A stretch of 64,000 nt of DNA from a virus. Position numbers and translations under genes: made by a program. Positions 1 to 64,000 of this stretch are shown here, piece by piece. The stretch covers positions 1 to 64,000 of IMG/VR virus record IMGVR_UViG_3300028131_000823; one strand, given 5' to 3'. The notes under the pieces were generated by a model, which saw nothing but the letters and a program-made list of their open reading frames with translations, made no database searches and was not told the origin of the DNA. The first letter of the stretch is position 1; the number at the start of each line of letters is the position of its first letter.

Positions 1-1
1 A

Positions 2-103
2 ACCAATACTAATGTAGAAAACATTTCTGCAAAAATGACAAATGGTTTATTAATTATCGACTTTGGCGGCAAAACTGAATCTAAATCTATTACAATTAAG
101 TAA
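2..103 (+). CDS. Small heat-shock protein, Hsp20/alpha-crystallin family (C-terminal part, truncated by window edge)
   Basis: The reading frame is open from the left edge to a TAA at 101-103; the start lies outside the window. The visible 33 residues contain VENISAKMTNGLLIIDF followed by ESKSITIK. This fits the end of the alpha-crystallin domain, where a consensus like I-x-A-x-x-x-N-G-x-L-x-I is followed by a charged turn and a terminal beta strand. Hsp20 holdases are ATP-independent chaperones and occur in T4-like marine phages. A DnaJ co-chaperone gene lies 1.9 kb downstream. A terminator-like hairpin follows at once. The identification rests on a short segment, so it is likely rather than certain. 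Confidence 0.7.
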   Translation, partial: TNTNVENISAKMTNGLLIIDFGGKTESKSITIK

Positions 104-104
104 A

Positions 105-191
105 TTGTTAATAACTTTTGAAAAAAAGCGGTCCAGGATTTTCACGGGTCGCTTTTTTTGTTTATATTAGTATTATAATTAAAACTTAAAA
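105..191 (+). promoter_or_regulatory. Repeated promoter element, copy 1
   Basis: This is the first of three copies of a long conserved element (others at 7224-7310 and 62153-62240). Shared parts are TTGTTAATAACTTT at the left, TTTTCACGGGTC at 139-150, and TATATTAG at 163-170 followed by TATTATAATTAAAACTTAAA. The 24-nt offset between TTTTCACGGGTC and TATATTAG is identical in all copies. TATATTAG matches the Bacteroidota -7 element TAnnTTTG at 7 of 8 positions, so this is probably a promoter read by host-type polymerase. It lies directly before the gene at 194. In this copy a terminator hairpin is embedded in the element. Confidence 0.6.
121..159 (+). terminator. Terminator hairpin after the hsp20-like gene
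   Basis: AAAAAAAGCG at 121-130 pairs with CGCTTTTTTT at 150-159 across a 19-nt loop, leaving a T-run on the 3' side. The loop carries most of the conserved TTTTCACGGGTC box of the promoter element, so terminator and promoter are interleaved. The stem is mostly A-T with three G-C pairs, so its strength is uncertain. Confidence 0.5.
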
Positions 192-193
192 AA

Positions 194-373
194 ATGACAA
201 TAGAAAAACAAGTACAAAAAAGCTGGAAAAACAAATCCGATTTAGATTGGGAATTATGTTGCACAATTAACTCAAAAAATCCATTAATTACATGGGGAGA
301 ATATTATGAACTAAATAAATTACATGTTGAATTTGAGATGGGTTGTGAGAATTTAGGTTATAAATTTGTATAA
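194..373 (+). CDS. Small hypothetical protein (59 aa)
   Basis: An ATG follows repeated promoter copy 1 by a few bases; the product is 59 residues. It is moderately acidic, with two adjacent Cys (ELCCTI) and several Trp and Tyr residues. No family is recognised. The next gene starts one base after the stop, which supports both being real. It would be the first gene expressed from the promoter element. Confidence 0.55.
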   Translation: MTIEKQVQKSWKNKSDLDWELCCTINSKNPLITWGEYYELNKLHVEFEMGCENLGYKFV

Positions 374-374
374 G

Positions 375-539
375 ATGACAAGATATACAGTACGCTTATT
401 TATAAATGGTGAGATTATAGACTATTTAAATACAGATAATTGGGATTTAGCCCATGCAATAGAAAGAGAGTTAACAAATAAACACGGCAAAGACAACGTT
501 TCATTATGCGATGCTGAAATAGAATGGATGGTAGGATAA
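375..539 (+). CDS. Small hypothetical protein (54 aa)
   Basis: A 54-residue product beginning MTRYTVRLFINGEIIDYL. The alternating hydrophobic pattern at the start suggests a beta hairpin, then a helix (AHAIERELTNKHG). No family is recognised. Tight spacing to both neighbours suggests cotranscription from the element at 105-191. Confidence 0.5.
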   Translation: MTRYTVRLFINGEIIDYLNTDNWDLAHAIERELTNKHGKDNVSLCDAEIEWMVG

Positions 540-549
540 TAAATAAAAT

Positions 550-783
550 ATGAGAATAGATTATAAAATATTAAAAAAGATAGAAAAAGAATACGGGTCT
601 GATGATTTTCAAGTAGGCCCATCTACTGAAGGAATGTTTGGTAGCATTACACTTAGATTTGGATATTGGGGAAGAGTTCCTTTAGATTCTTTACAAAAGG
701 CAATCGGAGACAGATATGTTGTTGAAGAAATAGAATATGATGATGAAGATACTGGTTGGCTATATCACTACATAATTAAATAG
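550..783 (+). CDS. Hypothetical protein (77 aa)
   Basis: A 77-residue, acidic protein starting MRIDYKILKKIEKEYG and ending in an aromatic-rich strand (GWLYHYIIK). It looks like a small alpha/beta fold, and no family is recognised. It starts ten bases after the upstream stop in the same run of short genes. Confidence 0.55.
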   Translation: MRIDYKILKKIEKEYGSDDFQVGPSTEGMFGSITLRFGYWGRVPLDSLQKAIGDRYVVEEIEYDDEDTGWLYHYIIK

Positions 784-797
784 ATAAATATAATATT

Positions 798-1151
798 ATG
801 AAAGATTATTTTGACAACGAGGATTATGATGATTTGTTTGATGATGAAAACAATAATCGTAGAGGAAGTGAATCATTTAATAGTTTAGATGATTTTAACG
901 AAGCTGATTTTAAAGATTTAATTGAAAAATTAAAAAGGGTTAGAGAAGAACAATTAATTATGGAAAACTATAACAACATTGTAAAACAAGGAGTAGACGT
1001 TGAAGGTATTGCCGAATATGGTGAAGATAATTTAAATAGACTAAAACAGACTCTTGATATTATGATTGAGTTTTTTGAAGATAGAGAAGATTATGAAAAA
1101 TGCCATGATGTTAAATTATTTTCAGATCAAATAAAAGAAATTGAATTTTGA
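798..1151 (+). CDS. Hypothetical acidic protein with C-terminal EDYEKC motif
   Basis: A 117-residue protein. The first 40 residues are very acidic and Asn-rich, followed by helices. The C-terminal part, about residues 82-112, reads TLDIMIEFFEDREDYEKC then a short helix. The same hydrophobic-x-x-FE-x-x-[ED]-[EDQ]-[YF]-EKC pattern ends two other small proteins nearby (2776-3039 and 3298-3564), so the three seem to share one helical module. The stop TGA overlaps the TTG start of the next gene. Function unknown. Confidence 0.6.
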   Translation: MKDYFDNEDYDDLFDDENNNRRGSESFNSLDDFNEADFKDLIEKLKRVREEQLIMENYNNIVKQGVDVEGIAEYGEDNLNRLKQTLDIMIEFFEDREDYEKCHDVKLFSDQIKEIEF

Positions 1152-1468
1152 AAACAATAAAAACATTTGAAAGTTTTATTTCTGAAAAGAAAAAGAATAA
1201 CACTACTACTAAAATAAAAGCTGTAACTAAAAAACAGAAAAAAGCAGTTAAAAAAGTTAAGAAGTTTTTAAAGAAAGATAAAAAAATAACCAGCGACGTT
1301 AAAGATGGTAAAGCAGATAGTTCTGATAAAATGAGAAGTATGTTATTTAAATTACAGGCTAAGGGCGCGAAGGTTGATGTGCAAAAGACTGATTTAAAAA
1401 AGAAAGAATTAGAAGTTAGATCTAAATTAGATACTATTAGAAAATCTAAAAAGAAAGAAGACGAATGA
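1148..1468 (+). CDS. Lys-rich protein with N-terminal capsid-targeting-like peptide
   Basis: A 106-residue, strongly basic protein. The start is TTG overlapping the upstream TGA (TTGA), which gives the N-terminus MKTIKTFESFISE. This closely resembles the T4 internal-protein capsid-targeting peptide (MKTYQEFIAE, from memory) and ends in I-x-E, the T4 prohead protease cleavage pattern. The rest is Lys-rich and probably nucleic-acid binding, as expected for a protein packed with DNA. There is no enzymatic motif. If the targeting reading is right, this is a small internal head protein; it could alternatively be a free DNA-binding protein. Confidence 0.6.
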   Translation: MKTIKTFESFISEKKKNNTTTKIKAVTKKQKKAVKKVKKFLKKDKKITSDVKDGKADSSDKMRSMLFKLQAKGAKVDVQKTDLKKKELEVRSKLDTIRKSKKKEDE

Positions 1469-1749
1469 AATATGTAAAAACATATAACGTGTTTGAACAT
1501 CAAGGAACTGGTGATTCTACAGGTGAAGATTCTAACTTATATAACATTAGGAATTTTAGAGGTACTATAAAGGACTTTGATGCATATTTTAAATCAAAGA
1601 TGGGTGAAACAAATCCATATAAAGATAATATAAAAGTAGAAGGGCCACAAATAGATAGTCCACATGAAGGAGAAAAGGATAATAGTTTGCCTTACCAAGA
1701 TTTTCAAAATGGAAAGTCAGACCTAGTAAAAAACAGATATGGAAAATAA
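1465..1749 (+). CDS. Hypothetical protein (94 aa)
   Basis: An ATGA overlap links it to the upstream gene. The product starts MKYVKTYNVFEH, loosely like the capsid-targeting peptides elsewhere in the window, but it lacks the F-[IL]-x-E end. The remainder is polar and Gly/Asp/Asn-rich with low predicted order. No family recognised. It may be a divergent internal head protein, given its neighbour. Confidence 0.5.
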   Translation: MKYVKTYNVFEHQGTGDSTGEDSNLYNIRNFRGTIKDFDAYFKSKMGETNPYKDNIKVEGPQIDSPHEGEKDNSLPYQDFQNGKSDLVKNRYGK

Positions 1750-1960
1750 TAGACTTACACAAGATCTTTTAAAACAATTAAAGAGAATTGCAGATGCTCT
1801 TGAAAAAGGGAACGTATTAACCGAAGCACAAAATAAAAAATCTGAAAAGTTTAATAAGGTGCAAGAAAAGAAGGCAACTTTAGAATTAAAAGATATTCAA
1901 GAAAAAAGAAAAGTAGGCCAAGTTACTGAGATTATTAATAAGAAACTTGATCAATCATAG
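1739..1960 (+). CDS. Hypothetical coiled-coil protein (73 aa)
   Basis: Overlaps the upstream gene by 11 bases. The product is 73 residues, almost entirely helical in character, with a heptad-like start (LLKQLKRIADALEKG) and a Lys/Glu-rich second half. No family recognised. It lies four bases before dnaJ. Confidence 0.5.
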   Translation: MENNRLTQDLLKQLKRIADALEKGNVLTEAQNKKSEKFNKVQEKKATLELKDIQEKRKVGQVTEIINKKLDQS

Positions 1961-1963
1961 GAG

Positions 1964-2779
1964 ATGAACTACTACAACGTATTAGGCGTAGATAAAGGGG
2001 CATCTGATTCTGAAATAAAGAAAGCATATCGTAAAAAAGCAAAGGAGTATCATCCTGATAAAAACGGCGACTCAGAAAAGTTTAAGGAAGTTAGTGAAGC
2101 TTATGATGTTTTAGGAGATAAAACTAAGAAGCAAAACTATGATCAATTTGGAGATCCTAAGGGAAGTCCATTTAGTGGAAGGAATCCCTTTGGAGGTAAT
2201 GGTGGAAATCCCTTTGGTGGCAGTGGAGACTTTGCAGATATGTTTAATGACATATTTGGAAATAGAAGACAGGCTAAAGGCCAAGACTTTAGAGTTAATA
2301 TGACTATTAGTTTTAATGAAGCCTTTCATGGTTGTCGTAAAGAATTTTCAGTAAATGGACAAAGGCTTGCTATGAATTTTAAACCTGGTATGTTTACTGG
2401 TCAAACATTTAGAATTAATGACAAAGGAGGCACTAACCCCTATAACCCTGATGGTCCTAGAGGGGATGTTATCATAAATGTATCTGTTATACAAGATTCT
2501 AGATTTGTGTTACAAGGAAGTGATATCTGGACTGAATTAACTCTCAACTGGTGGGACATAATGTTAGGTTGTAAAAGAGAAGTTGAAACACCTGATGGCA
2601 AAGTCTTACTTAAAATTCCAGAAAACACATATCCTGGCAGGGTACTGAGGATAGTTGACAAAGGTTTCCCGATATATAATACAACAAACAGAGGAAGTTT
2701 GCTTTGTAGAATTAATGGTAAATGGCCAAAACTTACAGAGGAACAACTTGAACATGTTAAAAAAATAAAAGTAAAATGA
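1964..2779 (+). CDS. dnaJ: DnaJ/CbpA-type co-chaperone (Hsp40)
   Basis: 271 residues. Residues 1-65 form a J domain with the HPD motif at 30-32, which stimulates DnaK ATPase. A Gly/Phe-rich linker follows (about 66-95; [14 protein letters not shown]), then two DnaJ C-terminal substrate-binding beta domains. There is no Cys-rich zinc finger, so it is a class B (CbpA-like) protein. It would recruit host DnaK, perhaps for capsid or replisome assembly. An AGGAG directly abuts the ATG, too close to act as a Shine-Dalgarno. The stop overlaps the next start (ATGA). Confidence 0.93.
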
Positions 2780-3039
2780 TAGGCGAAAGTCCACTTGGTG
2801 AATTTAATGATTTTGAAATGTTTCTAAATATGTTAGTAACTAAACCAATTAATCCTGGTCACGTCTATGAAATGATTTATGATGCTTTAATAAAAGATAC
2901 TTCATATGCAATATATGGAGGTTATCCAAAGGATTTAAAATTAAAAGCCTTAGATTCTTTAATTAATTGGTTTGAATTAACTGAAGAATTTGAAAAGTGT
3001 AAAGAAGTAAAAACTATAAAAGACAAGATATGCTCATAG
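2776..3039 (+). CDS. Hypothetical protein with C-terminal EEFEKC motif
   Basis: 87 residues, starting in an ATGA overlap with dnaJ. Residues about 56-84 read [20 protein letters not shown] followed by a short Lys-rich helix. This matches the C-terminal motif of the proteins at 798-1151 and 3298-3564. The first half ([20 protein letters not shown]) is helical. Function unknown. It sits between dnaJ and the bS21 gene, overlapping the latter by 10 bases. Confidence 0.6.
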
Positions 3040-3221
3040 TAAATGTAAAGAAAGATATAGAAAAGGCGTTAAAGCAATATAAAAGAAAAGTGTTTAAAAC
3101 TAAACAATCTAAGAAAGTTAGTGCAAGAAGACACCATACTAAAAAATCAGTACTCCGTAGAGAGGAAGTCAAACATGCCCAATACGTTGAAAGAATGTAT
3201 GGGAATAAAAATAATGACTAA
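3030..3221 (+). CDS. rpsU: Ribosomal protein bS21 homologue
   Basis: 63 residues, the usual bS21 length and composition. It begins [20 protein letters not shown], the bS21 start (short strand, then helix with A-L-x-x-[YF]-K-R-K), and continues with Arg/Lys-rich helices (SARRHHTKKSVLRREE) ending near YVERMYG, as in Bacteroidota bS21. bS21 binds the 30S platform near the 3' end of 16S rRNA and affects initiation. A phage copy could replace host bS21 and bias initiation toward phage mRNAs. The gene overlaps the upstream gene by 10 bases. Confidence 0.85.
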   Translation: MLIVNVKKDIEKALKQYKRKVFKTKQSKKVSARRHHTKKSVLRREEVKHAQYVERMYGNKNND

Positions 3222-3272
3222 TAATATAATCTATTTTTTTTATTAAACAAGGCTGCCAATAAAAGGTGGTTG

Positions 3273-3285
3273 GAATATATAAATA
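3273..3285 (+). promoter_or_regulatory. Candidate late-type promoter box (GAATATATAAATA)
   Basis: A variant of the GATATATAA box seen before many late genes in this window. It is 25 nt upstream of the ATG at 3298 and follows a 76-bp gap without genes. Confidence 0.4.
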
Positions 3286-3297
3286 AAAGTAAGTAAA

Positions 3298-3564
3298 ATG
3301 GCGATGGAAGGATATTTATCCAGTGAGGATCACGACAAATTAATGGAAGAGTCATATGAACTGTTAAGTAAAAACCATACTAAATCAGTTAATAGATTCA
3401 TTGTATATAAAGAAGGAAGCCAGAGTGTTGAGGTACCACATGGTATTGGTCAACGTTCTAAATACATTGACTTGCTTATTAAACACTTTGAAGAAAAAGA
3501 GGAATATGAGAAGTGTACAAATCTACAAGAACTTAAAGAGCTTGTTATTATGGCAGGTGACTAA
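3298..3564 (+). CDS. Hypothetical protein with C-terminal EEYEKC motif
   Basis: 88 residues. Residues about 60-84 read YIDLLIKHFEEKEEYEKC then a helix (NLQELKELVIM). This is the third copy of the C-terminal motif also found at 798-1151 and 2776-3039. The N-terminal half differs between the three. The module might be a protein-interaction helix pair; it faintly resembles UvrB/UvrC-type E-x-Y-E-x-A helical hairpins, but that is only an analogy. It lies just upstream of phoH. Confidence 0.6.
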   Translation: MAMEGYLSSEDHDKLMEESYELLSKNHTKSVNRFIVYKEGSQSVEVPHGIGQRSKYIDLLIKHFEEKEEYEKCTNLQELKELVIMAGD

Positions 3565-3579
3565 AAAATACCACAATAG

Positions 3580-4272
3580 ATGCAAAAAAGACAAAATGGA
3601 AACTCGTTAAAAAAACACATTCAAGAGTCGCTAAAGCGAGTACAGCTTAGACAATCACAACAAGAATATGTAAGAACAGTTAATGAAAATCAAATTATAT
3701 TTTGTCACGGCCCTGCCGGAACCTCAAAAACCTTTACAGCATGTTATATTGGACTTAAAATGTTTAGTGAAAAACAAATTAAGAGACTTGTACTTTGTAG
3801 ACCAATGGTTGAAAGTAGCGAGAAACTTGGATTCTTACCAGGTGTATTAGAAGAAAAGATCTCACCATATTTAAAATCTTATAAATCTAATATTGAAAAA
3901 ATCATAGGTTCTGAAATGACTGAACTTATGTTTGAAAAGAATTTTATTACATTTGAACCACTTGCATATATGAGAGGAGATACCTATGATGATGCATTAA
4001 TGATTCTTGATGAGGCGCAAAATGCTGAAATGAAAAGCTTAATGCTATTTATAACAAGAATGGGTAAATCTAGTAAATCAATTGTAGCTGGTGATATTAA
4101 CCAATATGACATTCAAAAAAATAAAGTTAGTATGCCAAAGTTTTATGAAATAATTAAAACTACTAAAGGTGTCAATGAACATGTCTTCACAGAAAAAGAT
4201 ATTGTTAGAGCCAAGATTCTTATTGATATTGTTAAGAAGTATGATGCATGGCGAGATAACGAAGGCAGATAA
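3580..4272 (+). CDS. phoH: PhoH-like ATPase
   Basis: 230 residues. A P-loop ATPase with Walker A GPAGTSKT at 44-51 and Walker B MILDEAQN at 141-148. VLCRPMVESSEKLGFLPG (about 71-88) and the later GDINQYD motif are typical of PhoH. PhoH is common in T4-like marine phages. It belongs to a superfamily related to SF1 helicases and is proposed to act in RNA metabolism; its role in infection is not settled. The family match is clear. The next gene is RNase HII, fitting a nucleic-acid processing cluster. Confidence 0.93.
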   Translation: MQKRQNGNSLKKHIQESLKRVQLRQSQQEYVRTVNENQIIFCHGPAGTSKTFTACYIGLKMFSEKQIKRLVLCRPMVESSEKLGFLPGVLEEKISPYLKSYKSNIEKIIGSEMTELMFEKNFITFEPLAYMRGDTYDDALMILDEAQNAEMKSLMLFITRMGKSSKSIVAGDINQYDIQKNKVSMPKFYEIIKTTKGVNEHVFTEKDIVRAKILIDIVKKYDAWRDNEGR

Positions 4273-4302
4273 ACATTTTTCATTTTCTTCATATAATAAC
4301 AT

Positions 4303-4935
4303 ATGAATAAAGCAAAACACATTATTTTAAAATCTTACATGAACAAAGAACTTGTTGAGGTAGGATTAGATGAAGCGGGAAGAGGAGCATTGGCTGGACC
4401 AGTTGTGGTTGCAGGTGTTATAATGCCAAAAGGATTTACACATCCATTAATTAAAGATTCTAAATTATTAAACGAAGGTCAAAGACGAGAGGCAAGGGCA
4501 TTGGTGTTAGATAATGCAATTTCATATTCAATTAAAGCAGTTGATGTAGATTATATTGAAAAAACAAATATTTTAAAAGCTACATTATTTGGAATGAAAG
4601 AATGTTTAGATGGAATTAAAATAAAAGGAGATCAATTTGATTTTATTCTTGTAGATGGAGATCAATTTCATGGATGGAACGGGCTTCCATTCGAAACAGT
4701 AGTCGGCGGTGATAATAAATACACATCAATTGCTGCAGCTTCTATACTTGCAAAAACAAGTAGAGATTTAATTATGAAAAAATTAAACGAAGGCCATGAA
4801 CAATATGGTTGGAATTCCAATAAAGGTTATGGAACAAGTGCACATCGAAATGCAATTAAACAGGATGGAGCAACTGAACATCATAGAATGAGTTTTATAA
4901 GTCACATGCTAACCTCAACCTCGAGTTTGTTTTGA
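4303..4935 (+). CDS. rnhB: Ribonuclease HII
   Basis: 210 residues, the normal length for the family. Motif I is GLDEAGRGALAGP (catalytic D23, E24). ILVDGD supplies D118, and AAASILAKTSRD supplies D155, completing the four acidic residues. The G-Y-G-T-x-x-H motif (GYGTSAHR) near 174-181 is also present. The enzyme cuts RNA in RNA-DNA hybrids and would remove primers or R-loops during phage replication. T4 uses an unrelated RNase H, so this appears to be a replacement. Its stop TGA overlaps the TTG start of the next gene. Confidence 0.93.
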   Translation: MNKAKHIILKSYMNKELVEVGLDEAGRGALAGPVVVAGVIMPKGFTHPLIKDSKLLNEGQRREARALVLDNAISYSIKAVDVDYIEKTNILKATLFGMKECLDGIKIKGDQFDFILVDGDQFHGWNGLPFETVVGGDNKYTSIAAASILAKTSRDLIMKKLNEGHEQYGWNSNKGYGTSAHRNAIKQDGATEHHRMSFISHMLTSTSSLF

Positions 4936-5276
4936 AAAACTTATTAATAGGCATAGGGCTTTATACTTTATCACAGTCACTTGTTTGGTTTCAATCAAAT
5001 GGTCAATTTATATGGCCATTCTTTAAGAAAAATACTTGGCTTATTGCCTTACTAGGAAGTGGTATTGCATATATGTTTATTAAAGGAACTGGTTATATAG
5101 CAGCACATTACGATGGGCAAATTTGGCCAGGAAGATTTATAGGATTTTCAATAGGTATGGTAACTTATTCAATATTTACATATTTTATCATGGGAGAAGG
5201 AATGAATTTAAAGACAACAATTTGTTTAATGTTAGCACTTTGTATATTATTAATACAATTATTTTGGAAAATATGA
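4932..5276 (+). CDS. Small multi-pass membrane protein
   Basis: 114 residues. The start is TTG in a TTGA overlap with rnhB. About four hydrophobic segments can be seen: near 3-20, 34-56 (WLIALLGSGIAYMFIKG), 68-88 (FIGFSIGMVTYSIFTYFIM) and 93-112. No family recognised. A role at the host inner membrane is likely; it is larger than most holins and has no lysis neighbours. It ends in an ATGA overlap with the next gene. Confidence 0.6.
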   Translation: MKNLLIGIGLYTLSQSLVWFQSNGQFIWPFFKKNTWLIALLGSGIAYMFIKGTGYIAAHYDGQIWPGRFIGFSIGMVTYSIFTYFIMGEGMNLKTTICLMLALCILLIQLFWKI

Positions 5277-5503
5277 GAGAAACAAAACCCGACGTCGTAG
5301 TCGTTTGGAGAAAAAGCGATAGATCAGCAAAAAGATATATGACAATTTTTAAAGACGTTAAAGTAGATGATGTCTTAGAAGAAAAAAGAAAACCTTTATT
5401 AGATAATAGCTATGTAATGGATGAGGTTGGAGTTGGCAGTTCATTTATAGATACTTGGCAACATAAATATAAAATTAATAAATATAATACAGTAAAAAAA
5501 TAA
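5273..5503 (+). CDS. Hypothetical protein (76 aa)
   Basis: The ATG at 5273 overlaps the upstream stop (ATGA) and gives MRETKPDVVVVWRKSDRSAK. The frame is open further upstream, to an ATG at 5123, but that would lie inside the membrane-protein gene, so the ATGA start is preferred. The product is small and basic with alternating V residues near the start. No family recognised. Confidence 0.55.
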   Translation: MRETKPDVVVVWRKSDRSAKRYMTIFKDVKVDDVLEEKRKPLLDNSYVMDEVGVGSSFIDTWQHKYKINKYNTVKK

Positions 5504-5509
5504 ATTAAT

Positions 5510-5830
5510 ATGCATCCAATAGATTTAAATTACGTTAGTCATGAAACTAGACACATTGATGAAATGGAAATTAGAGTAAATGAACTAAAAGAAGATAAAA
5601 AGAAATATGTAAAGAATCTTGAAGTAAGATTTAGAAAAAACTGTTCTTTAGAAGAAGCACAACGTAGATTAAAAGATCATCTCGATAGAAATCCAAAGGG
5701 ATTGGAAATGAAAAAACTCAAATCAATGGATTCTACTTTACATCATGTTATTAAGCAATTAGATATTAGAAAAGAAAAACTGGAAAAATTCTGTAATGAG
5801 AGAACGATTGAAGGAGAAAGTAATTCTTAA
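5510..5830 (+). CDS. Hypothetical coiled-coil protein (106 aa)
   Basis: 106 residues, nearly all charged and helical, with long Lys/Glu/Arg runs (VNELKEDKKKYVKNLEVR; VIKQLDIRKEKLEKF) suggesting a coiled coil. No catalytic motif or family recognised. The 3' end overlaps the next gene by 35 bases in another frame. Confidence 0.55.
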   Translation: MHPIDLNYVSHETRHIDEMEIRVNELKEDKKKYVKNLEVRFRKNCSLEEAQRRLKDHLDRNPKGLEMKKLKSMDSTLHHVIKQLDIRKEKLEKFCNERTIEGESNS

Positions 5831-6029
5831 TGACCTTTTAAATGAGTTACAGTTCGTAAGAAGAGTAATTCAAAGTTGTAAAACAGGGCACCAATTAGAA
5901 ATTGCGATTGATTGGATGAATCGCTGGAAACATAGTCGTAAAAAATGGATCGAATCTAAAAGGATGCCATATTTATTAAAAGAGTTTGAAAGTATTGAAT
6001 TCTTTAAAGAAATAAACAATTTGCAATAA
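5796..6029 (+). CDS. Hypothetical protein (77 aa)
   Basis: 77 residues, basic and helical, with two Trp near the middle (AIDWMNRWKHSRKKW). Overlaps the upstream gene by 35 bases; an ATG-initiated shorter form would lose the first helix. No family recognised. Confidence 0.5.
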   Translation: MRERLKEKVILNDLLNELQFVRRVIQSCKTGHQLEIAIDWMNRWKHSRKKWIESKRMPYLLKEFESIEFFKEINNLQ

Positions 6030-6045
6030 TTTCATATAAAATTAA

Positions 6046-6270
6046 ATGTTACAAGCAATCTCAATATATTTACTAATCGGAATCTTAATTAACTTATTAG
6101 TAGATTTAATGTATGATTGGATTGGTAGGAGTAACATTGACACTAAATTAATAGACACTAACATGAGTAATGAAAAATGGGATAACTTTACAAAGGTAGT
6201 AGTTACTTTATTATGGCCAATATGTATTGTTTATGTGATAATTCAAATTTTTAACGAATATACAAAATGA
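6046..6270 (+). CDS. Small membrane protein with two transmembrane segments
   Basis: 74 residues, with hydrophobic segments near 4-24 (AISIYLLIGILINLLVDLMY) and 48-68 (VVVTLLWPICIVYVIIQIF). The polar stretch between them carries the N-x-x-W motif SNEKWDNF. No family recognised. It ends in an ATGA overlap with the UV endonuclease gene. Confidence 0.55.
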   Translation: MLQAISIYLLIGILINLLVDLMYDWIGRSNIDTKLIDTNMSNEKWDNFTKVVVTLLWPICIVYVIIQIFNEYTK

Positions 6271-7217
6271 CAAATTACGGATATTGTTGTATCAACAAAA
6301 CACTTGCCGAACAAGATATTAAAGTCGGCAGAAAAATGATTAAAAAAACCTTTACTGAAAGAGGTATTGAATATGCAGGTCAACTTGCACTCTTAAATGT
6401 AAGTGATATGTGTAAGATTATTAAATGGAATAATGAAAATGGCATTAAACTTTATCGTATGTCTTCAAGTATGTTTCCATGGTCCACTGAATATGATTTA
6501 AAAGATCTTCCTACATATAATAGAATTAAAGTATTATTACAAGGCGCAGGTCACATGGCTATTGAAGGTGGTCAAAGACTTACATTCCATCCTGGTCATT
6601 TTTGTGTATTGGCTAGCATGACTCCTAGGGTAGTATCTTCTGCGATACATGAATTAAATCAACATGGCGAAATCATGGACCTCATGGGTCTCCCAAGAAA
6701 TCCTAACGCACCTATCAATATACATGTCAATACAACAATGGGTGGCAAGAAAGAAAGTATGGAAAGGTTCTGTAAAATATTTAAAACACTAGATGAAAGC
6801 GTAAGATGTAGACTTGTTGTAGAAAATGATGACAAGAAAGCACAATACAGTGTAAAAGATTTGAAAGAAGGAATTTCAGATGTGATTGGATGTCCAGTTA
6901 TGTTTGATTATCACCATCATTGGTGTTATGAAGATCCAATGCCAGTCAAAGAAGCATTTGAACTTGCAAGATCAACATGGCCAGTAGGAACTAAACAATG
7001 TACACACTACAGTTCATGTAAACAAATACATGAAGATAGTTCAGTTATGAATAGAGCACATGCTGATTATATTTATGAAACTATTCCAACATTTGGTTAT
7101 GATGTAGACGTGGAATTAGAAGCTAAGGCTAAAGAACTTGCATTAATTAAATACTTAGAAGATTTAGCCCATAAAAAATTTTATGAGACTAATACTGGTC
7201 AAACCATGGTTGTTTAA
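6267..7217 (+). CDS. uvsE: UV-damage endonuclease (UVDE/UvsE family)
   Basis: 316 residues with features of the UvdE TIM-barrel family. The start MTNYGYCCINKTL resembles the family's R-x-G-Y-x-x-x-N opening. YRMSSSMFPW (about 62-71), RLTFHPGHFCVL (about 104-115), INIHVNTTMGGK, RLVVENDDK and FDYHHHWCYED follow in family order, supplying the His, Glu and Asp residues that bind the metal cluster. The enzyme nicks DNA 5' of UV photoproducts and would help a phage exposed to sunlight. T4 uses DenV instead. It is the last gene before repeated promoter copy 2. Confidence 0.9.
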   Translation: MTNYGYCCINKTLAEQDIKVGRKMIKKTFTERGIEYAGQLALLNVSDMCKIIKWNNENGIKLYRMSSSMFPWSTEYDLKDLPTYNRIKVLLQGAGHMAIEGGQRLTFHPGHFCVLASMTPRVVSSAIHELNQHGEIMDLMGLPRNPNAPINIHVNTTMGGKKESMERFCKIFKTLDESVRCRLVVENDDKKAQYSVKDLKEGISDVIGCPVMFDYHHHWCYEDPMPVKEAFELARSTWPVGTKQCTHYSSCKQIHEDSSVMNRAHADYIYETIPTFGYDVDVELEAKAKELALIKYLEDLAHKKFYETNTGQTMVV

Positions 7218-7223
7218 TTAAAA

Positions 7224-7310
7224 TTGTTAATAACTTTTGAAAAAAAGTGTTAAAAAGTTTTCACGGGTCAAAGATTATAGTTATATTAGTATTATAATTA
7301 AAACTTAAAA
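7224..7310 (+). promoter_or_regulatory. Repeated promoter element, copy 2
   Basis: TTGTTAATAACTTTTG is followed 34 nt later by TTTTCACGGGTC (7258-7269) and then by TATATTAG (7282-7289), with TATTATAATTAAAACTTAAA downstream. Between the boxes AAAGATTATAG is shared with copy 3. There is no hairpin in this copy. The secreted-protein gene starts at 7315, so the predicted transcript has a short leader of about 20 nt. Confidence 0.65.
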
Positions 7311-7314
7311 AAAC

Positions 7315-7956
7315 ATGAAAAAAATAGCAATAACAATATTTACATTATTTACACTATCAACAACTGCACAGGATATTTGTAATGCACTAAACATAACTTA
7401 CACCCAATTTGGGACAAACTCTTTTAGATTATATTCAAATCTAGATAGTGTTAACATGTCGGGGGCTACTTCATTTAGATGGAAAGCATTTCCTGATAGT
7501 GTATTCGCACAATTAGATACTGCTAATTATAATTTTAAAACATGGTTAGATAGTACTAATATGAGCTGGGAGAGTGGGGATTCTGTGCCTTTTATACATT
7601 TTCTTTACCATAATACTAATCATAGAAAAAAATATGGAGTATTTTTATTTTCTTTTTTAAGAGATGGAGATACATGTGTTATTCCATTTACAATGAGTAG
7701 AACTAATAGTCCAATTACTTGGCATATGAATCAAATACCTTCATTTAATACTACAGTAGTTACTCCACCTAGTACTGGGAATCCAAATGGCAATACTACT
7801 GGAATTGAAGATTATACTAATACTAATAAAAAATTAGTTGCAGTGTATAATTTAATGGGACAAATTGTAAATCCTGATGAGGTTAACAATCAAGTTTTAA
7901 TATATCTATATGATGATAGAAGTATTGAAAAGAAGTACAAACAAACAATGTTCTAG
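7315..7956 (+). CDS. Secreted protein with signal peptide and type IX-secretion-like C-terminal domain
   Basis: 213 residues. The N-terminus MKKIAITIFTLFTLSTTAQD is a classic flavobacterial signal peptide, with probable cleavage after TTA. The middle is a Trp/Tyr/Phe-rich beta region with a Pro/Thr/Gly/Asn linker near 141-165. The last 45 residues, from GIEDYT through KLVAVYNLMGQIV to a Y-x-D-x-x-x-x-K-K end, resemble C-terminal sorting domains of Bacteroidota type IX secretion substrates (V-Y-N-x-x-G-[QR]-x-V). It lacks the usual YPNP segment. The inference is that it is exported and perhaps displayed on the host surface, for example to block superinfection. Its target is unknown. Confidence 0.7.
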   Translation: MKKIAITIFTLFTLSTTAQDICNALNITYTQFGTNSFRLYSNLDSVNMSGATSFRWKAFPDSVFAQLDTANYNFKTWLDSTNMSWESGDSVPFIHFLYHNTNHRKKYGVFLFSFLRDGDTCVIPFTMSRTNSPITWHMNQIPSFNTTVVTPPSTGNPNGNTTGIEDYTNTNKKLVAVYNLMGQIVNPDEVNNQVLIYLYDDRSIEKKYKQTMF

Positions 7957-7976
7957 ATATATTTAAATATTTAAAC

Positions 7977-8007
7977 AAAAAAGGTGGCCTAGGCTGCCTT
8001 TTTTATT
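7977..8007 (+). terminator. Rho-independent terminator
   Basis: AAGGTGGC at 7981-7988 pairs with GCTGCCTT at 7993-8000 around a CTAG loop, flanked by A-run and T-run (TTTTTT). It ends the single-gene unit of the secreted protein. Confidence 0.75.
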
Positions 8008-8031
8008 TTCAAAAATATTAATATATTATAA

Positions 8032-8041
8032 TGATATATAA
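8032..8041 (+). promoter_or_regulatory. Candidate late promoter TGATATATAA
   Basis: The box lies 33 nt before the ATG at 8066, downstream of a terminator. It is one of a set of near-identical boxes placed 25-46 nt before late genes in this window. Confidence 0.6.
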
Positions 8042-8065
8042 CTAATAACAAAAAAATACTTTAAA

Positions 8066-8689
8066 ATGAATACTAATCAAATATTATCATTCGAAGAGTT
8101 TTCAACAAGAGGTACAGATACTGCCACTGCTGAAGCTCCAACAACAGATACTGCCACTGTAGATACTGATACTACTGTTACAGATACTGAAACAACAGAC
8201 ACTGACTCTGAAGAAACAACTGACTCTGAAGAAACAGAAGAAGAAACTACTGATACTGAAGAAACAGAAGAAGAGCCAGTTCACACACACACTCACTCAG
8301 CTGCTGAATCTGTTCAAGTAAATGAAGAAGAAGAAACACATACGACAACAGTTGCTGAAATGTACAAGAATATTAAAGAAGCTTGTAAAAATGAAGCAAT
8401 GGCATATGAAGCTGATGATTATGCAGAACATACAAAAGACACATACATGACTGAAATGGCTACACTTGCTGCTGAAACTGCATGTAATGTTATTCAAGAA
8501 ATGTATGAAAAAGAAGATTGTACAAAAGAACAATATGAAGCTGCATGTAATTCTATAAAAGAAGCTTATGCTAAAAAATGTAACGAAGCATGTGAAGCAT
8601 ATGGTACTTCTGAGAATGAAAGACCTGAATCTGAGAACGAACCAGTTCAAGGTCCAGAAAATTCAATCATTACTAAAACAGAAGCTTAA
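8066..8689 (+). CDS. Acidic Thr/Glu-rich protein, possible head-internal protein
   Basis: 207 residues. The start MNTNQILSFEEFSTRG contains an S-F-E-E-F segment like the capsid-targeting peptides found elsewhere in the window, but lacks the final [IL]-x-E. Residues about 15-75 are low complexity, dominated by Thr, Asp and Glu. A His patch (HTHTHS) follows. The C-terminal half is helical and Ala-rich with seven Cys between about 110 and 185, unusual for a cytoplasmic phage protein. Preceded by a terminator and a late promoter box. It overlaps the next start (TAATG). No family recognised. Confidence 0.6.
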   Translation: MNTNQILSFEEFSTRGTDTATAEAPTTDTATVDTDTTVTDTETTDTDSEETTDSEETEEETTDTEETEEEPVHTHTHSAAESVQVNEEEETHTTTVAEMYKNIKEACKNEAMAYEADDYAEHTKDTYMTEMATLAAETACNVIQEMYEKEDCTKEQYEAACNSIKEAYAKKCNEACEAYGTSENERPESENEPVQGPENSIITKTEA

Positions 8690-8871
8690 TGAATAAGATA
8701 AAAGAAATCGTTAATGCGTCTTGGTTTAAAGCCGCAATTGCAGGAGGAATAGCAACCCTATTACTATTCCAAGGAGATAAATTCTACGCTGGCATTGCTT
8801 ACGGTATTGCCATTAGAGAATTCTTATTAGGACTTAAAGTTGAAGGCGGGACTCAACAACTTAATTCTTAA
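8689..8871 (+). CDS. Small membrane protein (60 aa)
   Basis: 60 residues with one long or two short hydrophobic segments (about 13-27, AAIAGGIATLLLF; about 32-49, FYAGIAYGIAIREFLLGL). Gly-rich helices of this size are compatible with a holin or pinholin, but there is no endolysin next to it and no family is recognised. It starts one base inside the upstream stop codon region. Confidence 0.5.
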   Translation: MNKIKEIVNASWFKAAIAGGIATLLLFQGDKFYAGIAYGIAIREFLLGLKVEGGTQQLNS

Positions 8872-8902
8872 TAAATTTATTAACAATTTAAAAACTTTAA
8901 TC

Positions 8903-8936
8903 AAGCCATCTATATAATAATAAAGATGGCTTTTTT
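8903..8936 (+). terminator. Rho-independent terminator
   Basis: AAGCCATCT at 8903-8911 pairs perfectly with AGATGGCTT at 8924-8932, followed by more T. It closes the two-gene late unit 8066-8871. Confidence 0.8.
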
Positions 8937-8954
8937 AATACAAACTAAACAGAC

Positions 8955-9389
8955 ATGCCAAAGACACCAATAGAATATACATATATGCAAGTTGCTTATC
9001 AATTTGCTAAATTAAGCTATGCTGAAAGAAGGCAAGTTGGATGTATTCTCGTTAAGAATGAACAAGTAATAAGTTTTGGCTATAATGGAACGCCAAGAGG
9101 ATTTAATAACACTTGTGAATTAGATAACACTACTAAACCTGAAGTGTTACATGCAGAATCTAATGCTATTACTAAAGTTGCCCAATCTACGATGGGGAGT
9201 GGCGGGGCGGAACTCTACACTACAACAGCCCCCTGTTTTAGTTGTTCAAAAATAATTATTCAATCTGGTATATCAAGAGTATATTATTCAGAAACATATA
9301 GGGATATGTCAGGTATAGAACTATTAGAACAAGCCAATATAGAAGTAATAAGAATAGAACCAATACACATGAATGGATCAAGTAAATAA
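8955..9389 (+). CDS. dCMP/cytidine deaminase-family zinc enzyme
   Basis: 144 residues. Zinc and catalytic motifs are HAE at 66-68 and PCFSC at 93-97, spaced as in deoxycytidylate deaminases (ComEB type). SFGYNGTPRGF (about 40-50) is the family's substrate loop. The enzyme converts dCMP to dUMP and feeds dTTP synthesis; T4 has the equivalent gene cd. No GTP/dCTP-type allosteric insert is obvious. The 3' end overlaps the helicase gene by 17 bases. Confidence 0.9.
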   Translation: MPKTPIEYTYMQVAYQFAKLSYAERRQVGCILVKNEQVISFGYNGTPRGFNNTCELDNTTKPEVLHAESNAITKVAQSTMGSGGAELYTTTAPCFSCSKIIIQSGISRVYYSETYRDMSGIELLEQANIEVIRIEPIHMNGSSK

Positions 9390-11193
9390 GATTATAGAAC
9401 AAGCCTTACAAGAAAAAACTTTTGGTAAAGACTTTAAGTTTAGACAATATCAACGTGAAACAATCACAGCAATCGTTAATCAATATATAGAAGACCCTGA
9501 GTCTACAATTGTTATAGATGCTCCAACAGGTACTGGTAAATCAATTATTGCAATGTGGTCCTCATACATCCTTAAAGAACTTGGCAATCAAGGCTACATA
9601 GTAACATCGGATAAAACACTACAAGAACAATACGAATATGACTTCTCACAGTATAATACAGGATGGCCCTCAATTCAAGGCATTGACAACTACAACTGTG
9701 AAGTGAATGGCCTGCCGTTTAGCCTAGGTGAATGTAAGATGAGAGGCTACTCTTATGGCCAAGCCGAAAGACTACAATGCGCCAGAATGTGCGACTATTT
9801 AAACACTCGTAAAAAGGCGATCGATGCGCCAGTTACCCTTGTAAATTATAGTTTCTGGTTAATACAACAAAATTATGTTAATTATAGAATGGCTGTAAGA
9901 CAAATGGAGAAAGAAGGACATAATACCCTTATTAATGATATGTCCTCGGAACGATATGATGAAATACTAGAGTCATATGATAATTTTTTTCCTTTTAAGA
10001 AACGGGACTTTGTTTTCTTTGATGAGGCGCACAAGATAGATGAAATTGTTCAACAACATTTTTCTCCTTCTTTGAAAAAATTTTCCCTATTTAAAACGGG
10101 CGCTTTGATTGACTTCATGATGGCTGAAGGAGTTAGAGTCCCAGCAGTTTCTAAAAGTTTTATAGGAGATCTAATGGATGAAATTCTAATAGAAGAAAAT
10201 AAGGAAAAACTTCTCATTAAACTAGCAAAAGTAAAGGGGTTTTTATGGAGCATTTTAAAAGGTAGAGCAGAATTAAATCAGCGAGCAAAACAAAAGTTTG
10301 GAATTGATGTAAATTCAAGTCTTCCAAAGAAATGGCAACGGGCATTTTCACAGCTTGACGGGCTTAAAGATACTCATTGTAAAATTGAAGACTATTTAGA
10401 AATTATAGAAACTACAGGCATTGAGTCTATGGTTTTTAATCAAAACCTACATGATGGTGAAATTAAATTAATGTGTTTGAGTGAGGCACATCTAATTAAA
10501 AAGCATTTACACAAAAGAGCAGGCTTTAAAGTATTTATGTCAGCAACTATCGGAGAACCTAAAACTTATATGAAAGTAATGGGAATAGACAATGCTAAAT
10601 TTATCAGACTATCTAATGGATTTACATATGAGAAGTCTCCAATTGTATTTGTTGATAGATGGAAGATGTCAATGCAACATAAACATAAAAGTTTACCGGA
10701 AGCTATTAAGATGTTAGATCAAATTTTAGAGAAACATAAAGGGCACAGAGGACTTATTCACACAGGAAGTTATGAATTTAGTCAATATATTAAAGGACAC
10801 ACCTCGAACATTAGAAGGATTATTGAGTATAATAAGAGTAGCGAAAAGAAAGAAGCATTGGTTAAATTTAAGAATACAATGAATGGAGTTATTATGGGTC
10901 CATCAATTCTTGAAGGTTTAGATTTTAAAGATGACACTTGTAGGTTTCAAATATTTTTTAAAGTACCCTATCCTTCATTAGGAGATCCATTAACAAGTGC
11001 TAAAATAAAGAAATCACCAGGTTGGTATGATTGGAAAACTGGAATAACAATCCAACAAGGTGCAGGTAGAAGTATTAGAAACAAAGAAGATTGGGCAGTT
11101 ACATATATCTTAGATGCCTGCTTTGGAAATCTGATAAATAAACTAGAATACTTTCCAGATAATTTTAAACAAAGAATTAAGACAATAAAATGA
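9373..11193 (+). CDS. XPD/DinG-like superfamily 2 helicase with probable iron-sulphur cluster
   Basis: 606 residues. Walker A APTGTGKS is at 50-57 and the DEAH box at 217-220 (FFDEAHK). Four Cys at 109, 121, 136 and 140 lie between them, in the position of the Fe-S domain of XPD/DinG/Rad3. The helicase C-terminal motifs follow: VFMSATIGEP, HRGLIHTGS, ILEGLDFKDD and QQGAGRSIRN. Such enzymes unwind DNA 5' to 3' and act on forks, D-loops or R-loops. This may fill the role of T4 Dda or a recombination helicase. It begins inside the deaminase gene and ends overlapping the next start. Confidence 0.88.
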   Translation: MDQVNKIIEQALQEKTFGKDFKFRQYQRETITAIVNQYIEDPESTIVIDAPTGTGKSIIAMWSSYILKELGNQGYIVTSDKTLQEQYEYDFSQYNTGWPSIQGIDNYNCEVNGLPFSLGECKMRGYSYGQAERLQCARMCDYLNTRKKAIDAPVTLVNYSFWLIQQNYVNYRMAVRQMEKEGHNTLINDMSSERYDEILESYDNFFPFKKRDFVFFDEAHKIDEIVQQHFSPSLKKFSLFKTGALIDFMMAEGVRVPAVSKSFIGDLMDEILIEENKEKLLIKLAKVKGFLWSILKGRAELNQRAKQKFGIDVNSSLPKKWQRAFSQLDGLKDTHCKIEDYLEIIETTGIESMVFNQNLHDGEIKLMCLSEAHLIKKHLHKRAGFKVFMSATIGEPKTYMKVMGIDNAKFIRLSNGFTYEKSPIVFVDRWKMSMQHKHKSLPEAIKMLDQILEKHKGHRGLIHTGSYEFSQYIKGHTSNIRRIIEYNKSSEKKEALVKFKNTMNGVIMGPSILEGLDFKDDTCRFQIFFKVPYPSLGDPLTSAKIKKSPGWYDWKTGITIQQGAGRSIRNKEDWAVTYILDACFGNLINKLEYFPDNFKQRIKTIK

Positions 11194-11378
11194 CGTATAT
11201 AAGAACAATCCTACCAGAACCAGATGTATTAAGAAAAATGATAGCAGAACAAGGAGAAGTTACTATTTTTAAAAGATATAAAAAATATGACACTCTACAG
11301 GGTTCAGCTGAAAGTACTAAAATCATTAATGAAATACTATACAAACATTACAATAAAAAGAAACCTATAAAACAATAG
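11190..11378 (+). CDS. Small hypothetical protein (62 aa)
   Basis: 62 residues, starting in an ATGA overlap with the helicase gene, so translationally coupled. Basic, with one predicted helix at each end. No family recognised. Confidence 0.55.
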   Translation: MTYIRTILPEPDVLRKMIAEQGEVTIFKRYKKYDTLQGSAESTKIINEILYKHYNKKKPIKQ

Positions 11379-11398
11379 GTCGTTAAATTTAAACACAC

Positions 11399-12022
11399 AT
11401 GTCGTTGTTACGTAAACTTTTTCGTAAAAGGGAGTATAATATTAAAAATAAGAATATGTCAGAAGAAAAGACTGCCAATATTTATGTATGGCAAAAATCT
11501 GAAAGAATAGGTAAAATAGTAGTTGAGAAAGAAACTAAGGATGGATGGTTATACTTCACAGACGGAAGTAGAATTAATCCAAAATTAGTAGGTGAATTTT
11601 TAAGTCAAACAACGTCTATGGAAGATGCAGAAGGTATTGCAAAAATATTAAGTCCAGTTGCTGGAGTTGCACAAGCGGGTACAGAAAGAGGACCGGGTGT
11701 TATGGTGCATGAAAATAAACCTAAAAAACCAATAGAAATAATTACAGAAACTAAAAAGGTGGACAGTAATATTAAAGATCCAGAAGATAGTATAGTAGTT
11801 GGTATTTTAGAAAAACTTAGTAAAAAGAATAAAACTAATTTTGATATTAGTGTAGGTGTTAATATACCTGGAAAGACTATTTTTAAAGCTTTACAAATGG
11901 ACATGGAAGAAGAAGAATTAAAAGAAGGCCTAGTGGAGCTTGTAAAAAAACAGATAAATAATCTAGAACAACAATTAAACAAAGAAGTAGAAACTTTTAT
12001 TCAAAATCAATACTATGAATAG
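11399..12022 (+). CDS. Hypothetical protein (207 aa), beginning of the tail-gene run
   Basis: 207 residues. The first 20 are basic (MSLLRKLFRKREYNIKNKNM); an alternative ATG at 11456 would begin MSEEKTANIYVW. A beta-rich segment (WLYFTDGSRI) is followed by a Gly/Ala-rich stretch (LSPVAGVAQAGTERGPG) and a C-terminal helical domain (VGILEKLSKKNK to the end) with coiled-coil character. Its place before baseplate genes suggests a baseplate hub assembly factor such as T4 gp26 or gp51, but nothing in the sequence proves it. Confidence 0.55.
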   Translation: MSLLRKLFRKREYNIKNKNMSEEKTANIYVWQKSERIGKIVVEKETKDGWLYFTDGSRINPKLVGEFLSQTTSMEDAEGIAKILSPVAGVAQAGTERGPGVMVHENKPKKPIEIITETKKVDSNIKDPEDSIVVGILEKLSKKNKTNFDISVGVNIPGKTIFKALQMDMEEEELKEGLVELVKKQINNLEQQLNKEVETFIQNQYYE

Positions 12023-12380
12023 GCAACAAAGAAGAAATGCATATAAGTCTATGGGAATTCTTAAAAACAAGAGCTCTAGACAATTTAATGATCCAGTAAG
12101 AAATCAAATTACAGAACAGCTTAGTAGAGAAGGTAAAGAAAAACATAGAGCAATGGTTGAAGCTAATGAAAGGCAATATCATGAGGATATGGAACATAAG
12201 CTTGCTGAATATAAAAAGACTCTCGAAGTTACGGGATGGGAAGGTAAAGAAATTGAAAAATTAGCAGAGGCTTGGATGCTTAAGGCAGTTAAAGATAAAG
12301 AGAATTATCAACAAGATAAAAAAGATGCTAAAAGATTAACTAAAGAAGCAGAAGCTTTAAAAGCTAAGAGAACTAAGTAA
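12015..12380 (+). CDS. Hypothetical charged helical protein (121 aa)
   Basis: 121 residues. It opens MNRQQRRNAYKSMG, a start seen in many small phage proteins near tail genes, then is almost entirely charged helix with a Lys-rich end. Overlaps the upstream gene by 8 bases and shares one base with the next start (TAATG). Possibly an assembly chaperone; function not shown. Confidence 0.55.
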   Translation: MNRQQRRNAYKSMGILKNKSSRQFNDPVRNQITEQLSREGKEKHRAMVEANERQYHEDMEHKLAEYKKTLEVTGWEGKEIEKLAEAWMLKAVKDKENYQQDKKDAKRLTKEAEALKAKRTK

Positions 12381-12718
12381 TGGTTACAGTAGTATTAGAC
12401 ATAGGAGACAATGGTGTAGTCAAAATTATAGAAGATGACAACTACAATGGAAATGGTGAAGTTAATGTCACTAAAACTCTTTATGTCTTTGATGGAGATC
12501 CTGATTATGAAAATAGAATTAAATTTTTAAAAGATCTTTGTTTAGATATTGGGTTAAGTATAGGTAATAAAGATGCTCAGAAAAGACTTAATATAAATCT
12601 TCACAAGAAGTCAAAAGACATGTCACTAATGACTAAAAAGGAATTAGAGACGAGTATTATGGCAGCAGGTAGACTTGTGGAGAAGTATAAAAAAGAACTT
12701 AAAAAATATGAATCTTAA
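12380..12718 (+). CDS. Hypothetical protein (112 aa)
   Basis: 112 residues. The N-terminal half is beta-rich and acidic (MVTVVLDIGDNGVVKIIEDD); the C-terminal half is two Lys-rich helices. No family recognised. Shares one base with the upstream stop and overlaps the next gene. Confidence 0.5.
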   Translation: MVTVVLDIGDNGVVKIIEDDNYNGNGEVNVTKTLYVFDGDPDYENRIKFLKDLCLDIGLSIGNKDAQKRLNINLHKKSKDMSLMTKKELETSIMAAGRLVEKYKKELKKYES

Positions 12719-13157
12719 GGTAGAATGTATATGGTGTAAAACTAAAACTGATTTTAATAGATTTGCAAGAGAAACTAAAAAGTCAGAAGAATATGACAAG
12801 TTTAAAAACCAAATAATTTCTTATAATGAAATTGGAGATAGACTTTCTAAGAGTGATCCTTATGGAAATACTCCATCTGAAACTTTAGTTGCTTTACATA
12901 TACAAAAATTAATACGAAATCTTGTTAATAAAAATAGGAGAGTAGAAGAAGAAGTTGAAGAAGATCAAACTGCAAAGGTTACATATCTTCTTAAAAACTT
13001 AAATCAAGAAAATGTACTAAATTTTAAAAACTTTATTAATGAAATAGCTGATGGAGTAGAGTTTGAATTAGTAGTTATTAATAGAGAAGATAAATTAGAT
13101 CCTAAAGTATTGAGTAAATTCGATAACGTTAGAATTGTAGACAATGATAAGACATAA
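12708..13157 (+). CDS. Hypothetical protein with CxxC (149 aa)
   Basis: The ATG at 12708 gives MNLKVECIWCKTKTDFNRF. An alternative upstream start at 12675 would add 11 residues inside the previous gene. A single C-x-x-C pair near residues 7-10 could bind metal with other ligands, but no second pair is seen. The rest is charged and helical and ends in a beta-like segment (EFELVVINRED). No family recognised; it overlaps the next gene by 14 bases. Confidence 0.55.
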   Translation: MNLKVECIWCKTKTDFNRFARETKKSEEYDKFKNQIISYNEIGDRLSKSDPYGNTPSETLVALHIQKLIRNLVNKNRRVEEEVEEDQTAKVTYLLKNLNQENVLNFKNFINEIADGVEFELVVINREDKLDPKVLSKFDNVRIVDNDKT

Positions 13158-13737
13158 GATATTTTCAAAAGGTGAAAGAATCCATGCTCTAATACATTCA
13201 ACAACAAATCCAAATATTTTATTTCCAGTTAGAGGCATGATTTACGATACTAAATTTGATGAGTACAATCCTCAATATCAAATTAAAGTAGATAAAATGT
13301 ATGATGATATTGCGTTCTTAAAGCGATATTTATTTAAAGGCCGAACTATCCGAAACTTTGATGGTAAAGATAGTAGATGGAAATTTACAAGAACAAGTTA
13401 TAAAACAACCGATGAGTTTGTACAAAAAGTTTTTAATGGTGATAATTGGGAAGGCTACTTAATTGTAGTTGATAGCGTTTATTGCTGTAGAACAAGAAAA
13501 GAACAGGTTGGCTTCTTTAATAAGATACAAACATTTATGATACAAAAGAATCTGAGAGAGCTATACGAGATGACTAGAAGGAAAGAATACAGATATGGTA
13601 GATTTTATTATCATACTAAAGATATGTTTAAGAGAGCACTTAAAAAGTTCTTTGGAGAACGATCACCTCAATCAGATAAATGGTGGAATGATTTTCTTGC
13701 ATCCACTGATATTAGAGATTTAGACAAACACGTCTAA
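13144..13737 (+). CDS. Hypothetical basic protein (197 aa), tail region
   Basis: 197 residues, rich in aromatic and basic residues (YLFKGRTIRNFDGKDSRWKF; RRKEYRYGRFYYHTKDMF) with a Cys pair in DSVYCCRTRK. It ends just before the first strong late promoter of the tail block. A tail or baseplate assembly role is suggested only by position. No family recognised. Confidence 0.55.
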   Translation: MIRHKIFSKGERIHALIHSTTNPNILFPVRGMIYDTKFDEYNPQYQIKVDKMYDDIAFLKRYLFKGRTIRNFDGKDSRWKFTRTSYKTTDEFVQKVFNGDNWEGYLIVVDSVYCCRTRKEQVGFFNKIQTFMIQKNLRELYEMTRRKEYRYGRFYYHTKDMFKRALKKFFGERSPQSDKWWNDFLASTDIRDLDKHV

Positions 13738-13745
13738 ACTTTAAG

Positions 13746-13755
13746 TGATATATAA
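13746..13755 (+). promoter_or_regulatory. Candidate late promoter TGATATATAA
   Basis: The box starts 28-29 nt before the ATG at 13775, in a 37-nt gap, and heads the main tail and baseplate run. No recognisable -35 box is present, as in T4 late promoters. Confidence 0.65.
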
Positions 13756-13774
13756 ATAAAAATAATACTTTTTA

Positions 13775-15505
13775 ATGAGCACATTTACCCATATTTTGGA
13801 AGAAGGCCTAAGCGCTGCAGATTTTGTATTCGATGAAATAACAGATGCTGGGGAAGTCATGTATACTAATCTTGTAGATGGCTTAACATCTAAGGCATAT
13901 AGTGGTATAATAGAAGGTGCTAAAAATAATCCAACTCCTGAAGAAGTACAAAAGGCATTATTTAAAGCTTCAAATCCAGATTTTGACCCCGCACTCGTTA
14001 AAGAGGAAGGACTTTATCCTAAATCAAACTTTAAACAGCCTACTACATATTCTGTTAAAAAAGGAGTAGAATCAGACGCAGAGTCAGATGCACCTACTAG
14101 TAGAGTTAATAATTGGACTTTATTAAAATATAAAGGGCAAGGAGAAAATCCAGATTATAATAAAGCAATGGTTGGATCAGGTGCAGGAGATTCTGGTTTA
14201 GCAATAAACCCTACTGCAAATAACATTATTCAAAGAACTTTTACTAAAGGATCTGCTAGTTTTAGATATTTTCAAAAAGACTTTATATTTTGTGAACATT
14301 ATGGTAAAGTTACAAATAATCATATGTTAACTTTAAGAAGGTTTCCATTCCCAGTTGAAGATAATATATTAGATCCTAAAAAATATAGCATGCAAGAAAA
14401 AAAGGTTGTTGATAATATTCAACCTGCTCTTGCACAGGCCGTAACGTGGATGAGTCCAACTATTGGAAATAGTTTAAATGAGATATTAAAATTTGGAGTT
14501 GGTTTTAAATGGAAAGAAACCGAAGCTGAGCTTCAAACTATTGAAAGTAAACCTAGAGATAGAGGCATGGTTGGAGGAATGATTGATAGTATTCCATATT
14601 CTCAAAATGCACAAGGTGGTTTAGCAGGAGAGAGTGCAGCAACTACTCATAGAAGAAAGCAACAAGGAGGTGGCTGGGATCCTTTAAAACAAACATATCC
14701 TAATCACACATTCGCTCCACTTAACGTTATAAAAAGTATGCAAGTTAGAGATAGTGGTTTAACCTTTGATCAAAGTTTTAGTTTGACATTTAATTATGAT
14801 TTAAAAGGAATTCCAAATACTTCTCCTAAAATGGCTTTTTTAGATGTTTTAGCTAATTTATTAGTATTGACATATAACAATGCTCCTTTTTGGGGAGGAG
14901 CAATTAGATACACAGGAGGTGGAGTTGTTGGTAATTCATTAGGTGATCTTGAAAAATTAAAAAAGGGAGATATTAAAGGTTTTATGGGAAGTGTAATGAA
15001 AGATATAGGAGGAACTATAAAAAATGTTGCAGAAGATCTTAAAGGTGCACTCAGTGGAGATAGTAAAATATTAAATAACGTAATCGGTGGAGGATTGATG
15101 GATTTATTTGGTGGACCACAAGGTGGACAAGTTGCAGCTGCATTCTTAACAGGAGAATCTACAGGTCAATGGCATTTAACGGTTGGAAATCCATTAAATC
15201 CAATTGCTGTAATTGGAAATTTAGGATGTAAGAAAGCTGATTTTCAATTTGATGGACCATTAGGTTATGAAGACTTTCCTACTAAACTAAAAGTTGTAAT
15301 TGAATTGCAACCTAATAGGCCAAGAGATAAAGCAGATATTGAATCAATGTTTAATGCTGGTAAAGGTAGATTATATTTACCAGAACAAGGAGTATTAGAC
15401 CCTAGTAATGATACATATGATGTTAGTGCTTATGGTAATAAAGAATTTAAAGGAAGAAGTAAAGAGGCATTTATTAAGAAGGCCGCAAAAACTGCAAACG
15501 GATAA
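13775..15505 (+). CDS. Baseplate/tail-tube-associated structural protein (576 aa)
   Basis: 576 residues. The C-terminal third contains QWHLTVGNPLNPIAVIGNLG and DFPTKLKVVIELQPNRPRDK, the kind of beta sequence found in baseplate proteins that cap the hub and start the tail tube (T4 gp48/gp54 type). The middle is Gly-rich. The N-terminus is acidic. Preceded by a late promoter and followed by LysM and hub proteins with 1-20 nt spacing, which supports a baseplate role. The exact T4 counterpart cannot be fixed from reading alone. Confidence 0.6.
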   Translation: MSTFTHILEEGLSAADFVFDEITDAGEVMYTNLVDGLTSKAYSGIIEGAKNNPTPEEVQKALFKASNPDFDPALVKEEGLYPKSNFKQPTTYSVKKGVESDAESDAPTSRVNNWTLLKYKGQGENPDYNKAMVGSGAGDSGLAINPTANNIIQRTFTKGSASFRYFQKDFIFCEHYGKVTNNHMLTLRRFPFPVEDNILDPKKYSMQEKKVVDNIQPALAQAVTWMSPTIGNSLNEILKFGVGFKWKETEAELQTIESKPRDRGMVGGMIDSIPYSQNAQGGLAGESAATTHRRKQQGGGWDPLKQTYPNHTFAPLNVIKSMQVRDSGLTFDQSFSLTFNYDLKGIPNTSPKMAFLDVLANLLVLTYNNAPFWGGAIRYTGGGVVGNSLGDLEKLKKGDIKGFMGSVMKDIGGTIKNVAEDLKGALSGDSKILNNVIGGGLMDLFGGPQGGQVAAAFLTGESTGQWHLTVGNPLNPIAVIGNLGCKKADFQFDGPLGYEDFPTKLKVVIELQPNRPRDKADIESMFNAGKGRLYLPEQGVLDPSNDTYDVSAYGNKEFKGRSKEAFIKKAAKTANG

Positions 15506-16425
15506 TGAATTTTAAAACAATATTAGATAAATTAATAGAGGGTGGAAAACTTATTTTAGCTCAACCTACATTTATATTTAAAGATGATGAGGTTCCATTT
15601 AGTGAATATGTTGTCAAAAATACAGATGCTGGTAGAATTGATTTAATAGCTGAGGAATATTATGGAAGTGCTGTTGATTTAGAAAGTATTTTAAAATTTA
15701 ATGGAATATCTGATCCGTTTTCAATTAACGAAGGTGATGTTTTAAAAATGCCAATAGATGATGCTGTTATTAAAAAATTAGAAAGGCCTAGCATTGCAAT
15801 AAGTAATATAGTTAGACAAGAATTTATAGATGGTAAGAAATTAACTAAAAAAGATAAAAGAAGAATTGATTTTCTTAAAAAGAAATATAATCTTAAAGAA
15901 GTACTCCCACCTAATATGTTAAAGTCTGGATTTAAAAACTTTGAATTAAGGAAAGAAGAAGGTGAAGATGTCATTAAGATGGGAATGGGTGTATCTACTC
16001 CAGAATCTTCATTTTCTGCACCTAAGAAGAAAGCCAAGAAAGTTTCAGTTAATGAGTCTGAAGCTGATTCAATTTCTAAAAAAATTAAAAGCGGTGCTAA
16101 TGAAGAATTAACAGATGCTGAAATTGCAAAATTAGAAAATAGTGGAATTAAATCTTCTAATATTTCTAAAAAGGCGTCTAAGTTAGCTACTACATTTGAT
16201 GGAAAAGAAATAGGAAACCGAGGAAATACTTCTTCTAATTTCACAGCCAATACGTCAGATGCATTAGACGATGACGGTAACAAGGTAGGAAACCAATCAG
16301 TAACTCAATCTGAACAAATTGAAGGTGATAAAGTTACAAAAACTGTCACAAAAACTATTGTAAAACCAGATGGCTCTTCTGAAACTACTCAAACTGTTAC
16401 TTTTTCTAAATACGAATCTAAATAA
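15505..16425 (+). CDS. LysM-containing baseplate protein, gp53-like
   Basis: 306 residues. Residues about 30-85 form a LysM-like module: VVKNTDAGRIDLIAEEYYG, then ILKFNGISDPFSINEGDVL and KMP. T4 gp53 and related baseplate proteins carry such a domain, which here would hold protein contacts rather than peptidoglycan. The remaining two thirds are Lys/Ser/Thr-rich and low complexity, ending in a T-V-T-K repeat-like tail (VTKTVTKTIVKPDGSSETTQ). Starts in a TAATG overlap with the previous gene. Confidence 0.6.
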   Translation: MNFKTILDKLIEGGKLILAQPTFIFKDDEVPFSEYVVKNTDAGRIDLIAEEYYGSAVDLESILKFNGISDPFSINEGDVLKMPIDDAVIKKLERPSIAISNIVRQEFIDGKKLTKKDKRRIDFLKKKYNLKEVLPPNMLKSGFKNFELRKEEGEDVIKMGMGVSTPESSFSAPKKKAKKVSVNESEADSISKKIKSGANEELTDAEIAKLENSGIKSSNISKKASKLATTFDGKEIGNRGNTSSNFTANTSDALDDDGNKVGNQSVTQSEQIEGDKVTKTVTKTIVKPDGSSETTQTVTFSKYESK

Positions 16426-16442
16426 TTTAGATAAATAATATA

Positions 16443-17966
16443 ATGGAGTTAAATAATAATATACTATCACTAATAGAGCCTAAAATTAGACCAACTGATG
16501 TTGAGTTAAAGGGAGGAACTGAATCCGGCGAAGGTGATAAAACTTCTAAGTCATTTGGTACAGATTTACCTAGAATAACAATTAATAATTACTTATTTGA
16601 AGAAGGAGATTTAATATCTTTTAAACTTAATACTGGAATTACTAAAAAATATCCAACCGTTAATGTTACTGTTATTGATACAGGTGGAACATTTGACATT
16701 GATCAATTTCCTAGAGACGGAGATGTAATTACAGTTTATATTAATTCTAAAAACACAGATACTTTTAAAAGTATTCACATGGATTTTAATATTACATCAA
16801 TATCTTCACCTCCTAAAGGTTTACCAAATAGTCTTAAACAATATAGTTTTCAGGGCACATGTAAAGTACCAGGTTTATTTAGTGAAGATTGTGTTGCATA
16901 TACTGAAAACACAAGTTTAGGTCACTTAGAAGAAATTGCTACTAATTTAGAACTAGGTTTAGCATCAAACATTGACTCTACAGATGATACTCAAAATAGG
17001 CTACAGGCTTATACAACTACATTAGATTATATTAAAGAAACTGTTAATTCCTCTTATATAGATGAAGAAAGTTTTCAAACATTTTACATTGATCAATACT
17101 ACAATTTAAACTTTGTAGAGATGAATAGAATTTTTAATTCTGAAAATGTAAGTCTTGAGAGCATGCAAAGTAATTTTGCTTCTTTAGCAAAAAGTTTTAG
17201 TCAAGAGGCAGGAGTAGAAGATAATACAGACAATATAGAGAATAAATTAATGTTAACTAATAACACGCAATTTGATAAAAGCAATGTTAAAATATCTCAA
17301 TTTGCATTAAAAAATAATTCAAGTAAAATATCATTATTGAATGGTTATAGAAGAGTACTTCAAATGTGGGATGAATTAGAAGATAGTGAACCTACTGCAT
17401 GGGATACTGAGCGTTTAGTTGAGTTTGATGTTGAGGCGTATACTAGTAAAAATATTAGAGACGTTGAAGAACCTTTAAAAGGTAGGAGAGGTGAGACAGA
17501 ATATGATAATCATTCTAAATATAAATGGGTAGGTAGAATGCAAGATTATTCTTTAGAAGGAAATGTACACCTTAATCATAAGTATTCTATATTAAATAAT
17601 TGGCAAAATTTACAGGAACTTGAAAAAATAAAACTAGTCGTAGAATTAGATTCTTTTAACCCAAGCTTATATGTATGTCAAAAAATACCAGTAATGATGT
17701 ACACTTATGATGAGATACAATCTGCAGCTGCTACCAAAACCCAAACAGGTTTAAAAGATAAAGGTGTAAAAACAGATGATAAAGCTTTTCCTAGTAAAAC
17801 TGAAGAAGTTGAGGCTACAGAAGCTCCAGTAAGACAAGATGATTTTACATCTGGTCATTATGTTATCGGCGGAATAGAATATATATACTCAGACGGCGAT
17901 CAAGCCTTAACTCAGCGATTAACTCTTTTAAGGAGGGAATGGCCAACAAGAGCAAATAATTTATAA
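16443..17966 (+). CDS. Baseplate hub protein, gp27/gpD-like
   Basis: 507 residues. Regions LPRITINNYLFEEGDLISF and an early beta domain, then NRLQAYTTTLDYIKETV followed by FQTFYIDQYYNLNFVEMNRI, fit the hub protein pattern (two tube-like domains with an inserted helical arm) of T4 gp27 and phage gpD proteins. A Thr/Lys-rich linker (about 430-465) precedes a final beta strand (GGIEYIYSDGDQALTQRLTL). The hub connects the wedge ring with the tail tube and holds the spike encoded at 19516. Assigned by pattern and by neighbours. Confidence 0.62.
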   Translation: MELNNNILSLIEPKIRPTDVELKGGTESGEGDKTSKSFGTDLPRITINNYLFEEGDLISFKLNTGITKKYPTVNVTVIDTGGTFDIDQFPRDGDVITVYINSKNTDTFKSIHMDFNITSISSPPKGLPNSLKQYSFQGTCKVPGLFSEDCVAYTENTSLGHLEEIATNLELGLASNIDSTDDTQNRLQAYTTTLDYIKETVNSSYIDEESFQTFYIDQYYNLNFVEMNRIFNSENVSLESMQSNFASLAKSFSQEAGVEDNTDNIENKLMLTNNTQFDKSNVKISQFALKNNSSKISLLNGYRRVLQMWDELEDSEPTAWDTERLVEFDVEAYTSKNIRDVEEPLKGRRGETEYDNHSKYKWVGRMQDYSLEGNVHLNHKYSILNNWQNLQELEKIKLVVELDSFNPSLYVCQKIPVMMYTYDEIQSAAATKTQTGLKDKGVKTDDKAFPSKTEEVEATEAPVRQDDFTSGHYVIGGIEYIYSDGDQALTQRLTLLRREWPTRANNL

Positions 17967-17969
17967 GAA

Positions 17970-19352
17970 ATGGGTCTATTAGGAAATAAAAACAAATTTG
18001 CAAAAGCTAAAGGTAGAAGTGCTCATCCTTATGGTGATCCTACATTTCTTAGTTTCTTTTTAATGTTCGATTGGTATAGCCCAAAATCACCTTTGTTTAA
18101 TGGTGATGCAACTAATTTTTTAAGAAATGTTATAGGAGATAACAATAGAGCAGATCAACTTGAAAAATTTAAAAAGTATTTAAAGAGAATAAATCAAGAA
18201 ATGCCATGGTTTTGGCAATCAATTACTGGTTTAAATGCAGCATATGACTATGGTAAAATGGATGACGCTCTAGTATTTAAAGAAGGCGCAGAAATTGAAA
18301 TAGGTTGTTTAGAAACTTTAGACTTTACAATGGCTGGTATTTTTAATATGTATCAATCAATTGTATTAGACACTGAAAGGTATGTACAAGTTTTACCAGA
18401 TAATTTATGTTATTTTAATGTTTACGTACATGTGCAAGAAATAAGAAATTTTGTGCCATTTATTGGAAGTGGAAGTGCTGTAGAAAGAGCAATGGCAGGT
18501 ATTGAAAAGGCAAAAGGAGCTGCAAGTTCCTTAGCAGCGTTTAAAGCTGGAGACGCAGCAGACAGAAAAAAATTAATAGAAGATAACAAGGATGGTGTTT
18601 TAGGCAAAATACAAGACAGACTTAATTCTGACCAACTTGATTGGAAGTCAAAGGGATTAGGACCTAGATTTATAACTAAATTAGGAAAATGTAAGTTTAG
18701 TTATAATAATGGAATGGATATGTTTAGTGAGATAAGTAATGCTGAATTAGGAAGCCCTGTGCAACACAAATTAAAATTTAAATTTCATACAAGTAAAGTT
18801 CATGAATTTGAATATTTAACAGGTTTTAATCATGTAGATCCTGATCCTCTTAGTCCATTTAATAATGACATATTAAATGATTTAGCAAATGATGCTGTAA
18901 ATCAATTAGTTACTAAAGGAACTGCATTTGCTAAAGGAAAACTTGAAGACTTTAAAAATAAACTATTATTAGGAAACGTATACGGTGCTAATGCTCTTTC
19001 TAAAATACAAGATGTTTTTAATTCAGGTTCTATAAATGCTATAGTACCTTTAGTAAAAGGAGAAGATCCAAAAGGAGAGCCCGAAAACGTTGGAAGACCT
19101 ATAGGTGACAATGTTCACCCTGTACTTCCAGCTGACGAAGTTGCATTAGAATCTACTAAAATTTACGAAGATACTCCAGAAGAACAGCCATTAACAAGTA
19201 CTAATACAATGCCAATCGCAAGCCCGGAAGTGCCATTAGAATCTACTAGAATTTATGATGATGCTCCGGAAGAAGGCACATTGAATAGTACTAGAATTTA
19301 TGATGATGCTCCACCTGAAAGTCCATTAGAAAATAGCAATGTTTATGAGTAA
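17970..19352 (+). CDS. Baseplate structural protein with C-terminal IYDDAPEE repeats
   Basis: 460 residues. Residues 1-380 are a compact, aromatic-rich structural region (DPTFLSFFLMFDWYSPKSPL; QHKLKFKFHTSKVHEFEYL). Residues about 390-460 are a repeat: about four copies of a 13-16 residue unit with a core like PLxSTxIYxDxPEE. These acidic repeats look disordered and may be a flexible binding tail. It lies between hub and spike genes, so a baseplate or tube-initiation role (gp48/gp54 area) is likely. No firm family. Confidence 0.55.
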   Translation: MGLLGNKNKFAKAKGRSAHPYGDPTFLSFFLMFDWYSPKSPLFNGDATNFLRNVIGDNNRADQLEKFKKYLKRINQEMPWFWQSITGLNAAYDYGKMDDALVFKEGAEIEIGCLETLDFTMAGIFNMYQSIVLDTERYVQVLPDNLCYFNVYVHVQEIRNFVPFIGSGSAVERAMAGIEKAKGAASSLAAFKAGDAADRKKLIEDNKDGVLGKIQDRLNSDQLDWKSKGLGPRFITKLGKCKFSYNNGMDMFSEISNAELGSPVQHKLKFKFHTSKVHEFEYLTGFNHVDPDPLSPFNNDILNDLANDAVNQLVTKGTAFAKGKLEDFKNKLLLGNVYGANALSKIQDVFNSGSINAIVPLVKGEDPKGEPENVGRPIGDNVHPVLPADEVALESTKIYEDTPEEQPLTSTNTMPIASPEVPLESTRIYDDAPEEGTLNSTRIYDDAPPESPLENSNVYE

Positions 19353-19500
19353 ACGTGGTAATAAAACTCAATTAAGAATTTTAGAATTTGCAAGAAACAT
19401 AGTGTGTGGAAAGGTAATGGATTCACCAGAAGATATTCAATTTTATTTAAACTATAGAGTAGAAATCGAAGAAACTCTAAGAAATTGGTCAGAAGATTAA
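19345..19500 (+). CDS. Small hypothetical protein (51 aa)
   Basis: A 51-residue frame starting at the ATG that overlaps the upstream stop by 8 bases: MSKRGNKTQLRILEFARNIV. It is basic at the start and acidic at the end, with two helices. It fills the gap before the spike gene with normal codon choice and tight spacing. No family recognised. Confidence 0.5.
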   Translation: MSKRGNKTQLRILEFARNIVCGKVMDSPEDIQFYLNYRVEIEETLRNWSED

Positions 19501-19502
19501 CA

Positions 19503-19512
19503 GAATATATAA
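19503..19512 (+). promoter_or_regulatory. Late-type box (GAATATATAA), weak
   Basis: Similar to the late promoter box but only 4 nt before the ATG at 19516, so any transcript would be nearly leaderless. It may be a chance AT-rich match. Confidence 0.25.
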
Positions 19513-19515
19513 TAT

Positions 19516-20238
19516 ATGAAGGCTGAAGAATTATATAAAGATAATTTAAGGGATACTCATTGGTTGGGAAAGGTTGTTGATACAGCTGATCCTTTAATTG
19601 AAGGTAGATGTCGAGTGATGGTATATGGTAAGTTTGATAAAATACCAACTGAATCAATTCCATGGGCAACATCTTCTAATAGTAATATGATAGGTAGTTA
19701 TTCTACTCCAAAATTAGGAGATATTGTTTCTGTTAACTTTGATAATGGAGATATTTACCATCCTGAATATACTTATACAATTAACAGCAAAGATAGAAAT
19801 ACATTTAAAACAGAAATATTAGAAGCGCTAGGAGCTGAGGAAGCTGTTAAAGCACAATCAATTGTATATGATGTTGATAATAAATTTAGAATCTATTATG
19901 AACCAAATGAAGGTTTAATAGTTTCAATGGGTGATGGAATTAAAACAGAGCCTTTTATAAATGTAAAACAAACGGGTGAAATACACATTCATACTGATCA
20001 AGAAGGTAAGGTTGAAGTGTTTACAGATGGAGACGTTGAGGTCAAAGGTAAAAAGGTACATGTTAATAGCCCAGCAGTTGAGCTTGGTGAACTTGCACTT
20101 GAACAAGTAATTAAAGGAAATACTTTTCAAGCTTTATTTAACACACATACTCACACTGGAAATTTAGGACTACCTACAACTCCTCCTATGGTACCATTAA
20201 CAGGAACAGAATTAAGTAAAATAACTAAAACGGAATAA
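19516..20238 (+). CDS. Baseplate central spike, gp5/gpV-like
   Basis: 240 residues. An N-terminal OB-fold-like domain (WLGKVVDTADPLIEGRCRVM, then PWATSSNS and LGDIVSVNFDNGD) is followed by a repetitive beta-helix region (EIHIHTDQEGKVEVFTDGDV). The tip has FNTHTHTGNLGLPTTPP, the His-x-His type apex that binds a metal ion in P2 gpV-type spikes. No lysozyme domain is present, unlike T4 gp5. The protein pierces the outer membrane on tail contraction. It follows the hub gene as expected. Confidence 0.8.
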   Translation: MKAEELYKDNLRDTHWLGKVVDTADPLIEGRCRVMVYGKFDKIPTESIPWATSSNSNMIGSYSTPKLGDIVSVNFDNGDIYHPEYTYTINSKDRNTFKTEILEALGAEEAVKAQSIVYDVDNKFRIYYEPNEGLIVSMGDGIKTEPFINVKQTGEIHIHTDQEGKVEVFTDGDVEVKGKKVHVNSPAVELGELALEQVIKGNTFQALFNTHTHTGNLGLPTTPPMVPLTGTELSKITKTE

Positions 20239-20240
20239 AA

Positions 20241-20765
20241 ATGGCAAGTAAAGATACTTTAATATTTGAAGGTTTATTAAGAGCAGATGTAAAAGAACAA
20301 GAAGAAAACCTAAAACTAAGGTTAGAAGGAGGTGATTTAAATAATGTAAGACTTGATGATTTTTTAACATCTGATTATAAAGGTGAGGAATTAGTAACTC
20401 CTCCAGGTGGAATTTATAATGCTCAAAAGGAATTAGAAGAGTGGATGAATGCAAATAGACCTGCGCCCGGAGAAGACCAAGATAAAATTAAAAAGAAAAT
20501 GTGGAGACAGTTTTCAAAAGAAATGTCTAAAGAAATTTCAAAAAATATAGTAGATTGGTTAAACAAAGATGTAATTCCTAATTTAGCTGTTACTATTAAT
20601 AATCAAATTTTAGATTTAGAGTTTGATTTGACTATTCCTATAGGAGAAATAAATGTTGTAGGCACCGCAGCTGCTCAAAATAATACAACACCTATCACCT
20701 TAAGTGGAGTCCAAACTTCTGATCCTTTGACTACTACATTGGAGATTAAAACTGAAATAATTTAA
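20241..20765 (+). CDS. Hypothetical baseplate-region protein (174 aa)
   Basis: 174 residues, starting two bases after the spike gene stop. The first half is acidic and helical. The second half is hydrophobic and beta-like (IVDWLNKDVIPNLAVTINNQ; LEFDLTIPIGEINVVGTAAA). No family recognised. Position suggests a small baseplate or spike-associated protein. It is the last gene before a fresh late promoter. Confidence 0.5.
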   Translation: MASKDTLIFEGLLRADVKEQEENLKLRLEGGDLNNVRLDDFLTSDYKGEELVTPPGGIYNAQKELEEWMNANRPAPGEDQDKIKKKMWRQFSKEMSKEISKNIVDWLNKDVIPNLAVTINNQILDLEFDLTIPIGEINVVGTAAAQNNTTPITLSGVQTSDPLTTTLEIKTEII

Positions 20766-20790
20766 TTTACGATATATTATAATAATATTA

Positions 20791-20800
20791 TGATATATAA
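20791..20800 (+). promoter_or_regulatory. Candidate late promoter TGATATATAA
   Basis: Located 35 nt before the ATG at 20827 in a 61-nt gap. A second, weaker GATATATTATAATAATATT stretch lies 20 nt upstream. Confidence 0.6.
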
Positions 20801-20826
20801 TTTACTAACACTTTAAAAAAATAAAA

Positions 20827-22026
20827 ATGATAGAAAAACAGAATGCTGACTTTTTTGATAAAGATGGCAATTTCGACTGGGATGGATATGAATCAACGTG
20901 TCCAAAAATTTTAAGAACCCCAAACCCACACATAAAAGTAGTAAACGATAAGCATAAAGTATATAGTAGAGAGCCATATGCTCAAGAAATGTATAATAAG
21001 CTTATAGGTCACATTGAAGAAAATGACATTATTACTCATATTAAATATGGATCTGCTTATAATGGTAAAGTTTTTGCAGTTACAGACATGACTGCAAGTA
21101 TTGACATTGGCTACAGACAGCTTGTTTATGTTAATTTAGAAAAAGAGGATGATGAATTCAAAGGCATGCAAACTGGAGATGAGGTTAGTGTTATTATTAC
21201 ATCATTGATGGAAGATGATAGACAACCTATAATGGGCAGTGTTAGTGAAGGAACTAAACAGGCTACTTTCCAAGAAATGTTAGGTGCTATTGAAGAACAA
21301 GATACTGCATGGGTCGGTACAGTTACTAGAATGCTATCTGCTGCTGGTTATATGGTTAATGTTAAGGGTATAGAGTGTTTTATGCCAGGTAGTCTTGCAG
21401 GCATTAATAAATTACATGATTTTGAAAGCATAGTAGGACAAGAAATCTATGTTGTACCTGTTAGTTTTTCTAAAGAAAGAAAAATAATGGTTGTATCTCA
21501 TAGAGCATATCTTAAAACATTAATTCCAGATGCTATTGAAAAATTAAAAGAAACGGCAGGTGAATATATTACTGGAAGTGTTACAGGTTCTGCTAAATAT
21601 GGAGTTTTCTGTGAATTCTCACAATGTTTAACTGGTATGATTCATGTTAATGATTTAGATGGAGATACATTGGCTAGACATAAAAATAGAGAAATAGAAC
21701 CGGGTGAAGAGATTAAGTTTAAAGTAAAAGATATTGTATCTGATACTAAAATAACCTTGACTCAAAGAGACGATGTCGAATTAAATCCATGGTTAGAAAT
21801 TAATAAGAAATTTAAAGTACCTTCTGAGGTTGAGGCTACTGTAAAAACTTGTAAAGATTATGGTTTATTCGTGGAGTTAGAAGAAGGCATTGTTGGACTA
21901 TTACATGTTAGTGAAATTGGAGAAGACAATATTAAAAAATACCGGCCAAAACAAACTATCAACGTTTTAATTACTAAAATAGAAGAAGATACTAAGAAGA
22001 TATTCTTAAAATTACCTAAGGAATAA
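20827..22026 (+). CDS. S1-like RNA-binding protein with four S1/OB domains
   Basis: 399 residues. Two clear C-terminal S1 domains: about 246-315 (GSVTGSAKYGVFCEF, LTGMIHVNDLDGD) and about 332-398 (ATVKTCKDYGLFVEL, GIVGLLHVSEIGED). Two more divergent ones lie near 75-140 and 159-229. The architecture is that of a shortened ribosomal protein bS1, which brings mRNA to the 30S subunit. The phage also encodes a bS21 homologue, so the two may act together at initiation. It has its own late promoter inside the structural block, implying late use. It could instead be an RNA-binding protein unrelated to ribosomes. Confidence 0.8.
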   Translation: MIEKQNADFFDKDGNFDWDGYESTCPKILRTPNPHIKVVNDKHKVYSREPYAQEMYNKLIGHIEENDIITHIKYGSAYNGKVFAVTDMTASIDIGYRQLVYVNLEKEDDEFKGMQTGDEVSVIITSLMEDDRQPIMGSVSEGTKQATFQEMLGAIEEQDTAWVGTVTRMLSAAGYMVNVKGIECFMPGSLAGINKLHDFESIVGQEIYVVPVSFSKERKIMVVSHRAYLKTLIPDAIEKLKETAGEYITGSVTGSAKYGVFCEFSQCLTGMIHVNDLDGDTLARHKNREIEPGEEIKFKVKDIVSDTKITLTQRDDVELNPWLEINKKFKVPSEVEATVKTCKDYGLFVELEEGIVGLLHVSEIGEDNIKKYRPKQTINVLITKIEEDTKKIFLKLPKE

Positions 22027-22045
22027 TTTAGGTAATAAATAAATG

Positions 22046-22055
22046 TGATATATAA
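22046..22055 (+). promoter_or_regulatory. Candidate late promoter TGATATATAA
   Basis: Located 32 nt before the ATG at 22079 in a 52-nt gap. The 13-base context GTGATATATAAATAAA is identical to most of that at 13745. Confidence 0.6.
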
Positions 22056-22078
22056 ATAAATAATTTATTTTATATTGC

Positions 22079-23392
22079 ATGCTAACGTATCAAATTACAA
22101 AACATAAAAGTAAAGAATATATTTTACAAGATTCTCTTGTCGGAATAGAGTTTGAATTTTATTCCGATAAGAGTCTTGAAAATACTCAAAAGGAGCTTGC
22201 TCAATTATTAGGTAAAAAGATTAGACTAGAGGATAAAGCACATAGTGACTTTGTACCAACTGATAAAGAATTTAAAATTGAGCCAGATATGAGTGGAGGT
22301 AAAGGTCTAATGGAACTTGTTACAGGTCCAACCCCATATTCTGTTGCAAGAAATATAATACTTAAAACACTTGGCTGGATTCAAGAAAACGGCTACACTA
22401 CTGAAAAAAGTTCAATTCACCTAAATTTAAGCTTTGATCCTAAAAAAACTAATAAACCTAGTTTAATATCTAAAATGGACACTCTTAAATTTATTTTAGG
22501 ATTTAATGAAAATGAAGTTTACAAATTATTTCCAAATAGAAAAGATAGTGTATATGCTAAGTCTGTGAAATGGATAACTCCTAAAATTGATTATAATTAC
22601 TTTGAAGGACAAAACATTAATTCACATGTTTTTCATTTTGCAACTGAAAAATATTATGGAGTTAATTTTGAAAAATTACAACAAGGTTATTTAGAATTTA
22701 GATACATCGGTGGTAAAGATTATGAAAATAAAACTACTAATATTTTATACCTATTAGACCGGTTTTTACTGCAACTTTGGTCAATTGCTAATCAAACTAA
22801 ATATACTGATTTAAATTATATTGAACTTAAAAAAATTCTTAATAAAAACTATAAATTTACTGAGATATTAAAAGATTGGAGAAAGTTAAAAGATTATTAT
22901 CCTGATATTAATTTATACGTAGATTTAAAAGATAATGAAAAAATAATTGACATGTATTGGCCTAAGATATTGATGGAAGTTGTACAATTAATTAGCCATG
23001 GCGGATTAGAAAAAGGAGATATTAATTATGATAGTGATATTAGTAGAGTGCAAGTAAGTGGAGGTAAATTGCCATTTTGTTTTGATTTAAGTAATTATGA
23101 TTTTGTAGACTGTGAAATCGCGGGTTCTATAAGTTTTTGTGATATTTTTAGAAGTCAAATTAGTAATGCTACTCTATTAAGATGTAATTTATACCAAGGC
23201 ACGTCTGTTGAAGGTAGTAAAGTAGAATCATGTTATGTTAATCAAACATGTGAAGTTAAAAATAGTTATGTGTTTCAGTGGGATTCTGTATTTAAAGGTA
23301 AAATGATTGGTGGAATATTTAGACACGGTCAAATAGGTAAAGAAGCTGAATTTGACGGTACTGAAATAATAACTAGTAAAAAAATTAATTAA
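22079..23392 (+). CDS. Amidoligase-like enzyme fused to a pentapeptide/beta-helix-like C-terminus
   Basis: 437 residues. GIEFEF at 22-27, MELVTGPTPYS near 81-91, SIHLNL at 112-117 and YLEFRYIGG near 204-212 follow the order of metal-binding motifs in carboxylate-amine ligases of the glutamine synthetase/GCS amidoligase superfamily (G-x-E-x-E, E-[LI]-V, H-x-[NH], E-x-R). These enzymes form amide bonds using ATP. Residues about 335-430 are a run of short beta steps with Cys/Asp/Ser (FDLSNYDFVDCEIAGSISFC), like a right-handed beta-helix. The gene sits in the tail block with its own late promoter, which suggests modification of a virion or host surface component. Substrate unknown. Confidence 0.65.
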   Translation: MLTYQITKHKSKEYILQDSLVGIEFEFYSDKSLENTQKELAQLLGKKIRLEDKAHSDFVPTDKEFKIEPDMSGGKGLMELVTGPTPYSVARNIILKTLGWIQENGYTTEKSSIHLNLSFDPKKTNKPSLISKMDTLKFILGFNENEVYKLFPNRKDSVYAKSVKWITPKIDYNYFEGQNINSHVFHFATEKYYGVNFEKLQQGYLEFRYIGGKDYENKTTNILYLLDRFLLQLWSIANQTKYTDLNYIELKKILNKNYKFTEILKDWRKLKDYYPDINLYVDLKDNEKIIDMYWPKILMEVVQLISHGGLEKGDINYDSDISRVQVSGGKLPFCFDLSNYDFVDCEIAGSISFCDIFRSQISNATLLRCNLYQGTSVEGSKVESCYVNQTCEVKNSYVFQWDSVFKGKMIGGIFRHGQIGKEAEFDGTEIITSKKIN

Positions 23393-23394
23393 AA

Positions 23395-24240
23395 ATGAGT
23401 GATATTAGAAGCGGCGATAATATAGATTTAAGTCAAGGTAGAGATTATGGGACTGATTGTTTAACTGAATTCTTAAATGAAATTGGTTCAGAAATAACAG
23501 GAGCATGTATGGTACCTCTTAATTTGCCACAAGCTGAAATAATAAACATTATAAAAAGAGCAGTAAAATGGTTCCGGAAAAATTATGAATATAGTCTTAG
23601 AGAAAACTATTTTCATGTACCTAATGGAGTTTTTAGTAGTCAAAGTTTTAAGACAACTAGAACTTTAAACTTTCCAAAGGAAAATGCAACATCAGGTGCT
23701 GGTGAAGTCTTTTCAATATATGGAGTGTATGACCTTGCATCTGGTTGGAATACAGGTGGAAGTGGATTAGATTTAAGATTTGCAGGCGGTGCTGATTTTA
23801 ATATTGAAAAAATGTTTTTTAGTAATTCATTTGCAGGAACAGGAGCAGCTGAATCTGCAGAAGAACTTCAATATTATGTAATTAACCAAAGTTATTTTGA
23901 TATGGCTCGTCAAATCCTAGAAAACCCTTTGAGTTTTCACTATTCACAACTAACAGGTCAGCTTAAATTTATGGGAGATACTCCTAAAGGTGATGTAATA
24001 ATTGAGTGTTATGAAAGTATTGAAAACTGTGCATTATATAATGATGAAATATTTTTTAGATATGTTGCAGCTAAAGTAAAACAAGCCGTTGGTGCTAAAT
24101 TAGGAGTCTTTAAATTCTCTTTACCAGGTGGTGTTGAAATTGATTATGATGGCATTAAAGGCATGGGTGACGAAGAAATGGATAGAGTGCTTGAGGAAAT
24201 TAAAGGAGATGAAGGTGTTGACTGGATGTTTCACTCATAA
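23395..24240 (+). CDS. Virion structural protein of tail/neck type (281 aa)
   Basis: 281 residues. It begins two bases after the amidoligase gene. Features include an acidic start, a helix (IINIIKRAVKWFRKNYEYSL), a Gly/Ala-rich centre, and a C-terminus VGAKLGVFKFSLPGGVEIDY followed by an acidic helix. This resembles an uncharacterised structural protein class of T4-like and jumbo myoviruses, as I recall it. It precedes gp25 and gp6 homologues, so a baseplate wedge role is possible. Exact function not known. Confidence 0.5.
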   Translation: MSDIRSGDNIDLSQGRDYGTDCLTEFLNEIGSEITGACMVPLNLPQAEIINIIKRAVKWFRKNYEYSLRENYFHVPNGVFSSQSFKTTRTLNFPKENATSGAGEVFSIYGVYDLASGWNTGGSGLDLRFAGGADFNIEKMFFSNSFAGTGAAESAEELQYYVINQSYFDMARQILENPLSFHYSQLTGQLKFMGDTPKGDVIIECYESIENCALYNDEIFFRYVAAKVKQAVGAKLGVFKFSLPGGVEIDYDGIKGMGDEEMDRVLEEIKGDEGVDWMFHS

Positions 24241-24259
24241 AAAAACGGATAAATAATTA

Positions 24260-24616
24260 ATGGAACTGTATATCAAAACATTAGGCGACCCTAACTATGA
24301 TCCAAAAAGAGTAGATGTAGAGAATGAATTAAGTCAACTTTTAATTCAAATCGAAACACTTCTTTTTACAAGTAGTGGAGATGTATTAGGAAATACTAGA
24401 TTCGGTGTTGATTTAGAACAAATGATATATGATTTTCAATTTAATGAATTTGAAATAAAAAGAGTAATAGAAGATCAGATAGAGGAGTATTGTCCAAATT
24501 CTGGTAAATATAAGACTAAGGTAGATATTAATTTTACAAGAGGTGAAGTAAGAGATATTGCTCAAATAAATATAACAGTAGACTCTAAGTATTTGATTGG
24601 AGTTTATGTAAATTAA
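24260..24616 (+). CDS. 25: Baseplate wedge protein gp25
   Basis: 118 residues, the family length. A gp25/gpW-type sequence: LSQLLIQIETLLFTSSGDVL, then GNTRFGVDLEQMIYDFQFN, corresponding to the conserved L-x-T-x-x-G-[ED]-x-x-x-x-x-x-F-G-x-x-[LI] segment. gp25 joins the wedge to the sheath and primes sheath polymerisation. The gene lies directly before gp6, a common pairing in contractile systems. Confidence 0.85.
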   Translation: MELYIKTLGDPNYDPKRVDVENELSQLLIQIETLLFTSSGDVLGNTRFGVDLEQMIYDFQFNEFEIKRVIEDQIEEYCPNSGKYKTKVDINFTRGEVRDIAQINITVDSKYLIGVYVN

Positions 24617-24627
24617 AAGATTAAAGA

Positions 24628-26481
24628 ATGGCAGATTTTAAATTTTTAGATAAGGCTAGAGTAACTGCTGGAAACATAGTAGAAGACTCTAGATCATATT
24701 TAAGTAGAGTCTATAAAAAGGCTGGTAATTATTTTACAACAGCTTCACCGTTTTCTCAAATACTTGAGGTAATGGCTGAAATGAATGAGATGCTTATGTT
24801 CTATATAGAGGACTCTACTGTAGAGCAGAATATTTATACAGCTCAACAGCCTGAATCTATTCACGGACTTGCAAGACTTGCAGGGCATGATGCTACTAGA
24901 GGTTTCGCGGCAACTGGAGAAATAAGATTTAGATGGAAGCCTGGTGTAACAGAAGATGTTGCTGGAAGTAATTTAATAATTGAGCCAAATACTGAAATTC
25001 AATATGATAACAATGGTTTAATTTATTTTTTAAGAACTGATAAAGATGAGTTCTTATTACCAAAGAGTAGTAACGATTGGGTTAGAGCAAATATTATACA
25101 AGGTAAATTAGAGTCTCAAACCTTAACAAGTACAGGTGAAAGTATGCAAAGCTTTAATATTCAATCTAAAGGAACGACTGACCATGCTTTAGTAAAGGTA
25201 AGTGTTAATGGAGAACAATGGACAAAGTTTAATTCATTATACGAAATGTTAGCCACTGATAAAGGTTGTTTAGTAAAGACTGGAATTAGTGGAGGAATGG
25301 ATGTTTATTTCGGAACTGGTAACTTTGGTATAATTCCACCAAGTGGAGCTACTATCGAAATAGAATATATTAAATGTGATGGTGCAGCTGGAAATCTTAA
25401 CCAAGCAGGAGATCTTACATTTAAATGGTTAGGTGAAGGTAAGGACTCAACTGGAGATACACATGACCTAAACGAATTATTAGAAATGGAGACTTCAACT
25501 TCTCCTTTTATGGGAGCAGATCCTGAAAGTACTGAATTTACGAAGTTAATGGCACCACTTGCAAGCAAGAGTTTTGTACTTGCAAATCCAGATGCATATG
25601 AATATTTCTTAAGTAGATATGCGCAGTTTAGTTATTTAGATGCATATAATACTACGAACGATGGTTATTTAGATGATGACAATGTTATTTATATTTTTGC
25701 AATTCCAGATTTAGAGAAAAGATTATTAAAAGGGACAGATTATTTTTCAGTTGACGAAAGCGAGTTTTTCTTTGGAAAAGACGAAACCGATAGAATGCTT
25801 GGTGTAATTGAAGATAGTGGGCAGCAAATGGTTACAAGTGAAGCAATATTTGTAGAGCCGGAAGCTGTTAAATATAGAATGGATATTTCTATTAGATGGT
25901 TTGAAGGATTTAAGCAACAAGATATTTTCAATGACATTAGAGCGGCTATCTCAAATTATCTAATAAAAATTGTACGAAGAGATAAACTACCTAAGAGTGA
26001 TATTATTGCAATCATAGAAGGTATCGAAGGTGTAGATGCGGTAAATGTACAATTTGTATCAAGTATTGAGGAGCAAGCAAGAAAGGATGGATTTTATAAT
26101 TATACTGAAGTTACTGTAACGCCATCAACTCCTGAATTAGAAGGAGCAGATGGAGATCAAAAAAGACTTGTATTTTTTAAGAGAACTGAAGAAATTAAGA
26201 AGATAGTATTAGAAAATCCTGACTTATTAATACCAGTTACTGGAGATAAGCAAATAGAAGACTGGTATAATAAAATAGGACTTGACAGATATGGTGATAT
26301 TATTTTAGACAAGCAAGAAGTTGCAATATTTAGAGGAGGCTGGGAAGATAGAGATGGAGAACTAGTAAAAGATGAGCCATCAATTGGAGAAATGGCTTCA
26401 ATGTCTTTATACTTTGATAACCCACCTGTGCCAAGAACTATTTATAGTAGAGTACAGGCTGGAAATAGAAGCGCATTATAA
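24628..26481 (+). CDS. 6: Baseplate wedge protein gp6
   Basis: 617 residues, close to T4 gp6 (about 660). The N-terminal helical region (SQILEVMAEMNEMLMFYIED) followed by QPESIHGLARLAGHDATRGF is the typical gp6/gpJ start. Beta regions follow, then a C-terminal helical and strand part (RMDISIRWFEGFKQQDIFND; IEGIEGVDAVNVQFV). Two gp6 copies per wedge form the inner iris of the baseplate. Position after gp25 supports the call. Confidence 0.85.
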   Translation: MADFKFLDKARVTAGNIVEDSRSYLSRVYKKAGNYFTTASPFSQILEVMAEMNEMLMFYIEDSTVEQNIYTAQQPESIHGLARLAGHDATRGFAATGEIRFRWKPGVTEDVAGSNLIIEPNTEIQYDNNGLIYFLRTDKDEFLLPKSSNDWVRANIIQGKLESQTLTSTGESMQSFNIQSKGTTDHALVKVSVNGEQWTKFNSLYEMLATDKGCLVKTGISGGMDVYFGTGNFGIIPPSGATIEIEYIKCDGAAGNLNQAGDLTFKWLGEGKDSTGDTHDLNELLEMETSTSPFMGADPESTEFTKLMAPLASKSFVLANPDAYEYFLSRYAQFSYLDAYNTTNDGYLDDDNVIYIFAIPDLEKRLLKGTDYFSVDESEFFFGKDETDRMLGVIEDSGQQMVTSEAIFVEPEAVKYRMDISIRWFEGFKQQDIFNDIRAAISNYLIKIVRRDKLPKSDIIAIIEGIEGVDAVNVQFVSSIEEQARKDGFYNYTEVTVTPSTPELEGADGDQKRLVFFKRTEEIKKIVLENPDLLIPVTGDKQIEDWYNKIGLDRYGDIILDKQEVAIFRGGWEDRDGELVKDEPSIGEMASMSLYFDNPPVPRTIYSRVQAGNRSAL

Positions 26482-26750
26482 TGGGACTATACGACGATTT
26501 ATACAGATATAAAAGAGAAAAGATTTATGACATTAAAAAGTCTGCCAAAGATAATAAAAAGTATTTAGGCTATGATTATAAAAATGACTTAATAACTAAT
26601 AGAGTTTCTAGGCACATTGTTAGAAATCAAACCATTCTTGATTTTTTACAATTCTGTACTGACTATTATTACAATACTATTAAACAAATTCGTGTAATGA
26701 AAAATTGGAAAAATTACACAGCAAACAAAGATGATAAAAATATAAGATAA
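26481..26750 (+). CDS. Small basic structural-region protein (89 aa)
   Basis: 89 residues, Tyr/Lys-rich (MGLYDDLYRYKREKIYDIKK; TDYYYNTIKQIRVMKNW). It shares a base with each neighbour (TAATG on both sides), so is tightly coupled between gp6 and the gp7-like gene. No family recognised; probably a small wedge component or assembly factor. Confidence 0.55.
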   Translation: MGLYDDLYRYKREKIYDIKKSAKDNKKYLGYDYKNDLITNRVSRHIVRNQTILDFLQFCTDYYYNTIKQIRVMKNWKNYTANKDDKNIR

Positions 26751-29497
26751 TGTCAAAGTATTCATATTTAAGATTTTTTAATGGAGTTGAGAATGAATTA
26801 AACCTTGACTATGATTCTACAAATGAAAAGTGGAGTGGTGTTGTATATTTACCTGAGGTTTCAGTAGGCCTTTATGAAACTTTAAACTTATTTATATTAG
26901 AAGAGCTTGTAGATGCTAATGGCCAAATAGTATATGGTAGACCTGTTTCTGTAGATAGTAATGGTAGTAATTTTAAATTTAGTTGGAAAGACGATAGGTA
27001 TATTAGTAAAGATATTTTTATATATGGTACAAGTTTAGAAAACAATGCTGTAAAAATACAAAACCTAGATGGACTAAATATTCAAGTATTAGATCATACG
27101 GATGTTGTTTCAGTAATTGCAGGTTTAAAAACTGTAAATAATTTTACAAATGATGCAATACAGGCTAACATTGCACTTTCATCTAAGGCTGAACAAAGAC
27201 ATCAAAGAACTTTATTAATTACAGATGATAGTGATGGACATGAAGTTGCTGAAATAATAATATATGGTGAAACTGTTGGAGAGGATGAAAGAATGCAGGA
27301 CCTATTACAAAACATGGGTGCTACTCTTGATGATGGTGATTTTATAATTTTTAAAGAGCATGATATTAATGAAATGGGAATCGACTGGAGACTCATGAAT
27401 CAAAAAAGAAGAGAGCTACTTTTAGAATTACACAATATTAAACCATTTATTGGAACTTATAAAGCTGTATTAAATGCAATTGATTTTTTCGGTTATAATA
27501 ATATTACACTTAAAGAATATTGGCTAAATATAAATCAAGATAGCGATAGCTTTGGAAAACTAAAAGCAGTTTCAGTTCCAGATAAAAATGCTGGATTTAG
27601 TTATAAGAAAAGAAAGCAATTTAATTTGCCTTCTACTACAATGAAAAAAACAAGCAGATTTTCATTGGTTTATAAATTAAACGAGCCTAATGGATCATTT
27701 GATTATTGGGACATTCCTAATGTCGATGAGGTATTTGATTTTACACCGGAAGAGATTTTAATAAAATTATACGGTCTTAAGAATAAACTACAAAAAGAAT
27801 ACCTTCCACTTCAAGCAAAGATTGTAGATATTGTAGGAGAAGGAAGTTATTTTGATCAAAAGAATTTAAACGTTTGGAATAATCAACAACCTATTGTTTC
27901 ATTCAATGAAGGTAAAGATGTTGAATTTAAGGTTTATCCAGAAGATAAACAACTTTACGTTGAAGATTATGCACTTGTTTCAAATAATGATATTTTAATA
28001 GACAATGTAAATTTTGAACCTATTTCACTAGATGGTTTTGGAAATCTTAACGAAACTGAATATGAAACTTTATTATCAGATTTTGAAACATTTTACAATA
28101 ACTACTATATAAATAAAAAGGAAACTTTTAACAATGACACAGATGGAGAGCACTCAATTCCTGTAGGCTGTCCAATAATTTTAGAATGTACTTCACTTCC
28201 ACAAGAATGGGAATTTGCAAACTTTACATGGTTTGATGCGTTAGATTCAACAGTTACTTGGGATAACTGGTGGAAGCAGCATGTTTATGAATTAGAATGG
28301 GTAGTTACTGGACCTAATAATTATTCGCAAAGTTTTAGAGGCAGTATTGGTTATTATGAAACAGATGGCACGTTTCATCCTGGATATTTAAGGTTTCCAA
28401 TAATTGTACCCTTTGAAGGAGACTACAGCGTAGAGCTAAGAATGTATGACCTTCAAGGAATTATGAGTTTTAGAAAAGAGTCAGACTTCTTTAACGTTAA
28501 GGTAAAGCCACTTGAAATATATGGAATTTATCAATGGAAAGAAGATAATAGATGGAAAGATTGGAAAACTGATTGGAATAAAACAGGAGGTTATTGGGAA
28601 TTGCCAACTGAAAATTTACAAAAGGTTGAAGATAGTTTCCAGTCTTTATACTTAACAATGGATAGGGCTAATTATGTACACAATGAAAGTCAAGGTAAAG
28701 TTTTTAGTACGGTTGAAAGATATGTAGATACAGATCCTGTTAATTTAACGGGTTATAGTGAAACTACTGGACCTTATGTTTGGAATGAAATGGATCCAGT
28801 CAGATGGGTAGATGGAAAATATAATTGGTGGGACGCTACTAGAATTGGTGCTGATTTGACGGCAAGTTTTAAAATAAATACAATTCAACAAGGCAGTGTT
28901 TTAACTATTACACATAAAAACCCTACCACACATTTAATTGAAACAGGAATTCACACACTAGTTACTACAACTCCTACTAATAACTCAGATCTTTCAGGTT
29001 GGCAAGCAATTGCTGATGAATTAAATGCATCTACAGATTCTATTATTAGTAAGTTTAATTATAACCCAGTATTTGAAGATACTGATAATGATGATACCAA
29101 TGACATATTTAAATTCTTAATATGTGTAGGAAAAGATTATTCTTTTAAATATGATTTTGAAGAGGTGACATTAACTAATGGAACAATTTATGGTAAAACA
29201 AAATATGTTAGGTACAATCCTACATTTGATACTGTAAGAATTATTAACGGAAGTGCAGAGGTGGAAAGATCAACCCATGTTACATTTGCTTTAGATAAAA
29301 CACAAATGCCTGGTATTAAAAAGCCAGTTTGGAGAATATATAAAGATAGTAGTCAAGAAGAACATGATATATATTATGATAATATGTGGATGACATATAT
29401 CTTTAAGGACGCTGGAAACTATAAAATTTCAGCTGAAATAGAAGATACAAATGGTAATAGAAATAAAACCATTAGAAACATGATAATAGTAAAATAA
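26750..29497 (+). CDS. Large baseplate wedge protein, gp7-like
   Basis: 915 residues, directly downstream of gp6 as gene 7 is in T4 (gp7 about 1030 aa). Residues about 205-270 (IDWRLMNQKRRELLLELHNI, then FIGTYKAVLNAIDFFGYNNI) resemble the helical wedge-binding part shared by gp7 and tail protein I families. The rest is a string of beta domains, Trp-rich in the middle (EWEFANFTWFDALDSTVTWD) and Ig-like near the end (YKISAEIEDTNGNRNKTIRN). Assigned from size, order and that motif. Confidence 0.6.
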   Translation: MSKYSYLRFFNGVENELNLDYDSTNEKWSGVVYLPEVSVGLYETLNLFILEELVDANGQIVYGRPVSVDSNGSNFKFSWKDDRYISKDIFIYGTSLENNAVKIQNLDGLNIQVLDHTDVVSVIAGLKTVNNFTNDAIQANIALSSKAEQRHQRTLLITDDSDGHEVAEIIIYGETVGEDERMQDLLQNMGATLDDGDFIIFKEHDINEMGIDWRLMNQKRRELLLELHNIKPFIGTYKAVLNAIDFFGYNNITLKEYWLNINQDSDSFGKLKAVSVPDKNAGFSYKKRKQFNLPSTTMKKTSRFSLVYKLNEPNGSFDYWDIPNVDEVFDFTPEEILIKLYGLKNKLQKEYLPLQAKIVDIVGEGSYFDQKNLNVWNNQQPIVSFNEGKDVEFKVYPEDKQLYVEDYALVSNNDILIDNVNFEPISLDGFGNLNETEYETLLSDFETFYNNYYINKKETFNNDTDGEHSIPVGCPIILECTSLPQEWEFANFTWFDALDSTVTWDNWWKQHVYELEWVVTGPNNYSQSFRGSIGYYETDGTFHPGYLRFPIIVPFEGDYSVELRMYDLQGIMSFRKESDFFNVKVKPLEIYGIYQWKEDNRWKDWKTDWNKTGGYWELPTENLQKVEDSFQSLYLTMDRANYVHNESQGKVFSTVERYVDTDPVNLTGYSETTGPYVWNEMDPVRWVDGKYNWWDATRIGADLTASFKINTIQQGSVLTITHKNPTTHLIETGIHTLVTTTPTNNSDLSGWQAIADELNASTDSIISKFNYNPVFEDTDNDDTNDIFKFLICVGKDYSFKYDFEEVTLTNGTIYGKTKYVRYNPTFDTVRIINGSAEVERSTHVTFALDKTQMPGIKKPVWRIYKDSSQEEHDIYYDNMWMTYIFKDAGNYKISAEIEDTNGNRNKTIRNMIIVK

Positions 29498-29511
29498 AAA
29501 AATAAAATAAA

Positions 29512-30060
29512 ATGGCGGTTACAGAAATTTTAGGAACAGATTCGCTTTCATCATCGAGAATTACACTTAATGATAACTTTACTTCAATTGAAGATGAAAT
29601 AACAAGCTTAAAGGGATATTTAGATCCAACAGCTTTAACTCTTTCAGGGGTTACTATTTCGACTAGTCAAATTGCAATTGATGGAGGAACAGCAGTAAAT
29701 GCTAGTTCAGCTACCTTTGGAGTTGCTAGTACGTTTAATAATGAAATTAATATCGATGCAGGTATTACAAAGAGTAGTATTAGGAAAAGTTCTTCAGACG
29801 GGCTTACATCAATGCCTGTTAATCTTCAACATTCTAGTTATTTTGTAGATGTAGCGGATGGATCAATTCCACTAGCGTTACCAACAAGTACAATAGCAGG
29901 TAAAGAAATTACATTAATTGCAACATCAACTGGTGATATTGAAGCTACTAATGTTGCAGGTGCAGCAAGTATTGCAATAGTGCAAAATGGAACACTTACT
30001 TTAAGATCAGATGGTACTTCATGGTACGTTATTGGTTCTTTTGGTGCAACGATTGCGTAA
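29512..30060 (+). CDS. Short fibre-like or decoration structural protein (182 aa)
   Basis: 182 residues, Ser/Thr/Ala/Ile-rich beta sequence with small repeats (LTLSGVTISTSQIAIDGGTA) and a C-terminal strand pair (GTLTLRSDGTSWYVIGSFG). This resembles the terminal domains of fibre and head-fibre proteins that follow the pattern N-D-N-F-x-x-I (LNDNFTSIEDEI). Likely part of the tail periphery. Confidence 0.5.
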   Translation: MAVTEILGTDSLSSSRITLNDNFTSIEDEITSLKGYLDPTALTLSGVTISTSQIAIDGGTAVNASSATFGVASTFNNEINIDAGITKSSIRKSSSDGLTSMPVNLQHSSYFVDVADGSIPLALPTSTIAGKEITLIATSTGDIEATNVAGAASIAIVQNGTLTLRSDGTSWYVIGSFGATIA

Positions 30061-30077
30061 AAAAATTATAAGAATAA

Positions 30078-32006
30078 ATGGCTACATCATTAGTTAGAAT
30101 ACCTCAAATCCAAGGAGGAACAATGTACGCTTTTGCAAGTGGGACTAGAGATTTGACAAGAGCTTTTAATAACCCAGATATTAAATTTGAGTTTAGTAAA
30201 TATGCTCTTTTAGATATTCCTAATTTTGAAACTGCAGTTTCCGGTAAAAATACAATGGATTTTACGAATATGTTAGATTATTCTGGTCTATCATACGTTT
30301 TAAAAGGAGATGCAGGTCATGATTTTGCTAACACCTTTCAAAACTATGCACTTAACTTAGAAGAAGAGCTTTTACAAGATGATGATTTTGACAGTACTTT
30401 ATATGGTTCAGATGCAGAAAAAATATTTTTTAAATGGTTAAACACTATAGGTGCTATTAGATTTAGAACCGCTGATTCTAATGAGTCTGTAAATCCTGGC
30501 TTTTATACTGAAGAACAAAATGCGTCAGGCACTGGAACTGACTATGATAGAGTAGTTAAATATTTAGGCAGTATCGATGTAGGTAATGATATACAATATA
30601 AAGGTAATGCATACCACGAGGTATATATTAATGTTCCCTCAAGCGTAGGATATACTCCAGCAGTATTATTTAACAATTCTCTTTATAATGCCTCTGGTAA
30701 CAAGACTTACACAGAAGCTGAAATTAGCGGTAGAGCAAGTCAAACACACCCTGATCCTAATATGGATTTAGAAACTTTAGTGGATGTTGCAGGCGTAACT
30801 CCTTATTATGATGTTGATTCTAATACTACTTCTAATTTTGAAATTGATTGGAACATTGCTAATTATAATGCAGTTGCTAATAATTCAGACATAAATAGTT
30901 TACAAGATTATGCTAAGCAAGGAGGAGACTTTAGGTTTAACGCAGTTCTTGTTTATTATGATTTATATAGTGATTCAGTATCTGCAAATAGAGAAACTAA
31001 TCTCTATGGTGTATTAATATTGGATAATCCTCAAGATAATCCTGGTGCAGCAAACAGTTCTTATATTCCTGAACTTATTAAATATAAGCCAAATGAAATT
31101 ACTGGCTTAAATGGAAATGCATTCGGTCTTAAATTAAATATTAAATTTAATTCATCTCTTGATAATGTTGGTGTTGAAGTTAACATTAATGACTTTACAA
31201 CATTCTCAATGGATTTATTTATGGATACGACAAGTGCCCTAGAGAATGCTGCCAAATTATTATCAGATGCGAATGCAAGATATACTAGAATTAAAGGCAG
31301 AGTTGATGACTTAGAAAACTTAGTAATGTCGATGGACTCAAGTGCTGAAATGCTAAGCAGAATAAGTTCATTAGAAACAGATTTTCAAAATGCAAGTGCA
31401 AACCTTGCAGATAGCAACAGTTTATTAGAATTAATTACAAGTGCCAATGGAAGAATTAATCAACTTATTGATGGTACAATTCCATCTGAAGTACAATATA
31501 ATACTGATATTTTATTTAATGGTCCTGGCATATTAGTTGACAAAACAGTTCCTAATAAAATTAAAATTAAAAACGATTTAAAAACATATGTATTTGGAAA
31601 GCCATTCTTATGGAATGAAAATACATTAAGTGTTTATAATGAAATTAAAGATACTAATCAGTTTAACCCATCAAATGCAACAGGTTTTGGAATATGGGCT
31701 AGACTAAAAGAATTTTCAAATCAACTTAGGTTAGTTGGTAAAACAATGGATCAAGGCGCAGATAATAATATTAATATATACATAGATGACAAACTTATAA
31801 ATTGGAAAGATGGCCAAAGTTATAAGATTGTTTTTGAAAACTTAAATTTAAGCGGGAATAACATTAACGTTTATACTAATTGGAAAGCTGGATATGATAA
31901 ACTAATTGGAAGTATATCAAACACACAAGTTGGAAACAATCCATATTTCGAAATAGTTTGTATAAACGCTGCGATGTTTGAATTTGAAATAGATGTTATA
32001 AGATAA
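30078..32006 (+). CDS. Tail/baseplate structural protein (642 aa)
   Basis: 642 residues. The first 380 are beta-rich with many Asn/Asp/Tyr. Residues about 385-485 are helical with coiled-coil character (AAKLLSDANARYTRIKGRVD; LSRISSLETDFQNASANL), suggesting a trimeric stalk. A beta-rich domain ends it. This stalk-and-domain layout fits a fibre or baseplate-peripheral protein. No named family recognised. Confidence 0.5.
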   Translation: MATSLVRIPQIQGGTMYAFASGTRDLTRAFNNPDIKFEFSKYALLDIPNFETAVSGKNTMDFTNMLDYSGLSYVLKGDAGHDFANTFQNYALNLEEELLQDDDFDSTLYGSDAEKIFFKWLNTIGAIRFRTADSNESVNPGFYTEEQNASGTGTDYDRVVKYLGSIDVGNDIQYKGNAYHEVYINVPSSVGYTPAVLFNNSLYNASGNKTYTEAEISGRASQTHPDPNMDLETLVDVAGVTPYYDVDSNTTSNFEIDWNIANYNAVANNSDINSLQDYAKQGGDFRFNAVLVYYDLYSDSVSANRETNLYGVLILDNPQDNPGAANSSYIPELIKYKPNEITGLNGNAFGLKLNIKFNSSLDNVGVEVNINDFTTFSMDLFMDTTSALENAAKLLSDANARYTRIKGRVDDLENLVMSMDSSAEMLSRISSLETDFQNASANLADSNSLLELITSANGRINQLIDGTIPSEVQYNTDILFNGPGILVDKTVPNKIKIKNDLKTYVFGKPFLWNENTLSVYNEIKDTNQFNPSNATGFGIWARLKEFSNQLRLVGKTMDQGADNNINIYIDDKLINWKDGQSYKIVFENLNLSGNNINVYTNWKAGYDKLIGSISNTQVGNNPYFEIVCINAAMFEFEIDVIR

Positions 32007-32009
32007 TAG

Positions 32010-35000
32010 ATGGACACACAAAACTCATTTTCAGGAATAATCAAGCAATTCACACAGATGAATGCCAATGCGTTAGAAACTTTTGAGCGTATTAATGAGG
32101 CAATGACTAGTGAAAAGGATGCTATTACAGTTTCAGTAGACTTATTCGGTACGCCAGATGATGACGGCGTAACTACAATTAAAACTTATCAAATACCTTC
32201 GTTTGGGTTTATTGATAGAGAAATAAAAAGATTAGAAAATAATATTAAAGCATTGAGTGGTGTTGGAACTGCAGATGCAACTGTACAGATGCCTGACGGT
32301 AGCTTTAAAAAGATTATTGCAAGAAAACTTAAAACTCCTGCAAGTGATTTAACTTCAATTGCATTACCTACACAATTCGTAACTACAGATAATGACTTTT
32401 TTGAAGATTATTTAAATCCATTATTAACTGTTAAATTTGATGTTAGTAATCAAATTGTAGTAGATACTGAAAGAGTTTTAGTAAAAAGATATATTTTTCA
32501 AGCAAACGATGAATTTGCTGCAGCTTATTTTGATGACACTTATAATAATGTTGATGAGATTAATTATCAAACATTTGTAGAAGACTTAATAAGTAGTGGG
32601 GCAAATGCAACTATTGATGAACAGGTTAGAGACCTTCCTTTTAAATCAACTCAATACTATGGTGATTTTGATGTATTAGCAGTTGAAAATGCAGAAAGAG
32701 AATTTGTAGTAGACGGAACTCCAGTTATAAAAACAGTTAAACTATATACTTTAAATAAATTAACTTATACTGATGGAGATAAATCTTTAAATGATACTGA
32801 ATTTTTATCAGTTGGTGATGAGCTACTTGTAAATAGCGGCAACAACAATACGAGGTATAGAATTGAAAATGTATATAACGGTACTAGTCAACTTGAACTA
32901 AGATTAATTGAAGGTTTTGACAGTATTAAAATTGGAACTAGTCAACTTAGAATTTATAAATCTTTAGAAAACAAAGTAGATCTAAGCATTAATGTGGGAT
33001 TTGATGAGAGACAAGTTGTATTCTTTAAAGCAATTGATCCTGATTCTAAAATCATTGCAGAAAACTGGTCACCCGGTGTTGGTTTTTATTCTAATGATTT
33101 AACAATTGAGAACGAAGCTGGAGGAACTCAAACATTATCTGCTTTCTATAGAGATAGCGTTTCTGACTTTGGTCAATTTATTAAAGCCTTAAAAGAAGAC
33201 TTTATTCCACCAGCAAATGTTGGTATTGTACCAGATCCAGTTGAATTAAATGTAGATAATTTTCAAGTTGTACAGATTAATACACACTTAACTGAAAATG
33301 ACGCATTAGATAATATTAAAAAATTAAACACTGATAAAATAACAGTTAGTGAAAATTTAAAGAAATTAGATGACACTATTTCTAGTAAGAGAAGTGAAAT
33401 TGCTACTAAGAAATATAGTTCACAAATACAAAAAAATAAAGATAAAAATACTCTAAACACTCTTATTGAAAAAAGAAGTAGTGAAGCTAAATTATATTCT
33501 TCAGTTGTTAATCAAATCCAAAGCATTAGCACAGATCAGAATGTAAAAGATATTAAGCCTAAATTTAGAGTTAGAGGTTTTTGGAAAGTGCCTGAAGCAA
33601 AAACAAATGCGGATACGCTTCCACAAGAAATTGTTAAATTTAGTATTCAATATAGATATGTTTCTGCAAGTGGTAAAACAAGTAACATTGAACAAATACC
33701 ATTTACACAAGATAATAAAACTACAACTGCAAGTTTTTCAAACTGGAATCAACTAGATACTCCAACTAGAAAGAGATTAAAGGATGTGACTACGGGTAAA
33801 TATATTTGGACAACTGAAAGTATAGAAGATGGACAAGAAGTTAATTTTAATCAACTAGATCTTCCTATTAATTTAGGTGAAAATATTGAAATTAGAATAA
33901 AGGCATATTCAGAAGCTGGTTTTCCATCAACTCCTGTAACTTCAGATTGGAGTGAACCTATATTAATAGAATTTCCACAAGGTATGTTAGATACTTCTGA
34001 TGTAATTAACCTTGTTGAGGAAAATAGCAAAGAAACTACTTATGTAAAACTTGTTGATGAATTAGATTCTAAAGGAGTTTACACACATATTGCTGATAGT
34101 TTTATTGCAAATGAAAAATATTTTACACATGGAGCCGGTAATATCGCTTCAGGTTTTTTATCTTCTGAACAAACTCCAATTAGTTTATTAGATAAATTAA
34201 TAGATCTTCAAAAGGAAATAGATAGTCTTAAGGAACAATTAGAAAATGCCGAAGGTGAGTTATTGGCAACTATAGTAGATGAGGAAGGTAGAACAACCCA
34301 GGTTGAGGCAAACACTACTACTAAATTATTTGCAGGATATTATGTAGATGAGGTAGCTGACTTAAATATTAAGAAAGGAACAATTGTAACTAAGACTTTT
34401 AAATTATTATTAGAAAATAGTAAAGCAACTGACTTAGAATTAACTGCAAGAATAATAGGAAATAGAAATGATGCAGTTTATCCATCTTCTTCTTCGGGAG
34501 ACGAAGTTACTTTTGAAATGGGTACGCATGATTATAGCACAGGTACACCTGCTCTTGCTTCAAGAATTGAAAACGATACATATTACACAGTTGAAGGAAA
34601 ATATGATTTAGTTCCTATTCAATATCAGAATATGACTACTATAGAAGCTAACGCTGAAATATTTAACAATAAAGCTGCTATGCAATCTGCGCAGCGTAAA
34701 GGTCAATTTATATATGGTAGATATATGGATGTTACTGGTGAAAATCCATTATATTCAACATTGCCTCTAGATTATTTAACAGGAGATGATACTAGTTTGA
34801 CAAACGGTACTAATAGATTTGAATATTTTGGAAAGGCTGCTACAGGTACTGACGGTACTTCAACAAATGACTTCATATGGAAAGGTGTAAACGCTGAGGT
34901 AATTCAATTATCAAGTTTAACAAGTGGAGATTATGATGACTCTATTTATGTACATGTTGATCACCCTACTGTATTTACAGGTACAACCTATCAGGCTACC

Positions 35001-35558
35001 TGGAACAACATCTCTCAATTTGCAACATTATCAACTGATGATAATTATTCTAATCTACAGACACCTTACAGGTACGATAACAGTCAATTTTATCAGAGAA
35101 CTATGAAAATGTCGTTTAGTGATAATGATCAATTTTTATTAGGAGGTAAATCTTGTGGAGCATATTTATTTATGTCACCTGCTAGAATCGGAAGTTTAGT
35201 AGTTGATGGAGATAATAAATTTGGAAAAAAGACAATAGGTAAAGTAGATAGTAAGCAGGTTAATTCCCAAGTTGCAAAATCCCCTAATATTACAGTTGAT
35301 CTTGTTTTCCAATATAGAATGACTGATTATTTTGGAGTTACTGCAAGTGGAGGAGTTGATACTTCAACTGGTAGGGTTGCAGGTAAGAATACAAATCCTG
35401 TTTCTAATTTAACATATTCTAAAACAATTGGTTTAGATATATTTGATTCTAATGAAAATCAATTTTCTTTTGATTTAGAAGTGTTTGCTAAATATAAGCC
35501 ACAAGGATATAACTTAAACAATACTAAAACAGTTACTCTTACTAAAGCAGTTAGTTAA
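32010..35558 (+). CDS. Large tail/fibre structural protein (1182 aa)
   Basis: 1182 residues. Early helices (FSGIIKQFTQMNANALETFE), then beta domains. There is a coiled-coil stretch near 430-510 (NLKKLDDTISSKRSEIATKK), an Ig/Fn3-like region near 515-665 (PKFRVRGFWKVPEAKTNADT; SAGKTSNIEQI-type strands are visible), another coiled coil near 730-760 (LLDKLIDLQKEIDSLKEQLE), and C-terminal beta domains. Probably a multi-domain connector or fibre. A late promoter follows it. Confidence 0.5.
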   Translation: MDTQNSFSGIIKQFTQMNANALETFERINEAMTSEKDAITVSVDLFGTPDDDGVTTIKTYQIPSFGFIDREIKRLENNIKALSGVGTADATVQMPDGSFKKIIARKLKTPASDLTSIALPTQFVTTDNDFFEDYLNPLLTVKFDVSNQIVVDTERVLVKRYIFQANDEFAAAYFDDTYNNVDEINYQTFVEDLISSGANATIDEQVRDLPFKSTQYYGDFDVLAVENAEREFVVDGTPVIKTVKLYTLNKLTYTDGDKSLNDTEFLSVGDELLVNSGNNNTRYRIENVYNGTSQLELRLIEGFDSIKIGTSQLRIYKSLENKVDLSINVGFDERQVVFFKAIDPDSKIIAENWSPGVGFYSNDLTIENEAGGTQTLSAFYRDSVSDFGQFIKALKEDFIPPANVGIVPDPVELNVDNFQVVQINTHLTENDALDNIKKLNTDKITVSENLKKLDDTISSKRSEIATKKYSSQIQKNKDKNTLNTLIEKRSSEAKLYSSVVNQIQSISTDQNVKDIKPKFRVRGFWKVPEAKTNADTLPQEIVKFSIQYRYVSASGKTSNIEQIPFTQDNKTTTASFSNWNQLDTPTRKRLKDVTTGKYIWTTESIEDGQEVNFNQLDLPINLGENIEIRIKAYSEAGFPSTPVTSDWSEPILIEFPQGMLDTSDVINLVEENSKETTYVKLVDELDSKGVYTHIADSFIANEKYFTHGAGNIASGFLSSEQTPISLLDKLIDLQKEIDSLKEQLENAEGELLATIVDEEGRTTQVEANTTTKLFAGYYVDEVADLNIKKGTIVTKTFKLLLENSKATDLELTARIIGNRNDAVYPSSSSGDEVTFEMGTHDYSTGTPALASRIENDTYYTVEGKYDLVPIQYQNMTTIEANAEIFNNKAAMQSAQRKGQFIYGRYMDVTGENPLYSTLPLDYLTGDDTSLTNGTNRFEYFGKAATGTDGTSTNDFIWKGVNAEVIQLSSLTSGDYDDSIYVHVDHPTVFTGTTYQATWNNISQFATLSTDDNYSNLQTPYRYDNSQFYQRTMKMSFSDNDQFLLGGKSCGAYLFMSPARIGSLVVDGDNKFGKKTIGKVDSKQVNSQVAKSPNITVDLVFQYRMTDYFGVTASGGVDTSTGRVAGKNTNPVSNLTYSKTIGLDIFDSNENQFSFDLEVFAKYKPQGYNLNNTKTVTLTKAVS

Positions 35559-35570
35559 TAAAACTAATAG

Positions 35571-35580
35571 AGATATATAA
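35571..35580 (+). promoter_or_regulatory. Candidate late promoter AGATATATAA
   Basis: Located 46 nt before the ATG at 35618 in a 59-nt gap, heading the giant TSP3-repeat gene. Confidence 0.55.
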
Positions 35581-35617
35581 TCTTAAGTAATATTAAACTA
35601 AAAATAAAAACACAAAT

Positions 35618-38600
35618 ATGTTTGAAGGTGGAGATGACCCAATATTAGGTGGAGATGACACTGACTCAGGTTCTGGAGACGGCCCAACTGATTTTAACGA
35701 CACTGATTCGGGTGCCGGTGGAACCCCAATAGGAGATGGTGGAGATAGCGGTGGAGACGCTGATGGGGATGGAGTAGCTGATAATAAAGATGCTTTTCCA
35801 AACGATCCAACTGAAACTGCTGATACAGATGGGGATGGTGTAGGTGATAACGCTGATGACTTTCCAACAGATCCTAACGAAGACACAGATTCAGATGAAG
35901 ATGGTGTAGGTGATAACGCCGATGACTTTCCAACAGATCCTAACGAAGATACTGATACTGATGGGGACGGTGTAGGTGATAACGCTGATGACTTTCCAAC
36001 AGATCCTAACGAAGATACTGATACTGACGGGGACGGTGTAGGAGATAACACCGATGCATTTCCAAATGATTCAACTGAAACTTTAGATTCTGATGGAGAT
36101 GGTGTAGGAGATAACACTGATTCATTTCCAACAGATCCTAACGAAGACACTGATTCAGATGGAGATGGTGTAGGAGATAACGCTGATGCATTTCCAAATA
36201 ATTCAACTGAAACTTTAGATTCAGATGGAGACGGTGTAGGAGATAACACTGATGCATTTCCAAATGATTCAACTGAAACTTTAGATTCTGATGGAGACGG
36301 CGTAGGTAATAACGCTGATGCATTTCCAAATGATTCAACTGAAACTTTAGATTCTGATGGAGATGGTGTAGGTGATAATGCAGATGATTTTCCAACAGAT
36401 CCTAATCAACAAGTAGCACAAATTAATCCTAATTTAATACAACAGGTAGCTGAATCTTTAGAAAACTTAAATGGAACGTCTGATGGAAGCGATCCTTATA
36501 GTAGTTTAACTCCTTTTAAAATTAGAACAGATATAGAAAATAATGGAAGATATGACAACATTTCAAAACCATTACTTAGAACAAATCCTAAAATAAGCAC
36601 TAATATAAAGTTAATAGTTGAAAATGATCAAATGTATTTAGAAAGTTTTAATGCGACTGATCAACTTGCTGCTTCTAATTATAAAAAATATTTAGTTAAA
36701 GAAACTGGATCATATTCATATGATGTTGCTAAATTTTGGAATAAAGATTCTACACCAAATGATTTAGTTTATAAAGTAAAAAGAGATAATTCAGATTTTT
36801 CAGTATTAGATAGTTATGAAAAACAATTAGAAGAAACTTATAATTATGGTACTTCTATAAATTATAATAAACTATATGATAGTGAATTTGCAATGTTAGC
36901 TCCAATTTGGCTAGATAAAAAAGTACCTTCTAAGTTTTTAATCTATAGGGTTAAAGATCCGATAAACACAAAGAATTATTCTAATTCTGAAAATTTAGAT
37001 AGAATTAATGAAATGCTTAAAAATGCAACATTAATAAAGACAATTGATCTTTCTAATGACTCTGCTATAGGTAAATATATTAGAAATTATGTAAATGATG
37101 ATAGTTTTCCAGACTCTCCATTAACTGTTTCATTTAATAAAGATGAACAAACTTTTTATAATGGTATAGATTTAGAAAAAGGTGGCTTCACTAGTAAAGG
37201 AGAATTTCACTATAAAGATACTATTAAAACAGATAAACCTATTATAGAATATAATGATTTTATAACTGAAGGTTTTTCTAGAAATAATTTAGCATGTGCA
37301 AACTTAGTTAATTTAGAATTTTTATTTGATGATGAAGAAGCTGAAGAGTTTTCTATAAATAGGTATTTTGGAATTTATGTAGATGAACATAAATTAGGAG
37401 GAGGATCCGTTGATAATATTAAAAACGATTTATTTACATTTAAAAAAGACACACTAATCAGTGAAATGGATTTAAGCGATGTTGGTTCCGGAACTTATAT
37501 GTTACCTCATAATGTGTTTTATCAAAATATGCCAATGTTAGGTTGGATTAAAAGTTTTTCAAATTATCATAATATTAAAAATGGAGTATATTGGAATCGT
37601 AAAAATTATGAATTAAGAGCAGATACTAATAATACTGATTATAGTTTATTTACAGGAATTAAAAAGACTAATAAAAACATAGAGATTATTGTTAATACAA
37701 GTGCAGCTTCTGATTTTATTAAAATTAAAATAATAGATAACCCATTAAATGGAGATGAGTTTAGACTTTTAAAATTAAAAAAACAAAGATTCACAATAAA
37801 GATTGTAGTTAATGAAAATACAGGGTCAGTAACATTAAATGATAATACTGGATTTGGTTATACAAGACCTTCAGGCGCAACTGAATATGACACTCTTCTA
37901 GATTTAGTAAACAATTGGCCTATCAGTGTAGGTAATACTTTTGAAAAGTATGAACCTTCTTTAATTCAACGTGGCAATAAATACTTTATAGAACTTGTAG
38001 AAAAGCAATATAATTTTGAAGAAAACCATAGTATTTTTTGTTTAAATAACAACTTAACAATATTAGATGTTAAAAAAACATACACTCATATTAATGTTGT
38101 AGAAAATACATTTATAGCCGATAACAACGTTGATAAAGGTAGATTTGAAAATAATAGATTCTCAAATCAAGGTACTTTAAAGAATGTTGCAGATTCAATA
38201 AGTTCACTAATTAATAATTATACTTTATTTAGTTCTATTGTTTTAGAAAATGAAATTATAATTTATTCAGACGTTGACGGTTATAATAGAGAATTAGGAA
38301 TTTTTGTTAAAAATTTATCTTCTTCTAATTTCATAGAAATAAATGAGGAATCCTCTAATAAAAACATAACTTCTAACTTTTTATTAAATAATGAAGTTTG
38401 GTATTTAAAAGGAGGAAGTAATGTAAATTCTTCAATTTATATTAATGAAGATGATGAAGATGAAATCAGTATAGGTGAATATTTATTAGATATTGAAAAT
38501 AGATTTAATGAGGTATTAGACATAGTAGATGATCCAAGAGAGATAAATTCTAATTTTAAAAGAGTAATTCTTAAAGATAAAAACAATGGTATAGAAAATA

Positions 38601-41320
38601 TTGTTAATGTTTATAAAGACTTTAAAATTGAATGGGGAATGTTTAGTGCATATGATATTCATGATATGGATTTTGATTTTTATGATGAATCTAATTCTGA
38701 TTTAAAAGAATTAGATTTAGAAGATGACATACTTTACCCATTTTCAAATGCAATTGATGAACCTACTGGGCCTAATGGAGAAATGCCTTTAGATGCATAT
38801 GCTGATGTTGAAAGGTTAAAGGAAGATTCTAATACTTATTTTTCTAATTTAATAAACATATTAGAAGATGAAAACAGTTTACCTGAAGGAAACACAATGA
38901 CTAGAATATCTAGTGAATTTGAAAGACTACAAGAAAATAATACAACGGAATTTGCTACAATCTCCAGAGTAGTTCCATATATTAATAAATGGTCTCTAAA
39001 GGATAGCTTAAACGTTAGAGAAAACCCATACTTTCTAAATTTAAATGAAGCATTTGGTGAAACTAATTTTGCTGCTTCTCTAGAAAGTTTAGATAGAGAC
39101 GAAACTAAAATGACACACGAATGGTTCTATATAGACGAATACCCTACATACTTAGAGTATTTTGATGTCGATAATACTTTTAGTTATTTAAAACCTTCAC
39201 CCAATATTGAATTTAGTTTAGATCATTTTAAAGATATAAATTTTGATTATTTTAAAACATATTTTGTAGGGACTGGGGCAATGGTTGGTTCTGATGAAAC
39301 ATTTGCTCAAACTTCATTTGGAAAATCTAGAACTTTTAAAAAGTATACAATAATAGAAGATGGAGGAGGTGAATCGTTTGCCTCAACAATATTTAAAGGT
39401 ATTAGATTTATACCTAAAACTAGAAAAAAAATTGAAAATAACATAACTAAAGAATTTATTAAAAATAGTGAATTTAATGGTTATAGATTTTCAACCGTTT
39501 TAAAAACATCCTTTGATGTAAATTCTCCAAATGAATTAAAACTTAGAATAATTCAAAATAAAAAATTTAAATTTGTTGTTTTAATTTTAGATTTAAATTT
39601 ATCAGATGATAACTTTAGATGTTTAAATAGAAAATTATTATATGAACTAGATCATAAGTTACAAGATCTTTATAACTATTCAAATAGCATAGTTTCGGGT
39701 GCATTAGATTTAAGTTCAGTTAATTTAAGTCAAGGTCAAAGCACTGTAATAGATGGAATTACTCACAACAGTAGTAGTGTTCCTTCATTTACTTCACAAA
39801 TACTTAAAGATCCTATAACTGGTTCTTATGGTATTTTAGAAGTTGAAGTTGCTGGAATAACATATGAACTAAACATAGACAATGTAATAAATGATAATAA
39901 AATTTCAGTTACTGGGGAAATGACAATAAATGGTGTTCCTCAACCTACTCAATTTTATACATTAAATCAATATAAGTCTGCAAGCTATTCATATAGAGGT
40001 GGAGGTATTTTTGCACATTCATCTTTATTAAATTTATTATCTGCTGGAAATGTTGCAAATGTTTTAAATACTACTAACAATGCTGAATATTTAACAGTTA
40101 ATGTTGATGGAAGTATTATTGAAAATACATTTTCTTTAGAAATGCAAGACGGTGTTGAAATAGTTAAAACTTCTAACTTATATCCTGAAATAGACATTAA
40201 TAAACCTAAAGCATTTGGATTAACAAATGAATCTATTGGATATAGTATAAAATCTAGAAACGAATATTTTGCTCTTTTAACTAGACAAAATGGAAAATAT
40301 ACCATAAATACTAAACCTATTATTACATTTAGTGAACCTTTTTCTATGCATAAAATTGAACCAGGTGACGGATATGATTGGAGCGATGTATATAGAACTC
40401 CAATTGGATATGTCTATAATTATAACATTGGTAATGCTGATGAAAATAAACTTGCAATAGAATTATATAAAAAACTAAATGGGTGTGGTGTATTATTTAA
40501 CATAGGTGAAGTTAAATCACCTTTACATGACAGCCAATGGGGAAGTATTAAAAATCATTTTTTCCATAAAGTAAACGACATAGATACTAGTGGAGTTATA
40601 AAACTTTCAGAATCAGATGATTTATTACCTAAATATAATTTAATAAATGAAATTGCTATTGAAAAGAAAAACAAAAATGTTTTCATGTCAAGATGGGAAG
40701 ATACTTACTACATTAGATCAACCAGTGGAGGAGGTATTCAATATATTCCAGGAACTAAAAATATAGTTGAAGAAAAAAGTTATATGAGTTCAAGCGCTAT
40801 AAAGTTAAATAAAGAATATGAAGTATTTAACTTTACACATGGAAGATATGAGGCTATTGAGGAGTTAAACAATATTAAATTATTAGGTGAATCTCAAAAT
40901 GATATTAATTATATAGAAACTGAAAGAGAAGTAATAATGGATTTTTATATGAGGGAGGCCGTTGTTAAAAAACTAAGCAGTTTAGGTTTAAGTTATACAA
41001 TGAACAGATTGGTAGAGGTTGAAAATAGTTTTGGTAGAATTGACACGTTAAGTGATGATATTAATGGATATGTTGCTGAAAATATAATACCTGCATTTTC
41101 AATAGATTCTATTAGATTAGCGGTATATGAAGGGAAAAAACAAATAACTACAATTGATATTATTTCTGATCCCTCTAATTTAAATGTAAATGGATATATC
41201 TCAGATGGTAATTTTACTTATAAATTAGACCCTGTAAACCCTCTCAATTTTAGATTAATATATAATAAAAGAATAGGCTACTCTTATAAGATTAGACCTT
41301 TAATAAAAATAAAGTCATAA
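35618..41320 (+). CDS. Giant virion protein with N-terminal thrombospondin type 3-like calcium repeats (1900 aa)
   Basis: 1900 residues, the largest protein in the window. After a Gly/Asp-rich start, residues about 47-265 are ten tandem 22-residue units of the form DGDGVGDNxDxFPxDxxExx, the calcium-binding thrombospondin type 3 repeat common in Bacteroidota surface proteins. The remaining 1600 residues are Asn/Lys/Ile-rich mixed alpha/beta with no catalytic motif seen; segments such as YWNRKNYELRADTNNTDYSL suggest beta domains. It has its own late promoter and precedes a collagen-like fibre protein. Likely a long tail fibre or baseplate appendage. Confidence 0.6.
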   Translation: MFEGGDDPILGGDDTDSGSGDGPTDFNDTDSGAGGTPIGDGGDSGGDADGDGVADNKDAFPNDPTETADTDGDGVGDNADDFPTDPNEDTDSDEDGVGDNADDFPTDPNEDTDTDGDGVGDNADDFPTDPNEDTDTDGDGVGDNTDAFPNDSTETLDSDGDGVGDNTDSFPTDPNEDTDSDGDGVGDNADAFPNNSTETLDSDGDGVGDNTDAFPNDSTETLDSDGDGVGNNADAFPNDSTETLDSDGDGVGDNADDFPTDPNQQVAQINPNLIQQVAESLENLNGTSDGSDPYSSLTPFKIRTDIENNGRYDNISKPLLRTNPKISTNIKLIVENDQMYLESFNATDQLAASNYKKYLVKETGSYSYDVAKFWNKDSTPNDLVYKVKRDNSDFSVLDSYEKQLEETYNYGTSINYNKLYDSEFAMLAPIWLDKKVPSKFLIYRVKDPINTKNYSNSENLDRINEMLKNATLIKTIDLSNDSAIGKYIRNYVNDDSFPDSPLTVSFNKDEQTFYNGIDLEKGGFTSKGEFHYKDTIKTDKPIIEYNDFITEGFSRNNLACANLVNLEFLFDDEEAEEFSINRYFGIYVDEHKLGGGSVDNIKNDLFTFKKDTLISEMDLSDVGSGTYMLPHNVFYQNMPMLGWIKSFSNYHNIKNGVYWNRKNYELRADTNNTDYSLFTGIKKTNKNIEIIVNTSAASDFIKIKIIDNPLNGDEFRLLKLKKQRFTIKIVVNENTGSVTLNDNTGFGYTRPSGATEYDTLLDLVNNWPISVGNTFEKYEPSLIQRGNKYFIELVEKQYNFEENHSIFCLNNNLTILDVKKTYTHINVVENTFIADNNVDKGRFENNRFSNQGTLKNVADSISSLINNYTLFSSIVLENEIIIYSDVDGYNRELGIFVKNLSSSNFIEINEESSNKNITSNFLLNNEVWYLKGGSNVNSSIYINEDDEDEISIGEYLLDIENRFNEVLDIVDDPREINSNFKRVILKDKNNGIENIVNVYKDFKIEWGMFSAYDIHDMDFDFYDESNSDLKELDLEDDILYPFSNAIDEPTGPNGEMPLDAYADVERLKEDSNTYFSNLINILEDENSLPEGNTMTRISSEFERLQENNTTEFATISRVVPYINKWSLKDSLNVRENPYFLNLNEAFGETNFAASLESLDRDETKMTHEWFYIDEYPTYLEYFDVDNTFSYLKPSPNIEFSLDHFKDINFDYFKTYFVGTGAMVGSDETFAQTSFGKSRTFKKYTIIEDGGGESFASTIFKGIRFIPKTRKKIENNITKEFIKNSEFNGYRFSTVLKTSFDVNSPNELKLRIIQNKKFKFVVLILDLNLSDDNFRCLNRKLLYELDHKLQDLYNYSNSIVSGALDLSSVNLSQGQSTVIDGITHNSSSVPSFTSQILKDPITGSYGILEVEVAGITYELNIDNVINDNKISVTGEMTINGVPQPTQFYTLNQYKSASYSYRGGGIFAHSSLLNLLSAGNVANVLNTTNNAEYLTVNVDGSIIENTFSLEMQDGVEIVKTSNLYPEIDINKPKAFGLTNESIGYSIKSRNEYFALLTRQNGKYTINTKPIITFSEPFSMHKIEPGDGYDWSDVYRTPIGYVYNYNIGNADENKLAIELYKKLNGCGVLFNIGEVKSPLHDSQWGSIKNHFFHKVNDIDTSGVIKLSESDDLLPKYNLINEIAIEKKNKNVFMSRWEDTYYIRSTSGGGIQYIPGTKNIVEEKSYMSSSAIKLNKEYEVFNFTHGRYEAIEELNNIKLLGESQNDINYIETEREVIMDFYMREAVVKKLSSLGLSYTMNRLVEVENSFGRIDTLSDDINGYVAENIIPAFSIDSIRLAVYEGKKQITTIDIISDPSNLNVNGYISDGNFTYKLDPVNPLNFRLIYNKRIGYSYKIRPLIKIKS
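35756..36411 (+). repeat. Tandem 66-bp repeats encoding TSP3-like calcium-binding units
   Basis: Ten consecutive 66-bp units encode 22-residue DGDGVGDN-type repeats. Units differ at a few positions, alternating between an ADDFPTDPNEDT type and a DAFPNDSTETLD type, which suggests duplication in blocks and ongoing copy-number change. Long open frames on the opposite strand are a by-product of this composition. Confidence 0.85.
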
Positions 41321-41321
41321 A

Positions 41322-43313
41322 ATGGCAATAAATATAAAAGAATTATTCGATGCTGACTCAGATAATATCAAGGTTGAAAAGACAAATTACAACTTTGATC
41401 AAGTTTTAGCAAATGGTGGAGGGCCAATTGGTCCTAAAGGAGTTCAAGGAACTACCGGAAACGTAGGACAAAAAGGAGACGGAGGTGATAAAGGTGATAA
41501 AGGTGACGGTGGACAAAAAGGAGAACAAGGTGTTTCTTTAAATATATGGGACAGTGATGTTAATTCATCCGTAGCTCCATTGTTTAATATACTAAGACCT
41601 TTTAATCAGTCTGGAACTATACCTAATCAAGCATTAACTTCTAGAATTATATTAGGAGACGACACAAGTGTCTCTACTGCTCCTTCATATTCTCCAACCG
41701 CATTATTAAGTATGTTGTTAAAGGCAGATGATGCTCCAAACCATATTGAGCTAAAGGTAGATAATAGCAATGCTGCAATTTACAATATTAGAAGTGAATA
41801 TTCTAACGGTAATGGTACTACTTTAAAAATAGTAGGAAGCGCTGCTGCTGTTCAAGGGGAAACTGTTAATATGACAATAAACCCTGGAAATAATATTACA
41901 TTATTAGGTTCTACTTTAAATTTTGAAGGAAGTGGACTTATTGAAATATTGTCTAATGGATCTGCAATACAGATAGAAGGAAATCAAGGAGTGACGATCG
42001 ATGGTCAGGATGGAGACATATTAATTGACAACACGTCAGGAGACAGCAACATTGATATAAATTCTAATGAGGATTTAAACTTAGATGCTTCTGCGGTTAA
42101 TATAATAGCAAATGGAGGTGGAGACAATTTAGATATTGCTATTACAGCAAATGATGGAGAAGTTAATATTAAGGCTTTAAATGATAATGATGTTTTAATT
42201 GGAAATGCTGCCGGTACGGATTCTATTTATTTGGCGGCGAAAAGCTTAATAAGATTAAATACTCCTATTTTTCGAATAAATGCGACAACTAATGTTGATA
42301 TTAATTCACCTGTATTAGATATTGATGTTTCAAATGCGACTAATATTACAACTGCGAATACTAACGTAATTAACGTATCTAGTGCTTCTGGTTTTAATGA
42401 TCTACAAGTAGAATCTGCATCTAAACTTAAAATAGAAAAGGAATTAATTACAGCTGACAAATCATTATTTTTTAGTGATAGTGATGGAGACCATGATGGC
42501 GATACTGATGGGGCTATTGATCCTACTGAAGTAAGTTCAGGTGATGGTATTAGATTTAAAGGAGGTGCAGCAGCAACCGGTGGGCCTGCTATAGGCTCTA
42601 CAACTGCAGGCTTTTATCCTGCTCCGAATAATGGATCAACTGACGATAAAAGAACTCTTAGCGATTATTTCTTTGAAGATAATTTAGTAGATCCTATTAC
42701 TGCAAATAAAAGATCAGATGCAGCAAGTGGAACTCTAAGCAGTGAACCCACTGGTAGCACATTTGACTCATTGCCTACAGGTTCTGGTGGAAGTAGTAGC
42801 GTTGTATCGTATGTAAAAATTGGAAATTCAATTAGTGTAAATGGAAGGTTTACGTGTAGATCTCATACCTTATGGTCACTATATGATATTGATGGTAGCT
42901 TTAATAATAATTATTTTGTATTAAGATTTGATGAGACTTTTCCATATTTAAATAGTGGAACTTCTCCTGTATATGCAAATATTGCTATCTCTACACAATT
43001 CGGTAGTGATCTAAACCTAGCGATAGGCCCAGGTACATCTGTTGATGTTTATTTTGGATTTGTAGGAGTAATTTATCCTAATTCTAATACTATTCATTTT
43101 TATAAAAATGGTGTAAGAACAGTAAATGGTCAAAATCCTATAACTCCTATACCATTGTCTCCTAAAGATTTAAGTAGAAATGCTTCAACGACATCGGATC
43201 AAAGTATTGACATTTCATTTTCATTTACCATGCCTACTATTTGGAATTCATACAATAGAGAATATACAAGCGGTACTAGTATCAATGATGGTGATGGTAA
43301 ATTAGGTGGTTAA
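41322..43313 (+). CDS. Collagen-like tail fibre protein
   Basis: 663 residues. Residues about 33-67 are a Gly-x-x collagen-like run (GPIGPKGVQGTTGNVGQKGD and on), a trimerising stalk in many phage fibres. Residues 130-370 are a long repetitive beta-helix region rich in Asn, Asp and Ile (ILIDNTSGDSNIDINSNEDL). The C-terminal 190 residues form a globular domain (VSYVKIGNSISVNGRFTCRS; HFYKNGVRTVNG), of the kind found at fibre tips. Likely receptor-binding or its support. Confidence 0.65.
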   Translation: MAINIKELFDADSDNIKVEKTNYNFDQVLANGGGPIGPKGVQGTTGNVGQKGDGGDKGDKGDGGQKGEQGVSLNIWDSDVNSSVAPLFNILRPFNQSGTIPNQALTSRIILGDDTSVSTAPSYSPTALLSMLLKADDAPNHIELKVDNSNAAIYNIRSEYSNGNGTTLKIVGSAAAVQGETVNMTINPGNNITLLGSTLNFEGSGLIEILSNGSAIQIEGNQGVTIDGQDGDILIDNTSGDSNIDINSNEDLNLDASAVNIIANGGGDNLDIAITANDGEVNIKALNDNDVLIGNAAGTDSIYLAAKSLIRLNTPIFRINATTNVDINSPVLDIDVSNATNITTANTNVINVSSASGFNDLQVESASKLKIEKELITADKSLFFSDSDGDHDGDTDGAIDPTEVSSGDGIRFKGGAAATGGPAIGSTTAGFYPAPNNGSTDDKRTLSDYFFEDNLVDPITANKRSDAASGTLSSEPTGSTFDSLPTGSGGSSSVVSYVKIGNSISVNGRFTCRSHTLWSLYDIDGSFNNNYFVLRFDETFPYLNSGTSPVYANIAISTQFGSDLNLAIGPGTSVDVYFGFVGVIYPNSNTIHFYKNGVRTVNGQNPITPIPLSPKDLSRNASTTSDQSIDISFSFTMPTIWNSYNREYTSGTSINDGDGKLGG

Positions 43314-43329
43314 TAAAATAAAAAAATAA

Positions 43330-44127
43330 ATGTTTAAAAGTTTAGAAATAAAGCCAATTCATTTTATAGCAACTATTTTATTGCTTATTATTTTACTAAT
43401 GCATCAATGTAATAGGACTTCTAAAATAAAGGCTATTAATAAAGGCTTAGAGGTTAAAGTAGAAAGAGCGGGTCAAAATATTATCGCTAGTCAAGATAGT
43501 ATAAAATATTATAAAAATGAAAATGACTTCTTAGTTAGCGAAATTACAGCATATGAGTTTACTGCAGAAGAATTAACAAATGACGCGAATGACTTATATG
43601 CAAAATACGAAAATGCACTAGGAGATATTAAAAAACTTAAAAAGGTAAATCAATTGTTAAGTGCAGAAATTAATATTAAAGAAGTTGATACAGTTTACGC
43701 TTTTATAGAAAGTGATTCAGTTTTATATTTTAATGATTCTACAGTTTATGGAGATGGCAATTGGAGAAAATGGAATAGTAAGATTAGTCTGTTCGAAAAA
43801 GATAATAAATTAACAGGTGCATTGAATAGTTTTAGTTATGAACAAGGAATTAAACTATACTCAAGTGTTGAGGAAATTGATGGCATTAAAAAAATTAATA
43901 TTGCTACAAAATATCCGGGCTTAACATTTAATAGTATTGAAGGAATTAGTCTCATTGAAGATGAGATAAATAAAGCAAAGGAAGAATATAAAAGTAGAGT
44001 TAAATTAGGTCTAGGAGTTGGCTATGGCTTAACTTTTACAAAAGACAATAGAGTTTATCATGGACCTCAACTTGGTTTATTTTTAACATATACTCCAAAG
44101 TTGTTCAATTTTAAAAGAGATAAATAA
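43330..44127 (+). CDS. Membrane-anchored coiled-coil protein with OM-barrel-like end; spanin candidate
   Basis: 265 residues. One N-terminal membrane segment (PIHFIATILLLIILLMHQC), then a coiled coil (about 30-120; YAKYENALGDIKKLKKVNQL), a beta domain, and a C-terminus VKLGLGVGYGLTFTKDNRVY followed by GPQLGLFLTYTPKLF, which looks like two outer-membrane beta strands ending in an aromatic residue. An inner-membrane anchor, periplasmic coil and outer-membrane-like end is the layout expected for a spanin in a Bacteroidota phage. No lipobox is convincing. The fibre-gene neighbourhood also allows a virion role. Confidence 0.45.
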   Translation: MFKSLEIKPIHFIATILLLIILLMHQCNRTSKIKAINKGLEVKVERAGQNIIASQDSIKYYKNENDFLVSEITAYEFTAEELTNDANDLYAKYENALGDIKKLKKVNQLLSAEINIKEVDTVYAFIESDSVLYFNDSTVYGDGNWRKWNSKISLFEKDNKLTGALNSFSYEQGIKLYSSVEEIDGIKKINIATKYPGLTFNSIEGISLIEDEINKAKEEYKSRVKLGLGVGYGLTFTKDNRVYHGPQLGLFLTYTPKLFNFKRDK

Positions 44128-44130
44128 ATT

Positions 44131-46131
44131 ATGGCAGAAAGTTCAAGATATTACAAAATAGATAATGATATACTTTTAGAGTTTATCTATCACGATCAAG
44201 CAGATACCACTCCTTATGAGATAGACGTTGATGATAATGGTAGTGAGATGAAAATACTAAGTACCGATGAATCAAATCCTGCATTAACTAGACATCTTAT
44301 AAATGAACTAGGCAGCGATGTTGTGAATTTCGATGTTACTGAAGATGGAGCTTATATATCAATTGAAGGATTTGCTGCAAGAACTCTGTTATTAGAAGTT
44401 GGAAAAACATATAAGTTTAATTTAAGTGCTCTTACTATTGCTGCTAACTTTGCAATTACTGGAACGAATAATGCTAGTGGATTAAGTGGAAACATATTCA
44501 CATACATTCCAGCAAATACAGGAAATTTTGAATATTCTTTAACTAATTTCATAGGTGGCAAAGTTACAGTTGGAAATGTTGCAAACCCATTATTTGCTAC
44601 ACCGGATGAAGAAACTGGTAATAGTATCATAACTGGCTCGGGAAGTATCGAAAGATACCATGCTGTAAATGTTAATGAAAATAAATATGCTCTTTTAGAT
44701 AGTACTGAAGGATTTATAGATAGTGTAGAATGGACCGGTACTGATTCTACTGAATTATTAGCAAGTCAAACAAACGCTACAAATAATATTACTAAAATAA
44801 AATATGATAAAGTTAGACTTCATTTAAGAAGTGGTTTTAGTTTTGCAGCAAGAGGTTATGAGGGTTTTTTATTCGAAGTAAAAACTAATAGAACATCAGG
44901 AGTTCAAAACTTTTTAACTCAAATAGTTTATTTAAATACTTCAAGTTTTGAAATTAAAAATCCAAGACCCTTTATATTAAGTGAAACTCTTTATAGTAAT
45001 TTTATAGAAGTTAAACTACCAACATTAAAAGATCAGTTTGTAGATTTTAACAATTTATTTTATGACAATGGTTCTGGCTCTAGTGACTTAGACCCTACTT
45101 CAAATTATGAAGTTTCTTTAAAATTAGTTGATGTTTTAGAAGATACTAATGGGACTGACTACATTTACACAGGAGACGAAACTAATTTCACAATTGCTAA
45201 AGAAGATGAATTCCAAGATTTTACAGTAGTTGTAGAAGAGGCAACTGATGGAGACTACTTTAAAATATATGGAGAGAAAGATAATAGTGCAGCAGACTTT
45301 GAGTCCTATATAATAAATAGAATATCGACAAGCTCAGATGACATTAGCGTTATTTATGATATTATAGTAAATGAACAAATAGGCACAAGTTATATTGAAA
45401 CATATTCAACTTCAATTACGCAAACTCAAGATTTTGAAGAGCCAATTCAATTTAGACCAATTATACAAAATGCAAATAACGCTGCAAGTTTTATGATTGA
45501 TGTGACTATGAGAATTTACAATCAAACAGACAATACTCAAATTGTAAAGAGAGGAAGTTTAATCGGTAACAACGCGCCTAAATATGGTAAGAGAATGATG
45601 CAAGTAAATATAGCATCAAGTGCTAACTTAACTAGAGTATATAATACTCTTCCGGATTTACAAGCTTCAAGGAATGTTGCACAGGTGATTAATTCTAGTT
45701 TACCTAAAGCTCAAGTAAAGTATGCACCTGCATTTATTGAGAGATTAAATGTTGTAGTTAATGTAGGAAATGTAACAATAGATGATGGTCAAATTACTTC
45801 TATTAATAATCAAAGTGGTTTAGAAATATCACCATTTGATATGTATGTTAAATTTAGTATTTCTAAAATCGACAATGGTGAAAGAAAGGCAATATCTTTT
45901 ACTAATTTAAAAAATATAAAACTTAATTTTTCAGATGGCATTTATTTTAACAATGTTACAAGTTTTAAAGATGTTGATTTAAGCAATGGAGAAGTCCTAT
46001 TTAAGATAGATAAAGCAAATGCTAGTAAATTACAAGGTAAAGGTGGTCTAAAAGATAAAAAATATTATATTTCAATCGATAACGGAAGTACTGAAACTAT
46101 GGTGTTTAAAGGTAAATATACAATAGTATGA
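44131..46131 (+). CDS. Tail/fibre structural protein (666 aa)
   Basis: 666 residues, beta-rich throughout, with Thr/Asn/Asp-rich domains (VDDNGSEMKILSTDESN; KTYKFNLSALTIAANFAITG) and a helix-poor C-terminus. Ends in an ATGA overlap with the next gene. No family recognised; composition and position place it in the virion. Confidence 0.5.
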   Translation: MAESSRYYKIDNDILLEFIYHDQADTTPYEIDVDDNGSEMKILSTDESNPALTRHLINELGSDVVNFDVTEDGAYISIEGFAARTLLLEVGKTYKFNLSALTIAANFAITGTNNASGLSGNIFTYIPANTGNFEYSLTNFIGGKVTVGNVANPLFATPDEETGNSIITGSGSIERYHAVNVNENKYALLDSTEGFIDSVEWTGTDSTELLASQTNATNNITKIKYDKVRLHLRSGFSFAARGYEGFLFEVKTNRTSGVQNFLTQIVYLNTSSFEIKNPRPFILSETLYSNFIEVKLPTLKDQFVDFNNLFYDNGSGSSDLDPTSNYEVSLKLVDVLEDTNGTDYIYTGDETNFTIAKEDEFQDFTVVVEEATDGDYFKIYGEKDNSAADFESYIINRISTSSDDISVIYDIIVNEQIGTSYIETYSTSITQTQDFEEPIQFRPIIQNANNAASFMIDVTMRIYNQTDNTQIVKRGSLIGNNAPKYGKRMMQVNIASSANLTRVYNTLPDLQASRNVAQVINSSLPKAQVKYAPAFIERLNVVVNVGNVTIDDGQITSINNQSGLEISPFDMYVKFSISKIDNGERKAISFTNLKNIKLNFSDGIYFNNVTSFKDVDLSNGEVLFKIDKANASKLQGKGGLKDKKYYISIDNGSTETMVFKGKYTIV

Positions 46132-46679
46132 TTTTAAATAGTAGAAATAATTTATTTGATTTTAGATTTAATAAGAATTTTATACCTAAAGAAATCGTAA
46201 AAAAGTATAAACCTTATTTAAATAAAATACCTGGAAATCTTTTTGAAGAGCCTATTGATTTTATTAATTATGGTATTCAAGGTATTAATTTACCAGGAGT
46301 TACCTTCGACCCTGTAAGCCAATCAGATAATGATGGAACTACTCGTTATTTTAGAGGTAAAATTCCAACACAAAATACTATTACTAGACAATTTACAGTT
46401 ACAATGCAGCTAATGGATGGTTATATTAACTACTGGATGATGAATGACATTTTATTACATTATTATGCACCTACGACTAAACAAAAACATTTAGATGATT
46501 TAAAACTTAGAGTCTTAGATGCAGAAGGATTAGGAATAGCAAGTATTACATTTGAACAACCTATATTAAATCAAATAAGTGAGTTAACATTAAACATGGC
46601 TGAAAACGTTTCAGAATTTAATACATTTGATTTAAACTTTTATTATAATAAGTTTGAAATTAAAATGGACATAGATTAA
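46128..46679 (+). CDS. Tail tube-like structural protein (183 aa)
   Basis: 183 residues, near the size of T4 gp19 (163). Pattern of beta strands with INLPGVTFDPVSQ, FRGKIPTQNTITRQFTVTMQ and a final strand pair (FNTFDLNFYYNKFEIKMDI) fits the tail-tube fold shared with hub and tube-initiator proteins. A single long helix (DGYINYWMMNDILLHYY) lies between. It could be the tube protein or a tube-like baseplate or terminator protein; no sheath gene is adjacent, which argues for the latter. Confidence 0.5.
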   Translation: MILNSRNNLFDFRFNKNFIPKEIVKKYKPYLNKIPGNLFEEPIDFINYGIQGINLPGVTFDPVSQSDNDGTTRYFRGKIPTQNTITRQFTVTMQLMDGYINYWMMNDILLHYYAPTTKQKHLDDLKLRVLDAEGLGIASITFEQPILNQISELTLNMAENVSEFNTFDLNFYYNKFEIKMDID

Positions 46680-46680
46680 A

Positions 46681-46690
46681 AGATATATAA
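46681..46690 (+). promoter_or_regulatory. Late-type box AGATATATAA close to start codon
   Basis: A perfect GATATATAA box ends 3 nt before the ATG at 46694. If used as a late promoter the transcript would start at or inside the start codon (leaderless), or would serve the downstream resolvase gene. Functional meaning uncertain. Confidence 0.35.
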
Positions 46691-46693
46691 CTT

Positions 46694-47062
46694 ATGAAAA
46701 CATTTATAGAATATTTAGAAGAAAACAGAGTTACTGAAAAGGAAATGCAACTTTTAACAGAAGGACTTCAACAAGAATGGACTCCTGAACTAGAAGAAAA
46801 AGTAGATAAAGCAGTTGATGAATTTTTAAACGAATACAGAGATAAAAATGGAGACTTAGATGTTGATAGATTTAATAATGAAATGACTAATGAAGGTCTT
46901 TTAGGTTCCATTGTAGGTGGTCTTGCTGGATTTGCTTTAGGAAAATCTATTGGAAAAATGGTAGCTAAAGTATTAGGTGTACAAAAAGGTATTCTATATG
47001 ATTTATTAACTTCACGACTCGTTGGAACTGCAATCGGAGCTTCAATCGGTAAAAGGTTTTAA
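46694..47062 (+). CDS. Capsid-targeting-like peptide plus glycine-zipper membrane protein
   Basis: 122 residues. The N-terminus MKTFIEYLEE is close to the T4 internal-protein targeting peptide and contains L-x-E. A helical acidic region follows (about 20-65). The C-terminal half has two glycine-zipper segments, LLGSIVGGLAGFALGKSIG (about 69-87) and GTAIGASIGKRF (111-122), typical of membrane-inserting helices. It may be a head-packaged protein that enters the host membrane, or a membrane protein acting at lysis. No family recognised. Confidence 0.55.
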   Translation: MKTFIEYLEENRVTEKEMQLLTEGLQQEWTPELEEKVDKAVDEFLNEYRDKNGDLDVDRFNNEMTNEGLLGSIVGGLAGFALGKSIGKMVAKVLGVQKGILYDLLTSRLVGTAIGASIGKRF

Positions 47063-47063
47063 T

Positions 47064-47720
47064 ATGAATTTTATTACAATTGATTTTTCTTTAAACTCTC
47101 CTGGTATTTGTTTATTTAATGACAATACTAATCAATATCATTTTATTTCTTATTTAAAAAGATCAGGTACAAAAAAGGCTATTAAGACACAGGAAGACTT
47201 AGCTTTAATGGAGGGTGTTACTCTTGTTTTTCAGCCGGATTGGGAAACTCATGTTGATTATTCTAGTATTGAACTTGCTAAGATTAAACGTTATGATATT
47301 ATGTCAAATAATATTATCGAACTAATTACAAAACATATAGATAAAGAAGACTCATTTAAGATAGCATTTGAAGGGGTATCTTATGGTAGTTCTGCTGGGA
47401 CTAATAATATTATTGATATGGCAGCGGCTGCATCTATTCTTAAGATTAAACTTCTCAAATACTTTAAGCCTGAAGATATTTTAACAATAGCTCCTTCAAC
47501 AATTAAAAAACATGCAGGTAAAGGTAATATGAATAAGCTAGCTTTATGGGAAGTTTTTATAAATAATTCTACTGGTGAAAAATTTCTCGAGGAGACAAAA
47601 TTCTGGAAGTTCGCTAAAACCGTTGAATTCGGTAAATCTATCCCAAAGCCCTTTGATGACCTTGTAGACGCTTTCTACTTAAACTCCTTAATGAGAACCT
47701 TAGAACCTAATCTTCCCTGA
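47064..47720 (+). CDS. RuvC-like Holliday junction resolvase
   Basis: 218 residues from the ATG just after the upstream stop; the frame extends 14 codons upstream but into the previous gene. RNase H-like fold signs: FITIDFSLNSPGICLF (first acidic D7), KIAFEGVSYGS (second acidic), AAAASILKIKLLKYF, ILTIAPSTIKKHAGKGNMNK, and KPFDDLVDAFYLNSL with the final acidic pair. This is the RuvC/resolvase layout. It would resolve branched DNA before packaging, replacing T4 gp49 (endonuclease VII). Confidence 0.75.
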   Translation: MNFITIDFSLNSPGICLFNDNTNQYHFISYLKRSGTKKAIKTQEDLALMEGVTLVFQPDWETHVDYSSIELAKIKRYDIMSNNIIELITKHIDKEDSFKIAFEGVSYGSSAGTNNIIDMAAAASILKIKLLKYFKPEDILTIAPSTIKKHAGKGNMNKLALWEVFINNSTGEKFLEETKFWKFAKTVEFGKSIPKPFDDLVDAFYLNSLMRTLEPNLP

Positions 47721-47722
47721 GG

Positions 47723-47747
47723 CTTAAATACTTAAGTTATATAGCCC
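47723..47747 (+). terminator. Possible weak terminator hairpin
   Basis: GGCT and AGCC flank a palindromic ACTTAAGT core, giving an interrupted hairpin after the resolvase gene, followed by a pyrimidine-rich stretch (CGTTCTCTCTTTTGTTT). The T-run is broken, so termination may be partial. Confidence 0.3.
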
Positions 47748-47810
47748 GTTCTCTCTTTTGTTTCAGAAAATATAAAAAAAAATTAAAAAAAGTTTTTAGG
47801 CTAATTTAGT

Positions 47811-47842
47811 TGAAACTATTCTAAATAGAGATATATAATATT
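47811..47842 (+). promoter_or_regulatory. Gene 32 upstream promoter, copy A
   Basis: TGAAACTATT at 47811-47820 lies about 10 nt before GATATATAATATT. The same 32-nt arrangement recurs at 47964-47995 with 25 identical positions. Most other GATATATAA boxes lack TGAAACTATT, so this pair may be a middle-type promoter with a -30 activator box, as T4 middle promoters have. Confidence 0.5.
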
Positions 47843-47846
47843 GTAT

Positions 47847-47921
47847 ATGGAAAACGATAAACTAAGTTCATATTTGAACACTAATTATCGGACCCTGTCT
47901 GAAGCAAACGAGGTGCAATAG
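47847..47921 (+). CDS. Possible 24-codon leader peptide upstream of gene 32
   Basis: An ATG 5 nt after promoter copy A opens a 24-residue frame, MENDKLSSYLNTNYRTLSEA then NEVQ, ending at TAG. It overlaps the folded RNA segment almost exactly. Translation of this frame would melt the hairpins, so it could couple leader folding to ribosome activity; equally it may be a chance frame. Confidence 0.25.
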   Translation: MENDKLSSYLNTNYRTLSEANEVQ

Positions 47922-47957
47922 CACAAACTAAGTCGGTTAGACGCGCAAACAAGGTTC
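47855..47957 (+). ncRNA. Folded leader RNA of gene 32 (putative translational operator)
   Basis: CGATAA (47855-47860) pairs with TTATCG (47885-47890). Inside, GTTCA (47866-47870) pairs with TGAAC (47875-47879) around TATT, with a symmetric ACTAA/ACTAA internal loop. Downstream are hairpins GTGC-AATA-GCAC (47913-47924) and CTAA-GTCGG-TTAG (47928-47940), and GACC (47891-47894) can close them with GGTT (47953-47956). It lies between the two tandem promoters, so only transcripts from copy A contain it. The T4 gene 32 leader also has a folded element that nucleates gp32 binding. Confidence 0.5.
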
Positions 47958-47963
47958 ATATTA

Positions 47964-47995
47964 TGAAACTATTTTAAAGTTGACTATATAATATT
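47964..47995 (+). promoter_or_regulatory. Gene 32 proximal promoter, copy B
   Basis: TGAAACTATT at 47964-47973 and CTATATAATATT at 47984-47995 match copy A at 25 of 32 positions with the same spacing. A transcript from here would lack the folded leader but keep the ATTAAAG boxes. Confidence 0.5.
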
Positions 47996-48000
47996 ATAAG

Positions 48001-48055
48001 TTTAAAGTATAAACGGTAAATTAAAGTAAAATTAAAGATTAAAAGTAAATTAAAG
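48001..48055 (+). promoter_or_regulatory. ATTAAAG repeats before the gene 32 start codon
   Basis: TTTAAAG (48001), ATTAAAG (48020), ATTAAAG (48031), ATTAAAAG (48038) and ATTAAAG (48049) occupy an unstructured A/U-rich tract up to the ATG at 48058. The T4 gene 32 operator likewise has repeated UUAAA units in single-stranded RNA where gp32 binds cooperatively to repress its own translation (from memory). The same autogenous control is inferred here. Confidence 0.5.
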
Positions 48056-48057
48056 TT

Positions 48058-48984
48058 ATGGAAGATTTTAACATTTTTAGCATTGGTGTCGAAGACATCA
48101 ACACACATGAACAAGAGGTAAATACAACTGGAAACATGATGTATAAGCCTTCTGCCGATGATGGCAAAGACGGAACGTATAAAGCATTAATTAGATTCGT
48201 TCCTAATATTGAAAACCCAAGAAATTCATTAATTAAAAAATACGTAAACTGGCTAACAGGTCCAAACGGCGATTCTAAGTTGATTGATTCTCCAACTACA
48301 ATTGGTGAACACTGTCCAGTTTCTGATGCATTTTTTAGATTAAGAAAATCAGAAAGCGCAGTTGATAGAAAGGCGTCTGATAAATTAAAAAGAAGAGAAT
48401 CTTATGTAGCTCTTGTAAAAATTATCAAAGACCCTCAACAACCTGAATTAGAAGGTACTTATAAAATATTTAAATTCGGTTACAAAATCAAAGAAAAAAT
48501 CGATGCGGAATTAAAGCCTAATTTTGGTGAGCCAACTCAAGTATTTGATTTATTTGAAGGTAAAAACTTTGAATTAGTAATTACAAGACAAAACGATTAT
48601 AATAACTACGACACTTCTAAATTCTCATCTTCAACATCTGCGGTCACTGTTAAAGGTAAAGCAGCAGAAAGAACTAAAGAAGATATGGATGCTATTAAAA
48701 CTGAATTAGAAGGAGCCCCTTCAATGAAGCAGTTTGAATACAGACCATGGGATGAAGACACAAGAAATTTCGTAAATAGCGTTCTTAAAATGTATTTAAA
48801 CCCTGGTGAAGCAATAGATGCTGTAACTAATCAGTTTGAAACAAGCACTCCGGTACCTAAAGCTGAAAAGGCTACTTCAACTCCTAAAGCTGAAAAGGCT
48901 ACTTCAACTCCTAAAGCTGAAAAGGAAGCAACACCAGCAGGTGGCGATGATTTAGAATCTTTTCTGAATGATCTCGAACTCTAA
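48058..48984 (+). CDS. 32: Single-stranded DNA-binding protein, gp32
   Basis: 308 residues (T4 gp32: 301). Layout matches gp32: a basic N-terminal region, an OB-fold core (YKALIRFVPNIENPRNSLIK; SYVALVKIIKDPQQPELEGT; YKIFKFGYKIKEKID), then a linker and acidic tail DDLESFLNDLEL for partner binding. Only one Cys (in GEHCPVSDAFF) remains where T4 has a zinc knuckle, so zinc is probably absent. The linker holds two 9-residue PKAEKATST repeats and a partial third. Preceded by a complex leader; overlaps primase by 17 bases. Confidence 0.88.
   Translation: MEDFNIFSIGVEDINTHEQEVNTTGNMMYKPSADDGKDGTYKALIRFVPNIENPRNSLIKKYVNWLTGPNGDSKLIDSPTTIGEHCPVSDAFFRLRKSESAVDRKASDKLKRRESYVALVKIIKDPQQPELEGTYKIFKFGYKIKEKIDAELKPNFGEPTQVFDLFEGKNFELVITRQNDYNNYDTSKFSSSTSAVTVKGKAAERTKEDMDAIKTELEGAPSMKQFEYRPWDEDTRNFVNSVLKMYLNPGEAIDAVTNQFETSTPVPKAEKATSTPKAEKATSTPKAEKEATPAGGDDLESFLNDLEL
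48856..48927 (+). repeat. 27-bp tandem repeat in the gp32 linker
   Basis: Two exact 27-bp units (48856-48882, 48883-48909) and a partial third encode PKAEKATST repeats between the DNA-binding core and the acidic tail. Perfect identity at DNA level suggests recent duplication or variable copy number. Confidence 0.85.
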
Positions 48985-50050
48985 TATAGAATTAACATTA
49001 GAACTAAGAGAGAAGGTAAAAACACTAGTCAAAGAAGTAGTTGTAAAAACCCACTCTAATCGCAATAAGCAAATGATAAAGGACATGTCAGGTAGATTAA
49101 ACCTGGCATGTCCCTATTGCGGTGATTCTCACAAAGATGAAAATGCTAAAAGAGGCAACGTCTTTTGGAATAACTTAGGTTATTATTGTTTTAACTGTGA
49201 CTACCACACTAACTTTTATTCTTTCTTAAAAGATTTCGGTATTCAACTGCCAGATAAAATGGACGCTATTACTCTAATAGATTATATTAAGACAAATACA
49301 CAGGTTAAAGACACTTCTGAAAAATTTACACCATTTGTATATGAAAAAATATTAGAGCTTTCAATTGAAATAGAAGACTTTTCAAAAGCAACTGGAGCAA
49401 AGCCTATTCAAATCGGGGATTGGATATGGTTTAAATTAAAGGAAAGGCTCTTACACAAAAAACTAGATAGCTTTTTATTTAATCCAAGAGATCAAAGACT
49501 TTGGATTTTAAATAAATCCAATAATAATAAAATTATAGGTGCACAGTGTAGAAGAATGAAAGGGCATGGATCTAGATACTTAACATATGATCTAAGTAAA
49601 ATACATGAAGCCATACTCAATAAACCTATTGAAATGGACGAGATGACTCGCCAACAATTTAATAACGTGTCTACATTGTTTGGAGCATTAAAGGTTAATT
49701 TCCAAAATCCAGTTACAATATTCGAAGGCCCATTAGATGCAATGTTTATGAGAAACTCAATTGCATTATGTACAGTTGGAAGAGATACTACTAAATTAGA
49801 CTATATTGATAGTAGTCGATATATGTTAGATAATGATGAAGCCGGCCTCAAAAAATCCATTGAAAAACTTAAATCAGGTAAAAAGGTATTTATGTGGACT
49901 AAATATCTAAAGGATAAAAAAATGGATAAATATACTATAAAAGATTTAAACGACCTTGTAAAGGTTTGTTATAATGAAAAAATAAAGTTATCTCTGTCAG
50001 AGTTAGATGATTATTTTACTAACGATAAACTTGATATGAGATATGTTTGA
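48968..50050 (+). CDS. 61: DnaG-type primase, gp61-like
   Basis: 360 residues (T4 gp61: 342). An N-terminal zinc-binding motif has C48, C51, C74 and C77 (CPYCGDSHKD and YYCFNCDYHT). A TOPRIM region follows: TIFEGPLDAMFM supplies the catalytic Glu, and YMLDNDEAGLKKS the D-x-D. It primes lagging-strand synthesis with the replicative helicase, which is outside this window. Starts within the 3' end of gene 32, so expression is coupled to it. Confidence 0.88.
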   Translation: MISNSNIELTLELREKVKTLVKEVVVKTHSNRNKQMIKDMSGRLNLACPYCGDSHKDENAKRGNVFWNNLGYYCFNCDYHTNFYSFLKDFGIQLPDKMDAITLIDYIKTNTQVKDTSEKFTPFVYEKILELSIEIEDFSKATGAKPIQIGDWIWFKLKERLLHKKLDSFLFNPRDQRLWILNKSNNNKIIGAQCRRMKGHGSRYLTYDLSKIHEAILNKPIEMDEMTRQQFNNVSTLFGALKVNFQNPVTIFEGPLDAMFMRNSIALCTVGRDTTKLDYIDSSRYMLDNDEAGLKKSIEKLKSGKKVFMWTKYLKDKKMDKYTIKDLNDLVKVCYNEKIKLSLSELDDYFTNDKLDMRYV

Positions 50051-50249
50051 TATAGATATGGATGAGGAATTAGACAAGTTTTATAGAGATAAAAACAGGT
50101 TTAAAAATTTAAAGAAAATGTTAGATTTTAAATTTAACAAAGAAGATTTTGAAGGTAAAGGTATTAAGATGAGTCAACCTAAATTTAAAAAGAAATTGAC
50201 TACATCGACGTTTATAAAAAGTAAAAGTAATAAGAAAGGACTATTTTAA
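50043..50249 (+). CDS. Small basic protein (68 aa) in the replication operon
   Basis: 68 residues, Lys/Phe-rich with an acidic start (MFDIDMDEELDKFYRDKNRF) and a basic, probably nucleic-acid-binding end (KFKKKLTTSTFIKSKSNKKG). Overlaps primase by 8 bases and shares one base with uvsY. No family recognised. Confidence 0.55.
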   Translation: MFDIDMDEELDKFYRDKNRFKNLKKMLDFKFNKEDFEGKGIKMSQPKFKKKLTTSTFIKSKSNKKGLF

Positions 50250-50692
50250 TGGAACAACAAAAAGACACAAAGGCAAGTAAGATATTAAAGTTAGATGAAA
50301 AGTTAGGAGTACAGAGAGAAAGATGGACTAAAAAGATAACTGCACTTGCACATGGTATTAAGACATTAAGTGGAATGGAAATTGTTATCGGTGATATTTT
50401 ACATACAAGACAATTAATGGTAGAACAGTTAATGTATGTACAGCTTAAAACAAAAGAGCAGAAAAAACAAGTCGACATTAAATGGAAAGAGGCTTGGATA
50501 AGATATTACAACTATGATTATAAATTAACTGATAAAATAAAAGCACAATTTTTAGAAGCTGAATTAGCAGATGATAAAATGATTTTATCTCAGTTAGAAA
50601 ATCAAGTTGAATTTTATAGAGAATCAATAAAGACTCTCGATAATATGGGATTTGCAGTACGTAATAGACTTGCAATTAAAGATCTCGTTTAA
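50249..50692 (+). CDS. uvsY: Recombination mediator UvsY-like
   Basis: 147 residues (T4 UvsY: 137). A helical protein of the right size directly upstream of uvsW, as in T4. The pattern KEAWIRYYNYDYKLTDKIKA, then SQLENQVEFYRESIKTLDNM and GFAVRNRLAIKDL, parallels UvsY's aligned R-x-x-Y-Y, L-x-x-x-x-x-Y and I-x-x-R-x-x-A-I-K segments. UvsY loads the UvsX recombinase on gp32-coated ssDNA, consistent with the neighbouring gene 32. Confidence 0.72.
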   Translation: MEQQKDTKASKILKLDEKLGVQRERWTKKITALAHGIKTLSGMEIVIGDILHTRQLMVEQLMYVQLKTKEQKKQVDIKWKEAWIRYYNYDYKLTDKIKAQFLEAELADDKMILSQLENQVEFYRESIKTLDNMGFAVRNRLAIKDLV

Positions 50693-50708
50693 AAATTATG
50701 TTGAATGA

Positions 50709-52208
50709 ATGGAGCTTACTCTCACAGAGAATAAACAATATTTAAGAGTTGATGAAGCATCTGAGCTTGAACTTGAACAACTAAACATATCACTAACTAA
50801 AAGAATCGACAGCTGGAGATTTAATCCTCTAGTAAAAAAAGGAATATGGGATGGGTACATTTCATATTTTAAAGATAATAAGTGGATTCCGGCAGGTTTA
50901 TGGAGATATGTTTATAATGTTTGTAAAGAATATAGATTTGAACTTAATATTAATGGCGTTAAAGAGCTGTTTGATAAGAATGTTACAGCATCTTATTTTG
51001 AGAAGTGGGCTTTGGCCTTCTTTGAAGGTTCAGAGATAACTCCTAGGGACTATCAAATAGAAGCTGCGTATAATATCCTTAAGTTTAGAAAGTGTCTTAG
51101 TGAACTTGCTACGTCTGCAGGAAAGACATTAATTAGTTTCCTTACAGTTGCTTATTTATTAGAACAAGAAAAGGCAAAGAAGATTTTATTCATTGTACCT
51201 AATGTTTCATTGGTTGTTCAAGCAACTGAAGATTTTTCAGACTATAATTATGCAAATAGGGTTAATATAAAAATTCAACAAATATTTAGTGGTAAAAAGA
51301 TTAGAGATGGTAGAAATGTAGTGATAGGTACATATCAATCTCTCGTTAAAAAGAAGCAAGAATATTTTGATCAGTTTGATGCTGTTATAATTGATGAGTG
51401 TCACAAAATGAAAAGCCAATCTATTAAAACAATCTTACAGAAATGTGTAAACGCAGAATATAGATATGGTCTTTCAGGTACAATTCCTAAAGACGGCACA
51501 TTAGATCGTTTAACATTGATGGCTTATACAGGTCCACTAATCAGTGAGGTGAGTGCTAGTTTCTTACAACAAGAGGGGTATATAGCAAATTGTAAGGTTA
51601 AAGTAATTGAAATGGATTATGCACCTGAAAGTGCTAAGAATGCCTTTACAGAAATGGCTCAAAACAGATATGAAAACAAGGACTTATTTCAATTAGAACA
51701 AAACTACATAATTAATTCAGAACCAAGATTAAATTTTATATGTAAGGTTATTGGTAAAATACCAAGAAATAGTCTTGTACTTTTTCATAGGATTGAACAT
51801 GGAAAAAAGGTTTATGAAAAACTTAGACAAGAAAGTAATAAAGCGGTCTATTATGTAGATGGCGGCACAGACAAGGATATTAGAGAAGAGTATAAGAAAA
51901 AGATGGAAGCTGGAGATGAGGTTGCAATCGTTGCAAGTTATGGTACATTCTCTACAGGTATATCAATTAAAAAAATTCACAATATCTTTTTTACAGAAAG
52001 TTTTAAGTCTGAGGTTATTATTAGACAATCAATTGGTAGAGGATTAAGACAACATCACTCTAAAAGTAGTGTTCTTATTATAGACTTTGTAGATGATTTG
52101 GCCACTACAGAATGGAGTAATTATTTAATGAAACACTCTAAAGCAAGACAATCAATATACAAAGAACAACAGTTTGAGTACAGTGTAAAGAAATTTCAAT
52201 TTGAGTGA
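50709..52208 (+). CDS. uvsW: UvsW-type DNA/RNA helicase
   Basis: 499 residues (T4 UvsW: 503). The N-terminal UvsW domain (LNISLTKRIDSWRFNPLVKK, GIWDGYISYF) precedes an SF2 core with Walker A TSAGKT at 135-140, DECH at 229-232, the YGLSGT motif, VALFHR-like NSLVLFHRIEHGKKV, and RQSIGRGLRQHHSK. UvsW unwinds R-loops and branched DNA and switches replication from origin to recombination modes in T4. Follows uvsY by 16 bases. Confidence 0.9.
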   Translation: MELTLTENKQYLRVDEASELELEQLNISLTKRIDSWRFNPLVKKGIWDGYISYFKDNKWIPAGLWRYVYNVCKEYRFELNINGVKELFDKNVTASYFEKWALAFFEGSEITPRDYQIEAAYNILKFRKCLSELATSAGKTLISFLTVAYLLEQEKAKKILFIVPNVSLVVQATEDFSDYNYANRVNIKIQQIFSGKKIRDGRNVVIGTYQSLVKKKQEYFDQFDAVIIDECHKMKSQSIKTILQKCVNAEYRYGLSGTIPKDGTLDRLTLMAYTGPLISEVSASFLQQEGYIANCKVKVIEMDYAPESAKNAFTEMAQNRYENKDLFQLEQNYIINSEPRLNFICKVIGKIPRNSLVLFHRIEHGKKVYEKLRQESNKAVYYVDGGTDKDIREEYKKKMEAGDEVAIVASYGTFSTGISIKKIHNIFFTESFKSEVIIRQSIGRGLRQHHSKSSVLIIDFVDDLATTEWSNYLMKHSKARQSIYKEQQFEYSVKKFQFE

Positions 52209-52217
52209 TATTTAAGG

Positions 52218-52227
52218 TGATATATAA
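52218..52227 (+). promoter_or_regulatory. Candidate late promoter TGATATATAA
   Basis: Located 41 nt before the ATG at 52260 in a 51-nt gap, heading the putative head-cargo cluster. This agrees with late expression of packaged proteins. Confidence 0.6.
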
Positions 52228-52259
52228 TTATAATATAGTAATAAAAAAACATAATAAAA

Positions 52260-52994
52260 ATGGAAACACAAATTCAATCATTTGCTACATTTTCTGAAAC
52301 TAGAAAAGCAGCAATAGACACTAAGATAAAAGAAGAAGCGTCTACAAAGAGAACAACTGAAGCTCAAAGATTTGCTGACTTATTAGCTGAGTATGAAGTA
52401 ACCACTGTTGCTGAAATAGCTGAAGAACAAAGAACTGAATTTTTTGCTAAATTAGTTGGAGAAACTGATGAGGTAGAAACTGAAGGTAATGCATTTGGAG
52501 CAGCTGTTAAAAAAGCAAAAGAAGAAGATAAAGAAGAATTTAAAGTAGGCGGAGAAACTTACAAAGTAGAAGAATCAACAGTTACCGAAGCTAGAGCTAA
52601 ATATGTAAATACACAAAAAACAGTAGATGGTAATCCATTAATATCTTTTAATAGCTCCACTACTAGAGCTAAATGGATTGATGAAAATAAATCAAATGTT
52701 ATATCTGTACCTGATTCAACGGTTATTAATTCCGATCAAGGTAGAGTAGTAGGTTCTAGTAGAGGTCCTTATTACTTAATCGTAAAGGCAGATGTACTAG
52801 AAGAATCTAAAGTTGAAGAAGCTGAAGTTAAGTCTGATGAAGATTTTATGGAGATGGCTATGACAATGTATAAAGAAGCATTCGGTGATGATTTTGACGA
52901 GGCTAAAGCTAAAGAAGCTGCTGAAGGAATGTTAAAGAAAGCTGATGGAGACTATGGAGCTGCTGTAGGAATGTTACAATCATCTTTAGGATAA
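52260..52994 (+). CDS. Probable head-cargo protein with weak targeting peptide (244 aa)
   Basis: 244 residues, charged and Ala-rich. The start METQIQSFATFSE resembles the F-x-x-F-x-x-E targeting peptides but with S-E at the end. An internal VTEAR near residue 105-111 recurs in the 59139 protein and may be a protease site. A central beta region (VISVPDSTVINSDQGRVVGS) is followed by an acidic helical C-terminus (about 198-244) of UBA-like size. No family recognised. First gene of the late cluster. Confidence 0.55.
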   Translation: METQIQSFATFSETRKAAIDTKIKEEASTKRTTEAQRFADLLAEYEVTTVAEIAEEQRTEFFAKLVGETDEVETEGNAFGAAVKKAKEEDKEEFKVGGETYKVEESTVTEARAKYVNTQKTVDGNPLISFNSSTTRAKWIDENKSNVISVPDSTVINSDQGRVVGSSRGPYYLIVKADVLEESKVEEAEVKSDEDFMEMAMTMYKEAFGDDFDEAKAKEAAEGMLKKADGDYGAAVGMLQSSLG

Positions 52995-53009
52995 AAATAA
53001 AATATAGAC

Positions 53010-54275
53010 ATGTTATTAACTTACGAACAATTTCTAGTCGAAAAGGCTCAGATAGTAGAGGGTAATTTGATTTTAGAAGGAGGAGCTGCAGGCCACATGC
53101 CTCATCCCTTTGACTATAATGATTTAACTTTCCAAGATTTTAAAACCATTGTTACAAATTCATTACAAGGTGAAATACATTTTGAAGAAGGACCTACTGA
53201 AAAAACAGATGGTCAAAACTTCTTTGTTACAGTAAAGGATGGTCAAGTTCTTTTCTCAAGAAACAAAGGGCAACTAATGGCACCTGTATCTTTAGATGGA
53301 GTTATTAAAATGTTCACGGGCCATGCATCAAAACTAGTAGAAGATACTTTTATCTATGCTGCAACAGATTTAGAAGCTGCATTATTAAGTTTAAGCGATC
53401 ACCAAGAATTTAACAATGGACAAAACTTTCTTAATATGGAGTTAATTTATTCTAAGAACCCTAATGTGATTAATTATGACAGAGATGTTATTCAATTTCA
53501 CGGCATGGCAGAAACTGATGGCAAAGGTAATATAGTTAACATGTCACAGCAAACAGGTGCAAAACTTGCAAGACTTCTTAAAGGTATAGAGGCAGATGTA
53601 CAAAAGACATTTACAATTATTCCTCCACAAATACTTAAACTTCAGAAAAACATAGATTTTGAAAAGAGACAAAGTTATTATCACAGTAAATTAAATGACT
53701 TAAGAGATGAGTTTAATTTATCAGACGGTGACGAAGTTAAAATGTATCATGAAGCATGGTGGAGAAGAGAAATTGAAAAAGATTTTGCAGATATTTCAAG
53801 TGATTTAAAAGAAGGTTTATTTTTAAGATGGGCATACAATGACAAGCAAACTATGAATATGGTTGCTATGAAAAAGATTGCTACTCCCGAACAAATGAAA
53901 AAAATCAAAGAGTTTGATAAGATAAAAGGTAAAAAGTATAAGCAGAATATTTTACCATTTGAAAACTTATTTTTAGAGTTAGGAAAAGATGTATTATTAA
54001 ATGCAAGTAATTTTGTTGCTGCAAATCCTGATTTAGAAAAGAAAAACTTACATGCTAAAATTAGAAAGGCAGCAGCTGACGTTAAACTTAACGGTGACTT
54101 AAAGCAAGTTGCTAAAATCGAAGCTGAATTAGAAAGATTAGAAAGTATTGGAGGTATCGAAGGTATTGTACCAACTGAGGGAATAGTCTTTAAATATAAA
54201 GGTAAGATTATGAAACTTACCGGCACATTTGCTGCAATTAATCAGCTTATGGGCATCATAAAATACGGAAGATAA
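53010..54275 (+). CDS. Ligase-like nucleotidyltransferase with capsid-targeting peptide
   Basis: 421 residues. The N-terminus MLLTYEQFLVE matches the targeting pattern (F-L-x-E). The nucleotidyltransferase motif I is EKTDGQNFF with the nucleotide-attachment Lys at about 65 (K-x-D-G). NMELIYSKNP (about 142) fits motif III, and TEGIVFKYKGKIMKLTG near the end (about 391-407) fits motifs IV and V. This is the core of ATP-dependent DNA/RNA ligases. The long helical insert between motifs is unusual. It may repair injected DNA ends or host RNA at the start of infection. Substrate unknown. Confidence 0.7.
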   Translation: MLLTYEQFLVEKAQIVEGNLILEGGAAGHMPHPFDYNDLTFQDFKTIVTNSLQGEIHFEEGPTEKTDGQNFFVTVKDGQVLFSRNKGQLMAPVSLDGVIKMFTGHASKLVEDTFIYAATDLEAALLSLSDHQEFNNGQNFLNMELIYSKNPNVINYDRDVIQFHGMAETDGKGNIVNMSQQTGAKLARLLKGIEADVQKTFTIIPPQILKLQKNIDFEKRQSYYHSKLNDLRDEFNLSDGDEVKMYHEAWWRREIEKDFADISSDLKEGLFLRWAYNDKQTMNMVAMKKIATPEQMKKIKEFDKIKGKKYKQNILPFENLFLELGKDVLLNASNFVAANPDLEKKNLHAKIRKAAADVKLNGDLKQVAKIEAELERLESIGGIEGIVPTEGIVFKYKGKIMKLTGTFAAINQLMGIIKYGR

Positions 54276-54282
54276 ATATACT

Positions 54283-56241
54283 ATGATAATTAATTATAAT
54301 CAATTTATTTTAGAAAACGAAGATAAGGAATATGAGAAGTTAGATGCGAAAGCAGGTGACATGTCAAAAAAGTTAACCGATAAGGAGAGAGCACGTTATA
54401 AAGAATTAAGTAAAAAACATTTCCCAATAGTTATTAAAAAATTACCTGGAGATGTTTATGAAATTAAGACAGTAGGTTTAGGATATACAGGCCCACAAGG
54501 AGATGTGTTAGCAGAATATTATAGAGAAGAAATTTTAGCAAAGGTAAAAAATCCAAAAGGTATTCACATGGATATTAGAAGAAATGATGGAGGACAACAG
54601 GCTCCAGCTAAGGCAATATTGGATTTTTTTGTAGATACACCTAAAGACGAAGATGGAAATAGAAAAATTCCATTAGAACAACAAAGTAATTATTGGCCAA
54701 CTGATGAATGGACAGATGAAGATAGAGAAAGAGGTTATCAATCGAAGACTAATTATTTAGAAAGTAAAATAGAAGATAAGAATAAATTTACAAATATACC
54801 TACAGTGGTTTCCACAAGTGATTGGACATTTTCAGGAGGTGAATTCTTAACTGACACTATAAAAAACTTTGGCAAAGACAACATTACACACGTTGGCTCT
54901 AATTCAGGAGGAGGAGCAAATAGAACGTCACATACTGCCGACGACATGGCATCAACTTGGCCAGATGAAGATCCAAATGCTGAAGGATTATCAGTTGATG
55001 AAAAGTTAGAAAGATCAATGAAAGTATTTGAAAAGTTTTATGTAGATAAAGAAAAAGCCAAAGAATGTAGAGAAGCAGTTATGAAAGATCCTAGTAAATA
55101 TATTAAGGATGGAAAAATAAACGATAAAACAGTTCAAGACAAAATGCGTGAAATTACAAAAGATTTTCATGTAGCATATTTTACAAGAGAAGATGGAAAA
55201 ATTGAAGTAGCGACGCCTTATGGAAAATCTGATAGGATAGTAACTGATAAAGATGGTAAGCCATTTGGACCTCCTTATGAATTTAAAGGAAATTGGGAAG
55301 GAACAGGAACAGGAAATGCAGTACCAGGAATAGGAATTACAGAAACAGATCCAGATACTGCTAAAAACAGCGCATTAGAATTACTATATACAAAGACTGG
55401 TCAGAAAGATCAGCTTGAAAAAATGAAATCAAATCCAAAAGAATTTGGTCTTACTAAAGACGGCAAAGATGATTGGTATAAAAGAGGTACACTTGCAGAT
55501 AGAGAAGCAGGTAGAGAACATAATTACCCAGGATATGCAGCTGAAGGAAAACACCCTGAAATGTGGAAAGCTAGCCAAAAGGCAGCAAGTAAAAATATGA
55601 AAAACTGGAAAAGCATTCTTAAAAAAGCAGAGTCTAATAAAAATATAGATGATAAATCTAAACCAGAGCCTGAAAATTGGTGGGAAGAATACAGTGATGA
55701 AGCAAAGGCCAAATATATTAAAAAACACGGAGAGGCTCCAGACGTCGGTAATAAAGTAAAACCAACTAATGAAAATAAAAGAAATATTATGAAAAAGGTT
55801 AAACTATTTGAAGAATTCTTAAATGAATCAACAATGAATAATTTTAAACCCGAGGTATTGTCTAATAGAGATAAAGTAGATATGAAGCTTTTTAAAAGTT
55901 TAATGCCTAGAACTGCTAAAACGGTTAAAGACGCTGATCGTAGAATTCAAACATGGAAGGGTAATAAAATGTTTGTACATTATCAAGCATTTACAGTTCA
56001 ACCAAATGGTAATAAACCAGATTTACCAACATATAAGTTCCATAATTCACAATATTGGTTAAACGATACTCAATTAGGTTGGGCAGGTAGAGCAGGTGAA
56101 AAGGTAAACATCACTTTATTAACAATAACTGATGTAACTGATCCTGATAATGAAAAAATGTTAGGAGAACTTTATGTTAATACCGATACATATTTACAAG
56201 AACACAATATAGTATTTAACGAGTTAAAGAAAATATCATAA
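54283..56241 (+). CDS. S41-type protease fused to a second cargo domain, with two targeting peptides
   Basis: 652 residues. The N-terminus MIINYNQFILE is a targeting-like peptide. Residues 50-370 resemble tail-specific S41 proteases: GIHMDIRRNDGG at 93-104 (oxyanion-hole region), STSDWTFSGGEFLTDTI at 177-193 with S184 as probable nucleophile, and a C-terminal PGIGITETDPDTAKNSALEL. A second targeting peptide, MKKVKLFEEFLNE, starts at residue 503 (base 55789) and precedes a separate 140-residue beta domain. The layout suggests two head proteins fused in one frame and separable by the prohead protease. An internal start at 55789 is the alternative. Confidence 0.68.
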   Translation: MIINYNQFILENEDKEYEKLDAKAGDMSKKLTDKERARYKELSKKHFPIVIKKLPGDVYEIKTVGLGYTGPQGDVLAEYYREEILAKVKNPKGIHMDIRRNDGGQQAPAKAILDFFVDTPKDEDGNRKIPLEQQSNYWPTDEWTDEDRERGYQSKTNYLESKIEDKNKFTNIPTVVSTSDWTFSGGEFLTDTIKNFGKDNITHVGSNSGGGANRTSHTADDMASTWPDEDPNAEGLSVDEKLERSMKVFEKFYVDKEKAKECREAVMKDPSKYIKDGKINDKTVQDKMREITKDFHVAYFTREDGKIEVATPYGKSDRIVTDKDGKPFGPPYEFKGNWEGTGTGNAVPGIGITETDPDTAKNSALELLYTKTGQKDQLEKMKSNPKEFGLTKDGKDDWYKRGTLADREAGREHNYPGYAAEGKHPEMWKASQKAASKNMKNWKSILKKAESNKNIDDKSKPEPENWWEEYSDEAKAKYIKKHGEAPDVGNKVKPTNENKRNIMKKVKLFEEFLNESTMNNFKPEVLSNRDKVDMKLFKSLMPRTAKTVKDADRRIQTWKGNKMFVHYQAFTVQPNGNKPDLPTYKFHNSQYWLNDTQLGWAGRAGEKVNITLLTITDVTDPDNEKMLGELYVNTDTYLQEHNIVFNELKKIS

Positions 56242-56252
56242 AATTATAAGAA

Positions 56253-58091
56253 ATGGCATTACAGGATTTAAGAACATATTATGAGTCAGTTGAAAAAGAG
56301 GATTTTAATAATCTCTTAGCACAGAAATGTTTAGTTACTGAAAAGATTCAAGCAAGTAGTCTTCATGTAAGAAGAGAAGATAGACTCTTAGAATTTTATA
56401 AATCAGGTAATAAGCAGGCTCTTAATAAAATAGATAGAACAATTGTTTCTTACTATGAAAAAGGTATAGGCCATTTTAAAGCATTATTAGACGAGACTAT
56501 TCAACAGATGCCAAGTGATTGGAAATTTGGATTTGATTATATGGTTAGTGAAAAGACAGTAGACATTGAATATGATACACTTCCAAAAAATAGTCTTATA
56601 TTAACACATATTCAAGTATTAAATGAAGACAGAACCCAGATTAAAAAAGTAATTAGAGATCCTAAGATTTTAGAAAAATGGGCTAATCTTTTAGAAGTTC
56701 AATCGCCTGAGGTTGTTTATGAAGGCATCCTTTCAGATCACCAAAAGGAAAAGTTAGTTAATATACTGAGCTTACAAGGAGAGCAAGCAAAAATAGAATT
56801 ACAAGATTTTGGTTTTTCTTATAGAGCATTTACAACATTTAACGAGTCAATTCATAAGTCAATGTTAAACAATGATATTCATAAAGACATTGATGGATTA
56901 GTTGTAAGTTTTGTAGAGGGCAAATCATTAAAGAACTTTAAACTACAGAGTCCATTAAAAGAAATTAAAGAACAAGAAGAAAGAAAGAGTTCGGATGCGT
57001 ATCAAATTACCGTAGTAAAACTTATTGAATATTTTAATGCGTTTGATTTTAGTGAAATACAACTTGAAAGTAAAGAAGTTGATGAGAGATATTTAGAATT
57101 AATGACAGCAGGTTTTAATTCATTTATAAAAGATAATGGAGCAAGCTTTATTGGCATGAATTTTGATAGCGCAGAGTTTGCAAACAATGAAGCATTTGAT
57201 TTAAATCCAAAAATGATAACAAATCAAGAAACTATTAGGCTTGTTAATGAATCAAGAGAAGTCGCAGAATTATTAAAAATAACATTAGGTACTTTTAGAA
57301 AGAAGAGACAGAAAGAAAATGGAGTTTTAGCAGGAGATGCATTTAATAGTTTAAACGGTATTATAGAAAAGATTGAAGCAAGAATTTACGAAAAAGTAGA
57401 GGAAGATAGTGTAATGGATTTTAAAACATTTAAAATTAACGATACACTTAAGGGACAAACAAATCCAATTAACGAAGGTTTAAAAGTAAACCATCCTGAA
57501 AGAGGAGCTAAAGAAGTTAATATGTTTGTTGGTAGGTTTCAGCCATTCACATTAGGACATGTTAAAGTCGTTGAACATTTGCATAAACAAAATGGACTTC
57601 CAACTGTTATATTTTTAGTTAAAGCTAAAAAGAAAAAGAAAGAAGACAGTTTTAAAAGACCATTTGATGAAACAATGCAGGTAAATATGATAAAACAGGT
57701 GATGAAGGAATATCCTATTGAGACAGTGTATGTTATAGATACCGCAGCAATTGACAAAATGTTTAATGCTATGAGACCTAAGTATGAACCTGTATTATGG
57801 GGAACAGGTAGTGATAGAATGAAAACATATGGCTATCAAGTTAATAACCCAAAATATAGAGGAGAATTAGGAGTTGAAGATAGCTTCAGATTAGAAGAAA
57901 TTCCAAGGACAGACGATAACATTAGTGCAACAAAGGTAAGAAACGCTTTATTAGATGGAGACGAAAAGACATATAAGTCCATGACTCCAAAATCTATGCA
58001 CAAAATGTATAAATTATTAAAACAAACAATGGAAGAAAGTGTTGAACTACAAGAACAAGTTTTAACATTTTCAGAATTTAAAAGCAAATAA
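56253..58091 (+). CDS. Ligase-like domain fused to NMN adenylyltransferase-like domain
   Basis: 612 residues. The N-terminal 230 residues look like a nucleotidyltransferase: TEKIQASSLHVR at about 29-40 (motif I K-x-Q-x), FGFDYMVSEKTVDIEYD (motif III), HKDIDGLVVSF (motif IV) and NFKLQSP (motif V). After a helical middle, residues about 424-600 form a cytidylyltransferase fold: MFVGRFQPFTLGHVKV at 424-439 with the LGH nucleotide motif, and ISATKVRNAL at 557-566. The last part is the NadM/NMNAT type that makes NAD. It ends LTFSEFKSK, which resembles part of the targeting peptide. Ligation coupled to NAD or adenylate metabolism is possible. Confidence 0.65.
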   Translation: MALQDLRTYYESVEKEDFNNLLAQKCLVTEKIQASSLHVRREDRLLEFYKSGNKQALNKIDRTIVSYYEKGIGHFKALLDETIQQMPSDWKFGFDYMVSEKTVDIEYDTLPKNSLILTHIQVLNEDRTQIKKVIRDPKILEKWANLLEVQSPEVVYEGILSDHQKEKLVNILSLQGEQAKIELQDFGFSYRAFTTFNESIHKSMLNNDIHKDIDGLVVSFVEGKSLKNFKLQSPLKEIKEQEERKSSDAYQITVVKLIEYFNAFDFSEIQLESKEVDERYLELMTAGFNSFIKDNGASFIGMNFDSAEFANNEAFDLNPKMITNQETIRLVNESREVAELLKITLGTFRKKRQKENGVLAGDAFNSLNGIIEKIEARIYEKVEEDSVMDFKTFKINDTLKGQTNPINEGLKVNHPERGAKEVNMFVGRFQPFTLGHVKVVEHLHKQNGLPTVIFLVKAKKKKKEDSFKRPFDETMQVNMIKQVMKEYPIETVYVIDTAAIDKMFNAMRPKYEPVLWGTGSDRMKTYGYQVNNPKYRGELGVEDSFRLEEIPRTDDNISATKVRNALLDGDEKTYKSMTPKSMHKMYKLLKQTMEESVELQEQVLTFSEFKSK

Positions 58092-58092
58092 G

Positions 58093-59103
58093 ATGAGTAT
58101 AAGAACAGATTTTCAAATATTATTAAATAAAGCTATTAAAAGAGAAGATCTTTTAGTAGAAGGAAATATAGGTAAGTATCAATCACTAGGAAGTTTAAAT
58201 AATTTAAAGGCAAAGCAACAAATGTTTGACCTTATTAACAAAGATTATTTTAAAGGAAAATCTCCTTTTTCAAAGAGATTAACTTTAACAGAAATAGATG
58301 ATTCTACAATGCAAGAAGTTTTTACATTAATGAGTGAAGATATTGATGCAGCAAATACAATATTTAATTTAAAAAGAACAGGTATTGGTTCAGGTGAAAT
58401 ATTAATGGCATACCTTGTTGAAAACTTAGTAATAGGAGGAGGTAGTGCAGATGTAGACTTAAACTTATTCGATCCAAAGTCGGGTAAATTTTTAAGTGCT
58501 GGAATAGCAGAATTAAAAGAGGTTACAAGAACAAATGATGGTTTTTTAAAAGGTTGGAGAACAGGCGCAAGGCACGCTGCAATTAGAGCACAGGCTATTG
58601 CGGATATTAGAAATTTATATTTAGCAGTTAGGGATTCTATTACTGAATTAGACCCTACTACAAAGGCTGGTCAAGCTGCAGCAATAAGTGCAGCAAAAGG
58701 AGAATATTCAGCACTACTTAAATATTTTGAAGACCTAGATGCAATACCAGCAGCAGCTGATAGAGATTTTAAACTTAAACAAGGTACAAAAGGTGAAATA
58801 ATCGTAAAGTTTCAAGGGAATGTAATAGGTAATATTGGTGACGCAAAAACAATTTCAGAAATTAATAAGATTTTAAGTCAAGATGTTAATACGAATGTAA
58901 AAACTTATAGGCAAATCGAAGAAGAAGTGGCAAAAGGGTTTGGAGATATAGATGAAAAGTTTGTATTTATTAGAACTACAGGAAAATCTGAAAAGAAAAA
59001 GATACAAGGTATTTATTATAAGGAAAAATTACCTGATAATGCTAAAGAATTAAAAATATCAGAAGTCACTCAAAATACGATTAAAGTTAAAGTAAAAATT
59101 TGA
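58093..59103 (+). CDS. Hypothetical protein with nuclease-like pattern (336 aa)
   Basis: 336 residues. Residues about 98-145 (GIGSGEILMAYLVENLVIGG, then ADVDLNLFDPKSGKF, AGIAELKEV) show a G-x-G-E helix, an acidic strand and an E-x-K strand, an order like PD-(D/E)XK nucleases. An arginine-rich helix follows (RTGARHAAIRAQAIADIR). No targeting peptide is obvious, though DLLVEGN near residue 20 contains L-x-E. It lies inside the cargo cluster. The nuclease reading is tentative. Confidence 0.5.
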   Translation: MSIRTDFQILLNKAIKREDLLVEGNIGKYQSLGSLNNLKAKQQMFDLINKDYFKGKSPFSKRLTLTEIDDSTMQEVFTLMSEDIDAANTIFNLKRTGIGSGEILMAYLVENLVIGGGSADVDLNLFDPKSGKFLSAGIAELKEVTRTNDGFLKGWRTGARHAAIRAQAIADIRNLYLAVRDSITELDPTTKAGQAAAISAAKGEYSALLKYFEDLDAIPAAADRDFKLKQGTKGEIIVKFQGNVIGNIGDAKTISEINKILSQDVNTNVKTYRQIEEEVAKGFGDIDEKFVFIRTTGKSEKKKIQGIYYKEKLPDNAKELKISEVTQNTIKVKVKI

Positions 59104-59110
59104 TATATAA
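59101..59110 (+). promoter_or_regulatory. Candidate late promoter TGATATATAA
   Basis: Located 37 nt before the ATG at 59139; the box starts at the stop codon of the preceding gene. Confidence 0.6.
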
Positions 59111-59138
59111 TAGATAGGACAAAAAATAAAGAAAAAAA

Positions 59139-61592
59139 ATGGCAACATTCGAAGAATTTTTAAACGAAAGAAATATAACTCTTAAAAGAAGATATACTGA
59201 ATCACACCCTTCCCAAACTGTAGGCAATTCAGCTAGAGTTAGAAATGCAATTATCGAAGCATTAAAGGATGGCAAAATAACAGTTGAAGAATTTAATAAT
59301 ATAGTTAGTCAACACTCTTCTGCTCCATCAAAATGGACAAGAGGTAATAAAAGATTTTTCAAAATAGAAGAAGATGGCGTAAGTCTTTCTAAATATGGAA
59401 CAAAAATATTAAATAGCTTAGTTACTGAATCTATAGATGAAGGTTTAAATAAGTCAGATGTTACATATCAATTAGCAATAGATTATACAGGTAGAACTAA
59501 GCCGAAAATTACTAAACTTAATAAGAAAAGACTTGAAATTAAGTACGGTTATAAAATTAGCCCAGAAACGGTAATTGATTCTATCAAGAAGGTTCATCCA
59601 GAAGTAGAACTTAAACATGTTGAATGGTCAGATAAAATGTCAGGTGGAGGTTTTCACATATTTGATATTTTAGAATCTGCAGTTACTGAAGGAACATATG
59701 ACTCAAAAGATCATATAGGATCTACATCAGATGGACAAGGTTCTAATGCTGAGATTTATAAAAAAGGTAGAGGATATTATGTAGTTGTTAGTGGAGAGTA
59801 TGATTATGACTTCGAGGCTAAGAATGACAAAGAACTAATAAATAAGTTAGAAGAATATGAATTTGATTCTTCTGATATTTTAGAATCAGCGATTAATAAT
59901 ATAGAAGAAAATATGATACATAATAATTTTAATGAATTCATTAATAAATCAATTAATGAAAATAACGTACAGGATTTAGATATGGAAGATATGAATCCTA
60001 AAATGGCTAAGCAGCTATTAAACATGGCTAGTAAACAATATAAAAACGAATTTCAAGGATCTTATACTGTAGATAAAGGAAATAAAAAAATGAGGTTTGA
60101 TACTTATAGTGCTTTATTAGCTATGGTAAAGCAAAAAGATTCTGGACCTTATGGTCCTTCATATGGTATTAATATTGGAGGAAATAATGAATTAGAAGAT
60201 TTTGAAGGTAATGTTTTAGGTAAGCTAAATGATAAATCATTATCAAGTGCAATTAGTAGTGTTGCAGCTGCTATGAAAATGGCAGCTAAAAACAGTAATG
60301 AATCAGTAGTTACTGAAGCCAGAGTAAGTGCAAAAAAGTTATTAAAATCAGTTGTAAATGGAGAAAGTAACTCAGTTGAAGGTATTAAACTTTCTAAAGA
60401 AATGGCCCAATCATTTTTAGAGTGGCTAGATCAATCAAGTTATGGTAGAAAATTTAGCGATCTTCCATTTGATAAATTATTTAGTGCAGCATTTAATTGG
60501 GGTATTGAAAGATATGCTAAAGACAATAAACTGAAAAATGAATTAAAAGATTTAAAAACAAAGGCAAAAACAATGAAAGAATCAAAAATATACGAAAGTT
60601 TCAGTGAATTTGTTAATGAATCTTTAGAACTTAATGAAGCATTAAAGAGTTCTAAACTTAGAGGACTTCTTACTATGAAAAGAGGTAGTAAGGCAATTTT
60701 AAAAGCAATTTATGGCTTTAGTAAAATAGAATTAGACAAAATAACAGATGATCAAATAATAGATATTGATCCTAAATTAGGTAAAAAAGCAGAAGGTTTA
60801 GTTGTTTATTATACAACTCAAGAAAAAGACAACCCTTATGCTGATACTTCAAAATCTACATATAATTCTGCTGGTAAAATTCCAGCAAATACAATACTTG
60901 CATTAGGTATGGGAAAAGACGTTGCATATGTTAAAAGAGATTATATTAAGAGAAAAATGACAATGTCTTTAACTACAGATCCTAGAAAATCATCTTATGA
61001 TATTGGAATTAATAAAGAGTATAGAGGCTGGGACGCATCCGGTATTTATAATGTAAAAAGAGTAATTGATGTTGCAGACGCTGCATTTGTAATTAATACT
61101 AACGCTCTTCCAAATACTAAAGGAAAAATTGAAGACAGAGTAAAAGCTAAAGAAGGTGCATTAGCATTTAAATCTGATAAGGAATTTAAAGATGCAAACA
61201 TAGCAAGATATAGAGAAATTCTACAAAAGAGAGCAAGTGAATTACCAATAGATAAATTAGTAGAAGATGCAATTGATGATGCAACTAAGGTTATGAAAGA
61301 TGGTTTAAAAAATCAAGAAAAAAATAAGTACGGAGAACTTATTGCAGGTGTAGGAAAGGACGGTAGAGCTTATAAATTAAATGACATTAGTAATTTTATA
61401 AATGGTTTAATTTCAGACTATGAAAGATGGTCAGGTTATATGGCAACAATTGAAGAGGCTGAAGCTAAATATGGTAAAGATTCTAGAGAATTTGAATGGG
61501 AAGCTAGATATTCTCAAAAAGAATCTGAGGAATACGCAAAGAGAATTAAAGATAAATTAGCTAAACTTAAGAAAAGAAACTTAGCTTGGTAA
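59139..61592 (+). CDS. Large head-cargo polyprotein with three targeting-like peptides (817 aa)
   Basis: 817 residues. Targeting-like peptides start at residue 1 (MATFEEFLNE), residue 259 (MIHNNFNEFINKSINE, base 59913) and residue 479 (MKESKIYESFSEFVNE, base 60573); each begins with Met. Candidate protease sites of V-T-E type recur (SAVTEG, SVVTEA, LVTES). The segments between are about 220-340 residues: a mixed alpha/beta N-terminal part, a helical middle and a large C-terminal domain (AEGLVVYYTTQEKDNPYADT; VIDVADAAFVIN). No catalytic motif was recognised in any segment. Best explained as fused head proteins. Its stop overlaps the next start. Confidence 0.6.
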   Translation: MATFEEFLNERNITLKRRYTESHPSQTVGNSARVRNAIIEALKDGKITVEEFNNIVSQHSSAPSKWTRGNKRFFKIEEDGVSLSKYGTKILNSLVTESIDEGLNKSDVTYQLAIDYTGRTKPKITKLNKKRLEIKYGYKISPETVIDSIKKVHPEVELKHVEWSDKMSGGGFHIFDILESAVTEGTYDSKDHIGSTSDGQGSNAEIYKKGRGYYVVVSGEYDYDFEAKNDKELINKLEEYEFDSSDILESAINNIEENMIHNNFNEFINKSINENNVQDLDMEDMNPKMAKQLLNMASKQYKNEFQGSYTVDKGNKKMRFDTYSALLAMVKQKDSGPYGPSYGINIGGNNELEDFEGNVLGKLNDKSLSSAISSVAAAMKMAAKNSNESVVTEARVSAKKLLKSVVNGESNSVEGIKLSKEMAQSFLEWLDQSSYGRKFSDLPFDKLFSAAFNWGIERYAKDNKLKNELKDLKTKAKTMKESKIYESFSEFVNESLELNEALKSSKLRGLLTMKRGSKAILKAIYGFSKIELDKITDDQIIDIDPKLGKKAEGLVVYYTTQEKDNPYADTSKSTYNSAGKIPANTILALGMGKDVAYVKRDYIKRKMTMSLTTDPRKSSYDIGINKEYRGWDASGIYNVKRVIDVADAAFVINTNALPNTKGKIEDRVKAKEGALAFKSDKEFKDANIARYREILQKRASELPIDKLVEDAIDDATKVMKDGLKNQEKNKYGELIAGVGKDGRAYKLNDISNFINGLISDYERWSGYMATIEEAEAKYGKDSREFEWEARYSQKESEEYAKRIKDKLAKLKKRNLAW

Positions 61593-62098
61593 TGAACGAA
61601 AACGTTACACCAGCAAATATTGGAGGTATGGGAAATCCTGCCTTTCCACAAGGTGGAGAAGTAGGAAGTGGAGATGTGCCAGCTGGTAAAGGAGATGCTA
61701 AGAAAGAGCAAAAGAAAAAGAAGAAAGAAAGAGAAGAATATCTTAAAAATAGAAAAGAAGAAATGGTACATACTACATTTAGTGGATTTATAAATGAAGC
61801 TAAAATTAAAGATGCTAGAAAAGATTTAGGCTATATTGCATTTCTTGAAGAAATGGCAGAAATTAATAATAGAGACATTCAAAACGCATATGATGTTGCA
61901 CTAAAAGTTTTACAAGATAAAGGTATGAGTGAAAAGGAAGCAATTGGATTTTTAAACTCACCACATGGAAAGTATATGGCAGAATATTTAATTCCAGGTC
62001 AAGATTATAGTCATGAAGCATTCTTAGACAAATTAGATGAATACTATAACGAAAGAATGTTGAAACAATATGCAAAGGATTTTAAAAACCTAGCATAA
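61592..62098 (+). CDS. Protein with internal targeting peptide (168 aa)
   Basis: The ATG at 61592 overlaps the upstream stop (TAATG); a TTG six bases upstream is a less likely start. Residues 1-57 are Gly/Lys-rich and disordered. MVHTTFSGFINEA starts at residue 58 (base 61763) and is very close to the T4 targeting sequence, including the Ala after the cleavage Glu. The C-terminal 100 residues are helical (YIAFLEEMAEINNRDIQNAY). It could be a scaffold-like leader fused to a cargo, or the inner Met could be the true start of a 111-residue internal protein. Confidence 0.6.
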   Translation: MNENVTPANIGGMGNPAFPQGGEVGSGDVPAGKGDAKKEQKKKKKEREEYLKNRKEEMVHTTFSGFINEAKIKDARKDLGYIAFLEEMAEINNRDIQNAYDVALKVLQDKGMSEKEAIGFLNSPHGKYMAEYLIPGQDYSHEAFLDKLDEYYNERMLKQYAKDFKNLA

Positions 62099-62120
62099 GA
62101 ATAAGTTAGTATTTATAATT

Positions 62121-62154
62121 AAAACCCAAGTTCTCGCAGATCTTGGGTTTTTTT
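62121..62154 (+). terminator. Rho-independent terminator
   Basis: AAAACCCAAG at 62121-62130 pairs with CTTGGGTTTT at 62142-62151 around an 11-nt loop, followed by T. It ends the head-cargo run and immediately precedes repeated promoter copy 3. Confidence 0.8.
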
Positions 62155-62240
62155 GTTAATAACTTTAGTAAAAAAGTTGCCTCAAAATTTTCACGGGTCA
62201 AAGATTATAGTTATATTAGTATTATAATTAAAACTTAAAC
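62153..62240 (+). promoter_or_regulatory. Repeated promoter element, copy 3
   Basis: TTGTTAATAACTTTAG, then TTTTCACGGGTC at 62188-62199, AAAGATTATAG, TATATTAG at 62212-62219 and TATTATAATTAAAACTTAAA. Spacing equals copies 1 and 2 apart from one base. It precedes the gene at 62244. Confidence 0.65.
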
Positions 62241-62243
62241 TAG

Positions 62244-62519
62244 ATGAGCTATACAAATTTTAACAGACATGAATCAATGAATTCAGAAACTAGAAAAGAA
62301 ATCATGAACTTAATTAATGATTTAATAAATTACGATGAACAAATAGATAAAAAATTAAGAAGATCTATTGAAAACAAATTATATGGTTTATTTGATGGTT
62401 ATTTATATGATAAACTTCAATTGAATGCATTAGAATGTCCAAGTGATTTAGCAAGTAGAATTATGAAAATATATCATAAATGTGCAATGTACCCAAAGTC
62501 AAAAACAATTATATTTTAA
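62244..62519 (+). CDS. Hypothetical helical protein (91 aa)
   Basis: 91 residues, mostly helical (KEIMNLINDLINYDEQIDKK), one Cys pair spaced far apart. It is the single gene under repeated promoter copy 3, so it may be expressed early like the secreted protein under copy 2. No family recognised. Confidence 0.55.
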   Translation: MSYTNFNRHESMNSETRKEIMNLINDLINYDEQIDKKLRRSIENKLYGLFDGYLYDKLQLNALECPSDLASRIMKIYHKCAMYPKSKTIIF

Positions 62520-62521
62520 TC

Positions 62522-62531
62522 TGATATATAA
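62522..62531 (+). promoter_or_regulatory. Candidate late promoter TGATATATAA
   Basis: Located 35 nt before the ATG at 62558, starting two bases after the preceding stop. It heads three consecutive small genes with targeting peptides. Confidence 0.6.
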
Positions 62532-62557
62532 TATAATATTAAAAATAAAATAACAAG

Positions 62558-62980
62558 ATGAACAATATTAAGAATTTTAACGACTTTATTAATGAGTCTC
62601 AAGAAATAAACGAAGGTACTCGTTCTCAATTTGGAAAAATTGATAAAAAAGGAAATATAACTTCAGTTTATATGCATTATGATGGTTATCCAGAAAACGT
62701 ATTACCTATTTTAAGAAAAGGTTATAAAGGTGGAAAAAATGTAGATTATGTACTTTCACAAGGAAGTGGTTCAGGTCTTGAAGTAAATCCTAAGAAAATT
62801 AACTTTTATAAAGATGATAGAGATTCTCAATCAACTGGTAATGTTGCAACAATTGCAAATTATTTATCAGATGTAGAAGATGATGGTGGAGCAGAATACG
62901 TTTATTTATGGGATGAAAGATCAAAGCAATGGATGATGGCATCTTATGGTGAAAGAGACTTAAAGGTTGCAGAAGTTTAA
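62558..62980 (+). CDS. Small head-cargo candidate with targeting peptide (140 aa)
   Basis: 140 residues. The start MNNIKNFNDFINE is a clear targeting-like peptide ending I-N-E, followed by EINEG. The body begins GKIDKKGNITSVYMHYDGYP and contains LPILRKGY and YLWDERSKQWMMASYG, a beta-rich fold of about 115 residues resembling small uncharacterised phage/bacterial proteins with a HYDGYP motif, as I recall. No enzyme motif. Confidence 0.65.
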   Translation: MNNIKNFNDFINESQEINEGTRSQFGKIDKKGNITSVYMHYDGYPENVLPILRKGYKGGKNVDYVLSQGSGSGLEVNPKKINFYKDDRDSQSTGNVATIANYLSDVEDDGGAEYVYLWDERSKQWMMASYGERDLKVAEV

Positions 62981-62996
62981 AAAAATTAAAGTAACA

Positions 62997-63308
62997 ATGA
63001 AAAACGTAAAATTATTCGAAGAATTTATAAACGAAGATATTGACTCAAATAAAATATTTGAATTAACTGAACTAGAAAAAAAAATTAATGGCTTTACAGG
63101 CCAAGCACAGGTAAAAGCTAAAGTTGGAGTAACGACATTTTCTGTTTCAAAATACATGATAGTGTTTGATTATGACGAAGCTAATAAAGATTTACCATTT
63201 GTATTTAGACCAGATATGAAATCTGCAAAAGTAGCAAAGGATAAATTAGAAAAAACTGACATGTTTACTCCTGAAATGAACTTAAGAATTGAAGAAATTA
63301 AATATTAA
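62997..63308 (+). CDS. Small head-cargo candidate with targeting peptide (103 aa)
   Basis: The ATG at 62997 gives MKNVKLFEEFINEDIDSN. A TTG start 30 bases upstream would overlap the previous gene and is not favoured. The remaining 90 residues are a compact alpha/beta domain (VSKYMIVFDYDEANKDLPFV). No family recognised. The first 13 residues are nearly identical to those of the next gene, although the bodies differ, which argues that the peptide is a mobile tag. Confidence 0.65.
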   Translation: MKNVKLFEEFINEDIDSNKIFELTELEKKINGFTGQAQVKAKVGVTTFSVSKYMIVFDYDEANKDLPFVFRPDMKSAKVAKDKLEKTDMFTPEMNLRIEEIKY

Positions 63309-63326
63309 AATTAAAAAAACAAAGTT

Positions 63327-63782
63327 ATGAAAAATATAAAATTATTCGAAGAGTTTATCAATGAAAACGATATGATGGCTACAACGCCAGCAGAACTTAA
63401 AAAAATGGCTAAAAAATTTAAACAAATCCATTATGACATGGCCTCCGGTGATTTTGAAGAGGAAGATATAGATGCAAACTTTAAATTTATAACAGACTTT
63501 CTTGGAACAGACCAAATAGTTGAAATAGTTGGAGGAGACCATTGGGCTAATCATTCTTCTGGAAAAGAATTAACAGACATTTATAATGATTTAATCACTA
63601 AGATTAAAAACAAGAAAGACCATGAATTAGATTCAGGAGCAGACTATGTTACAGGTACATTAAATGGAGCAAAGGTAGTTTGTCAATACGATGGTTACAG
63701 TACCCCTACTCATTTATCAATTATGATAAACGTTAATGACATTAAAAAGTTTGACATTAAAACAACACCTTTTGTAGTTTAA
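63327..63782 (+). CDS. Small head-cargo candidate with targeting peptide (151 aa)
   Basis: 151 residues. MKNIKLFEEFINE at the start differs by one residue from the upstream gene's peptide. The body has an acidic helical part and a beta part (GADYVTGTLNGAKVVCQYDG; LSIMINVNDIKKFDI). No family recognised. Ends before a terminator. Confidence 0.65.
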   Translation: MKNIKLFEEFINENDMMATTPAELKKMAKKFKQIHYDMASGDFEEEDIDANFKFITDFLGTDQIVEIVGGDHWANHSSGKELTDIYNDLITKIKNKKDHELDSGADYVTGTLNGAKVVCQYDGYSTPTHLSIMINVNDIKKFDIKTTPFVV

Positions 63783-63827
63783 TATTAGGAAGGTATCATT
63801 AAAAAGTTAATAACTAATTAGTAATTT

Positions 63828-63859
63828 AAAGGAGATTGTATGAAACAATCTCCTTTTTT
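63828..63859 (+). terminator. Rho-independent terminator
   Basis: AAAGGAGATTGT at 63828-63839 pairs perfectly with ACAATCTCCTTT at 63845-63856 around ATGAA, followed by T. It closes the small cargo-gene unit. Confidence 0.85.
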
Positions 63860-63860
63860 A

Positions 63861-63868
63861 GTATATAA
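63861..63868 (+). promoter_or_regulatory. Possible late-type box GTATATAA
   Basis: A variant of the late box directly after the terminator, 24 nt before the ATG at 63885. Confidence 0.35.
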
Positions 63869-63884
63869 GTTTTAAAATAACTAT

Positions 63885-64000
63885 ATGAAAAGTATACTAG
63901 AAGAAGCAGATCAAATTATCAATCACAGAAGCGAAGAAAAAGAAAGACAATATGGCCCTTTCAGCGAGGGTATGGATAGAGCAGCATCTATTTTCAATGG
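63885..64000 (+). CDS. Partial gene at the right edge (first 38 residues)
   Basis: The ATG after a terminator opens a frame that runs off the window: MKSILEEADQIINHRSEEKE, then RQYGPFSEGMDRAASIF. The pattern I-L-x-E-A-x-x-I-x-x-x-R-x-x-x-Y-G-x-x-x-x-x-x-x-R-x-A resembles phage proteins of the DUF6378 type (from memory), small helical proteins with Y-G-P after a charged helix. The identification is tentative because only the start is visible. Confidence 0.45.
   Translation, partial: MKSILEEADQIINHRSEEKERQYGPFSEGMDRAASIFN

Follow-up and report, generated by a model that had tools for sequence, protein, structure and literature searches.

An enlarged, modular set of predicted cargo proteins with a T4-like internal-protein leader in a marine T4-related phage

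The window analyzed here is a stretch of 64,000 nucleotides (positions 1 to 64,000 of IMG/VR record IMGVR_UViG_3300028131_000823) from the 205 kb genome of a marine T4-related phage. At least 14 unrelated proteins of this genome, together with strings of small modules, bear a short tag of 10–14 amino acids. The tag motif, [FY]xx[FY][ILV]xE, opens eight genes of the window (Table 1). Six further start-site tags were found in the rest of the genome, which was covered by pattern searches and by reading of selected stretches, the part from 104 to 205 kb mostly by pattern alone. A gene at genome position 135007 has almost the same tag as the gene at 1148.

A preliminary description of the window had listed 14 tag peptides, and translation places all of them at the positions and in the frames given. 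The eight assigned to gene starts are clear starts, that at 1148 by way of a TTG codon, and the two called weaker versions, at 8066 and 52260, have FxxF and lack [IL]xE. Four inner tags lie in frame as claimed, but they are joints within longer proteins instead of nested genes: 55789 is in 54283–56241, 59913 and 60573 are in 59139–61592, and 61763 is in 61586–62098. The tags at 8066, 52260 and 59913 are degenerate; at 59913 FNEFINK is followed by SINE, so that the Glu comes four residues late. An interior match at 13023 (FKNFINE) was taken as chance.

An automatic gene list covering 104 kb, from which the genes at 1148 and 62997 are missing because of its choice of starts or handling of overlaps, has the tag on 8 of 106 genes; among 2000 shuffles of the N-termini the average was 0.24 tagged genes and the highest count 3. 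A motif search over the genome and its relatives, suggested in the preliminary description, returned the six extra tags and found the relatives tagged likewise. Tags in relatives are confined to the coding strand (11/0 and 0/14), and reversed-pattern controls gave 0–2 matches. The leaders drift in sequence, with F and E invariant and only I or L at the third fixed position. The bodies behind them are unrelated, as had been claimed, and are freely exchanged between genomes. Copied tag DNA was mostly rejected as the source of the likeness among tags: codon identity is near the codon-usage expectation (z 2.2, 0.7 and 0.3), with no likeness of tag codons beyond this expectation in two sets out of three and a slight excess in the third. 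MKHIKLFEEFVTE and MATFEEFLNE are two leader peptides of this tag type.

Table 1. Tagged genes, modules and associated features of the window. The slash marks a putative cleavage point.
Feature	Coordinates	Strand	Description or basis
Tagged gene	1148..1468	+	TTG start, MKTIKTFESFISE; 106 aa body, Lys-rich
Doubtful member	8066..8689	+	Weak tag MNTNQILSFEEFSTR, FxxF without [IL]xE; acidic, Thr/Glu-rich body
Tagged gene MKTFIEYLEE	46694..47062	+	Glycine-zipper body
Short polyprotein	52260..52994	+	Weak tag SFATFSE; module ARAKYVNTQKTVDGN...DVLEES between VTE and VEE sites
Tagged gene MLLTYEQFLVE	53010..54275	+	Second site LILE/GGAAGHM
Fused tagged gene	54283..56241	+	MIINYNQFILE, S41-peptidase-like domain, second tag MKKVKLFEEFLNE (55789), second body
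Second tagged module of fused ORF	55789..56241	+	Separate tagged gene in L263
NMNAT/cytidylyltransferase-domain protein	56253..58091	+	PF01467, E 4e-8; C-terminal FxxF peptide LTFSEF
Gene opening with MSIRTDFQILLNK	58093..59103	+	Second leader kind, common to unrelated bodies
Polyprotein ORF, 817 aa	59139..61592	+	Opens with tag MATFEEFLNE; about six modules, ES-x-V-[TN]-E sites between
Polyprotein N-terminal tag	59139..59168	+	Translation
Module 1, ITLKRRYTE...	59169..59441	+	Ends VTE-S-IDE
Module 2, GLNKSDVTYQL...	59442..59690	+	Ends ILESAVTE
Module 3, GTYDSKDHIGS...	59691..59912	+	Comparison with relatives
Inner degenerate tag FNEFINKSINE and module 4 (...YKNEFQGSYTVDKGNKK...)	59913..60317	+	Ends NESVVTE
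Module 5, ARVSAKKLLKS...	60318..60572	+	Comparison with relatives
Inner tag FSEFVNE, then SLELNE site	60573..60638	+	Sequence
Module 6, terminal, 317 aa, ALKSSKLRGLL...KKRNLAW	60639..61589	+	Predicted structure
Second tagged ORF	61586..62098	+	59 aa leader domain; tag FSGFINE at 61763
Tagged gene MNNIKNFNDFINE	62558..62980	+	phrog_1987, E 9e-16, a PHROG without assigned function
Tagged gene MKNVKLFEEFINE	62997..63308	+	Translation
Tagged gene MKNIKLFEEFINE	63327..63782	+	Translation

Several of the bodies resemble known domains. The body of the 46694 gene matches PF13488 just short of the cut-off (E 6e-5), and its counterpart in L170 stands in the same place behind the tag MKTFFEYLSEE. The S41-peptidase-like domain at 54283 is likewise just short of the cut-off (PF03572, E 8.6e-5). 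The 53010 body has the ligase-like nucleotidyltransferase motifs EKTDG, MELIYS and PTEGIVFK; it gave no sequence match in Pfam or PDB, and T4 RNA ligases 1 and 2 are near the top of the non-significant matches (E 0.18–0.85) to its model (pLDDT 65). Homologues of the 56253 protein end in [ILF]TFxxF in 27 of 29 cases, with M in the remaining two. The 52260 module recurs within a 1170 aa polyprotein of L095, and longer forms of the gene are present in L286, L295 and L296. The modules behind the FSGFINE-type tag of the 61586 ORF vary among relatives.

The tagged proteins of the window contain no recognized anti-defence domain, and searches of the phage's own genome for Tad3 and Acb1 found neither. 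One relative has 14 consecutive tagged genes, including Tad3 (anti-Thoeris) and an Acb1-like gene (anti-CBASS). The tagged proteins of G002 score 67.9 bits for Tad3 and 28.3 bits for the Acb1-like protein, both against a cut-off of 27. Over 18 records Tad3 occurs in five and Acb1 above cut-off in six, and all seven Tad3 relatives carry the tag. A GNAT and a zeta-like kinase are also among the relatives' tagged bodies.

Polyproteins of relatives run from 678 to 1170 aa in continuous frames, with other module sets in other orders than the ORF at 59139. L094 has modules 2 and 3 in swapped order, and module 4 is missing in L092 and is a tagged stand-alone gene in L267; polyprotein modules also recur as inserts in the head-core gene. 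Sequence comparison finds several modules per frame, joined by sites of the type of the resident protease and exchangeable there. Homology breakpoints, drawn from related proteins and not entirely independent of one another, fall at [ILV]xE in 48% of cases against 23% at random (z 7.6), and seven control motifs have no breakpoint excess (z ≤ 1.2). Searches of Pfam, PHROGs and PDB gave no confident family for the modules, two polyprotein queries against 50,697 phage records gave no match, and the model of terminal module 6 (pLDDT 72, pTM 0.50) matched nothing in PDB significantly and has no recognizable fold.

Because M opens the inner tags at 55789, 59913, 60573 and 61763, and the 55789 piece is a gene of its own in L263, these ORFs might not be translated as one chain; each inner ATG would then open a protein of its own, and the fusion in frame would be incidental. 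We consider this unlikely, since the frames of 678–1170 aa in relatives are unbroken, L097 and L093 have lost the M ahead of the FQQF tag, and a start codon is missing altogether from most joints (ESAVTE, ESVNE).

The preliminary description depended on a gp21-type protease, and the genome does encode one. It is of the S77 type, and its His78 and Ser133 align with T4 His85 and Ser140, which we take to be the catalytic pair of gp21. An S77 protease was also present in 16 of 16 other records searched. The protease is fused to a scaffold-like tail containing seven tag-like repeats, [YF]xx[YH][ILV]AE; the fusion is encoded at genome positions 85645–87543. The T4-type head genes gp20 and gp23 are present (PF07230, E 5e-49; PF07068, E 8e-44). 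Candidate sites in the major capsid protein that are kept among relatives are [IL]NE at its start and KLYE/D; another, GINE/A, is not kept and was rejected. The gene between portal and protease, which has the place of T4 gp67/gp68 in the head-core operon, is tagged in 57 of 57 relatives: FxxF...[ILVF]xE occurs in all of them and is immediate in 42, against backgrounds of 14% and 6.6%, respectively. This gene holds inserted cargo modules in L066, L030, L043 and L032; among close relatives the cargo differs and the body of the core gene is conserved.

The tag on this core gene and the tag-like repeats of the protease–scaffold fusion would also be expected if tagged proteins were packaged as scaffold or core, the tag and joints marking material that is degraded and expelled at head maturation. 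The counterparts in T4 (gp22, gp67 and gp68) end as small peptides (PMC5694885), some modules here are of small size, and several tagged bodies have an acidic or a lysine-rich composition. Folded enzymes and members of anti-defence families (Tad3, Acb1-like, GNAT, zeta-like kinase), however, would be senseless as scaffold, and scaffold would not explain cargo that differs among close relatives around a conserved core body. A scaffold role for the tagged proteins in general is therefore improbable. Amphipathic N-terminal peptides have many sorting roles, and the peptide might instead be a signal for a membrane, a replication compartment or a translation-start context, with the [ILV]xE joints as ordinary flexible linkers. 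This is the least probable of the alternatives and scarcely credible, given that the motif is common to the head-core gene, the scaffold and the T4 internal proteins, that F, [IL] and E are fixed at the peptide level while codons stay near the usage expectation, and that breakpoints are not in excess at control linker motifs.

The tagged proteins very probably represent an enlarged, modular form of the T4 internal-protein system, whose cargo would be loaded, cut free and injected. The N-terminal FxxF[IL]xE peptide would take a protein into the prohead core, where the gp21-type protease, fused to its own scaffold, would cleave after [ILV]xE and so remove the tag; in polyproteins it would also part the modules at the ES-x-V-[TN]-E joints. 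The freed proteins would remain with the DNA in the head and be injected at infection, and at least some may counter host defences ahead of any phage gene expression. Since the tag, the protease site and the module can each be exchanged as a unit, new cargo could be acquired by a change of the body behind a tag or by recombination of modules at the linkers that encode the sites. The sequence-level case consists of the tags, the protease, the corresponding motif of the scaffold and the core gene, the exchange of modules and the breakpoints at sites; from these we infer packaging, cleavage, injection and a function in defence evasion. All points of the preliminary reading that sequences can test came out in its favor, and that reading is supported to this extent.

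It also seems moderately likely that the maturation protease acts as a dispenser, with counter-defence effectors stored as shuffling "beads on a string" polyproteins behind one loading tag. The prohead would be the place where such polyproteins are cut apart, recombination at the linkers encoding the cut sites would renew them, and the virion would bring dozens of small effectors, combinatorially assorted, alongside its DNA. If true, this would be a new route by which injected effectors are made and renewed, as well as a natural system for plug-in packaging. The recognizable tag should make phage proteins that accompany the DNA findable by sequence search among the uncultured T4-like phages of Bacteroidota, which number in the thousands, and tagged proteins are prime candidates for counter-defence factors working ahead of phage transcription. 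Tad3 and the Acb1-like proteins are examples which suggest that tag-based prediction of this kind works.

The likeness to T4 that had been proposed is close. The IPII/IPIII tag, read from NC_000866, is MKTYQEFIAE, near-identical to the leaders here. The internal proteins of T4 and the T-even phages (IPI, IPII, IPIII and Alt) have a capsid targeting sequence, and MKTYQEFIAE/A compares with MKTYEEFINE/A and MATFEEFLNE here. Both systems have a gp21-type protease and unrelated bodies behind one leader. The claim of far more tagged proteins than in T4 agrees with the count of at least 14 start-site tags in this genome, but multiple tagged proteins are not new in kind, as a common leader is found on at least 10 internal proteins of T-even phages (PMC12373910). 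Injected T4 Ip1–3 inhibit GmrSD (PMC12373910). This phage and its relatives differ from T4 in the larger tagged set, with up to 14 arrayed genes in a relative, and in the multi-module polyproteins joined by protease sites. Unlike in T4, the core-operon gene is tagged and has inserted cargo, and the tagged bodies of this phage and its relatives include Tad3, Acb1-like, GNAT, kinase and ligase-like proteins.

In the giant phages phiKZ and SPN3US many inner head proteins are cut after Glu by a gp21 relative and ejected, but their propeptides are mostly longer than 100 aa, a length that the 10–14 aa tags do not approach, and shuffled multi-module cargo is not among the features described for them in the portion of PMC5694885 available. 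DarA and Hdf of phage P1 are packaged anti-restriction proteins, and as such head-associated anti-defence proteins (PMC12810830). The single "prohead core scaffolding protein and protease" gene of Tenacibaculum phage PTm1 can be aligned with the fusion found here, but that phage has nearly no ATG-locked tags (0 and 1 with two patterns). We know of no common short tag on the P1 proteins. The module at residues 460–534 of the L095 polyprotein is also present in other T4-like phages (G008/G009), there in large proteins without a tag.

Translation of the window confirms all 14 of the tags, short N-terminal or internal peptides of the FxxF[IL]xE type resembling the capsid-targeting leader of T4, that a preliminary description had listed. 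The weak tags at 8066 and 52260 have FxxF and lack [IL]xE. Eight of the 106 genes in the automatic gene list (104 kb) have [FY]xx[FY][ILV]xE within the first 15 residues. When the first 25 residues are shuffled, a mean of 0.24 genes is left (maximum 3 in 2000 shuffles), and the interior motif rate, inflated by real internal tags and scaffold repeats, gives 0.96. The search over the full genome that had been called for finds six more start-site tags outside the window.

Positions of tags, second-leader genes and the protease-scaffold fusion
Feature	Peptide	Position	Remark
Gene-start tag	MKTIKTFESFISE	1148	TTG start
Gene-start tag	MKTFIEYLEE	46694	
Gene-start tag	MLLTYEQFLVE	53010	
Gene-start tag	MIINYNQFILE	54283	
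Gene-start tag	MATFEEFLNE	59139	
Gene-start tag	MNNIKNFNDFINE	62558	
Gene-start tag	MKNVKLFEEFINE	62997	
Gene-start tag	MKNIKLFEEFINE	63327	
Internal tag	MKKVKLFEEFLNE	55789	
Internal tag	FNEFINK-SINE	59913	
Internal tag	FSEFVNE	60573	
Internal tag	FSGFINE	61763	
Start-site tag	MILQYNEFLTE	genome 70228	outside window
Start-site tag	MKIKTFNQFITE	genome 85253	outside window
Start-site tag	MKYTKLFEEFVNE	genome 110575	outside window
Start-site tag	MKTIKTFESFVNE	genome 135007	outside window
Start-site tag	MKYLRLFEEFIVE	genome 150704	outside window
Start-site tag	MKTYEEFINE	genome 176438	outside window
Second-leader genes		window 58093-59103; L264:9544 and 11436; L266:10281; L095:8388; L288:9229; L296:9187	L, loci of related phages
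Protease-scaffold fusion		genome 85645-87543	632 aa

The 204,977 bp IMG/VR record, whose first 64 kb are the window, has T4-type head genes that match PF07230 (portal), PF07068 (major capsid protein) and PF03420 (S77 protease); the last is the gp21-type protease on which the earlier reading depended. The capsid protein is closest to that of an uncultured 462 kb phage (50%), then to those of Prevotella Lak phages (about 36%), with 33% to Tenacibaculum phage PTm1, which suggests a host from the Bacteroidota. The protease is fused to the scaffold, as in PTm1, where one gene is annotated as both. In the alignment, the T4 catalytic pair His85 and Ser140 falls opposite its His78 and Ser133. The tail of the fusion has seven repeats (e.g. 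YTKYLAE, YSEYLAE, YTEHIAE, YANYIAE) that closely resemble the tag. In the T4 sequences themselves, IPII and IPIII start MKTYQEFIAE|A, and gp23 contains FGSFLTE|A. The head-core gene, between portal and protease at the place of T4 67/68, carries FxxF with an [ILVF]xE behind it in all 57 non-redundant relatives, immediately behind in 42, against 14% and 6.6% of background ORFs. By gene position, this puts the tag in the head-core operon.

ATG-locked tag patterns were counted in 17 records, including T4, PTm1 and two other marine T4-like phages; all 17 have an S77 protease. In relatives, the proposed search yields as many as 14 matches at a single spacing, almost all of them in the coding orientation (11/0, 0/14, 0/7); a reversed control pattern gives 0-2 at the main spacing and up to 3 at the other. 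T4 has 3 to 4, PTm1 0 to 1, and the two marine phages none or nearly none. Relative G002 (L167) has 14 almost consecutive tagged gene starts inside 7.1 kb, and G001 (L168) about ten, with bodies unrelated to each other. Pfam identifies among the tagged bodies of relatives' arrays Tad3, an inhibitor of type I Thoeris, and an Acb1/2H-phosphoesterase (67.9 and 28.3 bits, respectively; cut-off 27 in both cases). Other bodies match GNAT acetyltransferases and a zeta-toxin-like kinase. Neither the Tad3 nor the Acb1 family was found in the phage's own genome.

Tag and body behave as separate units. In the Acb1-like family (80 loci), near relatives have MKHIKLFEEFVTE, MKRIKLFEEFMNE, MIKLKDLITE or FIKE directly ahead of the conserved YxYGC start, and the most distant members start at the body; all seven Tad3 relatives are tagged. 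The 15 leaders of the 53010 family are strongly divergent, yet F(P4) and E(P1) are invariant, P3 is only I or L, and P2 and P6 are unconstrained. Codon choice in tags is near the codon-usage expectation (z 0.3-2.2), and the peptides therefore look selected rather than freshly copied. Between the homologues of 53010 and 56253, the tagged genes differ from genome to genome: L264 has a zincin-like gene whose relative at 176438 in the present genome has another tag, L263 a stand-alone tagged gene equivalent to the piece fused at 55789, and L267 one equivalent to module 4 of the window polyprotein.

That polyprotein (ORF 59139-61592, 817 aa) has about six modules in one chain. Its counterparts in L092 (678 aa), L093 (706), L094 (866), L095 (1170) and L097 (1104) have common first and last modules, with inner modules varying in kind and order. 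The joints, linkers with putative protease sites, have the consensus ES-x-[VIL]-[TND]-E (e.g. ESAVTE, ESVNE, ESVSIDE, ESLELNE), and among 2637 ORFs at least four joints occur only in such genes. Of the 168 internal homology breakpoints in 22 polyproteins, 48% fall no more than 6 residues from an [ILV]xE, whereas 23 ± 3% would do so by chance (z 7.6); this z overstates independence, the proteins being related, but the control motifs ([ILV]xD, xK, xQ, xN, [AGST]xE, [KR]xE, [DE]xE; z -1.9 to 1.2) carry the same bias. At the DNA level the joints amount to short direct repeats, such as GAATCTTTAGAACTTAATGAAG two times in L095, a plausible substrate for gain and loss of modules. In L108 and L118 the first- and last-module families lie elsewhere or as separate tagged genes. 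In L066, L030, L043 and L032 modules are inserted in the head-core gene between tag and body, one of those in L066 being a module that L092, L093 and L097 have in their second polyprotein. By coarse clustering, roughly 11 module families occur both singly behind a tag and in multi-module proteins, single linkage having over-merged the largest. The cargo module at residues 460-534 of the L095 polyprotein is also part of large proteins without a tag in other marine T4-like phages (L125-L161), whose S77 protease is normal-sized.

The simplest account, in which we infer all steps after translation from these sequences and T4 biology (PMC9026906, PMC5694885, PMC12373910), is that FxxF[IL]xE would load proteins into the prohead core, the resident protease would cut after [ILV]xE, and the cut proteins would be retained in the head with the DNA and injected. 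We propose a role in defence evasion from T4 Ip1-3 and from the Tad3 and Acb1-like proteins that bear tags in relatives. In T-even phages a shared leader on otherwise unrelated internal proteins is already known, with at least ten such proteins reported (PMC12373910). Arrays this large, tagged Tad3 or Acb1 and multi-module capsid polyproteins appear new, no description having been found in open-licence literature.

Ligase-like, S41-peptidase-like and NMNAT-domain genes cluster at 53010-58091. The NMNAT gene (56253-58091) suggests NAD supply in infection, possibly, as speculation, against NAD-depleting defences. Its product ends in a conserved FxxF peptide (e.g. LTFSEF, LTFEQF, LTFDDF); 27 of 29 such proteins (the window copy and 28 homologues) have [ILF]TFxxF and two have MTF. 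It looks like the tag set at the C-terminus, behind a variable linker. A second leader type, MSIRT[DNS]FQI.L or GDI[KR]ARFA..LNK, precedes bodies without detectable similarity; for L288 and L296 the BLAST match is confined to residues 1-18. The tagged glycine-zipper protein (46694-47062), immediately behind a run of structural genes and also found in relatives, is a possible membrane-active injected protein. Low-complexity repeats lie at genome 81242-81651 (L002) in a 491 aa ORF (80550-82025), recognised by repetitive overlapping ORFs.
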